DNA from: Dioscorea cayenensis subsp. rotundata
Taxonomy: Eukaryota > Streptophyta > Magnoliopsida > Dioscoreales > Dioscoreaceae
Direction: 5' to 3'
DNA: 64,000 bases
Assembly: GCF_009730915.1 (NCBI RefSeq)
Contig: NC_052489.1
Coordinates: 31,427,916 to 31,491,915 of the forward strand
The notes below the pieces were generated by a model. The model was not told where the DNA came from. It saw only the letters and a program-made list of their open reading frames with translations, and searched no databases. Shown piece by piece: positions 1 to 64,000 of this stretch. The number at the start of each line of letters is the position of its first letter. The first letter of the stretch is position 1. Both the position numbers and the translations under genes were made by a program.

Positions 1-448
1 AACCATAAAATTTAATTATGAAAATATATATTTAATAATTAATTTGTAATTATATTAATATTATTAAATAACTAGAATTAACTAAAAATTAATCATAATA
101 TTTTAAAATATTTCATTTTAAATAATATTAATTGAGCAAAAAAATATGATCAACAAAATATAAAAGGTTTTTTCAAACAAACTTTTTCCTGAAAGTGCAC
201 TAATAGTCCCCCAGTTATATAAGAAAATGCATTTAGCTAGCTAGTGGAAACAAAATGCACTTTGATCCATATTTTGTTAATTAATATCAAACTAATAAAA
301 TTTTATATTACATAACACTTAAGTGGGATTTGGATATTATTACTACACTTTCATCCAATTTTTAATATTTTTAAAACATGTAATCAAAAAATCCAAAAGC
401 ATAAAAAAAAAAAACTTATGTTAATCACCACCACAATAGGCAAGTGGT
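1..448. other. AT-rich intergenic DNA, no gene seen
   Basis: Strongly AT-rich sequence with poly(A)/poly(T) runs and no open frame that resembles a protein. Nothing could be assigned. Confidence 0.6.
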
Positions 449-780
449 AGTTATTATTATTATTATTTTTGAAAAAGTGGATAAACCACAATTTATTAAA
501 AAATAGTCGAAACAGACAACAAGAAAACAAGAAAACAAGAAAACAAGAAATAACATAAGAAGTACAAGATCCATCGAAGGAGGAAAACTGAAAATACTAG
601 AAAAACACACAACTGCCAAACACAATGGAAAACTGAAAATATAGGAAAACACACACTACCAAACACACATCCCTAGGGGCCAAGGGAGATACTCTGCCCA
701 AATTAAGGGGAAGCAAGCGGTGAAGAGGGGGACTAAATATTCCTCCTTACTGCTGCAGAAGAGGACTCCAGCTTTTGTCT
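449..780 (-). mobile_element. Probable LINE 3'-end fragment
   Basis: A (TTA)n run at 449-468 is followed by the block gaaaaagtggataaaccaca. Its reverse complement (tgtggtttatccacttttt) is the same sequence that ends the L1-type LINE near 27170-27190 and the truncated LINE at 31689. The piece therefore looks like the 3' end of a minus-strand LINE, with the (TTA)n run standing in for the poly(A) tail. The 5' limit is not clear and no target-site duplication was found. The small open frame across it reflects LINE tail sequence, not a gene. Confidence 0.4.
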
Positions 781-2029
781 CTTGTCCACTGGAGAAGCTG
801 AAACCCAAAAGACAAAAGTCAGACTTATGTACACGAACACAAGTTGGAAGTTTTTAGATTGAAAATAAGATCATTTTTAGTAATAGAAATATTCCAAGTA
901 ATAGCTCTAACTAAGAGGTTCCAAGAAACCCTAAGAGCAAGCTGCAAATGAAAAAGCCAAGATTACCAGAGATCCCTGAGAGACAAAATGATGGGTTTTG
1001 AGGATTCGAGAGAAATGGACCCATATGGTTGAAGCGAACTAATAGTGAATGAAAAGGTGATCAATTGATTCAAGACCCGCAAAACACAACACACAAGTTA
1101 GTGTAGGAATATATTGCATCTCCGCTTTGTCAAACTCTCTAGGGTGACAATTTTATTGTCCCAAGCCAACCAATTGATGAGAAAATTTCCTAGGGAAGGA
1201 CTTTTAGGAATATGCGGTGTGGTTGAGCAACGTAGTCCTTGATCTATAAGGAAGCTGCAAAAAGATTTGATCTAGAAAATTCCATTAGGAGTTCGACTCC
1301 AGAATTTGCGATCTTGCAACCCTCATTGAAGGGAAAAGAGAGAAAGATCCAAGGAAGGTTGAATCAAAGGAGGAAGCAAGTGCCTGGAGGATTCTAAAAG
1401 GTCATTAACTATTCCCCAAGGTTGAAGAGACTGGGAGAACTGAATTTGCCAAAGATATATTGGGGCTTGTCCTGAAACCCAATTGTCAAATCAAAAAAGT
1501 GTGGACATGCCATCTCCAATGGTGGAATGGATATAGGTTTGAAACGGTTCAAGTGCACTAAGAATGCCTTGCCGGAAGAAAGATTTCTTGTGAACATTCC
1601 TGAAATAAAGATTCCACATAGGTGAATTTCTAAAGTAGTTGAATTGGACAATATGGAATCCACACTAGGTTGGACCATTAAGGATTTTTCACCACCGTTT
1701 ACCCAAGAGGGCTAAATTGAAGATCTCAATATTGATGATCCCCCAGCCTCCTTGATTGCGGGGCCTACAAATTCTATTCCAATTGACTAAACGCCTTTTT
1801 TCAGGTAAGTGGTAGCTAGTGTGATTAATTCCCATGCAAAATATCGAGAGTTTGACTTTCTTCTAAATTATAATTGAGGATTTGGGATGTGTGTGAGTTG
1901 ATTTGTCGGCATTGTTAAAATAAATTGTACTTAAAAGATACCAATCAATGTTTTAAAGAATTTATGATTTTATTAATACTTTATCTTTGTACAATGTTTA
2001 TTTATAGATTTTCAAAAAATATTTTGTTG
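781..2029. other. Intergenic sequence without a recognised gene
   Basis: One 89-residue open frame on the minus strand (1409-1678) matches no family I know and has no neighbouring exon signals. It may be remnant transposon sequence. Nothing else is supported here. Confidence 0.45.
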
Positions 2030-2440
2030 ATAACCACTAGATAGCCCAGTGGAAGTCACTTTAAATTGTGGGTGAGTGGTGCAAGGTTGAATCCCTTATG
2101 CCACAGTACTGTACTAATACAATATGTATATATTGTAAAAACACTTTATCGGTATTATTCATCCACTGTTCATTAGGACCCCTGTAGAAGAGTTGTATAC
2201 TCCACCTTTCCAGGGTTACAAGGCAATGGGGATTTTTACCATTATGGGGTTATGGTCAATGATATATTATCTTGGACGCACGTGACAGGCCCTAATTGTC
2301 CTGCAGCGTTAACCCGCCTCATATGAAAAATTTTTAGAAGTTCGTTAAGCCACCGTAACTAGTGCACCAATGTACTTACTTGTCTTTTTGATACCTCCTT
2401 GTGGGGTGGTGTTTGTCGCCATTCACGGAAAAAAAATATA
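2030..2440 (+). mobile_element. Candidate tRNA-derived SINE
   Basis: An RNA polymerase III A-box-like element (tagcccagtgg, 2042-2052) is followed 32 bases later by a B-box-like element (ggttgaatccc, 2085-2095). The unit ends about 340 bases downstream in a short A run near 2430-2437. Internal A and B boxes near the 5' end plus an A-rich 3' end are the hallmarks of a tRNA-related SINE. No clear target-site duplication is visible, so the boundaries are estimates. A decayed tRNA-like repeat with an unrelated downstream body is the alternative. Confidence 0.45.
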
Positions 2441-2837
2441 TATTTATATGGTTTTACTAGTGTTTCACTTTACAAGGGGATGTAATACAAATAGTACAGT
2501 ACTAACTCCATAGTAGATGGATGTCGCACTTGTTGCCACTTCATCAATAATTATCTTAACTTACAGGTGAAAGTGCACAATAATCTCTGAACCATATATA
2601 AAAAAAAATTTTGATTCCTGAAATAAGAAATTTATACATTTTATCGTTGAGTACATGACCAACTAATGACCAACCAATGAATGGGTATACACAGATGATT
2701 TTGACTTTTCATCTGTGTACAGAGACAATGAAATGATTGAATCGGTTTGACTTAATTTTCATTTGTATATGGGGCTGAGTACATGAACAGCAAACAAACT
2801 GATCGCTATGAATGGATTGTTTTGACTACTGTCTAGG

Positions 2838-5800
2838 CTACTGATAGGTCGAAGTCAACCCGCGCAAGCTAGGACCGTTAAGGCTGGAGATCAAGCGAGA
2901 GTGTCGGAATATTATGTTTGCTATAGATGGACAGTCAGAGAGAATGATCTCGTAGCCATCACTCAAATTTTCCATCCCCGGCAGAAGCAGCTGCCAAAAC
3001 AAACCACCTGCGCAGGCGCTCCTGGCCCGGATCAACTTGTAGATCACAGCGTAAGCTGTGCGGTAAAATGCTACTTTATCAACTCCATTGCACCCCGCAA
3101 ACCGGCTGGTTTTTCCGAATTCTGTAACCAGGAGTGGCTTCCTTAGAATCTCATCTGCAGCGTTTGAGTGAGAGTGTATCCAGTCCCTCAAAAAGCTAAG
3201 TTGGGTCGCATCATCTGCGTGAGGGATCCTGCTAGTCAAACCAAATTAATAAAAAATATCCGTATTTAATTTTTTTTTAAAATTAAATAACCAACTTGAA
3301 TGCATTTCGTGATGTAATATATCTTTCCTGAAAACGACCACGGGAGTGTTGTGTAATTTATTACTACATATATATATATATAGGTCTTAATTGGCCTGCT
3401 GTTAATTACGGATAAACGTGGGGTTGGGTAGGGATGCATTTGTTTTATTTTGGCACTGCATGGCTTGTAAGGTAAGATGAACGAACAATCACTGATTAGC
3501 AATGCACGAGAAAGAAGGTAATTAGGTGTTGTTGATGGTACGTACCATAGATTGGGATATAAATGAATGGTGGCAAAGTCAATTCCATGGATCTGGTTAT
3601 TGGATATAAAATCACTGCCGACGTTACGAGAGGAGGCAAACGGGTCATATTGAATGGCCTCCTGGTCCTGATCCAGCCCACCAAAGAAGCCTTCCAAGCC
3701 CACTTCCAGCAAATGGTTGCGGTCAATGGCTTTGACATACCCGGCCATCTCTTCAATCCATGCCTGCATGGTTCGCCCAGACAGGTCACTCTTGCACCGG
3801 CCCTCATTCATCAGCTCCCACGCCATGATGCTTGGATCATCTTTATACACTACCCCTGTCTTCGTGTTGTTTCTTAAGAGAATTGTCTGTGTTAAATCGA
3901 AACGAATTATACAATAGATTTATTAGATGGAATTTTTTTTTTCAAGTCATGATTACCTAAATATTTATGCACACTTATCCACTTTATTCAAAAAAATAAA
4001 TAAATAAATAAATAAATATTTATGCATACTTGGACACGTTTAAGTAGCATGTAATTAAACAGTACATGCACATTGTATGCCATGTTTGTCATGAGCGTAT
4101 GCAGCGTACGTGCCGTATGTTTATCATCACTAAGTGTATATCTTACTATAATTAATTATTATTATTATTATTACCTTGACATGATTTCTATAAAATGTCT
4201 TAACGAGATAATTTGTGTAAAAGTCATCTTCAGAGGTCAAATTTTCCCCTCTCTGCTTTGCCCATTCAACGTACTGCCTCTTTCCTTTAAAATTATTAAC
4301 CATACTCAAAATCAAACGAAGTCCATATTTCTTAGCTTCGGAAATCACAAAATCAAGGCCCTGCATCCAGATCGCATATATTCAGATCATCAGACAACTA
4401 AAATAATCGAATATATAATTTCATTGACTTATGAAAACTAGTTATATAAAAAAATCCTTCGTCTATTTGTAATATTACAAACAGTTGCCCATATCCGTTT
4501 GTAAATTTACAAATAACTCCCCCCTATTCATAACATTACAAAATGATCTCTGTTTATAAAATCAGAAACACATCCTCGTATTTGTTTATAATTTTATTTT
4601 TTAATTATATATATATTATTTTTTAAAATTTATTTTATCTCAAAATAGTCAATATATTTAAAATTTTAAATATTGTAAACTTTGTTGTTATCATATCAAT
4701 TTTAATGATATATATATATATATATATATTATTTTTTAAAAAAATTATTAGCTTTGTTTATATATATAAGTCATTTAAAAAATTTCCAAATAACTTTTAT
4801 CCTAATAAAATATATCCTCGATGATAAAGTGAAGGAGGGGGAATCAATTATTTAGAGACATGGCACCCATTTCATAAAAAGAGTGAATAATCTATAAAAA
4901 TTATATTAAAAGAAGTTGATATCTTTATAAAAAGGGAAAATTACTGTTCACCCCTCGTAATTTTTAAAACTTCCCAAAAACCCCCTCCAATTTTTACACA
5001 TCCCGACGACCCTCAGTTATATTTTTACATTCCTTTTTAACCCCTCACGGTAAGTTGAAGTGGGTCCACGATATGAAATTCCTTTTTGCCCTCTGTAAAA
5101 GGTGGGAAAAAAATGGCGCCCAATCATAACTTTCTTTTATCGATAGTTTTTTTCAATGCCTCCCTTGCTTTTTTTCTCAAACAAAAGTTTAGAAGGCTCA
5201 TATCTTGTTCTTCTTGTTCTTGTTCTTGTTCTTCTTCTTCTTCTTCTTCTTCTTCTTCTTCTTCTTTCTTCTTCTCATTTGGTGTATTCAATTTTAGCTC
5301 TTCGATTAAATTATGGAGAGTTTTTTTGTGCTATTACTGAGATACAACGGGAGGGACGAGTGCTAATGTTCACTGACCGACTTCTTGGGAATCAGATGTT
5401 AGGCGAAATATGTGAGCGATGGGGGTCTCGATATTTCCGTGTCGAGGTGAAGTTTATCACACTCGATGGACATAAAAAGCAGTATGTCTCATATAAAAAC
5501 GAGGTTGACTTCCAAACAGCATGTGTCACGTGCACTCCATCTTCAAATGTTCCATTGTTGATCTTGTTGTTGAGACGGATGATGTGGCATCGTATCCCTC
5601 ACCGAAAACGAGTTCTTCTCGTTGTAAGTTTCTTCTCGCTTATGTTTATATAGTTGTAGAAGTTAATTATTGTTTATTATCCCCGCCATCGCTTTACATT
5701 TATCAAGTTTCCATTTAAACACTATTGTCTCCGATTAACTTATTAACTTATTATTTAACTTTTTTTGTTTTAACGTTTAAGATTTATGTTTATCGTTTAA

Positions 5801-8800
5801 ATATTTTGTGTCTCTGCTTTAAATATTGATCTTGTTCGTTTAAACTAAAAGTGTTGGCGAGAATTGAATCCGGCAGCTTGCTCCACATCATGGCGAGCCC
5901 TGAGGGGTGGCATGCCTTCCTTCCTCATCCGATCAAGATGAAGTGTTGTCGCTGGATATTGGACAATGTTTTGAAGGCGTTGAACATTTCGTAGACGCAC
6001 TTAGGAATTTTTGCAATCAAAAGGAATTTTTATTCTCCGTTTAACTCGTTATTTTTTTATCGTTTTAAAAATAAATTTGTATCCGCTTAAAATGTCATAA
6101 CGGGATGGTGCTAGCGGTTCCCTCAGCTGCACTAATGCACGCCGGTTTCCCCAGCCGCTTTCCACTCCCGTCGCACATAAAAAAATCGAACATTACATTA
6201 CATTCTATAAGAGATTATTAAGTAATAAGGATATTTTTAAACGGAAAAATATTAAGTATATTTTTTGTTGTAATTACATTGATATTATTAAATAATAAGG
6301 ATATTTTTAAAACGTAAAAATATTAAATTTAAACGGAGAAACCTAAACTTAAATAGAGAAAACGAAAGTTAAAAGGGGCAAAAAGTTATCATTATACTGC
6401 TTAAAATGAATGTTGATATTAGCCGATAATGAAAATGAAAATGAAACAGAACCCTACCCGATAATGTACCTCCCCTGGGACTACAATATCATCCAACAAG
6501 AACGTAACCTCAAAAGCGAAAACAGAATGAATTTAATTGAATTTAGATACATGTACATTTACATCGACTAAAAATTTGTCATGTTCTTCGGGAAAAAAAT
6601 GAATTGAATTTAAAACCGGTTTACATTTGAAACTATTACACCTATACAATGACTATGACCCCGCTTACGTACACTCCCCTCCGGTTCGTTTTACACGAGA
6701 AACGGAGTTTAAACAATTACATTGATATTTACACAATGAACTATATACTTAAACACCGAAAGTGTATGTTAAACAATGAATCTGGATTATTAAAGAAAGA
6801 ATCGCGGTATACAAATATAGAAAGAATGACTAAGAACCCGGCCTGCAAGACTCCCTCCGGGTCGTGATGCCGCTGCCCTCCCTCCCTAAGTATCGCGGAA
6901 ACATACCTTAATCGCAGATAAGGGACGCCGTCTGCATGGTACCCGTAGCTTCTCACCGCGAGTAACCGCTCGATAAACCGCATGACATAGACGCTGCGAT
7001 CGACACTTCCTTTTTCCGTCGTGGGGCTTCGATGTCGTGAACAAGCTGCACTTTCGATGCGCCGACTCGCCCTAACTCCATGTCGATACAGAGGTCGAAT
7101 AGGTTCCGACTGCCGAGATATACAAGTTCATATTAGAATGCCGATTATTTACCGAACACTATTACACAAACACAAATTATTAAAGCACTTACCATTTCTA
7201 GCCGCGTTTTTATCGTATTCTTCGCTTTGGCATGAAAAATAATGCACTGTATTCTTGTTTTTTCATTGTCGAGGACGACCATACGTGGAAGTGGCCACTC
7301 ATAATTATCGGGAGGATGACGATGTCCACTTCATGCAAGTTACGCGCGGCATCTCCAATCATAGCCATCGTGGATTCATGTGCGTCGTCGCCTCGCTTTT
7401 GACATGAACAAGGCCGCTGGTCGTGTGGATGGGAGGCGCCTCTTATAACGATATGGCACTACGCTCATCGCTCTTTTGCAAGATACATACGAATGCGTCC
7501 CATCACATCGCTCCGCGACCATCTCCTTCCCTCGAGCGAGTCGAATAGATTGGCCCGTGTGGTGCCGACGTAGTCATTCTTCCACACGACAGTGCTGTGG
7601 TTGAACGGAACAAAGACATGTAAACAATGTTGTAAGTATAAAATTAAACGTTAAAGTATAAACTTTAAATTCTATATTGAATGTTTAAACGGTAACTGTA
7701 ATATTTAAAGGGTATCACTTATAAGTTAAATGTTATCCAGACATTTTTAAACTTTAACGCTCCTACTTAAATGGTAACCAAAACAGCTTTTAAAACAATA
7801 TCATAAAAACTTCAAACTTACTTGTCCATAGGGGCGCTGAGGAAGATCCTTATCAACCCCTCGCACCTACTTATCGAGGCGCGATCAGTCAACGATTTTT
7901 TTCTTCTGGAATGAAGACTTTCCAAGTTCTTCTACTTTTTATCGCTTCCTTTAATGGGGCACGACTGCAGCAGATCAACCCGGGAGACACTTCCTTACAT
8001 GCTTCTTGTTCTCGTGGGATTGTGTCCGCCTCGATGCGAGCACGGTCGACCGTTGGTTCCACGCGAATTCCCACTTCGTTGAGGATAGACTCAACGACCT
8101 TCTCAACCGTGAGTTCCACGACGCAGAACATCAATGGGAGACACAACGTTGTCTCGGTTGTTCTTCTTCATGGATTGTGTCCATCTTTGATGCCGCGACT
8201 CGTCAGCGCCGGCTCCACCCGTATGCATGATGTCGTCAACAGCGAGTCGACGATCTTTTCCACCGCGGCAAAAATCGGCGCCATCTTCAATCTCCTCCAC
8301 CGTGATGGGCATGTCATCAACGCTAACAACATCGACCCGCCGATGGTGCTCGCCGATGAGTGTCGCTATTATTTCATCGTCACGCAAGACGCAGGGTGGA
8401 GACTGAGGCATTATTGTTTTTCCTCTTTTTGCAAGCTTCTTCGAATGAGGCCGCTCAAGGGCCACCCGATGATGTCCTCGTCGTCAAACTCCGACGGCGT
8501 ATCCGTCCCCGGTGCTTCATTTGTTTCAAGGGAAGGCGCAATGATCGTGATCGTGACCGCCTTCCAATGCCTCCACCCGAGCGACATGTCGAGGGAACTC
8601 TGTCATCAAAAATCGCAAGCTCGCATGAGAGTTCGCAGCTGACATCCTCGCCTAGTGCCTGGCGAGCCGCCACGTCGAGGGCCGACACTGGGTCGGGGAA
8701 GCCACGGTCGGGCGGGGTGGGGGAGGGCTCTCGTCCCTCGACGAATGCGTTTTGGCCCCGAAGCGGGAGAAGCAGGCGTCAGCAAGGCAAGGAAGAGGTT

Positions 8801-11713
8801 CGCCTCTAATCTTGCCTTTGAGCAAGCGGTTTCGGAGCAATAGCATCCGACTCGACGGTCGTCGAACAAATACTTCTTCATCGACGATTCGCGAACCATT
8901 TCGTGAAACTAGCATGTGTAAAGCAAACAATCTTAGCGAAATTATTTAGTTTAAACAATTAAAAACTATATTTACACATGTAACTCAGTATATTTAAACG
9001 TTATAACCTATTGTGTTAAACAAGAAACAAACAAATTAAACATTAAACTAAAAGTTTAAACGAGTAGTTGAACAAAGTTAAACGGTGAAAGTTATAATGT
9101 TAAACGATAGATGAATAAAGTTAAACGGTAAATGATATGGTTAAACGTTAACGCCTACGCTAAACAAAATATTTTTTTGAATTATTACCTCTTTTCCTTC
9201 GAGAGACGACAAACTCGTCTCTATCGTCGCTTGCTTCCTGTAAGTATTTTCACCGTAAAGCACAAACGATCCTTGGGATCTGCGTAGAACCGGACTTTCT
9301 TTCCGGCTCCGGGTCACCAGTAAAAACCGGATGTTAAGCGCCACTGCAACCCTTAACATACCCGTGTTGGTCTTCTTCCCTCACAGCATCTAGATTGCAC
9401 TCGTGTAGCGGCTTGTGGTATGTCCTCCATAAGCCACTTGTGCGTCGCTTGCGCCCATGCGTAGCGCCCCATTCCAGGTAGATCATCGACATAATCAACG
9501 ATCCAGTTAGGAACCGAGCAGGAGGTATTTGGGAAGAGGATCGTACCCGTGAGGTACACCATCGCAGTTTGCAAAAATTCTCCTCTTCCCCTCGTCCCAA
9601 CGAGTCTGTCAAGAGTGCTCCTAATGGAGTCTCTGTGTCTCTCGTACGTCTTCGATAAATACCTCTCTTCGAAAGCTGACCGTGTTTTCTTCTTCGAAAC
9701 ACGATCGCCTCCCATCGCAACGCGAGCGAGAACGATTGCCACATCTTCGAGCTCGAAAGTCGACGATGCTTTTCCCCGATCCTCGAATTTATTGGTGCGG
9801 TTATCGTATCTCCGCAACGAGAGTCAAGAAGGGCCCGCTCTTGGTATACTGACTTCCAACTCAAGAATCGTCGTGAACGGTGTCCTTCGGATGATCTCCC
9901 CGATGTCGAGGGATCATGTGAACTTTCAATTCACCCACGTGCTCTCCACTCACAGTGTCAAGTAGCATCGCCCATTAACTAGATCGATCGCCATAATCAC
10001 AAGCTCGCTGATAATAACAAAGACATTGTTAGCGGAAATGTAATTTGTTAAACGGTAGAACACTCGGCTCTTAAACACCGATATCATTTTTAAGCAGATG
10101 ACGTATACTATTAAACGAGAGATACAAATAATTAAACGGAGACGAACTAACTTAAAACTAGAAAGCTCATTGCTTTAAACGGAGACCTCATTTTTACAAC
10201 TGCAACCATATCAACTGAAAGGGTAAACGTAGATTATAAACATTACACAAAGCACAACAATCGGAAAAACCATTTTCGATCGTGATACACGTGATCTAAA
10301 AATGTAAAACAAAACAAAAACCCTAGCCGAGACATCTCCCTCGGACTAACAAAACCCCGACAGATTAATCCCCCTGAAAGCTTCAATGTCTTCCAACAAA
10401 AACAAAATCACAAACCAAAACCGAAAAATGTCTCTTCAGTAATGTAATAGTTAACAAAAACCATAATGAATACCTTAGGATCGCAGTGACCAAATGTCGA
10501 ATACTTGCACGGACTTCTTCTTCGAGACGCCGAGTGGAAAGGGAAGAGTCTGGGTGGGAAGAGAAGAGTCGAGACGCGAGTTGAGCTCGAGTCATGAGTT
10601 GAGAGAAGACAAGCAAACTGTAATGCCTAAGAAAAACCCACCCACTTCCTCTCACACCACTGAAATGCGAAATAGCACGACTTCCATGCAAGGGCATTTT
10701 CGTCTATAAAATTTTAAATACACTCCGCTTAATGCCAGTATGCACTTTTGGGGGTTTCAAAAATCATGGAGTTGAAAAGGAAGGGGTTTTTGGGTATTCC
10801 GAAACTATGGGGGTTTGTTTGGCAATTTGGCAAAGTTGTAGGGTTTTTTTGGCAATTTCCACTTATAAAAATTATATATTTTAAATTTTAATTAATAATT
10901 ATAAATTAATATTTCATGAATACATCTAAAAATTTTATAATTATTTACATTGATTTCAAGCAATAATTTTTTTTCAAAAAAATATAATCAAAATTTTAAA
11001 ATATTGATCTAATATTCATTAAATCCTAATCCTATAAACAATAGTTATTTATTATTTTGTCAAAATCATCTTAAAAAATATTTTTTTTCAAATAAATAAT
11101 ATTTTTTTAATAAAATAAAATTTACAAATAGAATTATGTTCAGTTTCTAATATTAGTTTTTTAATTTACCAACAGAGTTAGGATCCATTTCCAAAATTGA
11201 AACGAATTAACAACATTTGTAAATTTTGTTTCTAAAAATAAAACAGTGGGTTATCCGTTTCTAATTAATTGTTAATTAACAACAAAATAAATCCGTTGAT
11301 AAATTACTGTTTCTAATTGAGAAGCTTATTGTAGTGTATATATATATATATATATATAATATAATTGTATGTAATGTGTGCGTTACCTTGAACATGTCCT
11401 CATTGTAGACGCCAGGAGAGGACTGCAAGGGTCGGTATCCGCCATCCTTGAAGGCCCAGGTCCTGACAACAGTCATTCCGTAGGAGGAGGCCTGGCAGAG
11501 AGCACGCGACACTTTGTCCATCTCTGACGGCTTCGACCCTTTCGACATGAGCCAGTAAGCATTGAATCCATTCGGGTAGAATGACTCTCCATTCACCGCG
11601 AAACTAGTGCCATCGGCCTTCACAAAATCAGATGCCGCTTCGCCATGCTCTATTATTGACCCAATCAAAGCTAAAACCCACAACAGCGCACACACAAGTT
11701 GTTTGTTTGCCAT
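2838..11713 (-). CDS. Mannan endo-1,4-beta-mannosidase (GH5), copy A
   Basis: Secreted endo-beta-1,4-mannanase (EC 3.2.1.78) that cuts the mannan backbone of cell-wall hemicellulose. Exons on the minus strand are 11713-11387, 4360-4175, 3886-3546 and 3228-2838. All have GT-AG borders and together give 1245 nt, 414 residues, with no stop. The start is the first ATG followed by a signal peptide (MANKQLVCALLWVLALIGS), with a likely cut near HGEA. Family landmarks are [12 protein letters not shown], the acid/base Glu in [13 protein letters not shown], the nucleophile Glu in LLVTEFGK, and GGLFWQLL near the end. Intron 1 is about 7.0 kb against about 200 bp in copy B, because transposons fill it. 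The reading frame is the only fully open one of the three copies. The specific paralogue name cannot be given. Confidence 0.9.
4151..4173. repeat. Short (ATT)n microsatellite at the intron 2 donor of mannanase A
   Basis: About seven ATT units lie immediately inside the intron, so the donor reads AAG|GTAATAATAAT on the gene strand. The same repeat is much longer in copy B. Confidence 0.8.
4440..4924. other. AT-rich left flank of the intron insertion
   Basis: Copy A stops matching intron 1 of copy B near 4440. The stretch up to the MULE carries repeated pieces such as tccgtttgtaaatttaca and is very AT-rich. It is probably the left part of an older element into which the MULE inserted. No terminal motif was found on this side. 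Confidence 0.45.
4925..4933. repeat. MULE target-site duplication, left copy
   Basis: The 9-mer ttataaaaa directly precedes the element end gggaaaattact. The same 9-mer directly follows the other end at 10863-10871. Nine bases is the usual duplication length for Mutator-like elements. Confidence 0.75.
5086..5990 (+). other. Possible plus-strand coding remnant inside the MULE
   Basis: A TTC-rich microsatellite (about 5209-5270) is followed by frames reading LLGNQMLGEICERWGSRY and VKFITLDGHKKQYVSYKNEV. Their shape weakly resembles the N-terminal part of plant Mutator transposases, but no DDE catalytic region follows. A further frame near 5870-5990 (GWHAFLPHPIKMKCCRW) may be another exon. Assignment is open; low-level similarity only. 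Confidence 0.25.
6840..9960 (-). pseudogene. Decayed DUF1985 / Ulp1-like (C48) protease gene of the MULE
   Basis: Read from 9960 down, successive frames give DUF1985-like blocks: FPNTSCSVPNWIVDYVDDL (near 9500), GMGRYAWAQATHKWLMEDI, and RKQATIETSLSSLEGKEV (near 9200). A low-complexity, Ser/Pro/Arg-rich linker follows (about 8900-7900), then a Ulp1 peptidase region. The Ulp1 part shows the His motif SGHFHV (HFH at 7285-7293), a frameshift, VVLDNEKT, and then SVYVMRFIERLL. Where Ulp1 proteases have the catalytic D-C-G, this copy reads D-R-S (codon CGC at 6996-6998). With frameshifts and the lost cysteine the protein cannot be an active de-SUMOylating protease. Exon borders were not resolved. 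Confidence 0.65.
10863..10871. repeat. MULE target-site duplication, right copy
   Basis: The 9-mer ttataaaaa, identical to 4925-4933, lies directly after the right terminal repeat of the element. Confidence 0.75.
10872..11336 (-). mobile_element. CACTA-like element terminus
   Basis: The intron insertion ends at 11336. Read on the minus strand it begins CACTACAATAAGCTTC, the typical start of a CACTA (En/Spm) transposon. Inside are repeated pieces of the type tagaaacggat and atttgtaaattttg, as expected of subterminal repeats. Homology with intron 1 of copy B resumes right after it. No CACTA end is visible at the left border (about 4440), so the element is either truncated there or my reading is wrong. 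The MULE sits inside it. Confidence 0.4.
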
Positions 11714-11815
11714 GTCCAAACAGAAATTAAATAATCACGAATAGAAATTAAAAATAAAGATATACATAAAGAGGAAATCTATCCACTTGTACCTCTTGGG
11801 CTTAATTTGGAGGAA

Positions 11816-11854
<39 letters not shown>

Positions 11855-12450
11855 ATATGTGGAACTGTGTGAACCCGACGGACTGGTGTAGAACGGGTCG
11901 CTAGGTGGATTCTGCTACTTGGTATTAGTTTGGGGATTGCTTGCAGCAAGTTCTTTTGACGTGATCCATTTGCTCGTAATGCCATTTTGGTCGGTCTAAG
12001 ATGAATTGAAAGGCAGAGAAGACTGTTGGATGCAATGCAGTTTGTTGGCAGAACAAGGTTGGTCACGGTGAAAGGAAAGTCAAAGAAGAAGGTTTGTTAA
12101 CGAAAGGCATGTTGTGCGTCCCATATTTGTATATATGACGTCAAATGTCCGATTCCATCAATAACAGTTGACTAATCTCTAAGGAATATTTTAGTTAATA
12201 ATAAAACCGATTGCAAATTGAAGAGGGTGGGATCTCTATCAAGTCGACCTTGGAACCGCGGTGTAATGCCTTCAGGAACTTTGTATGCACTTCCGTACGT
12301 GCACCGATCAAGTATGCTCTTGATTCATACATGGCCAATTGGCACATAGCTGACAGGCTAACAACCACGCGGTCTCTCTGTCGTTCTCATTAATATCCAC
12401 TTGAACAAAATTAAGGAGCATAAACAAGAAGAGAAATCCGCTACTGCACC
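11714..12450 (-). promoter_or_regulatory. 5' flank of mannanase A, shared with copy B
   Basis: Upstream of the start codon is a (TA)n tract (11818-11850). Further blocks (for example around 12140-12220, with gatgtccgattccatcaat-type sequence) recur in front of copy B at 30120-30210. The duplication therefore included the promoter region, which has since diverged. No individual regulatory site is claimed. Confidence 0.45.
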
Positions 12451-13640
12451 TTGCGTCTTCCTTCATAACTTTACATCAAAGACCCAATAAATCAAACCAT
12501 CCTCGGTCCTATCCATCTTTCAGCTGGTTAATTTGACCGTATTTCAAACAATTAAAACTTGACTTATGTCATTGAAATTATGCAACACCAAATTGTCTGA
12601 GTCAGTGATTCTTATCCGTTAAAGCAAACTTTTCTTTTATCAAACAGATTTAAGCACGCATTGTATTAATTATCTTCACACTTATGATCAAAATTCAATT
12701 TTCTTTAGGATGCCCACTTTCATTGTGTTACACGGATAAGTAAGTTTATGTAATTGATTGATTCAATCATGAGAAATTGGAACATTCCTTGTTTGTCCAT
12801 GCATGAAAGGAAATGTATTTTTGTTTATTTATTTATTATTATTATTATTTTATAGAAATGATATAAATCTATGAAGTAATTTATTTGTTTTATTATTTTA
12901 AATTTCTAAATTTCTTGTTAGTTACTTTTATGACAAGGGACATGTTTAATTACCAATTGACAATTGATATAAAAATATTTACATAATTTTTTTTTAGAAA
13001 ATGGAGAGCCGATGGATCGAACCCTCAACTTATATAATTAAGGAGAAGAACAAAGACTAACACTCCTGCTATAGAGGTGGTGTCACCTACTTTGAAATCT
13101 TCTGTTTTTTTAATTGCATCTTCTAAGTATAGATGTATATATTCATATGTAGTATGTTTCCTTGTTATGGACACTCTGCTGTTAAGATGTGTTTAGGTCT
13201 TCATTTTTTATGTTGAACTCGTTTTTATTTTAATGCTAGTGCATGGTTTATTTGCCTTTTCATATATATATATATATTGCAATACATCACCTGCAGACGT
13301 CTGCAAATAAAAATGTGGTGTTTCTACTTTTTTGTGCGCATAGAATTAAACTTTTGTTCGAGCTTCTTTGGTTTATACTTAGTAGCTGAGGCTGAGTTCA
13401 TTTGAGCGCGTTCGACCCATTTTTGGTCTAGCACGATTGTGCGAGAGCGTGTGTATTCGCCTTCATGGCTGGGACCCGAGGCATAGTCACGTGCTCAGCA
13501 CACGCTGAGCCACCGCAGCTGCTCAGCGCCCCGCGAGGCGAGCATTTGCCTCCAAGGAAAAGCAAGAGAAGAGAGAAGGAGATGAAGGGAGAGTTAGGGA
13601 GAAGAAACCCAAGAAAAGGCATTAAAACAGGCCTAAAAAG
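12451..13640. other. Intergenic DNA, no gene recognised
   Basis: AT-rich sequence. A stretch at about 13000-13090 has a tRNA-like gatcgaaccc string, but the paired box needed to call a SINE is weak. Nothing else is supported. Confidence 0.45.
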
Positions 13641-14640
13641 GCACTTTACAGCGTGTAGGGCACAGTGGGTGTGCCACCTCTTGTGCGATCGCACATGAGG
13701 TGGCACAACCTCAGTGAGGCGTAAGCGCTCCTGCACACCCGACAGAACATCCAGATCAACATAGAAGAAAAAGACCCGAAATAAACCACTCTACACAAGA
13801 AAAAAACCGAAAATACCACAAAACGTAAGGGGGAAAGAGGGGCACCCTGACAGAGTCCACGCCGGAAACAGACATATCCAAAAGGTAAACCATTGATCAA
13901 TATATTTGCCTTGCAAGATTCAAGAATGGAACGTACCCAAGAAATCCACTTTGGCATAAAGCCCCTCGCAGCTAGAATGTTAAACAGGAACTCTTCATCA
14001 ACCATATCAAAGGCTTTGGTGAAGTCAACCTTAAAAATGTGACCTTGATGGTTACATTTTGGATGATAAAGATTAATTCTTACTCCGCAAGAATGTTATC
14101 CGAGATAGTGTGACCCTTAATGAAGGCTGACTGGACATTGTCAACCAAAGAGTTGATCAGGCTAAGTCTAGAAGCCAAGATGTTGTACGTAGATGATTTT
14201 GAGAGGAGCGTTGATGAGACTAATTGGGAGCAAGTCTCCAACCTCATAAGCACCATTCTTCTTCGGAATGAGGACACTATTAGCCTAGTTGACGCATTCC
14301 AAGTTCGCATACCCTGAGAAGAAATTGTGGTAGGGACAGAGCATATCATTCTTGGAAACGTCAAAGTGTTCCTTAAAAAAAAAGAAAGCTGGAAGGCAAT
14401 GGGCCCTGGTGCCTTATCTGCACCCAAGTCAAAAGTCGCTCTTTTAATTTCCTCCATAGAAAAAGGGGCTTCCAAAGAACTAAGGTCAACTTGAGGTTTG
14501 AGGTGGAAGAGATGTATCCAATTAGCAAACAACCGGAAGCCTCTCTTAGATCTAAAGAGCAGACGAAAGTAATTTTAGAAGGCCGCCCCTATCTCACCAA
14601 CCCTTTCAATCCTACCACCCACTGAAATGATGTGACCAAT
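13640..14640 (-). mobile_element. LINE reverse-transcriptase fragment
   Basis: Minus-strand frames carry reverse-transcriptase blocks of plant L1-type LINEs. From 14532 down they are FSMEEIKRATFDLGADKAPG, LASRLSLINSLVDNVQSAFI and KGHTISDN. Then, from about 14005, come VDEEFLFNILAARGFMPKWI and RGLCQGAPLSP. The order matches RVT_1 of a non-LTR element. Several frame changes break it and both ends are missing, so it is dead. It is more diverged from the two large LINEs here than they are from each other. Confidence 0.75.
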
Positions 14641-14649
14641 ATGATTTGG

Positions 14650-15310
14650 GGCTTTTTAATAGCTTGGCCCTTTTTTTTTATATATATATATATAACTAAA
14701 TGGCCCTAGGGCCATTTTAATTTTCAAAATGGCCCTAGGACCATCACATCACCCACATGGATGATGTAACATGCTGACTGGGTGCTGAGTTAGCGCTGAC
14801 TGGGTTGCTGACTCAGCATTTTTAAATTAAAAATTGTGATTTTTGCATTTTAACCCCTGCATTATTTTATAATCAATAAATTGTCTTATTCTTAGGTTTT
14901 TTTAACCAATTTTTTTTTAAAAAATTATTAGTGTTTTAAAATTTACTAAACTTTTAAATAACTTTTTAAAAAATATATAAGTGTGTTTTTTTAATTTAAA
15001 TCCCTTATTTGTTTTATAATTAACATATTATCTTTTCTCTTTGGTTATTTAACCCAAATTTTATTTATAAAAAATTAATTTTAAAGAATATAATTTAAAT
15101 ATGAAAACACAAATTTTAAAATTATAACTTTTTAAGCAATATATAAGTGTGTTTTTTTTATTTGTATTATAATTACTTTATTCTTGTGAGATTGGTTGTA
15201 TGTTATCCTTGCATTGCCCATTCATTGTGTGATTGCTAGGTATTATGATATTGCACACCAAGTGTTCAACGAATTGTCACACTAGTTCCGCGAGTCCTCA
15301 CACGCAACAA
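14650..15310 (+). mobile_element. Probable 5' LTR region of a copia element
   Basis: AT-rich sequence ending in ca just before a primer-binding site. Its start is not defined, because no TG end with a matching downstream LTR could be found. Confidence 0.35.
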
Positions 15311-15311
15311 T

Positions 15312-15322
15312 TGGTATCAGAG
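15312..15322 (+). other. Retrotransposon primer-binding site (initiator Met tRNA)
   Basis: tggtatcagag is complementary to the 3' end of plant initiator methionine tRNA, the usual primer of copia elements. It lies about 45 bases before the gag frame. Confidence 0.7.
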
Positions 15323-15354
15323 ATTCGTTCTAGGATTGTGGAGGTTGTCTAAGC

Positions 15355-16170
15355 TTGCAATTGAAAGAATTGGGGCTTGTATTGATGGACAAAGTAATGG
15401 AGTTTGAAAAGCTCAAGGAGGACAATTGGCCAATATGGAAGATAATGATGGAGGATCACCTTGTCTATAAGGAGTTGGATCTACCACTATTGGGGAATGA
15501 TGTTAAACCCTCATCTATGAGTGATGAACAATGGAAGGTTCTTGATCGAAAATGCTTGTCAGTGATAAGGCTATGTATTTCACCATCTATCTTGTTTGAT
15601 GTTTATCAATGTAAGACCGCTCATGAACTTTGGAGTACTTTGGAGCAATCTTTTGAGCAACCATCGGGTATTAATAAGATGCATGCCATGAAGAGGTTAT
15701 TTCTCTTGAAAATGAAGGATGGTGTCATGGTGCGAAAGCATGTGAATGAGTTTAACTCTATTGTGGCACAATTAAAGGCTCTAAAGGTAAATCTTGATGA
15801 AGAGGTCTTATGCTTGCTACTTTTGAGCTATTTGCCTCCAAGTTGGGATACTCTTGTTACTACCGTGGCAAATACAATGGGGAACAAGTTCAAGTTGAAT
15901 GATGTTGTTTCTTCATTGAGTAGTGAGGAGACTAGAAGGGCTTCTTCACAAATATCTAGTGACTCAAGTCAAGCACTAGCGGCCGGTGAAAGAGGAAGGT
16001 CTCAACAAAGGGATGATGTTTTGGCTAGTAAGGGCAAGTCACAAGCAAAGAGAAGATCAAAGTCACGGGGCCGGGTTGTTACTTGTTGGTATTGTAAGAA
16101 ATAAGGTCATGTGAGGAATGATTGTAATCTTTTGAAGAGCAAGCGAAAGGGGAAGCAAGTTGATGGTAAA
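15355..16170 (+). pseudogene. Ty1/copia gag (UBN2-type) fragment
   Basis: A 249-residue frame (the first true ATG in frame is near 15385, MDKVMEFEKL) reads as copia gag: EDNWPIWKIMMEDHL, then AHELWSTLEQSFE, MKRLFLLKMKDG and LLSYLPPSWDTL, with a basic Ser/Arg-rich tail. The CCHC zinc knuckle starts at CWYCKK. It is cut by a TAA stop directly before GHVRNDC, so the nucleic-acid-binding knuckle is split. Protease, integrase and RT do not follow after about 16200. The element is therefore a truncated, non-autonomous remnant. Confidence 0.8.
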
Positions 16171-16204
16171 CCCTCAAAGAGTAATTTCGAAAGTTTTCAG
16201 GGCA

Positions 16205-17236
16205 CAAATAGAAGCCACTGAGAAGCTCGAACCTTGCTCTTTCGACCGATGGATATCCTTACTAATAAGCAGCAAGATCGTTGAATAGGAGCAGGGAGAT
16301 GGGATGGGAGGGTGCCTCAACAGGATGAAGGCCATTTACGTGAGGAGGAGATGTTTTCTTAGTCCGTATCCTCTTCCGATGAGGAGATCTCGAGCAGACG
16401 TCCCTGGCACAATTTCATCCTGTAGCTAATTACTTTATCAATTCACATATGATAAGGGAAAAATTCACATATAATAAGGGAAAAATTCACATATGATCTT
16501 GCACAATTTCATCAAGGTAGCTAATTAATTTATAAATAAATTATTTTTTTTAATAAATTATCTGATCTAAGGGCTTCTTTCATGTTTCTTATGGTAATAC
16601 ATGGCTAGTCTTGCACCGAAATATTGAGCCAGGATTATTTACATACTCGCATAAAAAGAGCCGATGACTGATGAACTGGAGAGTGCACTGAGAACATATC
16701 GGTTAACCATTCTCTTAGAAGTGAAAAAAAAAAGTCATCTGTTTCCACATTAGCAAGTGCTCTAATTAACATGTTGAGGATCATGACACCGGCGAGATCA
16801 CTCCAATACCTGCAGCTACAGGAGAGAATGAACAGGAACCAGAGAAGCAAAGAACAAAGAAGAAGTAACTAGACAAAGCTGAAGAAAAACCAAAAATGAG
16901 AAGAAAATCTTGACTAGCATAAAACAGCCAACCAGCACTCAGCCTTCTCCACTTACTTTATACTAGAAAAGTAAAATACAAAAAAGTTACTCACTTAACT
17001 TGTTTTTCATTAGCCAACATAATCCACTAACTTTCTCCTAATTGGCCCATAACCTTAAACATGATACTATAAAATATTACATAATCAAAACACTTTCTCT
17101 ACTCCAGTCTAACACTTGAGCTTAAGTAAACGCTCCATTCTTCACCCCATACTGGGTATTCTTCATTCATGCTTCAGCAATGATGTTCACCATCCTTCTA
17201 GGACCGAGCACGTAGCTACTCAGCATCATGTTTCGA
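16205..17236 (-). mobile_element. Copia LTR-like region and unassigned flank
   Basis: Copia pol on the minus strand (17237 onward) runs into its 3' untranslated end here. Sequence towards 16640 is probably LTR, but the other end was not found. Nothing else was recognised in 16205-16640. Confidence 0.3.
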
Positions 17237-18155
17237 TCACTTCTCCAGCTCAGCACCAACACTCCCCCTTGATTGAAGCATCTTCACTCCTAATTCAGCT
17301 CTCATTCTCTGGTGCTTCTCAGTTGGCAGGGGTTTGGTGAACACATTAGCTAATTGATCACCAGTGTTACAATGTTTTAGAATTATCGAACCATCAGTTA
17401 CAAAACCCCGAATGAAATGAAACCTCACGTCTATGTGTTTGGTTCTCCCATGATAAGCCGGGTTCTTTGCAACAGCTATGGTCGACTGGTTATCACACCA
17501 AAGCACAGCTGAACCTTCACTCTTTATTCCACACTCACTCAGAATCCTTCTCAGCCACACCAGTTGGCAAGTAGCCGAAGTTGCAGCTATATATTCAGCC
17601 TCAGTTGTTGATAGAGCCACCACTTCCTGCTTCTTCGAGGACCAACTAACTGAACATCTTCCAATTCAGCAAACCATGCCTAAAGTGCTCTTTCTGTCAC
17701 TCAACGATCCTCCCCAATCAGAGTCTGTGAACCCTTCTAAGCAGCTATCTCTACCACTAGGATAGAACAACCCAAAGCTTGCAGTCCCTGAGAGATACTT
17801 CACAACTCTTTTTGTTGCATTGAGGTGTTCAATCTTTGGTTTACTCATAAACCTTGAAAGAAAGGTTACAGCATAGCATATATCAGGTCTTGTATGCACA
17901 ATGTATAGCAACTTGTCAATGAGGCTCCTGTATAATGTAGCAACTGCTAATTCTTCATTGTCTTCAAGTGAAAATTTTTCATTAACTGCCATTGGTGTCT
18001 CTACATGGCTACTATATTTCATGTTCATCAGTGGTACAAGATCTTCAATGTATCTCCTCTGTGAGATAGAGACACCCTCACTGATTTAATGTATTTCCAA
18101 ACCAAGAAAGTATTTAATTTCACCCAGATCTGACATGTCAAAAGTTTCTGAAAGT
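17237..18155 (-). pseudogene. Ty1/copia pol fragment: RT end and RNase H
   Basis: Minus-strand copia polyprotein, C-terminal part. Near 18140 it reads MSDLGEIKYFLGLEIH (reverse transcriptase) followed by a TAA stop. The frame then continues with QRRYIEDL, LIDKLLYIVHTRPDICYAV and the RNase H blocks ALSTTEAEYIAA, VLWCDNQSTI and KHIDVRFHFI. A second stop breaks the frame near 17666. Just past the end, AAGGGGGAG (17262-17270) is a polypurine tract, and TGTTGGTGCTGAG (from 17261 downward) is a plausible LTR start. It lies in opposite orientation to the gag piece upstream and is a different copy. Confidence 0.85.
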
Positions 18156-18241
18156 CATGTGAAAAGATTATTATTGTTAGTGTTAATGTTAGTGTCACAT
18201 GTTAGTGTCACACTTTTAGGGTGTGTTTGATGCGTAACTAA

Positions 18242-18306
18242 GTACAGCACAAGCAGTACAGAACAAAGCAAGTAGTTGTGTTACAACACAACTACTTGTG
18301 CTGTAC
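18242..18306. repeat. Overlapping perfect inverted repeats, MITE-like
   Basis: caagtagttgtgtt (18269-18282) and its exact reverse complement (18285-18298) are separated by only two bases. An outer pair, gtacagcacaag (18242-18253) and cttgtgctgtac (18295-18306), is also exact. The preceding gggtgtgtttgat resembles terminal repeats of plant MITEs. The matching far end was not found. Confidence 0.5.
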
Positions 18307-18309
18307 CTC

Positions 18310-20560
18310 GTTTGATATCTTATTGACAACACAAAAATTTTGTACTGTTCTTTGATTGATTTCTACAAAGACAAATTATTGTAAAATTACTTCTGAAACT
18401 CTTCATAATGTCTTATATTTGATTTACAATAAACAATTTCACAAGTAAATTTCAAAGTTTTTCTCAATTTCAATATTAACCTAATTAAATTTTGTATAAT
18501 TAATCAACTTATTAAATCATAATTATATTTTTTTCTAATTTTAAAAATATAGGAAAGAATATTTTATTGCTAAAAAAATACATGATAAATTCAGTTAATA
18601 TGCCAATCCACTAAACAATAAAATTTGTTACTCTATAATCTTATTAAATATACTACAATCTATAATCTTATTAATACTATATGTACTAATTTGTAAAAAT
18701 TTTCGAGTTGCCAATCAATAGACTTTAAATATAAAAAATTAATTTGTAAGATATAATGGAACCAAACAATAAATTTTCATAATTTTTTTTACTAAATATA
18801 ATTGTTTTATATTATGTGCATCAACATGAAAAAATATATAAAACAATTTAAATTTTCAATTTTTAAATAAAAATATAAAAACAAATTATGTTAATTTTTA
18901 TGATTTAAAATTTTAATTTTAAGATATCAATCAAATGATTCTCACTTTTATTTATATTGCATAGAAATCAAAATAATTCTCATTTCTGAATGCCCTTGGC
19001 AACAACATTTCGCTAGCTCATTTTAGAATGGAAGTACGTGGGCAAGATGTTGAAGCTGCCTCGAGGGCATGTACACTTCGTGCCTTGCTAGCATGACGAG
19101 GACCACAACTTCTTGGTTGTGTAGGGCAAGATGTGTCTCATCGACCTTCTCACAAGTGGTTCAATCTGAGTCTTCTTGGGCACACAAAAAAAAAAACCAT
19201 GTCAACATTGGAAGAGGCATGGGCAAAAGAGTTACTTTATAGAAAGGGTTATTTTGGATCATCCCGGCCTCATTGGTGAAGGAGAAAAAGAATGGCATGA
19301 GAAAGAGTGGAAAGAGAATGGCATGAGAAAGTACTCTGCTATTCTGGAGCACGAATCGAGGAAGAGAAAAAGCTCAAGGAGAAGAAGAGATCCAACAGGC
19401 TAGGGTTTGAGGATTTGCAAGAGAATCGAAGAGCATTTAGTGCCGGATTACATCTATACTTCGGGTAGTTCATCCTTGCAAGTAGATCTCCAAATCCACC
19501 GGTTTGATCTTTCTTTTATCTCTTCTTGAAGTCATAAAATTCATCTTCGTGAAGACGATGAATGTGTGCTTATTGTGAGTTTCTCCCATTGAATGCCAAT
19601 GTCTTTATGCTCGTAAACCTCTAATTAGCTAGAGAGAAACCTATGTAACCCGGCCGATTGTTGACATAGTGGATGCATTTCAAGTAACTTTAAATAATCC
19701 CTTGGTTTTTTCTTCGATTTGAAGGGTTTGCATACTAAATTTGATGTCTTTGCATCATTGTTTGCATTTTTCGGCCTTTAGAGTTTATTATCTCATTCTT
19801 GAGCACAAAGAGAGGTTAGATTTGCACTTTCAAGGGTCATATTCGACCTAAGGGAGTCATTCACCAGCATAGAGGCCACATAACATTGCAAGAAAACCTT
19901 GCGCGCAGGCACCTTGTGCCCTGCATTGATAAAAGTCCATATAGAATCGGTAGAAAGCCTTGTGCGCAACTTGCGCCCGCATATACGTGAACAGTTATAG
20001 TGGGCGGAACGCCAACATGCATGATTCTTCTGCATTTCTCTGCCCACCAAACAAATCATTATCAGCACTACATCACTAGGGGAGGGGCCAGAAATTTTTT
20101 CCAAAGGGGCTAAATTTTTTTTAAAGAGAGCTAAAAATCTTTTTAGAGGACAAGCAAAAAAAATGAATGAAGCAAATATTTCATTTTTATAAATATTTTT
20201 CTAAACCTTTATTTTTTAAATAGCATATATATATATACTATTTCTTAGAAAATCAAGTTGTCAAACAATAAATTTTTACATATATATATATATAACCACT
20301 TTATTAAATGTCAAAAAAAGCTAAACAATAAAAATTTTTATAAATATATTGTTTAAAACTATAATATTTTTTTAGACTATATATGCTAATTTATAAAACA
20401 ACTCATTGAACAATAAAAATATGAAAAGAGCTAAACAATAAAATTTTTACAAAAATTTTTTTCTAAAGATAATGGTTTTTATATTATATACATTAATTTG
20501 ATACTTTATAAATATATATGTTATATATATATATGCATTAATAATATATATGTATATATA
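18310..20560. other. Intergenic: AT-rich block, then unassigned repetitive sequence
   Basis: 18360-18960 is extremely AT-rich with nothing recognisable. 19000-20100 has more balanced composition and small open frames without family resemblance. It may be an old retrotransposon leader. 20100-20560 is AT-rich again with several (TA)n tracts. Confidence 0.4.
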
Positions 20561-20879
20561 TATGTATAGAATTTTAAAAAAAAAACCAACAATATATGCC
20601 TCTGCAACTTTGAGCATGAAGTCAAACAGTGTTCCCCGTAGCCCCGTCTAAACAGTGTTCCCGACCATGAGATTCCTCTGTAACTCTCGTGAGAACTACT
20701 CTGACTCGCATGCAGAACCACGCAACGCTCGGCCTCCACGTGGCGGATCTCGCGGGGGCTTCTCCGGCAAACACCGCAGGAACTCTCGCCCTCAGACCTC
20801 ACACCCCTCCCCCCTCGTAAACCTCTCCTCTCGGCTGACAATCTAGCTCCAGACGCTCAATTCCCCCAAGAACTCTCCG

Positions 20880-23269
20880 GTGAGAGAGGGCACCACCTAT
20901 GCTGATGCTACTCGATCCCCGCCGTTGGAACCTTTAGCCGCCTCCCACCCCGCTCCCCTGAAGAGAAGACGTTCACCAGACTCTGTAGAGCGATGCTCTA
21001 AATGCTTGAGAACTGGTCATAGGGCTGATGAATGTCGTCACCAGCTCACCTGCAAACGTTGCTCCGGCGCCGGCCACCTCGCCATCCGCTGCCCTCTCCG
21101 TTCTCCTCCTCATCGTCCTGACTCCAAGAAGGCTAGAATCCGCTCTAAAAACTTCTCTCTAGAAACCTCCCACTCGAACCCCAAACCTCGGAGTTCCACC
21201 TCTGAGCTCAAATCTCTCCTCCATATTCCTGCGAGACCCAACAAGACCTCTCTCCGAGTCTCACTACCTATCACTGAAGCAATTCTAAAGTCGAAGGAAG
21301 AACTGAAGAAGATGGTGATCATCAGGGTTTTATCCGGTAATGCCAGCGTCCGCTCTCTTCATGACTCACTCCCTTAGTGCTTGAACACCGATCTCTGCGA
21401 GCACATCACTCCCTTCAACAATGATTTTATCCTCACTTTATCTTCCTCCAAAGATGCAGCAACGACCGTGAAGAGAAGCCCTATTACTCTTATCACTACC
21501 CATGGTCCTTGCTGCATTACTCTATCACTATCGGACACGATCGGCTCCCACGCTGATGGCCGCGGTAAGTACAAGCCGGATCGGGGATCACGAACCTCCC
21601 CCTCCACTGCTGGAACTGGGATTCCATCGTCGACATTCTCAAACCGATTGGAGACTTAATTTATGTTCAGAAGAAGGAGCACGTTACCTTGGAGCATCTC
21701 CGAACTCTCGTGAGACTTAAATCCTCGATCTCCTTCCCGCTGGAGATCACGGTGGACGTCGGAGTTAGGAGTTTCATCGTAAAACTTGAAGATGACGGAG
21801 TTCATACTCTCCGTTCCAAGCTTGTGCAAGGCACGACGTCTCATCCTCCGGCTCATCTCCGATCAGCTCAGCCCTCCAGCAACCCCACCTATGTGCCCAA
21901 ATCCGATAAGGGCAAAGCACCTTTGGTGCAACCTCCCGTGAGATATCCCCTCTGGCAAGGCCGTTGAGCACTCCGACCTCGGCCTCTCTACTGGGAGCAC
22001 CGTTAGCGGACCTCAGGGAGGTTCTTTGCTTCTTTCCGGTGACCGGCCGATTGCCAGAACCCCTGAGCTCCCATCGGCATCTCGCGAGTGCGCAGGGGGA
22101 CAGCTTGCACTGTCGCCATGCAGTGGAGACGTGATGGAGGAGCCTCCTACGGCCGTCCATCTGCCTCGTGATGATCTCCCATTCATCCGATTTGGAACCT
22201 TGCCCTCGTCCTCTCTGCCTCGAGATCATGCCCCCCGAGATTCCTGCACTCCACGTGATTGTGTCTCTGATTCTCTAGAGAAGCTCCGAGATGATATTCC
22301 CTCCGATCGGCCAGCTCTTCGTAATCAGCACTCTGATCAAAATCCCACTCTCCAATCTGATGAGATGCCTCGAGATCCATCTAGCCTTGATCACAGCACT
22401 CTCACCTCTTTAAAGCTCTCTTTGCCTCGTGATAAGAGCATACCGGACCTTCTCTCTGACACAGATTTATCTTATCAAAATAAGCAACATTCTAAATCAC
22501 TTAACAATTTATCTGATAAGGCACCACTACCAAGTGATTCTCACACTTCACAACCCTAACCACGATTGTGGTCGGGGGCCCCTCTTGAATACGCTATACA
22601 AGGAATTACCCCTTCTCACCGCAAGATAATCCTGCAATTATACCTATCCACGAGGGTTATAAATGGATCTTCTTTTATGGAGGATGGACCCTGGTGCCCT
22701 GCATCAACTCTGAGAAATTCTATGATCTTGATCCCATTCCACAGATTTCCCCAGAAGATAACCCTTCTGATGAAGAACTTCTCGACTGGGGGGAAGATGA
22801 GACCTTTCTTGACCAGGACATGGCTGATCCTGATTTCCTCCCTGAAGACAACTGCATCGATCAGGAGGATCATATCTCCTCACACTTTGACACTGCACTA
22901 GTAATTCCTGAGCTCCCTAAAGATTTCTCAAAACATATCCATACCAGTCCCAAACAGCTTAGAAGAAGTGAGAGACCCAAGAAACCATCAGGACGATGGA
23001 ATGAAGACGCTGGGTTCGTTCCCCATCCCCCTCGATCTTCTAAGAAGAAAACCCCTGAAGATCCACGAGAAGGTACGCCCTCTATCATTAATTCTGTTTT
23101 TTCATCCTGGTCAGATGCTCAAATTATTAATTACAGTAATTCCTGTGGCATTAACTTTCTTGGTTCCCCTAATCACAAAAAAAAATGCATAGACAAAATC
23201 AGGTCTACCGAAGCTGATAGGAACTCCAAATGCCTTACAGCCCTTGGGTCTCCTCCGAGACCTATTTAG
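20880..23269 (+). pseudogene. LINE ORF1 (CCHC zinc-knuckle protein)
   Basis: The nucleic-acid-binding ORF1 protein of the LINE. Two adjacent knuckles are intact: C-X2-C-X4-H-X4-C as CSKCLRTGHRADEC, then CKRCSGAGHLAIRC. A Pro/Ser/Arg-rich middle with many PRD repeats follows. A final acidic block at 22694-23269 (DEELLDWGEDE) leads into a basic tail ending at 23269. Stops and frame changes between about 21380 and 22690 break it into at least three pieces. The first in-frame ATG is unclear. Confidence 0.65.
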
Positions 23270-23284
23270 ACATTCCCTGTTTTC

Positions 23285-26200
23285 ATGATAATTTTATGCT
23301 GGAATGTCAGAGGTCTTGGCAGACCTTCTAAACGCCATTTAGTGAAAGATGTTATCTCTAACTCCAAAGCGGACATCGATGCGCTTCCAAGAAATCAAAC
23401 TCCAAAACATCCATTGCTCTCTTTGGAGAACAATCGGAGGCTCGAAATTGATTCTTTTGATTTCTTACCGACCCCATGGCTCACTGGTGGAATTATTATC
23501 GCCGAGGAATAGCTACGCTTCTCGTCGGTAATCTCTTTCATAAAGGATCCTTTTTCCATCTCCATCAACTTCACTAATCGCTCCGATAACTCCTCCACGG
23601 ATGCATTCTAGCGTCTACGGACCTAATCCTAGATCCTTAAGACCCAACTTCGGAATGAACTCCGAACATTAAGAAACCTCATTACTTCACCCTCGGATTA
23701 TCCGTGGCGACTTCAATACTATCTTTTCCTTTGAAGATAAAAACCTTGGTATTTCTAATCCTAGAGATATCACCTCCTCCCAGAACCTCCTTTGCGATCT
23801 TGACCTAATCGATCCCCCTATAAATGGGAGAAAATTCACTTGGACCAATGGACAAGCTAACCCTATCTGGGTCCGACTTGACAGATTTCTCTACTCGCAT
23901 GATTGGACTTCCTTATTTCCCAGAACCAATCAATTTGACCTTCCTAGATTCGGCTCAGATCACTCTCCTATCTGCCTCGAATTTGGAAACCACCTTAAGC
24001 GTCCCCGGCTATTCAAATTCGAGAAGTTCTGGTACACCAATCACCACCTCACCAACCTCATTCATGATTGGTGGCTAGAACTAAACCCGGTTGGCTGCGG
24101 AGCGTTTGTCATATCCAAAAAATTGGCTCTACTTAAATCCAAACTCCGATCTTGGTCCAGAAACACTTTTCAAGCCCCTAAGATCCTTAAATGCAATCTC
24201 CTGGCTGAACTTCACTCCATTGATATCATTGGTGAATCTAGACCTCTTTCTGAGGAAGAGTCTTTCCGTCTTTCTCAAATTCGATTACGAATTATATAAC
24301 ATATTAAATCAGGAAGAGATTTATTGGAAACAACGATCCGAATCACGGCTTAAGGAAGGAGACTCAATACCAATTTCTTCCACCGAGTTGCTAATGGCGG
24401 GAGAAATAAAAAAATTTTTATCCCTCGTATTCTTCGAGGATAGTCTGTTGGATCTCCGGTAACGAACAAATTGGAAGATTTTTTTCTAATCACTACCGCT
24501 CGGTTTTTCGATCTGCTTTGTCAAAGCAGATTTCTCCTTGATCGGCACTACCTCTTCGACTACTAAAGGAAAGAATTGATCTTTCCCATCTTGAATTACC
24601 TTTCTCCTCTGACGAGATCAAACTTGCCGTCTTTGGTCTTCATCCCGACAAATCCCCTGGTCCGGACGGCTTCCCTATTTTTTTCTTTCAAAAACATTGG
24701 ACCATCCTTCAACCCTCAATTGTCAAACTTTGCGAGGACTTTTATGAGGGAACCATTAACCTTGAGCGTATTAACTGGATTCACATTGCCCTTATCGCTA
24801 AAAACAACTCGCCCTGCACTGTATCGGACTTTCGTCCCATCAGTCTTATCAACTCCACATGTAAAATCATCTCCAAAATTCTTGCCAACCGTTTAAGTTC
24901 GGTTATCAGTTTGCTTATTGATGATTCGCAACTGGATTCATCAGAGGGCGGTGTATCGGCCCGAGAACATTGTTGGCGCTCAAGAAGTCATTTTTAACCT
25001 TCAAAAAAAAGCGTCGGGTCACATTTTTCAAAGTGGACTTTGCAAAAGCCTTTGACTCCCTTGATTGGAACTTTTACGCTTGATATCCTTGCCGCTAGAG
25101 GCTTTGGCCCTAAATGGCTCTCACGGGTCAACTCCATCCCTCTGTTCCGCTAAGGTGCGGTTCCTTATCAATGGAACTTCCCGAGGTTACATTCGTTGCA
25201 AAAAGGGGTGCGAGACAAGGTGATCCTCTTTCTCCCTCGCTCTTCGCCCTTGCCATCGATGTCTTAAGCGCTATGTTCTTTCACGCTCTAAACTCTAAAA
25301 GTTTTTAATCGGCGTTCCCCTTAATTCTTCCGATAGCATCCGTCACTTCCAATATCTTTGACGACCTCCTAATCTTTTTCCACTGGAGGACATGAAGACC
25401 TTCAAATAATCAAACTAATTTTGTATCTCTATGATGGGTCTTACGGCTTATCTATAAATTTTTTTCCAAGAGTTGCCTATATTCCTCCAACTATGGCTTC
25501 CAACCTCATCACTCCTGCCGCGAATCCTTAACTGCTCTCGTAGCAATCTCCCTATCACTTACTTAGGAGTTTCTCTCTCTGGTCGTCGTCCCAGAAGACT
25601 CGATGGGAGAAACTCATTGGTATGAGTTCGTTCCGAGCTCACTACTTGGAAAGCTAGTTATTTATCTCTTGGCGGTCGCTTGACCCTCGTCGACTCGTCC
25701 TCTCCTCTATGCTACATTTCTTTGGATGTCGGTTTTCAAGCTTCCTGCTTGGGTGATCAAGGAAATTGATAAAATCCGGAGAGACTTCCTTTGGAGAGGC
25801 CCTGGTCTGGGCCCTAAGGGTATCAGACTAATTGCCTGAAACAGGATCACTAGACCTAAAGACATGGGTGGTTGGGGTATCCTTAACCTCCAAACCTTCA
25901 ACATCGCTTTACTAAGTAAGTGGTGGTGGAAATTATCTGGCAATCCAACTGGCGGTTGGGCCAAAACCATTCATGCTAACTACACTCTCAAAGATACAAA
26001 CGGAATCTTATTTCACATTCCCCCTAGGAACAAATCCTTCTTCTGGGCAGGTGTGACTCCTATCCTCCACTCCTTCCGTTCTTGTATCTCGAAATTGATC
26101 AAATGTGGCTCCAACACCTCTCTTTGGTTTGACCGTGGCATGATGGAATCCTACTTAAAGATCATTTGGCCCCTGACCTCTTCAATGAGCTGACCGATCC

Positions 26201-26995
26201 TTGGATTACCATTCGGCAATTTTTCCCGACTCCTTACCAACATTGAGCAAATTTTTCCGCCTTTGATCACGCTGACATGTTATCTCCTATCATAGATATT
26301 ATTCCCGATTGTTCCCTTGAGCAAAGTGATACCTACACTTGGAATCCGGAAAATTGTGGCACTTTTCATCATTAAATCCTTTTTATAAATTCCTTATAGA
26401 TGGAGGAACCCAGCGACCCCTTTGTATCCTCTCTTCTGGAAAATCCGTTGCCCCAGCAAAATCACTCTCTTCTCCTGGTCGGTGGCGAGGACAAAATCCT
26501 CACTTTATCCAACATCTTCAAGAAGAGCTACAACTTCCAATACTCCACTGATACCTGTGTTCTCTGTCACAATTCTTCGGAGATGCTTCATCACCTCTTC
26601 ATTGACTGTGAATTTTTCTAAAGCGTATTTGGGAGTTCTTCTCTCACTCCTTAGGCTCGCCTTCTCTTCCACAATCCATTCCCTATTTATGGACTTCCTG
26701 GATCTCGTCCCTCGCTCCTCAATCCCAACCTCTCTGGGACCTTACCTCCCGTGCAATTTTGTGGAACATTTGGCTTGAAAGGAATTCTCGTATCTTTCAA
26801 TTACTTGCGTTGCCGCATTTAAATATCATTTTTAAAACTGCTAATATGCTTCTATCTTGGTTCCCAACTGCAGCAGATAGACATCAACAACCTCTTACTG
26901 AAGCTTCTCAAAAAATCAAGCGCTCTCTTGACTTCTTCAGCGCAAGGGCCTCCAACTCTGCAGGCGATCTGGATCGCATCGCCCCCCAGGATTAG
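23285..26995 (+). pseudogene. LINE ORF2 (endonuclease / reverse transcriptase)
   Basis: Starts 15 bases after ORF1 with ILCWNVRGLGRPSK, the start of the apurinic-type endonuclease. GRKFTWTNGQANPIWVRLDR (about 23827) and FGSDHSPI complete that domain. RT blocks follow: HPDKSPGPDGFPIFFF (about 24650), DFRPISLINSTCKIISKIL, and RGARQGDPLSPSLFALAIDV (about 25205). The catalytic YADD/FADD box is damaged (reads near 25355 as FDDLLIFF). A CVLCHN...HHLFIDC zinc finger (26553-26612) and VWNIWLERN close the protein, which ends at 26993-26995. Many frameshifts make it non-functional as written. Confidence 0.75.
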
Positions 26996-27195
26996 TCGAC
27001 CCACCTGTTCTTCTAGTCAGGCCTGAGACGCTAGACGGTGCCTTCCGCCTGATTAGATCCTTTTCTTCTCTCTTTTCTTTTCCCTTTTCTTTCTTGCACT
27101 TGTACCCCCTCACTTCTGGTGAGGGTCTTATCTTCCTTGATCTTGTTTTTTTACTCTTTTAATAAATCGATGGTTTATCCACTTTTTAATCAAAA

Positions 27196-27756
27196 ACCTA
27201 CGAGGGCATGTCCCCCTTCGCCCATCCCTAGCGCCTCAATTTTTAACAATAAATCTATGATACATTGCCAAGAATCCTGTGGTCTACAAAAAGATCATAC
27301 ACTCTCTTGAGCACATCTCATCTTTATTCATTTATTTATTTATTTTCATAAACCATAAGTGCAAGGGCAAATTAAGAAATGGTTCCCACCGTTGAAAACT
27401 TGAAAGAACGAACTCTGTCATATCTATCTATATATACACACACGTACGCGCACACACGCTTGCGTGCATATGGTTGAGAACTTGAACAACTAATAAATCG
27501 GTATTCGCGGATCATTTTGACTTTTCATATGTGTTTCAATGTATGGGGCTGAGTACTATTAAAGACAATCCAATCAAGAAATACTTTTACATGAGTCGTT
27601 TTGACTTTTCATTTGTATATTGGGCCGAGTACATGAACAGAAAACAAACTGATATATGGATTCCTGAACAGAAAAAAAAACTGATGGATTCCTTTCTAGT
27701 TTTATCAGCTCGCTACCCCTCAACAATGCCTTCTTTTAAATTATATGTGTCTAAGT
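27196..27756. other. 3' flank of mannanase B
   Basis: From about 27500 the sequence repeats motifs found beyond the 3' end of copy A (gacttttcat, gggctgagtac, gagtacatgaacag; compare 2700-2830). The duplicated block therefore extends past the stop codon. No gene is present. Confidence 0.55.
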
Positions 27757-28998
27757 CTACCGGTAGGTCGAAGTCAACCCCCACAAACTATGACGACTAT
27801 GAAGGTTGGAGATCAAGCGAGAGTGTCGGGATATTATGTTTGCTATAGATGGACAGTCAGAGAGAATGATCTCGTAGCCATCACTCAAATTTTTCCATCC
27901 CCGGCAGAAGCAGCTGCCAAAAACAAACCACCTGCGCAGGCGCTCCTGGCCCGGATCAACTTGTAGATCACAGCGTAAGCTGTGCGGTAAAATCTCTACT
28001 TTATCAACTCCATTGCACCCCGCAAACCGGCTGGTTTTTCCGAATTCTGTAACTAGGAGTGGCTTCCTTAGAATCTCATCTGCAGCGTTTGAGTGAGAGT
28101 GTATCCAGTCCCTCAAAAAAAGCTAAGTTGGGTCGCATCATCTGCGTGAGGGATCCTGCTAGTCAAACCAAATTAATAAAAATATCCGTATTTAATTTTT
28201 TAAAAATTAAATAACCAACTTGAATGCATTTCGTGATGTAATATATCTTTCCTGAAAACGACCACGGGAGTGTTGTGTAATTTATTACTACATATATATA
28301 TATATAGGTCTTAATTGGCCTGCTGTTAATTACGGATAAACGTGGGGTTGGGTAGGGATGCATTTGTTTTATTTTGGCACTGCATGGCTTGTAAGGTTTT
28401 TAAGATGAACGAACAATCACTGATTAGCAATGCACGAGAAAGAAGGTAATTAGGTGTTGTTGATGGTACGTACCATAGATTGGGATATAAATGAATGGTG
28501 GCAAAGTCAATTCCATGGATCTGGTTATTGGATATAAAATCACTGCCGACGTTACGAGAGGAGGCAAACGGGTCATATTGAATGGCCTCCTGGTCCTGAT
28601 CCAGCCCACCAAAGAAGCCTTCCAAGCCCACTTCCAGCAAATGGTTGCGGTCAATGGCTTTGACATACCCGGCCATCTCTTCAATCCATGCCTGCATGGT
28701 TCGCCCAGACAGGTCGCTCTTGCACCGGCCCTCATTCATCAGCTCCCATGCCATGATGCTTGGATCATCTTTATACACCACCCCTGTCTTCGTGTTGTTT
28801 CTTAAGAGAATTGTCTGTGTTAAATCAAAATGAATTATACAATTAATATAAGCTAGATGGAATTTCATTTTCAAGGTCATGATTAATTAAATATGTATGT
28901 ATAAGTGAGCAGATTTAACTAGCATGTAATTAAACAGTACATGCACACATTGTATGCCATATTTGCCATGTGCATACCGTATAGTATGTACATCATCA

Positions 28999-29055
<57 letters not shown>

Positions 29056-29790
29056 TTGACATGATTTTTATAAAATGTTTTGACGAGATAATTTGTGTAA
29101 AAGTCATCTTCAGAGGTCAAGTTCTCCCCTCGCTGCATTGCCCATTCAACGTACTGTCTCTTTCCATAAAAATTATTAACCAGACTCAATATCAAAGAAA
29201 GTCCATATTTCTTAGCTTCGGAAATCACAAAATCAAGGCCCTGCATGCACAGATCACATATATATACAAACATACACATCATCAGAGAACTAATTAATAT
29301 ATATATATATACACAGTTGAATAAATAAATAATTTCATTCACATCTGAAAGCTAGCTAGCTAGCTATATGTGCGCTATATATATATATATATATATGATT
29401 GTAATGTAATGTGTGCATTAATTAATAATTTATACGTACCTTGAACATGTCCTCATTGTAGACGCCGGGAGAGGACTGCAAGGGTCGGTATCCGCCATCC
29501 TTGAAGGCCCAAGTCCTGATGACAGTCATTCCGTAGGAGGAAGCCTGGCGGAGAGCACGCGATACTTTGTCCATCTCTGAAGGCTTCGACGCTTTTGACA
29601 TAAGCCAGTAAGCATTGAATCCATTCGGATAGAATAGCTGTCCATTCACCGTGAAACTAGTGCCATCGGCTTTCACAAAATCAGATGCCGCTGCTTCGCC
29701 GCCATATCCATATGCATGCTCTATTATTGACCGAGGCCCAACCAAAGCTGAAACCCACAACAGCGCACACACAATTTGTTTTTTTGCCAT
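27757..29790 (-). CDS. Mannan endo-1,4-beta-mannosidase (GH5), copy B, frame-disrupted
   Basis: Tandem paralogue of copy A with the same four exons: 29790-29440, 29240-29055, 28814-28474 and 28155-27757. All splice sites are kept. The signal peptide starts [18 protein letters not shown]. The acid/base Glu ([13 protein letters not shown]) and nucleophile Glu (LLVTEFGK) are present. Exon 4 is broken. Compared with A it has two extra bases in a T run near 28116-28122, which brings an immediate TGA, and three further single-base insertions at about 27994, 27920 and 27890. About 35 residues between DKV and NLSDGYEII are therefore out of frame. If real, this removes the catalytic nucleophile region. 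If sequencing error, the gene is intact. Exons 3-4 and intron 3 are almost identical to A. Confidence 0.85.
28998..29053. repeat. (TTA)n microsatellite at the intron 2 donor of mannanase B
   Basis: About 18 TTA units, beginning two bases inside the intron on the gene strand (AAG|GTAATAAT...). Copy A has about seven units at the same place. Confidence 0.9.
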
Positions 29791-30480
29791 ATATATATAT
29801 GGATCCAAACAGAAATCAAATAATCACGAATAGAAAATTAAAAATAAAGAAATACACATAAATTAAGAGATTGCTTAGCTTGCCTAGATGCTTCTTCGTT
29901 ATCTATATATATATATATATATATAGACGTGTGAACGTGATCCTTCCGGTTTTTTGTTATTCCATGGGCTTCTAATTCCATTTTTGTCGGTCTAACGATG
30001 AATTCGATAATCACGCGCGCGGGGTTGAAAAGTAAAAGTCATGAAATTAAGAAAAAGGTGTATTGTACGTAATAGGTCCCTTCAGTTCCCCCTACTAATT
30101 TCTATGAAGAAGAAGTCAGTCAGATGTCCGATTCCATCAATCACGCGCGGTTGATTAATGAATCTCTAGCTAGCCTAAAGGATTTTAGTAATTAATAAAA
30201 CCGATTGAAGAGGGAGGAGCGGGGAGATAGCTAGGAATCTCTACTCTCTAGCCAGTGGACTTTGGCTCCTCCGGCATGCAGTGTAACTCCTGCAGCAACT
30301 TTGGCGCGCATCAAGCATGACAAGTACGTAGTCCACCTTTTAATCATGCTGCCTGCATTGCATCGTCAATTAGATATATATATTGGGACACGCAAGCAAA
30401 TTAACGCGCGCTTTCTCTGTCGTTCCCATCATCAACTAGAACAAAATTAAGGAACACGACACGAGGAATTAATTCCCCCC
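29791..30480 (-). promoter_or_regulatory. 5' flank of mannanase B
   Basis: A (TA)n tract at about 29901-29925 and blocks shared with the flank of copy A (gatgtccgattccatcaat near 30124, taataaaaccgatt near 30195) show a common, now diverged, promoter region. No defined factor site is claimed. Confidence 0.45.
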
Positions 30481-31676
30481 ACTGCAAAGCGCGCCTTCTT
30501 CCTTCAAACTTGTACTCCAAAAACTTTTCTTCAATTTTTCTCGTGGTCTGACAGTTTTACAAGCAAATCAAACTTTTTAATTTGTTTCGTTGAAATTGCT
30601 GACACCATATCATCACTAGGACAATAATTCTGGTTTATTATAATACAACCTTTTTCTAGCTTTTTAGTGCACCGATTTAAGTATGCATTATTAATAAATC
30701 ATAATTTATTAAAAAAAGCAGCACAGCAGCAAGCATGCATTAATTTAATACTTTCTTACTTTTTAAAATTCAATTTTTTTTAGAATGCTCAATTACATTG
30801 GGTTATATGGATTAGTAGGTTTTTTTTTTTCTAATAGCTAGACTGATTCAAACATCTTTAATTGGAACAATCTTTGCTTGTGCATGTATGAAAACAAATT
30901 TAATTTGTTTTCTCCTTATCAAGAGAAATGACACTCGAACCAAAGAAATGACACCCGAACCATAATTGAACTGAATAATATTCCAATTAAAGTTAATACA
31001 TCTATTGATCTATAATCAACTCGTTTATTTATTTATTATTTTAAATTTCTATATTCTCATTAGCCACTTTAGTACGGGCATGCTACTATTTGAAAATCAA
31101 TATAGAATTGCCTACTCAATTTTTTTTTTTTAATGCAGGCAAATTAACCATGTATAAAACCTCAAGACTTACAGTCCTTTTATAGCGATGTTACCTTATA
31201 GAATTATACTTTTACTAGTTGGTTGTCATATGATAATATAGAATTGCCTTGGAAACTGTACAACATCAGTAAAGAACTCCGATTTTTGCTTTTAAATTGC
31301 AAAAGCTACAGAAAAAAAAAAAAGAAAAAAACATGTAACTTATTTTCAAAAGAACTGATAAAAGAAATAGTGCCATAAAATTGAAAATACACTCACTTTA
31401 AGTAAGCCAAATATGCTATGTGACAGTTCTACCTAAGAGATCGATCCCATGAGACTTCGCTTGGAAAATTAAGTCTTTGGAGCGAGTTACCCCAAAGATC
31501 CTCTAAGGACCGAGGCATTTGTAGTTGTCTAAGGGTCAAACAAAATGATTCCCAATGAACATTGTAAAAAGACACTGAATGAACAAGCGTGTGGTTCATC
31601 TGTCGTAATGGCTATGTGGCAAAGAACACGTTGGGTCATGTGAGGGTTTATTACATCTCTTAGAAAAGAGATTTTC
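30481..31676. other. Intergenic DNA, no gene recognised
   Basis: AT-rich, with runs of A or T and no protein-like open frame. Confidence 0.5.
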
Positions 31677-32157
31677 TAGTATAAGAATTTTTTTTTTTTT
31701 TGAATAAAGTGGATAAACCACAAATTTAATAGAAAAAATAGAGAAACAAAGAGAACAAAGTACAGAAGTAAGATAAACCAAACTGACAAACAACAATAAT
31801 AAAAGATGATATCCTCACCATGGATGAGGTAACAATAAACAGAATTAGAATAAAAAACAACAATAATGTAGATGAGGGAAAAGATAGCGAGCTGAGCTGA
31901 CGAAGTCCACCATCTGGAGACAAAGGCCAGTCCAGCAACAAAAGAGAAGCAGATTACTCCCGGTCTGTGATATGCGCCATTTCTCCTGTAGAGTCAGTGG
32001 ATCTGGAGCTCAGGAAGTTAAGAGAACGCTTGATCTTCTGAGCAGCATCAGATGGATCCTGCTGAAAAGGCACCGAGTCTGCATTAATCCAAGAAAGAAG
32101 CATGTTAGCTGTCTTATTGAGTATAGAAGTAATGGATGAATATTTTAGTATAAGAAT
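31677..32157 (-). mobile_element. 5'-truncated LINE with target-site duplication
   Basis: The 12-mer tagtataagaat occurs at 31677-31688 and 32146-32157 and frames a minus-strand insertion (31689-32145). The insertion starts with a T run (its poly(A) tail) and gaataaagtggataaaccac, the LINE 3' end. The far end encodes the last part of ORF2: ANMLLSWINADSVPFQ, then AAQKIKRSLNFLSSRS and a stop. It is clearly homologous to the ORF2 C-terminus of the large LINE at 26845-26995. This is classic target-primed reverse transcription with 5' truncation. Confidence 0.85.
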
Positions 32158-32323
32158 CTTATTATCTCAAACAAGCCAATTAATGTACTAATCTTCCTGG
32201 GCATAAACTTTTAGTAGAGTGAGTGACACCGTGCATTGAAGTCCCCCATCAATGAGAAAATTGTAGGAGCACACATTAAATTTGACAGTGGAGGTTATCA
32301 ATGTTCTGCCATCTTGCCTTTAC

Positions 32324-32585
32324 AAATCAAGGAATATTGCCAACGACCTTCGGGTCTATTGGTACACGGGTCGCCGATAGAGCTCTCACCGAGTGGTGAG
32401 AGTTCGATTCTCGGCTGAGGGTACATTTCTGGGAGTTGTGAATAGTGGTTGTGTACGGGTGGTTCCAGCGCCCACGTGAGCGCGGCCCCGTCCCCACTTG
32501 TTCCACCGAGGCTTGTGCACGTCCCTGGGTCTCTAGTGAGTTCGCCCCGCTCCTCTTTCCCAAAAAAAAAAAATCAAGGAATATT
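32324..32585 (+). mobile_element. tRNA-derived SINE with target-site duplication
   Basis: A 234-bp unit (32339-32572) begins gccaacgacc, contains a B-box-like gagttcgattctc (32400-32412), has a GC-rich body and ends in 12 A residues. It is flanked by the direct repeat atcaaggaatatt (32326-32338 and 32573-32585). The A box is less clear, around ggtacacgggtcgcc. The tRNA-like head, GC-rich body, A tail and 13-bp duplication fit a SINE mobilised by a LINE. The family cannot be named from sequence alone. Confidence 0.75.
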
Positions 32586-32674
32586 ACTTATCTGTAGGCT
32601 TCAATCAAGAAGGTGTTAGTCTTGTGTAGTTAGCTTCCAAGAATGGCACAAAAAAAGAAGCTTGTAGAGTTCGA

Positions 32675-33599
32675 TGTTGGCTAAAGTACGTGCAAAAATT
32701 TCAGAATTTTTACAAAAAGTATCCTATAAATTATAAGTTTAGACACAGTGACGCGGACATGATTTGCAGGCAACCCTTGAACATTTTTTTGATTAATTTC
32801 ATGATTTTTAAGTTCTGATTTATATTTAGATTTATATAAGAAAGTTGTAGAAGATGATTTTATATTTGACTCGTCAAATTTTAGAATTTTTAGCCCTGTA
32901 ATTTGTGAGATATGATCAAATTTCTATAGTGGTGCTCAATGACATTTTTGCAGGAAGCATGAATCTTGATCAAAGAATTTGAGGATCTTAGATGTTGAAT
33001 CACGACTCATGTTTAATAAGAATACGGCTTCTGATAATTCTGGCTCGGGTCACCGAGGGTAAACTTATAACCTCTGATATTCTGGCTCGGGTCACCGAAG
33101 GTAAACATATGACCTTTGACATTTTGTTTTTTCAATATTTATTTGTGAGACATATATGCTTGACTTTTTGATCAGTTATGTTTTATTGAAAAACTGAACT
33201 TCTGAATTTTATTCTGATAAACTTGTATTTTATTATACCTATTTAAGTTTTGAAATTTTGAAACTTTTATAATCCCGATAATTTTAGTGGATACTTACTG
33301 GGCTGTCAAGCTCATAAATAGTTGTTTTCTCCTTTTCATATCAAGAGCAAGATCCGGGTTGTAAATTAGCGGGCGGTCAAGTATCTTTTCTCAGTGTAAT
33401 TGAGTTGTAAATTCTCTTGTTGTAGTCCTTGAAGTTATAGTCGGAAGTTGTTGTGTTTTATTACTTGTAATATGTGGCTTTGTTAGATCATTTTTTTTTT
33501 TGCTCTGAGTCAGGTTTTAGGCCGTGGGTACCTGCGTAGCTTTTGTCCTGTGGGTGCGCGGCCATTTGTCCGCCGCCGTGCTAGGTTCGGAGCGCGACA
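32675..33599. mobile_element. Possible solo LTR
   Basis: Starts tgttggctaaagtacgtgc and ends gttcggagcgcgaca, a TG...CA pair about 925 bases apart. The interior features (tacttactgggctgtcaagc, a GC-rich 3' end) are common in plant Ty3-type LTRs. A direct repeat of ttctggctcgggtcaccga lies at about 33035 and 33080. No internal retroelement DNA adjoins it. The 5-bp flanks do not match, so the boundaries or the call may be wrong. Confidence 0.35.
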
Positions 33600-33801
33600 G
33601 AAATGATGGTAGATGATCAAGGAGCTAGGACAAGAAAATTTAAACAGAGTATGTATACTAATAGCTAGGTGTATTCACACATGACTTGACATGAGATAAT
33701 ATTTAGATGAAATTTATAATATTTAGCATCAAATCGCGATCATGTTGATCATATCATTCAAAGCAATATATATATATATATATGCATGGAATGAAAACTA
33801 A

Positions 33802-34564
33802 CTAAAGATGGTGATTGAGGTTAGATAAGGTGCGAGAGTGACTGGCAATGAGAGCCGCGGTGGAAGGGAATTCAGGCAAGACGATGCCGTAGCCATCTTG
33901 GAACTGGCCCAAGGCTTGGTCCAGAAGTTGCCAAAAAAGGCCTCCAGCGAATGGGCCATTATTGCGAGCACTGTGGAGGATCATTGTGTAGGTGATAACC
34001 ATTAAAGCATCCCTTGACTTGATTGAGCCTCCTTTTGGCTTCAAAGATTTCCCAAACTCACCCATCAAGATTGGCTTTTTCAATATTCTGCCTGCATCCT
34101 GCACATGTGACTCTGTCCAATTCTTCATGTATTCTAATTGGACTTTATCAACTGAGCCTGATAACCTTCAAGTGCATGTAAAAAGGCATCATCATCATTG
34201 ACATGAAAAATTTAATAAAGAAACATGCACATTGATGCATATATATGGAGATTAATTAATTAATACCATATATCTGGGTAGGCATGAAATGTAGCGAAGT
34301 CGATCCCCTTAATCTGATTGTGAATCAAGAAATCAGTACCAAACACAATACCTCCAGGATTTAAATACTTTTTTTCAGGTGTGCTATTTCCATAAAATCC
34401 TTCCATTCCCACATCAAGCAGATGCTTCTTGTCTATGGATTTCACATAAGCTGCCATCTCTGTGATCCAGTTCTATACAAATAAAATATATAAATACGAT
34501 GCAAAAGATTTAAAAAAAAAACAATTTGAGTAAACTAAAATGTGTATATATATATCATTCAAGA

Positions 34565-34600
<36 letters not shown>

Positions 34601-35199
34601 GTAATATCTTGCCTGAGAGATCACTTTCACAACGGGGCTCATTAATCAATTCCCATGCGAAGATGGTGGGATCATCCTTGTATATCATCCCGTTAATAGT
34701 GTTCCTCCGGGTCAGTATTGTCTGAATCCCCAATCAAATAAATTCAATATATAATTATCCTCAATATATTATATATATGATGAAACCACAGAAATAAAAA
34801 TAATAAAAAACAAAAAACAAAACAAAAAGAGATATAAGGAAAGGAAATAAGGAATGTCGCTGCCCCAACCGTGCTGGGCCAATATATACAACCTTTTTAT
34901 TTTTTTATGTATGCCGTGACGCATATATATATATATATATATATAATGCTACTTACACTACCTTAACATGGTTCTTGTAAAAGCCCTTGATCATGATGTT
35001 AGTGTAAAAGTCATCCGTGGAGGTCACGTTCTGGCCCTTCTCTCTTGCCCATTGGACATACTGTTTTCTCCCTCCAAAATCCGAATAGTAATTCACCAGA
35101 CTCATTATCAGATAAATCCCATTTCTATGAGCTTCTGAAACCACAAAATCTAATCCCTGTAATTAAATCAAAATAGTGAATGAGATACATATAATGTAT

Positions 35200-35234
<35 letters not shown>

Positions 35235-35798
35235 TATATATATATATTCTGCTGAATTAAAACCTCGAATTATATATATTCAAATTAAAAGAAAAACTTA
35301 AAATGTTAAAATAAATCATTAATCTAATTAATAAATTAGTACTTTTATGTGTACTTGGAACATAGCCTCGTTAGTAAGAACCAGGAGCTGATTGCAAGGG
35401 CTTATTAGAAGCGGCAGTACCATCGCTAAAAAGCCCAAGTTCTAGCAAGAGTTAATCCATATACTGAGGCTTGTCTCAGGGCAGAGGCCACCTTGAGCCT
35501 CTGTGTTGGAGTCAGATGCCACCAGCATCATCCAGTAAGCATTGAAACCGTTCAAGTAGAAGGTACTCCCATTCCTAGTAAATTGCAAGCCACTCACCTT
35601 CACAAAATCCTCACCACCTCCACCTCTATTACTTCTTGATGGGATTGAGATGCCTTTTTCTTCTTCTTCTTCTACAAATTCTTCTTGTCCATACACCTGC
35701 AGCACCCTTGTTTTGCCATGACGCTCAAATGTAAAGGCCACTACCAACAGCGTAATGCACAAAATCCTCCTCTTCTCAATATTCATCATCATTAACAT
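33802..35798 (-). CDS. Mannan endo-1,4-beta-mannosidase (GH5), copy C
   Basis: More distant paralogue of A and B with five exons: 35798-35355, 35156-34962, 34721-34599, 34472-34267 and 34165-33802. Borders follow GT-AG. An extra intron (34473-34598) splits the exon carrying the acid/base Glu ([17 protein letters not shown]) from [20 protein letters not shown]. The nucleophile Glu is in LMGEFGKSL, and [20 protein letters not shown] closes the barrel. The start ATG heads a hydrophobic signal ([13 protein letters not shown]). Before the catalytic domain there is an acidic, Gly-rich stretch (EEEEEK...GGGGED) absent from A and B. Exon 1 holds three single-base insertions, after DSN, after RTWAF and after PGSY. 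Removing them restores the family sequence. Confidence 0.85.
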
Positions 35799-35802
35799 CT
35801 TA

Positions 35803-35803
35803 A

Positions 35804-35836
<33 letters not shown>
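35803..35836. repeat. (CTG/CAG)n microsatellite in the leader of mannanase C
   Basis: About eleven trinucleotide units, just upstream of the start codon. On the gene strand it reads as CAG/AGC repeats and would lie in the 5' untranslated region. Confidence 0.85.
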
Positions 35837-36324
35837 ATTAAGATTGATGTGAGATGATGTATAACTGAAGAGAATGTTTGTGTGCATATATCCGTTATAT
35901 TTACACATGATATATATGTTTTGGAAAGAAGTCAATGGCATTAATTATGATTTTCAATGGACGACCTCACAATTAAAGTACTCATTCAAAATGAGTAATA
36001 AGTTTAGTAACAAACACGGTATCCACTGACTAAATTTGGAATTTGCACATATTATAGGAACAATGAATGAATTTATACCATACCATAGCTATATATATAT
36101 ATATATATATATATATCTGTGAAGAATCTCATAGCAAACCATGCAAAATTATAGCTATGGTATAAATTTATACCATACCAATACCATAGCTATAAGCTTA
36201 CTAATTTTGCCAAAATTTACATGCCTGTTTAATTTGGGCTTCAACAATAAATAAATAATGTTAGTACTAGTGTATGGGAGGAGTGAGTCGCATGCAATAA
36301 GCCAAGATGGGAAAAGAGGTTCAT

Positions 36325-36690
36325 GAAAAGCAGATTCAAGTTGCAACAAGGAAGCCAGGAGCATCACGTGGTTGCGTGGGTCTTTCTTTTAGGGTTACGT
36401 ATGTATATATATATATATATATACCCTACCCTTAGGTTGCTAAAGATGTCCTCCATCACATTCTCCATCCCATTTGATACATAACATCCTTACTTCCTTA
36501 TGTTAATTTGGTGAATGCAGATTCAAGTTGCAACAGGGGGAGGAGGAGTCAGCATCACGTGGTTTGTTGCCTGGGGCTTAGCATACCCATAGGTTGCTAT
36601 TTTGCTAAAGCCTAAAGATATCCATCACATTCTCCATGCTCATTTCATACATAACATCCTTATGTTAATTGATATATATATATATATATA
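36325..36690. repeat. Imperfect tandem duplication of about 185 bp
   Basis: Blocks occur in the same order in two copies (about 36325-36510 and 36515-36690): agattcaagttgcaaca, agcatcacgtggtt, taggttgct, catcacattctccat and catacataacatcctta. The copies are separated by little or no unique sequence and have small indels. Confidence 0.7.
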
Positions 36691-37190
36691 TAATTCTCTT
36701 TTGCTGTATTCAGATGCCATGCACTGATCAGAACCCCTAGAAAATAAATAAATAAAGTAACATGCAAGAAACATTAGCAAACATTAGAAACCTGATAACC
36801 AAACCAAACCTCCAAGAACCAAATAAGTCAATGACAATTAGTCAATAACATGCCACTAATCACATAGTTTCTCTTTGAGAACCTCCCTTGCACATTTCTG
36901 GCAATCAAACAAACAAAAGCGCAAAAGAAAAAGCAAGAAAGGATTAGGTCCCTTCAACACTAGATTATTCATCTGATATAATACCTGCAAATCTTCTTGA
37001 CATTGGAGAAAACAAAAATAAAGTTCAGATCCAAAGGCGCAAGCCAGAGGGCTTCGGTCATGGGATAAAAATATAAAAAACATATCCAGTCTATGGAAGG
37101 AAACCTGAGCAAGAATCATTACTGATGTCTACGATCAAACATGAGCTACAAAGATGATTGATTTCATACACATCTCAACATCTCCCGGGT

Positions 37191-39458
37191 TCAGAACTGA
37201 AGACCATTCTCTCGTGCAGAGTTAGCTCAAGGCTTCTATACGGCCATGATAAGGGTAACCACCTCTGTCAGAGGCAACCCTTTGAGATTCCTTTCTCCAA
37301 GCAAGACTTTGCAATGGCTTCACCCACCTTCTTTGCCACTTCCTAGTAACCAAAATTGTTAAATTGACAGCATGTCAAAAACTGGATTGCAGAATATAAC
37401 TCAAAGTTGTGGTTTATCCACTTTATCAATATAACTCAAAGGATCAAGATACACTTTCCGTAGAAACATCTAACTCAAAAGATCAAAGCTACACTTTCGG
37501 AACAAAATATTAATTTATGCATCAAAACAGACAAACTTACACAAAAGTTTGCAAATAATATTATGATAGAGGTTAATATAATCCAAAAGAAATTCTCCCA
37601 TTTGAACAAAGGGGATTTTTCTTATTTTATTTGAGCTAAAAGAAAAGTTGATCAACCAAATGATGATTTTGGAAGATATAGAAGTTTTCAAGGTAGAGAT
37701 GTTTCAAATCCCAAAGCACTCCAGTTATTGCAAGGGAAGGTGCTTGTAATTTATGAACAAGGAGCAAATGGAAAGCAACAATTACTTGAGCCTTGCCAAT
37801 CCATGATGATTTAACTCACAACCTACACATATGACAAAAATCTATATCCTTGAACTTGTGAATTCCTAGTATTTTTGTCATAAAGGAACAAAATTGCCAA
37901 ACGGCATAACTTTCTATCTTTATGTAATTGCTCTTTCATTTTTCTCTTTCATTATTGTGATTTCATAGATGCCGATCAACAATGTGAACAAATTAACCAT
38001 TTAGCTTATTTACCAACAAAAATCAAAAATATTATATTTCACACAAGTTATGTCAAAAAGGATTATGCATCATAGGCGAAAATTCAGTCAAAGTGAATTT
38101 GAGAGATAGGGGAAGGATAAATGGAAGATTATTTGGATTGTTTTGTTACTGTTTGGTGAAATATCGAAACAACTTTCTTTTTGTCAGTCTTTGGTCAAAG
38201 ATGAGGATAGCTTCATTTGATCCCATAACTTGTTACATGATGACCTAGAAAATGAACATCAGAATAGATTATTATGCACTTTGGAGCCTGAAGGGTAGCT
38301 ATCAGAATTTGTGAAAGATATTGTTCCCTAAGGGTAAGGGGCTCAGTGTACAGTTTAATAGATTAAGTCATAAAGCAACCTCTACTGGTAGGGAACAAAC
38401 CTGAAAAAGTGGATAAACCACAGTGCATTAAAAAAAAGAAAGAACATAGTACAACTACCACTAGATGTGGTACGGAACAAACAGCAGATAGGGAAACAAC
38501 AAACTTTTGCTTGACATTTGGAATTTGAAAATTTAATAAACCTGCGAGAGTAACAGAGCAGCTGAAGGGAAGAACACAAAATATGCCATGTAGTCCGCAT
38601 GTGGTCAGCAAGGGAGATGGGTTAGCTAAAGAAATATGCAAATGTCTATCATAATCAGTGTGATGCTGTAAGAGGAATTTCCTATGCTCGTCTAAGGAAT
38701 GTCAACCTTCTAGTATGATTTGAACTAATAAATTAACCTTCTTTACTAGAAAAAGCAAATTCTTGTTAGGTGGTAAGTCTTTTCAACATTTAAAAGAAAA
38801 ATTGCAATTTGTTATGGCAAGAGTAGCTAAGAATGCAAAAGAAACAGCAGATAGGGAAGAACAGAATGTGTGAATACAACACAATAACGTTAAAATGGAA
38901 ATACTTACAATGGTGGGGGCAGAAGAGTAATCAAATTCTTGAGAGATAGGCTTCTGCATCGTTGAAGCAGAAGCAAGAGTGTGCATCTTGGTGTCATCAA
39001 TGACTTGGACATATAGGTGTTTGTTGGAACGGAAAACGGATAGCCTTGGCCTCTCCGGTGTACCCTCTACCTGAACAGATAGCAACCAATTGATTGGATT
39101 TGGTGTTACTACTGGAAAAGTGGAAACATAACAATAGCACAGGTAACAACCAATGACCGACAGTGGGGTAGAAGCAAGATGACAAACAATCAACTTCAAA
39201 CAAAATCGCAGATTGGTAAGAAATTATTAAGATTAGGAGGAAGGAGAAGGACTGACCTTCTTCCGCACGCGCTGATGGCGAGCATCGCGGTTCTTCTTGC
39301 GGGTGACGGTCTTGGCAACGATGCAGGGAAAGGTTGCCGCCGACTGAAGAAGAGGGGTGACATTGGTAATGGGGATGAGACGGGTGCCTCTCAAAGAGAC
39401 GGAGGAGGAGAAGGGTGCTGTTGATGACCAGAGACAAGCGGCAGCGGCAGGGACACAT
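37191..39458 (-). CDS. RPL18: Plastid 50S ribosomal protein L18 (uL18c), nuclear gene
   Basis: Nuclear-encoded 5S-rRNA-binding protein of the chloroplast large subunit. Exon 1 (39458-39257) encodes a Ser/Thr/Ala-rich transit peptide and the mature start [17 protein letters not shown]. Exon 2 (39070-38909) gives [20 protein letters not shown] and [16 protein letters not shown]. Exon 3 (37342-37191) gives [34 protein letters not shown] and a stop after ENGLQF. Introns have GT-AG ends. Three single-base insertions interrupt the frame, one just after the ATG and two in exon 3. Removing them restores the conserved protein exactly, so they look like sequence errors. A LINE 3'-end scrap lies in intron 2. 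Confidence 0.85.
38400..38640 (-). mobile_element. LINE 3'-end scrap inside RPL18 intron 2
   Basis: gaaaaagtggataaaccaca near 38402 matches the tail of the LINEs in this window, in minus orientation. A related short string (tgtggtttatccacttta) lies in opposite orientation near 37411-37428. No coding part or duplication was found, so the extent is approximate. Confidence 0.4.
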
Positions 39459-39941
39459 TCTCTCTCTCTCGTTTTTGTTTTTGTTTGGTTTTTTTTTCCA
39501 CAGGTATTTCTCTCAGCACTCAGCAGAGCGGAAGAAAGCAAACCCAGTCGACCTCTCTTACCTTATCCAATCGTTTATGCAGTTACTATATATATTTATG
39601 TATTAATATTTAATTATTTTTACAATGTATTATAACAAGTTCTCCAATGCTAGCTAATTCATGCAGCATCTAGATATATATACACACACACACACATGGC
39701 ACACAAGGAGTGTTTACTATTTATTGGTTGTCCCTAGAAAAACATAATTTCAGTTAAATAAAAAAAAAACAGCATTTTTTTTATTTTTTTATTTTAAAGC
39801 AGCGTCTGGTGAAAGACAAATCCAGAACCTGGGCTGAGCAGAATGATTCAAGTGAACTGCAGACATGGATGAGGAAATTAAGCATTTCAAGCCAAAAGCA
39901 GCTCTATTTTGTTTCCTCTCTATCCGCTTCAAGTCATCTAA

Positions 39942-42900
39942 TTACAGTGGTAATTTTGCAACCAATTCAAATTTACATAACAAACATAACAGGCCTGGCA
40001 TACAGTGATACAGATACAGCAATCCTAAACTTTTCAGCTCAGCTCTCAATTCATAAGCAGAAGGAACATCATGCAGGGGATGCCCTTTTCTGTTTCTTTC
40101 CATTATTCTCTTTGCAAGGGATACTTGCTTGCCTACCACGAACACAAAAGCCTTTCCCATTTCCCATAGCACCACGAGCCGTCCTCCCAACACGACGGAC
40201 ATATTCACTAGGGATCACGGGGAAAAATCGAAAAGCACCACATGATCAACATTTGTGAAGTCAATGCCTCGCGATGCCCTGTTGCATGCATGATTATGGA
40301 ATTTATCAGCTTAACAATAACTAGATATAAACAACAAAAATTTAGCAACATAGATGGCAATTTAGCAACATAGATGGCTTTGGGTCGGCTGGCTAGTGAA
40401 TGTATACAAAAGATGTGACAGACATGGGGTATAAAACCAACCACACTCATAAAAACATAACAGAATAATAGAGACATCAACAAAAACACATTTACCTGTC
40501 AGTGCAAATCAAGAATAAATTGTCTGTTGACTTCAAGTTGAGAAACCCCTTCATGTTGAAGAGAGCGAAGTTTCTTGATCTAAAAGCAGCATGGAATGGC
40601 AAGACTTTTAACATGGACTCCTCTCCGATCAAAGCGTTTCAATGCATTCTCCACCTTTCTGCAAGTTTCAATCTGCCCAAGTAACACAGGAAAAGACATG
40701 GGAACCAAACCATAAGTTATTTAAAGGGCTTCGTCATGGCATAATTCGTCCTATAACAAACTGACTTATCAGATGAGAAGAGGAAACAGTCATGCTTGAA
40801 ATTTAGAACAGTAAAAAGTAACCATAAATCATCACAATACTAACCTTATTGCAGAAAACAATAGTTCTAGAAACTGGAGATTCTTGAACAAGCTGCAGTA
40901 AAGCAGATCTCTTGTTCGTGAAAGCTGTATCAGGACTTTTTTCCCCTTCAACATCGCCACTGCAGTCAACAAGAACCTACACATGAATTCACAATGTGAA
41001 TCACACAAAAGTTCCGAGGCAAGTGAGTAATGCAAGCTTTACTGCCCTTGCAACAGATCTTGCATTGATGGTGATTGTTACATACAAAGCAAATATGTTA
41101 GCAAGCCCAATTCTTTCCAAAAGCTTAAGCTTATAGAATGCGAAACCCCGGACTTTACATTCAAGTTTATATTCATCAAATCAACTGATGTATGAATATT
41201 AGTTACTCTAATATGCCTCCCAGATATATGTATTAGTCTATTTTAACTATACACATTGCAAACCAAACAAATCAAAACTTTGATTATATACAAACCGAAT
41301 ATGTCATCCACCTCTGATTTAACACAAAAGCTTAAGCTCATAGGATGATAGACATAAGCTTCAATATTCAGCCCATATTTATCAAATTGCCTGGGTATAG
41401 GACAATTAGTTATTCTTATACTGATAGCCTTTCTGAAATCAAAATCCATTACTCATGAGGATCGGTACAGCATTGATGAAGTTTGTCCTCAGCATTGCAA
41501 CTAGCATGGCTTATATGATACATCATTCAAAACATAGCATAAACATATGCAAGGATGGATATATGAGACTGAATGGATGTCATGTTTCATGTTAAAAGTC
41601 TTCAAAAGGAATAGTGAACTGCTTTCTCATAATATTTTTCACATGAAGAAGCCATTACAAGCCTCCTCTGCTCACACTTCATAGTGAAGAGAAAATAAAA
41701 GGATATCTTCATCCCTTGCACCTTCTCAATAAAAACTATAGTATTTGCACTACATAAAAATTACCTTTCTGACATCAAAATCATTTTATATTTGAAAATG
41801 GCACTGCTTGTGTAAACATTCATTACATCCCTCCATAGGAAATTTTCTGATAAAGTAAATAAATATATGTCCAAAATTAACACACCAACCATTTGAAAGA
41901 AATTCAAAACAAAAACTATGCTTGCAAACTGCAATCAGGCTTTGCCAGGCCACAATAGATAACAGAGATAGCCTTAAGCAATATCTAAAATATCTACCTT
42001 TGCAAACATCTCCAGAAGAAAAATTCTTAAATTTGAATTGTACAGAAGAAAATGAGTCAATGCAAGGAGCAAAAGGGAAAAAACAAAGCGGAGGAATTTA
42101 CCTCTTCAAGCCTAGAGCTCATCCGGTGAAGGCCTGGTCCCATAATTACTTCACAATCAGGGAAGGTCTCAACCAATTTATTGTAAATATCAACAGGAAG
42201 AGTTGCAGTGACAAAAAGATACTGTGATGTCATGGGTGCAGAGCTAGATAAGGTTTGAAGAACTTGTTCGAAAACCTTCATCGCCAAAACAAGATGTCTA
42301 CTTCATCTAAAAATAACACTGGAAAACAAGGAAATATAAGCATCAAAAGGAAAACTGAGAGGTTTCTGTCAGATTAATGCTTATATAATGATACTAATTG
42401 CTAAACGCAAATGAAACAGATAATAAATAGACAAAAAATTTATTGACATTAAAACTCGATAAATTTAACCTTTTTTTAAAAAAAAATTTTACCTTTGAAG
42501 AGATATCCCATTGTTCCAAAAAAAGAAAGATTAGGTAAAGAAAAAAGCGAATCAAATAATGTTGACTTGAGATTCCCATGGCATAGATGATTATATAAAT
42601 AAAAATTCCTTTTTCTTTACAAACCTCATTCCCCTCTTGCATCTGGTGTTGATGGCTAAATAAATTATTCACATAACCATCTTTAATTTCTGAAGATGGA
42701 AACGGATACACAATTTGAGCATGACTGATATCACACACAGACAAAAAGAACTCTCGGAAAAATACCAAAATCTTCGGTTGGAACACCAGATAAACATTTG
42801 AAAAAGTTAAACAAGTCTTACCATCTAAGGTTAGTTAAGAGCAGAAAGCCTTCTTGAAGTAAGTAAATTAATCGACCAGGTGTAGCTATGAGCACATCCA

Positions 42901-44371
42901 TTTCTTGTTGAAGATTGTCTAACTGAGTTTTCTGCCGAAATCCCCCTGTTGCAACCATGGACCTGAATGGGACACCACCTTTTGATATTGATCTGCAGTT
43001 ATTAAGCACCTGCAGACCAGAAGAACATGAGATGGATTTATCCTGCAGAAACCACACAATTCCCTAATAATCCTAGTAATGAGGTCATTTAATCTTATTT
43101 GAATTTCCTCGATGAAAAAAAAAATAATCTTGACAGACAATGCCGACCTGAGAGGCCAATTCAGCAGTGGGAGCCAATATTATGACACGCGGACTCCTTG
43201 CTGAGGATTTGTGAAGCCCGGCTAATTCTTCTTGCCTCAGACGTTGGATGGTAGGGGCAAGATAGGCCAATGTCTTACCGGATCCACTTTGATCAGCAAT
43301 GATGCAGCTTTTTACCTTCTAAAACTGGGCCATATGCCATTGCCTGGAAGTTGAGGGGTTCACAAAATTGTGAGTTCAAGGCGCGCAGCTAAATACAGAG
43401 AAATAAGGCTCTCATAACCTCTGCAGACTAGCATTAGCATATTAATCCAAAAAAGAGGACCTGGATATGTGACGGGCGGATAAACTGCAAATCCTTCAGG
43501 GATTGTACCATGTCCGGAGAACAACCCAAGTTTTCAAAGGATTTGTTGCTAAAAAAGCCACCATTTGCCGACTTTCTACTTCGCTGCGGCAGCCGTGCAG
43601 CAGCCGTTGTATTGCTCTCGGAGGAAAAAGAGGAGCTGGCACTACCCCATCCCCGTCCTCTCAATGAAGAAGAAGAAGAAGAAGAAGAAGCATTCCCTGA
43701 GAAGTAGAAGACTCGCCCACGAAATCAGGCCTTACATTGGAAAAAGCTTCCGTCTTTAATATCACCATCTCTTCCATTGTCGTGAAGCAGCCTGAATCCG
43801 GTTCTAGCTCTGACAAAGTCAGGTTCTTCTTGATAGGTGGCTGGAGCATTTTTCTTTTACAATCGAGAGTACGATTGGCAGAGGATCTCTTAATCATAAG
43901 TCCTCTAATCTTCGAGGCTTTCAGTTTGCTGAATCCGGTGCGAGACCTAGCAGCACGGTCATCATCAGCAAGTGCTGAAGCAACCAACAACAAAGACGAA
44001 TGTAAGTAATGAGAAACTTTGAATCCTTTGGGCTCCCATTTGCTTGGGAGCAGCATCAGGCACTATGTATGATGACTCACAATCGCTTGACTTGACGGCT
44101 TCGGGTTTCCAGGAGAGGACTTGTTCGGAAGGGATGGAGTCATCTCCACCGTCGTCGGATCCACCCCAAACGATGAACTTCTCGCCAGTATGCTCGTCAA
44201 TCAGTTGATAGGCGCCCGGGTGTCCATGGGAATGCGCTTGTAAGCCACCCGACACACTGGCAAATTCCTTCCATTACGGCGGTAATTGAGAAGAAATGGA
44301 AATGGAAATGGAAATGGAAAGGTTTCCAGGTGAGAGGAGGAGCATAGAAAGAAAGGGGCTCTGGCAAGCAT
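39942..44371 (-). CDS. RH50: DEAD-box RNA helicase 50-like, chloroplast
   Basis: ATP-dependent RNA helicase of the plant RH50 type, predicted for plastids. Minus-strand exons are about 44371-43461, 43343-43148, 43019-42822, 42318-42102, 40976-40855, 40672-40496 and 40278-39942. Landmarks in order: GAYQLIDEHTGEKFIVWGGS (N-terminal region), the Q motif FENLGCSPDMVQSLK...RPSHIQ, motif I ADQSGSGKT, PTAELASQ, ATPGR, motif II as DEVD rather than DEAD, motif III VTAT, SRTIVFCNK, RASRGIDF, and motif VI YVRRVGRTARGA. At least six single-base insertions shift the frame, for example in GGTAAAAAGC before motif I and GATTTTTCCCC before motif VI. The conserved codons run on in the next frame. The C-terminal end after HDVPSAYEL is uncertain. 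Confidence 0.85.
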
Positions 44372-45058
44372 TGGTGTCCTGGATTGGAATGGCCTCACAA
44401 AATCAACAGAAAGCAACGATGAAGAGGAGGGAACGAGGAGAGGGCACGCCTGCCCGGGATAAGATCTATTTAAGTTTGGGCCTCACCGATGCATTCCACT
44501 ATAGCCCATGGAATTTCGAAATTGTTATTTTTATTTATTATTATTATTATTTTGCAGAAATTTTTATTTTATAAATATTTGAACTAATTCATTTGTGAAA
44601 CTTTTTTTGTTTTAAATTATCATCATTTATGTATATGTGCGCGCGCGCCAAAGTATATGCCTGTGAATATAATTATTTTGTATTTTTAATATTACCATCA
44701 TAACTCATCCAAAGGGACCAAAACCCAAGACACCAGCATTTTGGCCACAAACTATCTGCGTCCCTTCATATGCAATACAGGAATAGCAAAAAGGTTCAGA
44801 GATCACCACAACATATTCCATTAACAAAGTGAAATATTTAGATTCTGTTGCCTCTCTCGGTGATTTACATGCAGCAGTAATACAGAATTCATCAACTACC
44901 GGCTAGCAAAGGCATAATCATGTAACTCTAAATGTTCTGGGCAACAAGGAAACAAACAATTGCTGAAATCAAAGCCTGACAACACATACTTATAAGCTGA
45001 GATAAATTGGTCTCGAAAGGAATCAAGTATTTCAGCCGTCTACAGTTCTGAGCTTGCA
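44372..45058. other. Gap between RH50 and FDC2
   Basis: Upstream sequence of RH50 and the 3' untranslated region of FDC2. Includes (ATT)n near 44536-44551 and a short gcgcgcgcgc run near 44640. No further gene was seen. Confidence 0.55.
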
Positions 45059-46945
45059 TCACTCATCAGCCAGGGCCAACTCCAGTGCATAGTCATCCCT
45101 TTCCTGAAGAACAAGAAGGAAATAATAATAATAAATTCAGAGACTAATGGCCAGCAGTCACAGGAGCAACTTAAAACTGGTACACAACTGGGAAGAAAAA
45201 TGGTGATATGATCTATTTTAAAAATATTAGTAGACTATGAAACAAAATCACCCAGTCCAGATTGTTCAAGGGATCAGTTTTTCAAATTTGAGCCGCTAGT
45301 TACTTTCAATAATTTTCAGAACATCTCAGACCAGCAAGGACACAAGAATTATTTTACCCGCCCTAGTCATTTTGCAAGGCAACATGAAGTCTCAATGATG
45401 TTAATCTTTTGCACCCTAAGAACAAAAATTCAACAGACCAAAACAGGCAACATCTGAGCAACTACTCATGATGGCTCGCAACATTGGACTCATTTAATTC
45501 CTGGTTATCATCTCCATTTTGACTGCACCACTTTCTAGCTAAAATAAATTAGAAAAGATGAAGCAATTGTAATGCAAGTACTATATAGGAACAGCTTTTG
45601 AACATGCACAAGTAAAAATTTGGAGCATGCATGCATGCCTTCTTTCAATGTAATAATTTTATGTCTCAAGCACATAGGTTCAACACACTCACAATAGGCC
45701 CTCGGGCAAAATATCTTCCAAATTGAAGCCAGTAGACCTGAAGACAGAAGACAGTCAGGGTTTCATGGATATGTATATATATATATATGCATATATTTGC
45801 TTTATCAGAAGAATTTTAAGGACTTGCAAGGCAGAAATTAAGGGATGCATTATTTCAATGCAATGTCATTTACCCACTTTTCAAAGTAAAAATAAAAAAT
45901 AAAACAAATTCATGGATGCATCTTCCATGTGTCATGGTACCTCATCCTCGTCTTGTGTTTCCACTTCTAGATCAGAAGATGGGAACCCCTACACAGAAGT
46001 AATGCATAGCCCTGAAAGTAATAAAAAAACAATAATTTTCGCCTTTGATAAAGAATATTAATTCCACATCATGTTGAACCCATCAAACAAATATGAAGGA
46101 AAAAGGAGAGGTCAAAAGTATATATATATAAAAATCAAGATTTAACAAAGGAAACAGAACCAAAAACAAAAAAACAGTAACAATAGTAATAGCAGTAACA
46201 ATAACAACAACAGTAATAATAGAAACTGCCTGAAATAGGTCATTGTCATTTATCGCTGATCATTTTTAAGATAATGCTAACATGGAGGGATGAAAGTGAT
46301 ATGTAATTTGTTCTCTTACAATAAAGGTTTTGCATAGATCACAGAAAACTTTAGCGTTCTAAGTGCTCCCACCACATAGCTAACTAAGATACTTCATTAG
46401 TGGCTTCCCAAATTAGTCATTCTAGACTCACATGTAAAAGGGTCCAAACTTTGCAACTAAAAAGTTTAAAACCTTAAATTATTATAATGCGTGATTTTAA
46501 AAATGAATCATGAGGTTCAACAACGTTTCATTTAAATAAGTAGGAATTTGATAAGCCTTGCATCATGAAGAATAACATGAAATTCAACCTGAAAGAAAAA
46601 CATTTGAGATCACAAGGCAAAAGGTAGAGTGGAGCAAATTTTACAAGAAGAGCAAAACAAATGCCTTGTAAAGAAATGAATCAAATAAACCTTAGACTTC
46701 AGTTCAGCAGATATTCCGAGAGCCTCAGGTTGCCTTATTTGCCCGGATTTTTACTCTAACAGCACAACTAGTACAACAACCTGTTACATAAAATATATAC
46801 TCCTTACTTCAATGGGCCAAGATAAATGAGATACTAAAGAAGTGAGATAAAAAAATTATGAGAAGTATTAATATTCAGTCTTATGTGCATATGACAGTCT
46901 TATTTTTCCTAATATATTTTTGTGTGATTTATCGCCTTTTCAAAA

Positions 46946-46977
<32 letters not shown>

Positions 46978-47723
46978 TCATATTCAGAAACAAGGGAAGG
47001 AAGATAAATTAATGATGATGATCTCAATATTACCGAGGCGAGTATAAACTTTTTGGCATGATAGAAAAACTTCAACAGAAATACAAACTTGAACAAAGAG
47101 GGTGACTTGATGGCTGTAATTGAAAGTGAACAAGGAAAGCAATACATCCTTAAAATTCTAGAACAAAAACCAATCGTATTCCCTCCATTAAATGCTATGA
47201 GAGAACATAATAATGTCTGGGATGTCAATTATAGAATGGAAACAGACTTGAGAAGTTATGAAAAATTGGGAAAGGCATGGAGAGGCGGAGATAGGGATTA
47301 CCGTGCCTGCAAGCGAAGAGCAATGAGATGTTCTGTGACTCGGCAGTGTGTAGTATGTACTGGTCCTGCAGCAGCGGCAACAAAAGCACATCACTACAGC
47401 CTCATATATCAACCAAGGTCCAAGACTGAAACATTATGAGAGTAGCCTCTGAGTTAGTGTTACCTCAGGCACGAGGAATTGAGTGAACAACTCCGCGCCG
47501 ACGATCGTGGACGGTGACCTGGTGGGTAGGGACCGGAGAAGTTCTAGGCTGCGGAACGGCGTCGGTTGTGATTGCGTTTGTGAAAATCATGTTTCTGTGA
47601 GGAGATGGCATCGTCCTGAGGCCGAGATTGGGGGATGCGGAGATGACGATGAGAGTGAAAACGATACAAGGAATGAGAGAATGAGAGGGAGAGGGTGGAG
47701 TTGCAGAGGATTTGGAGATCCAT
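45059..47723 (-). CDS. FDC2: Ferredoxin C 2-like 2Fe-2S protein, chloroplast
   Basis: Plant-type [2Fe-2S] ferredoxin of the FdC2 class, a plastid electron carrier with an extended C-terminus. Exons: 47723-47464, 47365-47302, 46780-46691, 46011-45941, 45737-45693 and 45103-45059. The protein reads VTVHDRRRGVVH, DQYILHTAESQNISL, the cluster loop FACRHG/CCTSCAVR (C-X4-C-X2-C across a splice site), GISAELKSK, GYALLC with the fourth cysteine, the acidic SSDLEVETQDEDE, VYWLQFGRYFARGPI, and ERDDYALELALADE then stop. Single-base insertions occur in exon 1 near its end, in exon 3 (GTAAAAATCC) and twice in exon 4. Exon 1 also changes frame between MDLQILCNST and the ferredoxin domain. The start is chosen at MDLQILCNST and is tentative. 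Confidence 0.85.
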
Positions 47724-47857
47724 TCGTAAAAAGAGGGATGATGGTGAGTGCAGCTGTTGCTGGTGATATTGACTCTTGGGGGCTCAGCAATGCTACATGG
47801 CCATGGCCCGTGATGTCGGTGGAAGGGAAGAAGAGCGCGCGCGCCAACAATTTTTCC

Positions 47858-47896
47858 AGCAGGCAGGGCAGGGCAGGGCAGGGCAGGGCCGGGCCG
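47858..47896. repeat. Minisatellite (GGCAG)n upstream of FDC2
   Basis: Six or so tandem five-base units of gcagg/ggcag type followed by gggccgggccgc, in the presumed leader or promoter of FDC2. Confidence 0.8.
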
Positions 47897-48341
47897 CAAG
47901 GAAGGAGTCTAGTGGGTGGGAGATATAACAGAACAGAAACGCTATCTGAAATGATATCTCAATCCCATTGGGATATTATGTAGATTAGCCTTATATATGT
48001 TTTCTTTCTTCTGAACAGCACAAACCCACTTGCCTCGTGATCAGCACTTTACAATCACAGATAAAAATTGATTTATAAAATGATTTTTATAAAGTTGACA
48101 CATTTTTCAACAAGCTTGTTTTGTTTGTTGGCTGTGGTTGCCCAACTTAACTTTCATGGAAGATTGGAAGGACCTTATCAGGGAGGACAAACCTCGGAAG
48201 TAGCAGGCGCAAAGCAAGATATTAATTTATAAGATGAATAAACTACTTGCATTAGAGCAAAACTAATGAGAGACCTTAAAGAAAAAATAAGTTGAGGAAT
48301 GGGCGACTCGCTCCACGGCGATCTGCTCGGCGGAGCTCGCG

Positions 48342-50790
48342 ATGGAGGAAGGTATGGTAGGAATGGGGGAGGGAGAGGTGGATGGTCACGTAAAAGCCTT
48401 TCCCACAGCATCCAGCGAGGTTCCTAACCGAGCATCGAGAAGTGGCCATCCTCTCCTCGAAGCGGCTTTGTTAGAGGGCACCACCTGCTGTCAGCAGTTA
48501 GTCCTTCCGAGCCGAGCAGGCGAGTGCGGTGGAACCTCAACAAACTTTGGCAAGTGCTACATGCGGAACCCCGGAAGGTTGGGGAAGCGGTCCGATCTCG
48601 TAGCTTGAGGACATAGCCCTACCTCCGACGGACCGAGTGCGTTTTTTTCTTCACCGAAAGGCTGTCTCACTGGCGCAGGGACCAGTCTGATCTCGTCACC
48701 GGTGCGCAATCAACATCTCCGTGATACACACAATACATCGAATGTCGCCACTGCCGTCTCTGTATAGCGATGTGGTGGGCGGAGTCACTGGCTATGAATT
48801 GTAGGCTGGAGCTCCCCCGTCTCCAGCGTCATCGTCGCTGCCAAAGAGCTAAAGCGAGCTCCTCTCAGGACAGTGCTAATCTTGATGGAAGTTCATCTGT
48901 TAATCCCGGCTGGGCAGCGCCATCATCTATCCATCTCTCTAAACGAGAGGCAGCTAAGCTGCGAAAGAGTGACAAAAATCGTAGTCGCGAGCGTTATCTC
49001 AAAGGGCGGACCCGGTGAAGATATTCTCTGAGTTTCTTCCGAGACTTTGAACACACCAGTCGAGCAGCGGTCTCCGATTTCAAAGGGAATTCTTACTTGG
49101 CCACCCTTAGCGGTGAGAATGAAGCCATGAAGGCTAGCAAGATTGAGGGAATTGAGCTTATCTTCAAAAAGAAATGGGACCATGTGTTATCTCCATCAAA
49201 GACCTTGGTCCACAGAGATTGGTCGATTGGGATCGGCGATCGGGGAAGGCTCAAGTTCTTCTCATTTGGAATCTCCCTCTCCATGCTTGGACCAGTCATG
49301 TCGGTGGATATCCTGCGTGACGATTGGAGAATTGGTGGCTGTTCGCAGCAAGTAAGCCTCATAAGTCCTTCCTCTCGGTCCTCGTCAGATCCGCCACCGT
49401 GTGGTGATTCCTGCATGAGATAATGTCTGAGCTTTGGAATGCGCAAATTCATCGTGCTCATCACTGATAACCATCTCCCTTTCCCTACTTTCCGACGAGA
49501 CCTTGACAAGTATGTTCTTCCCCGAGCATGAGGGACCAAGTTTTGGAAGGTGCAAGAACCCAGATGCCTTGATCGTCGATCGTGCTCCGTGATAATAAAG
49601 GAAAAGAGATGATGATAGATCAAGACCAAGTGCCAGACAAAGTTGCTAGCGAGACCCATGCAGCATGGCCCTCCACCACAAAGAAACTGATTTAAAACTT
49701 GGAAACCTCGTCAGATCCCGTTCGGTGGCGGTGCTCGGGGTCTCGGCTAGTTCATCAAACTCGGCAGGCCAGGAGAGCGTTGCTCCCGGGCTCAAAACTT
49801 GTCTTGAGATCCGCCGGTGAGCTCAGCTCCGGGATCTCCGACCTCGGCGGGGTGATCCCGGATGGGCACACTCGGATAGTCGTCGGACCACGATGTCCAT
49901 CCGCCGCGCGTGTTTTACCCACTGGAAACCCGACGTTGCATGGCTCAACCCGATCGCTGCACACGTCCCAAGAGACCCATTACGCATCGATCGACCATTA
50001 GACGAGGTTGCTCTCCGAGCCGACCAGCGATTGAGATGATGTTGGAGCGAATGTTGTGGCGACATGTCGCCGGCTTCGACTGATCTCTCCCGCGTGACAA
50101 AGCGGGGAGAGCGTGGTTAATGTTGTCTCGGGCTCACTAGGCATGTGGGCTTGGATCACTCTCTTAAGGACCCATTTGTCGTGGTTGGTGGGCCTTGCCA
50201 TGGAACCAAAGCCTAGTCAGTGAGAAGATTTCTTGTTACCCATCCGAGATCGAATTAGTGGGCCATTCTTCTAAGGGCCGGTTGGGCGGCCACGCTTGAG
50301 ACCAGAGAATCCGAATCGACTAGGAAGTGGGATACCTCGAGTGGACCCAGATAACTTCAGAACCGGAACATCCTCTATAAACTTGCACCCTCCCTCAAAT
50401 TTTGAGTGGGTTTATCTCCATGGCTTCGGACTCTTGCGTCAGCAAATTTTCTAAAGAAATTTCTCGTATCACGGTAGATGATGTGTCTATCCGGTAGGGA
50501 GCTATGGAAATATTGAGGGAACCCAGGTTAAGGATAACATGCTTGTGCCCTCTACTCAGATGTCAGATGGTTCTCGTCATGATTGTGAAAGTCTTGGCAG
50601 TCAGGAAGGGGATGATTCAGAATCTGACTTTGAAGAAAGGATTAAAGATTGCAGACTGGACAAAGCGAAGACCCCTTCTCGAGGGCTACAAGAAGAAGTG
50701 AGCGGAGGAGAAATCCCTTCCCCTAGGAGATGGAGCAGCCGGTTTCATACCACGTGCCACCAAGATCCACCCAAAAGAAGGGGCGACTAG
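48342..50790 (+). pseudogene. LINE ORF1-like region
   Basis: Several overlapping plus-strand frames of basic and Ser-rich composition, such as LSKREAAKLRKSDKNRSRER near 48930 and KTLVHRDWSIGIGDRGR near 49200. The position upstream of the endonuclease and the similar GC content indicate ORF1. An intact CCHC knuckle could not be found, unlike the LINE at 20.6 kb. Frames change every few hundred bases. Confidence 0.4.
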
Positions 50791-51029
50791 CACGACCCCG
50801 GAAGGTACTCTGGCTACCCTCTTCTTTTAAATGAATGGAATGACTTTGACTGTTCAATTAATTATTGCAAAAAGCTTGTGGCATTTCTTTTGATTCCTTG
50901 CAACATAGAGATAAATGCTTGTTACATTTACGCTCTCGAGATCAACTAGATTGTCCCCCTAGACCCTATTCGCGAGACACTCAGTTTTGGGGCCGCCTCG
51001 GGTTCTAATTAGTTTCCTATGAATATTAT

Positions 51030-54000
51030 CAAGCCCTCGGGAATGTTAGAGGTTTGAGAAGTCCCTCCAAAGCGCTTCCTAGTTAAAGATTTTCTTAACA
51101 TTCACCCATCGTCGATATTTCTGCTTGCATACGAGAATCAAAACTAAGCTCGATTGATCCTTCCGTCTAGAGGTGGATTGGTGGCTCCCGACTAGATCAA
51201 TTTTTGTTTCACCCCCGCTCTAGGTTACAGGGGGATGCTAATTGGGTGGAACAATAGTTTGCATGAGGCGGTTTGGCTTTTCCTAGGCACTTTTTGTCTC
51301 TTTCAGGTGGAATTTAGGGTGCAAATCTAATGACACCGCTAGTTTTGTACCAGCGTCATGGTCCAAATGTGACGCAGTTAAAAATCGAATTTTTGGGAAA
51401 GAAATTGAGACTTTGCCTCCACAGGAATGGTGTCCCAGTGGGTCATCGTGGGGATTTCAACTCCATTTTCTCCCACGGAGACAAGTCTAATGGCGGCCCC
51501 GATTTGGATGATATCGAGTGCAAGCTCAATCACTTTTAGGGATCTTCACGTTTCGTCGTCGTTCCACTTGAGACGAACTTGGTGTTCGATTGGAACATTT
51601 TCGAGGAAAGCGTGATCGCCCCGGTGGAGCTCATCACATTTCCAAAGGTTGTGGTGCTTTTATTACTGGCCAAGAAGATTGCCAACCTCGAAACCTTACG
51701 AGGCTGACAAGGCGAATTTGGTTCGACAAAGCTCAAAAAGCTAGCTTTACTACACGATATCGACCGTTTAGAAATTTTAAAAGACTCGCATCCTCTCACA
51801 GAAGAGGAAGTGGCCAAGGACTCTTCCTTGCGATCTGATTTAGCGCAAATTCTCAAACATGAGGAGATTTCTTTGGAAGCGCGAGCTAGGGTTACTGGCT
51901 ACAAGAGGGAGACGAAAATACTAGATTCTTCCGATTACATTGCCAATGGCGAGCAATAGCAATTTCATTTCCTTGGATCACCCATACATAACAGTCGAGG
52001 GATCTCAGCGAGTTTGAAAAGTATTGGGGACTCTTTCACCAATTTTATCAAAATCTTCGTGGAGCTACATGCAGGACTTCCGTTTCAAAATTAGCGGGAG
52101 CAATGTTTGGGTCCCAAATTCAATCATGATCTATCCTCACTTCGGACTCACCCTTCTCGTCGGGAGGAAATTAGAAGAGCAGTTTTTGATCTTAATGCTG
52201 ATAAAGCACCTGGTCCGGATGGTTTCCCTATCTTTTTCTTTCAAAAATATTGGGATATTGTCAAGGCCCGACATTTTCAAAGCGTGTGATGATTTCTTTG
52301 GGGAAGAGCTAATTTTAAGAGAATCAATTGGGCTTACATTAACGCTTATCCCCCAAAATTCTTAGTCCACAAAAATCCCTCGCACTTTCGACCGATTAGT
52401 TTGATTAATTCCTCCCTCAAAATCATCTCCAAAATCTTAGAAAACAGATTGAGATCTAAGATCAATGCACCTTTGGTTGATGAGACCCGATCGGCATTCA
52501 TAAAAAGGGAGATGTGTCGCTGATAACACTGTCACTGCTAATGAACTCATCTTCAACATGCAAAAAAACATAGGCACAGGGTTTAATTCTCAAAGTTGAT
52601 TTTTGCAAAAGCTTTTGACAGCTGGTGGATTGGGGTTTCTGTTGGAACTCTTAAAAAGCTAGGGGTTTTAGCGATAAATGGATTGGTTGGATTAATGCTA
52701 TTACGGTTTTCTTCCAAAGCTAAGTTCACTTATCAGCGGTTGCCCAAGTGGTTTACCTTAGATACGTAGGAGGTCTTGAACAAAGGGGACCCTCTTTCAC
52801 CCTCTCCTCTTTGCTAGCTGTTGATGTTCTTAGCACAATGTTTAACAATGCATAATCTTTGATAATCGCATGGATGATCCTTAGTAACTTCGGGGAAAAA
52901 GATGTATCATCCTTGATACGCGATGATCTTCTCATTTTAACAAATAGGTGTTGAGGACTTTACGTGTCATCAAAGCGATTCTATACATTTTTGAAGGATT
53001 ATCGGGTCTCAGTGTTAATTCGGACAAAACTTGCCTCTACACCTCCCAAAGAAATCTTACACCCCACTTTTCCCAGTCGAGAACGATCCATTGTAGCACG
53101 GGTTCCCTTCCTATTACCTATCTTGGCATCCCAATCTCCGGGGGAAGGCCAAGAAAACAAGATTGGGAAATCCTAATCAACAAAATTCGTTCGAGGCTCG
53201 CCTCTTGGAAAACTAAATTAATATCTTTGGGGAGGTAGGCTCACTCTGGTTAACTCATGTGCGCCCTGGCTATCCCCACCCTCTTGGATGTCAATATTCA
53301 GGCTCCCTTCTTGGGTTGCTAAGAGTATTGATAAGATATGCGAGACTTCCTGCAGTCGGGGCCCTAACATTCACCGAGTAAGATCGGACTTGTTCTCTGG
53401 GGAGACTATGTCGATCAAGAGAGCAGGAGGGTGGGGTATTCTTAATTTACAAACCTTTAACACTCGCCCCTCTTGGGCAAAATGGTGGTGAAGATTGCCT
53501 CGGGATTCACCAGGTGTGGGGAGGCATTATTCATGAAAATTATTTCCTTTCTTCCCAATGTGGAACCTTTATCACAAGCAAAGCAGTAGGCGATCTTTCT
53601 TTTGGAATGGCATCTTACATGCCTCCCACGCTTTTAGGAAAAATTTATCCTCTCTGTATGCATGTAGGCGACCACACTTTTTGGTTAGAAAAAGCGGGTT
53701 GAGGGACGGCGCTCCTAGCAGACATTTGGCCCAATCATGCTCCATCTTGTCCAATTTAAGGATGTCACGATCGAGATTTTTATCCCTTAGTCGGGATAGA
53801 TTTTCCTTTGTGTGACTCACGATTGGAGCAGACTTTTGTCGATAACACCTGCTATGGCGCTTATCCAATGGGATGGATGAAAAAGCGTTGGACTCTCACC
53901 GCCAAATAGAGCGATTCGGTGTTAAAGCCTTTTATAATTTCTTGAATGATGGAGGTCTTGATTGTAACAAAACACCCATCGATTACGAGGGGTTTGCCCA

Positions 54001-54400
54001 AAAATCAATCTTTTCAGTAGTTGCTTGGGCTAACAAGATTCTGACACTCGAGAACTTAGCTCCTGCGTAGATGTAATTACGCTTCATTCTACCACTTGTG
54101 TGTTGTGTCATCGCGGTAGAAACAGCGATCATCTCCTCCTCTTTTGCCCTTTTTCCCTGCATATTTGGAGCTACTTTGGTCAGCTCTTTGGGATTTTTTA
54201 TCTTCCTAGGTCTCTCAAGGACCTTTGAGGAGGCTGGAGGCGAGGTTGCCTAAAACTCGCCTGTGGGACTTGCTTGTGAGAGCTATCATAGCATATCTGG
54301 ACTGAAAGAAATGCTCGCATTTTCAATTCTATTTGTCTCCCATTTGTCTCCATTATCCTAAAAATTATATGCATGTTAATTTCTTGGTTCAATCGCGACT
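51030..54400 (+). pseudogene. LINE ORF2 (endonuclease / reverse transcriptase)
   Basis: NVRGLRSPSKA at about 51042 starts the endonuclease, although the leading Trp codon is now GGG. RT blocks: RREEIRRAVFDLNADKAPG and PDGFPIFFFQKYWDIVKA (52160-52270), FRPISLINSSLKIISKIL (about 52390-52445), and a damaged RRGLEQ..DPLSP (about 52766). YLGIPISGGRPRKQDWEIL (about 53118) and RAGGWGILNLQTFN (about 53420) are standard C-terminal LINE blocks. A CVLCH-type zinc finger and WTERNARIFN end the frame near 54330. Numerous stops and shifts are present. Confidence 0.7.
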
Positions 54401-54946
54401 CTGAGTCAAAGAAGGCGAGCTTGATGAGCCGATGTCCAAGATCAAGAGGGAGCCTCGGATTTCTGAGCTCAAGAGACTCCGGGGCGGTTCACCCCGTCGT
54501 CGCGGACCCTCCCCTCTGGCGAGATCTAGCTCGTGGTCTTTGTTTTGTAGCCCCTAAAAGGTTCCTCCTTTTAGGGTTTTTCTTCTGTCGACTTTTGCTT
54601 TTGTTGTTCTCTTCCCTTACCACCTCGGTGGTTATCCTATGTAGAGCTTCGACTCCACTTCATTGTTGATGTTTGTGGTTTATCCAGGCTTTTTCACAAC
54701 AAAGACCCAGACTAGCACTAACAAGAACTGCTCATACCACGAGGAGTGATATTGCAGTCACAAAGCAAGATATTAGTTACAGCAGGCAGCAGATGAAAGA
54801 AAGAAAAATAAAAATAAGGCACAAGTACAACGCTCACAAAAACAGTAGTGGGAAGCCCAAGCGCAGCAAAGGCCGCATGATATTGATTTCTTCTTATTGA
54901 GAGAGTACGTACATTATTAATCAATACACAAGCAGACTGATGCACA

Positions 54947-57900
54947 TTAGCTAACTAAAACATATATATATATATATATATATATTATTGATGTGACTAG
55001 CTGGCGGCATTGGCTCAGACCATAGGGTAGCCCTGTCCCTTTGGCCTTGTCGGGGGTAGGGCAGGGGCAGAGGCAAGGGGCAGAAGCAAGCTCAAGGTAG
55101 ATGATAAAAGCCGACTTGCCCTGCCTCCCTGAGATAACGGACATCTACCATTCATGAGCTTCAACAATTTCCTACACACAAAGCAGACTGATGCCCCTCC
55201 TCCGACAGCTCACTACCATTTCCAAACATTTGAGACAGCAATTCCTCTGGCACTCCACTACCCATGTGTGTTATCCTGCAAGGTGAGAGGGCCAGCCACG
55301 CGTTAGTAAAATTCAGAAAAACCAATAAAGCTCAAGAGAAATGCTACACTTGGCACATTGGTACAAGCACTATGCATGCATGCATGAATGAATGGCAAAC
55401 GAAAAAGGCAATTGTAAATTGTTTTTGCTGACTTGCCAAGTGTCTGTGGACTATCAAACTATATTAATACCTGCAAGACCCGGCCAGTGGAACAAATAGC
55501 TATTGAAAAAACAATATCAAATGCTAAAAATTTCGCCAAGTCAATCAATTAGTAAGCCAGGGTTGTGGTGAAGCACTTGGCCCCCCATTGAACTCATAAG
55601 CACTGCAAAGAAGCATGTTAATGGTACCTGAGCTCCAGATGCACTAGATGGAGATCTTTTTCCCAGATGATCTTTATTTATTTCAGAAGTGATTTCAACC
55701 AGACCTCCATTTTGGAGAGTACTTCACAGACACCACCACAGGAAATCAGCAAGGATCTGTTGAAGCCTCAGATTATCCCCATAAAGGCCTTCAGTCATGA
55801 ATTTATCTGATAGACTGTTAACTATTCGAACACCCTTTTTCATTGCTCGCAATCATGACTTGACTCACAGCAGTAATCAAGACATCCTGTGGAATGAACT
55901 CCACCATTTCTAAACCCAAAACAGCTGCAGATAATGAGACAAGAGAACGTTATCAGCATACAAAAATAATGATCATTTTTAAAGTTAAACGAAATAAGAA
56001 CATCTGTTGGAAGAAAAATTGGCATGGTAAAGGATCAGTAACATCTACAAACTTGATCACATGGATGTAATTCTGGCATAAACAGAGTACCCTGAAATAG
56101 AAGAATATAGGTTAATTGAATTCTTCTGGTTTTTGTATGGAATAAAATCAAGTAACAGAAATGACTTCCATAAACATGCTGAAAGCACATTGATTGAAGG
56201 ACCAGCAGAGCAAATTGCCAGAAAAATTTTTATGAGAAGGAAGATATGAGATTATCATAAAGAAGGACCTCCAGCACTCTAATCAATCAAGCAGAAACCA
56301 CCTCTCGGATCAGACTATCCACTGTTTCAGTGCAAGCTCGATGCACCAAGGGCTCTTATTCTCAGATTTCGGATCAGTTTATGTAGTGTGATCAGTCTTT
56401 TGAGTAAGAGGATACGATACCTGTCTGTAATGTTTTCAAGCTCCAGGTCATCAAGAATTCTGTTAACCTGCTGGTGGCACCTCCCCTCGGAAGTCAATAG
56501 CTCTTTTTGCTCCTCAGATAAATCAGTGCCCTCAATCATTTTTCGGAAATAATGTATTCCAGAAAGAGGATTTCTTATTTCATGCCTGATATACAACAAA
56601 GCTTTCAGTTTCTTCATGGCTGTTTGCTCTGACAGCTGCTGGACATGGAGAACCTGTTGCAGACTCCTGACTAGCAGTATGCAAGAAGCAAAACACTCCG
56701 GTGACTATACCTTCTGCATCCACTTTCTTGGTCACCGAGAGAAGGCATTCCACATGCTTACCACTACGACTGATAAAATCAAAGGGAGTCTTTTCTGTTT
56801 CTTGGCCTGCTATGGCATTGTTAATGACCACACTAAGATTCACAAATGCATCTTGGTTCTTTAAACGACAACAGGCTGCACTGCTCCCTGAAAACCCTCA
56901 CCCAACAGCATCCTATCTATCACTTCATCCCTCTTCCATCCAGACAACTTAGCCATGGCTGGATTCCACCTCGAACACCAGCCAAACTCATCTGCACCAA
57001 ATATAGGTGGGATCAGCGGGCTAGGATTTTGTACTATAGCTTTGTAATCTCCTTCAATCCGAATAAATTTGTCCATGACCATCTTTTGACCAGTCATATC
57101 TTGAGCCACAAAGCACCTCCAACTGCATTCTCATTGATGTCGCGGCTTGCACAAGCATTGACAATCAAGATAACAGGACCATCATCTCTCCGAAGGCCAT
57201 GAGTTTTCATCTGAAATTGCACATTCTGCTTTTCCTTCCCTAACCATGTATGATACATAAGATAATTAGGTACCAGCTTAAATTTACAAGTTTGTAAATT
57301 GAATTAAGCTCAGCCCCTATATCATGTAAATTGTAAAATAAATGAATGAAGGACCACAAATAGAAATTGGAAGTCAAGGAACCAAGTAAATGGAGATGGA
57401 GCACAATACTTACCCTGCAATGCCAAAAAGCATCTCCTTGACAACTTCCACTGAAGAATCTTCTACAAGGGACAGCAAAATGCTTCCCTATGGCTTCATC
57501 TACCGAGAGACCCGTTAATTCAGCAATTTTCAGGTTCCACCCATTTATGAATCCATTGACATCCACCGCCAAGATTGGCACGGTCGCTGTCTCAATCAAC
57601 CGTACCATTTCATTGGTCACCGCTTGCAATTCTACCATTTCTTCAATTCTAAGGTCACTGATTCGAGCATCCAGTGATGCCTTCCTCTTGGAATTCTCAG
57701 AATCATTGAAAGTCCCTCGCAGTATAAGCTGCAAGGAATGAATAGCATCCATCTCATAGTCCTTCCAGGAACACTCCTCATCTTTACGGCTTCAAGGAAC
57801 GCTTTGAATGAAGACCTTGGGTGCATTCTCTTCCCATCATCTTTATCCAAGGGATCATGCTTTGCACCTCCCCATCGGATTTCAGCAGCGGTATGAGATC

Positions 57901-59478
57901 TAAACCAAAAACATGATGTCTTTGGAAGTAATTCTGGCAGCTGCCATCCCACAAACTACATCACCAAGGGTTAGAGCAGCAGGATATCCAGCATCACGCA
58001 GACTGTCAGTGCTCAAACCTGTAGAATCCATATGATTCTCTTCAAGCCAGTAGGCAAATGTCTCTAATCTCAGTTTCAGTTGGGGTCAAGCCAAGCCTCC
58101 AAATCTCATTTTTTCGTACAAAAAGGGCAGCACCATCACATTTCACTAGATCCATAACATTTGGACTCTGTGTCATGATGCCTCACAGGTGTAGCATCTC
58201 TGAGCAACATGTCACACAGCAGTGTCTGGGTTTTTCAGGATGTTCTTCTCGCGGAGCTGATTCTCTAAATCAAATTCCTTGTTGACATGGATGGCAAACA
58301 CCTGCATCAAGAATTCACAGGCAGTACCTTAAGGGAAGGGAACAAACCTTGGGCTTTCATGATGGCAAACAACAAGGCCCCAAAGTCTCTTCCTCTTTTG
58401 CTGCTGGGACTGTCCAGACTCCAAGTTCTCACATTCCTCCTCCCCTTCATTCACCACCACTGCCATAACCAGAGATGCTATAGAGTTCATGTTCTCCATA
58501 TACTGCAAGTGACAACTGTGAGGGGCTCTAAGTGTAGAACCACAGAAGGTCAGATCAGAAGGCAGCTTCTCGTCTTGATAAATCTTTATAGGCCTCGCAC
58601 GACAATCACAAATCATCCGGATCTTGCTCTTCAGGAAAAGGAATCTAGCAGCCTGGGGAATATCTGTAGCTGGATAATGCAGGCCTTGGTAAGACTCCAA
58701 TCCCGGCTTTGTGATTTCTCGAAAGACCTCTCCATGGTCATCTTCATGGAACCTATAAACCATTACCCTGTCATAGCCAGTGAGTTCAAAGACTTCTTCA
58801 ATCACTGTTTCACAAAGTCTCTCTATACTACCACCAGGCAATGATTGCAACCGGGCTATTGCTTTAGCAGCGAGCTTTATATGATTGAAGGGCCCCGCAG
58901 CGGTCATGGGCAACTCAGAAGGCTTCACTGGCTCAAAATCAACAATCAAACAAGCAGTCACCCGATGGATGATTGCATAGAAGGGCTTACCAGATGTTTT
59001 ACAGTGGACTAAAATAGGATTGAGAAGAGAGACCTCCGGGTAACCTAAGGCCTTCTGCAGTGCTGCAGTACTAGGAGAAGTAAAAATGCTCCTCACATCA
59101 GTTCCGATACCAAGCGTAAGGTGTTCTCCTACGCTTGGCACAGCATGGCTGACCATGGTGAGCATCTCCGGGGAATTCTCAGAGTAAGCTATGACCTTAA
59201 ATGTCTTCTCATCAAGGGCTAACAAGCAGCCAAACGGCTGGATTAGCTTCCCTTTCTGAATGTGCTGTAGGGTATGCAGTGACTTTCTCCGACTTCTTGG
59301 GGGTCAGGAGATGATCCCTTGTGTGCCACAATTGACTGGGAATAATCAAACGAGGTGCCGAACTCTTTCCAAACTCTGCATCAAGTTTGGCATCTACCGT
59401 TGTCTGGGCTATGATTCTAGCGCTGTGTCTACTTCTGTTGGAACTAGCAGAAGAATTTGCAGGTCGAGAGGAAGACAT
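54947..59478 (-). CDS. PHYA: Phytochrome A
   Basis: Red/far-red photoreceptor with N-terminal photosensory and C-terminal histidine-kinase-related modules. Exons: 59478-57414, 57239-56421, 55924-55628 and 55275 to about 54947, the three-intron plan usual for phytochromes. It starts [20 protein letters not shown] and continues [15 protein letters not shown]. The GAF domain has [10 protein letters not shown] and the bilin-binding Cys in [35 protein letters not shown] marks the PHY domain. [17 protein letters not shown] and [14 protein letters not shown] are the PAS repeats. HEIRNPLSG and [15 protein letters not shown] lie in the kinase-like part. PHYA rather than PHYB or PHYC is chosen from the N-terminus and the MAVVVNE...CHHESP stretch. 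At least ten frame changes occur, nearly all by one extra base. The C-terminal stop is uncertain. Confidence 0.87.
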
Positions 59479-60924
59479 TGTTTGTTGAGGACAATCAAAG
59501 AAAAACTGAAATACTGGAACTAGGAAAGAGATGATGTTTTGAAACAAGTTTTATTTCACACTAAGAAGAAGTGGCAACAGCCGGGATAAACAATAGAATC
59601 AGAAAGCTAATGAAGGAAGTTAGCAAGGAGACAATTTGAACAAAAGGCCAAAGAGGAAGGCTGCAGCTCGAGGAATAGAATAAAAAGGAGCAGCAAAGTT
59701 AGAATTCATATATTTCACAGGATCAGAGTGCACTGACACAACCAAGCATCATCAACTGCGAATGGGTGTACATGAAAATCAGAAATGTTAAGAAGTATAC
59801 TGAAGCAGAAATTGCAAAACATATGATCAATCAAAGGGCTGGCATATAAAAGAGAGAGAAGCATGATTACAACAACAACAACTCACCGGTCAGGCAAGAT
59901 AACGCTCGATCAACGACTGTGGAAGAGCTAATCACAGAAAGGTTAGAGCTTTTTGATGCAAGGGTGTAAGGAACTTCAATCGTTGGAAGACCTGTGCGTC
60001 AAAAACCACCTTTTTTTCATCAACAGCGCAAGTACAAGAATGAAAAGTAGTCTAAATCCCCCTAAAACGCAGAAGAAAGCCAAGATGAGAAGAAACACAA
60101 ATACCTCAAAAGAGTCCAGTAGAGGCAGAACCGAAGAACGACACAACCCACCACAAGTTCGAAGAGCTTTTCAAAGGGCAAAACAATCTTAAAAAGAGCC
60201 ACCTGAAATTCCATTCTAGAAAACAAACACTGGTTTTTGCAGCAAAGGCCAAAACAAAGATAGACGGAATGGAGTGGTGGATCAAAGAAAGAGAAAGAGC
60301 AGGTGCAAAGCTACGAAACTCTAGTGTATGAGAAAGAGAGTAAAAGAGACAGTTTAGGAATGAATCCCGACCCCACTCTTGCCTCCTTGAGAAAAATTAA
60401 ATTAAGGGAAATAGGAACCGTGATACTAAAGGAAACAAGATCAAACACCGTCAAAGCCCTCGCAAAGCATTCGATCGGCGAAAAAGGATGTCGGGACCAC
60501 GGGTATGGCCTGGCGAATTGTGGAAGGTGTGGGTGAGGGCGCTGGCGCTGGCGCTGGCGCAGAGGAGTGGGCAAACAGGCACCTCCTCCTCCGATGCCCG
60601 ATGAATTCACTGCCCAGCCGACAAAATCCATCACAAAACAGCAGTTTTTTATGCCAGCACCACCACCAACACCAACACCAACAATATAATACTCTGCACC
60701 AATTAAAAACAAAGCCCACTTGAGATGCGATTTATTTTCCCAGGCCCTCGCCTCGATTGATTGATTTTTTTTTTTTAATTATAAATTAATCCACCCACTT
60801 CAATTCTTCCGCTATTGCTTCTTGTACTTGTTGGAGCTGTTGATGACAGCTTGAGAGGGAGAACGGAGAGCTGAAACAAAAAGAGAAAGACAGGAGATGA
60901 AAGTGAGATCATTGGACATGGTAG

Positions 60925-60966
<42 letters not shown>

Positions 60967-61717
60967 CATACAAGGGACGACTGCCATGTAATATTTTTAC
61001 GAACAGAAGATGGGCCAACGAGGACCGACAGGTAGTTCCGAAAAGAAAATCAGGATAACAAAGGATTAATCCGTTGAGCAACAGTAGTATCCAGGAAACA
61101 AAGTAAATATAAAACAACAATCAAAATTGTTAGTATTTCTATTTCGTGTGAATTAATGTATCGAATGAACCTGTCAAGAGAGGTGAATATAATTACTTAT
61201 GAGTTAATTTTTAACAATAATTTGAACCTTCATTATTCTGCATGTACCGAGAAAATTCATATTAGTATTTTTAATTAATTATTTATTTATTTATTTATGT
61301 CTTTTTGATAGGAGAGATTATTAACTGACTGAGAAATTCAGCATGATGCGGGAAAGGAAGAGGGCCTGGAGGAGGCCCATAAGGTTAATGATAAAAAGGA
61401 ACAGGTGAGACAGTAGCAGCAGATGGGATCACAAGCATGCCAGGCCATTTAGGGATAAAAAGGACTGCTGTTCACGTGCAAAACCATATGCCCCCGTCAG
61501 CTCTCTACTCCCATCACTATCATTTCCATCACGACCCTCCCAAAGTACACTACACACATCATCAGACCACCGACTCACACCCGACTCCACTTCCATCTCC
61601 ATTTTCATTTTCCATTTCATTTTATCTTTCTGCTGGTATTCTGTTTTTCCAAAAACATTTATATTTTTACTGACCTGATGAACATATCACCGCCATTGTC
61701 TCCCGCTCATACAATAT

Positions 61718-61756
<39 letters not shown>

Positions 61757-61900
61757 CAAGCTTGCGTCCTTTGTATTTACTACCTTTATATATATATATA
61801 TATATTGGCGGGAAGATAAGCGCATGTTATCACATTATTATTCCATTAATCCGTCCAAAGGTCTCGATTAGACAGCCACCAATTTGAGACTTTCTGTAGG
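59479..61900 (-). promoter_or_regulatory. PHYA leader and upstream region
   Basis: No other gene is recognised upstream of the PHYA start. The PHYA family commonly has an intron in the 5' leader, but its borders could not be fixed here. Simple repeats mark the stretch: (GGCGCT)n at 60537-60560 and (CA)n at 60927-60962. TA tracts lie near 61720-61752 and 61787-61806. Small open frames through these repeats are not genes. Confidence 0.4.
60927..60962. repeat. (CA)n microsatellite
   Basis: About 18 CA units. It produces Cys-Val repeat peptides in the reverse frames, which are artefacts. Confidence 0.9.
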
Positions 61901-62559
61901 CACTGCCATGAAAGTAGCTGCAAATCCAATCACATGTGGGGTTATCCTTTCCCCAAGACCTTTGTTATAGTAAAATAAAAATACTACTATATATGGTTGG
62001 GAACGCAAAGATGGTCCCCAGCACTTGCAGTAACTGTTCATACTTTATCCAGCACTGAGCACAAACCACCATGTCATGATACTCAAACTAATGACTGGAT
62101 TCACTAATAAGACTTAATTTATGAATACTGATATTTAAAAATAATAATCAAAATCATGAATATATTAAAAGAAACATCATGCAACACCACTAAAAGAAAT
62201 TTTATTAAAACAAAAGAAAAGAAAAAGAAAAACCAGTATTAACTACTAAAAGTTATTAGTATGATTAATTACAGCAATCCTGCATTGGTAACAGTTAAGT
62301 GGTCAAGACGCTTAACTATAAGAGACGTTTGGTTCACAATGATAATGCTCCCGCATAGTAATCGAGATTACCATAGTAATATGATCAGAGAATATTATAT
62401 ATCTAGAGAATGTGTAGTAATGTAGAGATTACCATGTTTGGTTAAAAATTTATAGTACTGGTAATCTTTCATTACCATGATTGGTTAGTCGTAGTAATCA
62501 CCTCGATGTTAATCTATCGAAATTTACCAGAAATACCCTTACATATAAAATTTTTGAAA
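61901..62559. other. Intergenic, with a possible MITE start
   Basis: agagacgtttggttcacaat near 62320 resembles terminal repeats of plant MITEs. gtaatcgagattaccatagt-type sequence then recurs in short inverted pieces up to about 62510. The other end was not found. Confidence 0.35.
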
Positions 62560-63110
62560 AATATAATTTAAAATCCTTTAGAATAAATAAATAATTAAAT
62601 TATAATATTAGTATCTTTAAATAATAAAATACGCTGTATTTCTCAAAATACTCTCGTGTATATCATATAATTTAAAGTATTTAAATAAATAAATAATCTA
62701 AGAATTATATTATCAAAAGTATACAATTTTTAAATACCTTTCGTGTTACCAAAAATACCCCTAAGTATAAAAGAAAATTTGAACAACTTAATTTCAAGTA
62801 TTTAGATAAATAAATAATTAAATTATAATATCATTATGACAATAAAATACCACTTTTTGTATTTACCAAAATATACCCCTAATGTATAAAATTTGACTTA
62901 ATTTAAAGTATTTAAATAAATAAATAATTAAGGTTATATTATAAAAGATAATTTTTCTTTCACATACATATCTTTGTACTTTATCAAAATATCCCCAGCG
63001 TATAAAAATTCGACTTAATTTTAAAGTATTTAAATAAATAATTAATTAAATTATAATATTAAAAATAATAAAAGGGAAGAAATATAAAACTAGAGAGTGT
63101 ATTAATGAGA
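62560..63110. repeat. AT-rich imperfect tandem array, about 110-120 bp units
   Basis: About five units, each with accaaaatacccct, gtataaaa, then aagtatttaaataaataaat and aattaaattataatatta. The array runs to within about 40 bases of the assembly gap and may have caused it. Confidence 0.7.
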
Positions 63111-63147
63111 TTAAGATTAAATGAGTGTGCTGTAATTGGAAAGAAAA

Positions 63148-64000
63148 NNNNNNNNNNNNNNNNNNNNNNNNNNNNNNNNNNNNNNNNNNNNNNNNNNNNN
63201 NNNNNNNNNNNNNNNNNNNNNNNNNNNNNNNNNNNNNNNNNNNNNNNNNNNNNNNNNNNNNNNNNNNNNNNNNNNNNNNNNNNNNNNNNNNNNNNNNNNN
63301 NNNNNNNNNNNNNNNNNNNNNNNNNNNNNNNNNNNNNNNNNNNNNNNNNNNNNNNNNNNNNNNNNNNNNNNNNNNNNNNNNNNNNNNNNNNNNNNNNNNN
63401 NNNNNNNNNNNNNNNNNNNNNNNNNNNNNNNNNNNNNNNNNNNNNNNNNNNNNNNNNNNNNNNNNNNNNNNNNNNNNNNNNNNNNNNNNNNNNNNNNNNN
63501 NNNNNNNNNNNNNNNNNNNNNNNNNNNNNNNNNNNNNNNNNNNNNNNNNNNNNNNNNNNNNNNNNNNNNNNNNNNNNNNNNNNNNNNNNNNNNNNNNNNN
63601 NNNNNNNNNNNNNNNNNNNNNNNNNNNNNNNNNNNNNNNNNNNNNNNNNNNNNNNNNNNNNNNNNNNNNNNNNNNNNNNNNNNNNNNNNNNNNNNNNNNN
63701 NNNNNNNNNNNNNNNNNNNNNNNNNNNNNNNNNNNNNNNNNNNNNNNNNNNNNNNNNNNNNNNNNNNNNNNNNNNNNNNNNNNNNNNNNNNNNNNNNNNN
63801 NNNNNNNNNNNNNNNNNNNNNNNNNNNNNNNNNNNNNNNNNNNNNNNNNNNNNNNNNNNNNNNNNNNNNNNNNNNNNNNNNNNNNNNNNNNNNNNNNNNN
63901 NNNNNNNNNNNNNNNNNNNNNNNNNNNNNNNNNNNNNNNNNNNNNNNNNNNNNNNNNNNNNNNNNNNNNNNNNNNNNNNNNNNNNNNNNNNNNNNNNNNN
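63148..64000. other. Assembly gap (N)
   Basis: All bases from 63148 to the end of the window are N. Confidence 1.

Follow-up and report, generated by a model that had tools for sequence, protein, structure and literature searches.

The window, the whole stretch of 64,000 nucleotides from Dioscorea cayenensis subsp. rotundata that was analysed, carries three mannanase genes and genes for plastid ribosomal protein L18 (RPL18), an RH50-like DEAD-box helicase, an FDC2-like ferredoxin and phytochrome A (PHYA; Table 1). PHYA was identified by a phmmer match to the phytochrome A chains 8isj/8isk. The name FDC2 was carried over from the sequence-only reading; here the class assignment is the ferredoxin match, hence FDC2-like. 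Ten further ORFs, lying outside the named genes, gave transposon or weak matches only when searched against Pfam.

Table 1. Features of the window (positions within the 64,000 nucleotides).
Feature	Position	Strand	Remarks
Mannanase A	2884..11713	-	Intact frame; internal control
Block assembled three times	27237..63147	+	Three copies near the end of C19; copy c3 from 27795 on
Mannanase B	27805..29790	-	Protein-to-DNA alignment and direct comparison with mannanase A
Mannanase C	33802..35798	-	5 exons; match to 1rh9, E 1.6e-138
RPL18	37191..39458	-	3 exons; match to chloroplast L18 4v61/5mlc
RH50-like DEAD-box helicase gene	40046..44371	-	8 exons; DEAD-box matches to E 3e-37
FDC2-like 2Fe-2S ferredoxin gene	45059..47723	-	6 exons; 2-4 insertions in the ferredoxin domain; ferredoxin match E 2e-18
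PHYA	55085..59478	-	4 exons: 59478-57414, 57239-56421, 55924-55628, 55275-55085
Start of 1000-N scaffold gap	63148..64000	.	Contig of the window ends here; gap 31491063-31492062

Frame disruptions in the seven genes

The genes were aligned with homologues of solved structure by a frame-shift-aware protein-to-DNA alignment, in which extra and missing bases were charged equally and penalties of 10, 14 and 20 were compared. At a penalty of 14, 34 insertion and 7 deletion events were called across the seven genes; the totals were 42:11 at penalty 10 and 28:6 at penalty 20 (binomial p for the insertion excess against 1:1, 1e-5 to 1e-4 over the penalties). Simulated PHYA with 15 insertions and 15 deletions yielded 11.9-12.2 INS1 and 12.2-12.4 DEL1 calls; the aligner was considered to be without insertion bias because equal numbers were recovered nearly equally. 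The disruptions had been described as nearly all single-base insertions; extra bases do predominate, but deletions, about one event in six, form a real minority.

Every gene named in the sequence-only reading was located, and its count was re-derived by the alignment. At penalty 14, PHYA contained 17 insertion and 6 deletion events, the RH50-like helicase core 6 insertions, and the FDC2-like gene 2 insertions and 1 deletion (4 insertions at penalty 10). RPL18 had 2 insertions, near 37227 and 37279; a third extra base is suspected at the start codon (near 39458), which is beyond the reference, and was judged by eye. All 3 extra bases of mannanase C fell in exon 1 (35373, 35431 and about 35510), the remaining four exons being open, and in mannanase B the last exon (28155-27805) held 4 events comprising 5 extra bases, with the other exons open. 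In mannanase A nothing was called at penalty 14 or 20, and a single deletion at 10. In the comparison of the last exons of mannanases A and B, one of five listed events and one of four substitutions came from unequal ends at the exon border and were excluded.

Runs of at least 4 were found within 5 bases of 15 of the 34 insertions, compared with 3.7 expected at random, a figure in which the extra base itself may count in the run and inflate the excess. This homopolymer concentration is expected of consensus errors and agrees with the earlier observation that the disruptions often lie in or next to homopolymers. Clustering of events in 150-base bins showed no significant excess (p 0.42). Event density was uneven: to the left of 35355, 3,104 coding bases held 4 events, and to the right 5,474 held 37 (p 1e-4).

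All 27 introns were GT-AG, the exon borders having been picked with GT-AG in mind, and at penalty 10 no in-frame stop was left in the seven genes of the window. The nonsense and splice-site substitutions that pseudogenes would show beside frame shifts were thus not found. Read through its frame shifts, PHYA was 70.6 % identical to the Arabidopsis and 68.9 % to the maize protein, which share 64.7 %; by this relative-identity comparison, no relaxed divergence was seen in the PHYA protein. The same comparison was neutral for the mannanases (52-56 % identical to references that are mutually 61 % identical) and for L18 (72-77 % versus 81 % between references).

Redundant copies of the block

Copies were sought in the window's own genome (584 Mb) by blastn of the window against fetched loci. 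Near one chromosome end, the assembly contains three copies of the block at about 27-63.1 kb (the window itself, c2 and c3), in contigs joined by 1000-N gaps, and the FDC2-PHYA part of the block occurs a fourth time (c5), inverted and 2 Mb away. The genes of the block, of which three plastid ones had earlier been regarded as of single-copy type, are therefore present three times in the assembly, and PHYA-FDC2 four times. The block match was broken at about 30.9 and 31.7-32.6 kb. The 6.5-kb LINE was missing from c5, and the element at 20.6-27.2 kb from contig 1. At the naive offset in contig 1, neither of two samples from the left part of the contig carrying the window was matched; a nearer stretch of contig 1 matched the window at 12.7-19.2 kb with about 96-97 % identity.

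Contigs 1 and 2 both stop next to 1000-N gaps, and their ends correspond to one homologous point to within about 30 bases. Copies at gap-joined contig ends, as in false duplication, were found for the three tandem copies (gaps 31345179-31346178 and 31491063-31492062); c5 is outside this result. The arrangement resembles false duplication by haplotigs or overlapping contigs in its adjacent redundant contigs, 1000-N joins and two nearly coinciding ends, but differs in having more than two structural versions, and some of the copies may be real.

The window, c2 and c3 were aligned over 7,743 coding bases, and changes were counted as private where one copy differed and the other two agreed. Private coding insertions, deletions and substitutions numbered 42/7/25 in the window, 39/11/15 in c2 and 27/7/8 in c3, so that insertions exceeded deletions 3.5-6 fold and indels outnumbered substitutions in each tandem copy (49:25, 50:15 and 34:8). 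An excess of coding indels over substitutions against copies of the same locus is expected of consensus errors, and it fails over the LINE, where window-private substitutions exceeded indels, 399 to 169. Outside the LINE, noncoding bases included, the two were nearly equal in the window (201 substitutions, 222 indels), and private one-base changes pooled over the three copies comprised 327 insertions and 134 deletions. For PHYA, coding insertions, deletions and substitutions against three agreeing copies were 19/3/6 in the window, 32/5/9 in c2, 5/0/1 in c3 and 5/1/5 in c5; the private indel to substitution ratio of c5 was 6:5 in PHYA and 1:4 in FDC2. The 61 noncoding window deletions in the four-way PHYA alignment were taken as an artefact of unequal slice ends and were left unused.

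Among the sites displayed, the extra base was missing from both other tandem copies at 2 of 2 sites in RPL18, 7 of 7 in RH50, 3 of 3 in mannanase C and 3 of 4 in FDC2, the fourth FDC2 site lacking it in one of the two. Sixteen of the 20 PHYA sites displayed lacked it in all three other copies, 1 was common to two others and 3 aligned uncleanly. Copy c2 had open frames for mannanase C and the FDC2 domain at penalty 14, and c3 for RPL18 over the aligned part. A majority sequence, in which three-way disagreements were settled by the window's letter and ties went to c5 (PHYA) or c2 (FDC2), was open for mannanase C and RPL18, and for the FDC2 domain once c5 was added.

Several features count against sequencing error, among them the window-private substitution counts outside and inside the LINE. 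None of the four copies has a fully open PHYA (c5 and the four-copy majority each retain 6-8 events). RH50 events persist, with 3 in c2 and 1 in c3 at penalty 14 and 9 and 7 at penalty 10, against a distant reference. Deletions occur, and some lesions are multi-copy: those at 58235 and 57427 are common to three copies, in which both homopolymers are read as 5, with c5 having 4 and 7, respectively. A few multi-copy lesions look like systematic homopolymer miscalls.

Probable residual consensus error and the type of read

We consider the disruptions to be errors of base calling and consensus that remained in a long-read assembly, with a probability of about 0.95. On this reading, the region was assembled redundantly and the extra bases are sequencing errors that persisted in one of its copies. 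Short-read polishing probably failed because, with the block assembled three or four times, short reads mapped ambiguously. Judged from the sequence, the plant itself most likely carries intact forms of the six disrupted genes. Insertion-type error of uncorrected long reads had been proposed earlier; error is retained, as the extra bases are mostly missing from the other copies, but a level of about 0.5-1 % indicates residual consensus error and not raw reads.

In the disrupted part, A/T runs piled up at length 5 and were scarce above it, a pattern absent from the control locus. Runs of 5 versus at least 6 numbered 51:5 at 55-63.1 kb and 84:31 at 32.5-48 kb, compared with 70:64 in the control (Fisher p 1e-7 and 1e-3); the ratios in c2 (205:71), c3 (194:95) and c5 (138:45) all differed from the control. 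Outside the LINE, the one-base run changes private to one of the three copies numbered in total 51 from 2 to 3, 79 from 3 to 4, 85 from 4 to 5, 3 from 5 to 6 and 6 from 6 to 7. Homopolymer lengths capped near 5, with a pile-up at 5 and a drop at 6, are a nanopore mark, and the wall at 5 suggests an older nanopore base caller.

Errors of this kind could also stem from PacBio continuous long reads, which is possible but somewhat unlikely. Raw PacBio reads lean to insertions (about 8 %, against about 3.2 % deletions, with about 4 % of each for nanopore; PMC7671305), and insertions well above deletions were found here (327 to 134). An uncorrected PacBio bean assembly offers a gene-breaking precedent: PMC4663752 gives 8,611 insertions and 38,889 deletions against short reads, mostly in homopolymers, the side with extra bases being unstated there, and errors that would break over 1,000 genes. 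Against PacBio stands the pile-up of A/T runs at 5, together with the nanopore tendency to underestimate lengths above 5 described in PMC8486125. The same paper reports nanopore profiles leaning to deletions, which, with the PacBio insertion lean, was counted against the nanopore-based explanation. Overall, the error pattern fits nanopore better than PacBio, although the excess of insertions, taken by itself, would suit PacBio.

As in unpolished long-read assemblies with gene-fragmenting indels (PMC4663752 and PMC12007338), single-base indels, often at homopolymers, break conserved frames; here, the block was assembled repeatedly, and internal copies reveal the errors without reads.

Possible real lesions and consequences for annotation

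A mixture, mostly errors with a real lesion in at least one duplicated copy, is unlikely. Lesions common to several copies and a copy number above two favour it, but the two shared lesions examined (57427 and 58235) are what systematic miscalling would give. It is quite unlikely that the plant truly has three tandem copies and a fourth, inverted PHYA-FDC2 copy without the LINE 2 Mb away, overlaid by sequencing errors, in which case at least one copy may be dead; phytochrome A and plastid genes would then have been amplified recently near a chromosome end.

Independent decay of each copy of a truly duplicated block into pseudogenes is very improbable. The structural differences among the four PHYA-FDC2 copies (c5 and contig 1) and the lack of a fully open PHYA would suit it, as would recognisable genes with frame disruptions, which are the likeness to unprocessed pseudogenes. 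The excess of indels over few coding substitutions in each tandem copy (slight for PHYA and reversed for FDC2 in c5), the excess of insertions, the intact splice sites and frames free of stops at penalty 10, the conserved PHYA protein, the run-length wall and the mostly one-copy lesions argue against it. An argument from the indel-to-substitution ratio of pseudogenes was set aside, the copies being the direct test. Programmed frameshifting is disfavoured, since the sites vary between copies.

A histogram of run lengths flags unpolished blocks quickly and without a reference; redundant contigs may rank among the worst polished. Automatic annotation can be expected to fragment or omit PHYA, plastid L18, the FDC2-like ferredoxin, the DEAD-box helicase and two mannanases, and readers of the assembly could wrongly infer gene loss.

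Frame disruptions in the window

The window is plant DNA in which a scaffold gap opens at position 63148. GT-AG was kept in 27 of 27 introns, the exon borders having been picked with this rule in mind.

Genes and other features of the window
Feature	Position	Strand	Matches and remarks
Mannanase A	2884-11713	minus	1rh9, 9m20 (phmmer, solved chains)
Mannanase A intron (~7 kb)	4361-11386		GC-richer DNA inside
Plant mobile domain	9356-9823		weak match under Pfam cut-off, within mannanase A intron
Reverse transcriptase fragment	13649-14095	minus	
Open frame, 256 aa	15334-16101		Copia gag
LINE-like element, second	20588-27236		missing from contig 1; weak endonuclease and RT matches, under Pfam cut-offs
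Mannanase B	27805-29790	minus	mannanase matches to 1rh9, 9m20 (phmmer, solved chains)
Mannanase C	33802-35798	minus	mannanase matches to 1rh9, 9m20 (phmmer, solved chains)
Plastid ribosomal L18 (RPL18)	37191-39458	minus	4v61, 5mlc (phmmer)
DEAD-box helicase, putative RH50 (name from the sequence-only reading)	40046-44371	minus	HAS1 and others (phmmer)
FDC2-like ferredoxin (putative subfamily)	45059-47723	minus	1j7a (phmmer)
LINE-like element, ~6.5 kb	48254-54740		between FDC2 and PHYA
PHYA	55085-59478	minus	8isj, 8isk (phmmer)

Spliced exons were aligned protein-to-DNA with extra and missing bases penalised equally, and PHYA was entered once in the totals, with the Arabidopsis reference. For the seven genes, 34 insertion and 7 deletion events were called at a penalty of 14 per frame shift, 42 and 11 at 10, and 28 and 6 at 20. 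PHYA with the maize reference gave 17 insertions and 5 deletions (penalty 14). In the intact neighbour, mannanase A, nothing was called at penalty 14 or 20, and a single deletion at 10. No insertion bias of the method was found in simulated PHYA; for RH50, whose reference is distant, the simulation recovered on average 2.9 insertions and 3.5 deletions out of 5 of each. PHYA also showed one or two in-frame stops at the two higher penalties (14 and 20), which were read as frame shifts instead at penalty 10. The sequence-only reading had frame lost almost only by extra single bases; insertions do dominate (34:7), but deletions are also present. Its placing of many insertions in or beside homopolymers was borne out, 15 of 34 lying at most 5 bases from a run of at least four against 3.7 for random places, where 15 is an upper estimate because the extra base itself may count within the run.

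Mannanase B is a close paralogue of A; relative to A, its last exon carries four insertion events (five bases) and three substitutions; exon 3 differs by three substitutions and no indels, and intron 3 by one substitution and three indel events, A being longer in two. Homopolymer length differences between the two are as frequent as substitutions, which would be unexpected under neutral divergence. Substitutions amount to about 1 % or less in the stretch from exon 3 to exon 4, intron 3 included (2884-3886 in A, 27805-28814 in B) and to 6-8 % in exons 1 and 2, a contrast between gene parts that resembles gene conversion. The intron separating exons 3 and 4 in mannanase C seems to be missing from A and B alike.

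Redundant copies within the assembly

The assembly comprises 584,211,761 bases in 2249 contigs, the window being C19:31427916-31491915. Comparison with neighbouring sequence showed that the block at ~27-63.1 kb occurs three times: as c2 on contig 1 (end 31345178), in the window on contig 2 (end 31491062), and as c3 where contig 3 begins, with gaps of 1000 N between the contigs. The ends of contigs 1 and 2 fall within about 30 bases of one homologous point, which is 63146 in the window. FDC2 and PHYA occur a fourth time near 29.45 Mb of C19, in an inverted copy (c5) without the LINE-like element between both genes; what looks like the empty site of that element is seen there. Between the tandem blocks the element has 5.7-9.7 % substitutions and the remainder of the block 1.0-1.4 %, an excess that perhaps arose from polishing toward other LINE copies. 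From the L18 region, 284 bases were matched at 83 % at 30.65 Mb. Across the whole genome, a 1-kb PHYA stretch matched the four C19 copies and, more weakly (67-73 % DNA identity), five places on C960, C432, C12, C8 and C7, presumably other phytochromes. Contig 1 also holds ~3.6 kb (3632-7243 of the neighbouring stretch L019) between the homologues of window 16408 and 16471 that the window lacks. Haplotigs, unmerged overlaps and real duplicates are all candidate natures of the copies; since there are more than two structural versions, some may be real.

Reading frames were disrupted differently in each copy. At penalty 14, the window, c2 and c3 had 3, 0 and 8 events in mannanase C, 2, 4 and 0 in RPL18, 3, 0 and 2 in the FDC2 domain, 6, 3 and 1 in RH50 (11, 9 and 7 at penalty 10), and 23, 38 and 12 in PHYA (Arabidopsis reference), where the window and c2 also had one stop apiece. 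Changes were called private in a three-way alignment where the other two copies agreed. Private insertions/deletions/substitutions in the 7,743 coding bases were 42/7/25 (window), 39/11/15 (c2) and 27/7/8 (c3); with noncoding sequence added and the LINE left out, 153/69/201, 119/72/93 and 142/53/122; and in the LINE interior, 94/75/399, 57/30/183 and 62/36/127. With c5 added, the values for PHYA coding sequence were 19/3/6, 32/5/9, 5/0/1 and 5/1/5 (c5), and for FDC2 3/0/3, none, 5/0/2 and 1/0/4. Of the sites that the sequence-only reading named for checking, the additional bases at 37227 and 37279 in L18 are missing in c2 and c3, as are those near 43.31 kb and at 45.99-46.00 kb; at 16 of the 20 PHYA positions displayed, the extra base is missing in c2, c3 and c5. 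The window deletions 57117 and 57769 are likewise private.

Some observations speak against a reading as error: a frame test among the four copies found no fully open PHYA, c5 and the four-copy majority each retaining 6-8 events, and there are the few lesions common to several copies. Those at 57427 (run of five in three copies, seven in c5) and 58235 (five in three copies, four in c5), however, fit a miscall pulling runs toward five, and the private extra bases differ by copy, mannanase C and the FDC2 domain being open in c2 and RPL18 in c3 (penalty 14).

Run lengths, platform and cause

A/T runs of five and of greater length were counted against a control of 20 kb at 30.65 Mb, picked for its L18 fragment and not at random (70 vs 64). 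The ratio was 51 vs 5 at 55-63.1 kb (Fisher p 1e-7) and 84 vs 31 at 32.5-48 kb (p 1e-3), with the left part of the window in between (129:80, p 0.09). The same fall above five was seen in c2 (205:71), c3 (194:95) and c5 (138:45). Further left on contig 1 no difference from the control was found (L019 45:39, L015 55:36, L016 37:26); L019 lacks the run-length cap, and two versions of it were found in the assembly. One-base private run changes, pooled over three copies, numbered 79 for 3 to 4, 85 for 4 to 5, 3 for 5 to 6 and 6 for 6 to 7.

A run-length cap near five is a mark of nanopore reads. PMC8486125 describes underestimation of run lengths above five by nanopore, with deletions dominating its errors, and PMC7671305 ascribes insertion excess to PacBio. 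As the cap points to one platform and the insertion excess to the other, nanopore is favoured over PacBio by about three to one.

What breaks these genes is an artefact of the assembly, of a known kind (literature consulted: PMC4663752, PMC7671305, PMC4719071, PMC8486125), exposed by redundant copies within the same assembly. The proposal of insertion-type long-read error rather than dead genes is upheld, the extra bases being mostly missing from the other assembled copies. Polishing is likely to have failed where short reads mapped to several copies, as suggested by the lack of the run-length cap in L019, found in two versions, and by an event density that is higher in the right part of the window, the part assembled three or four times.
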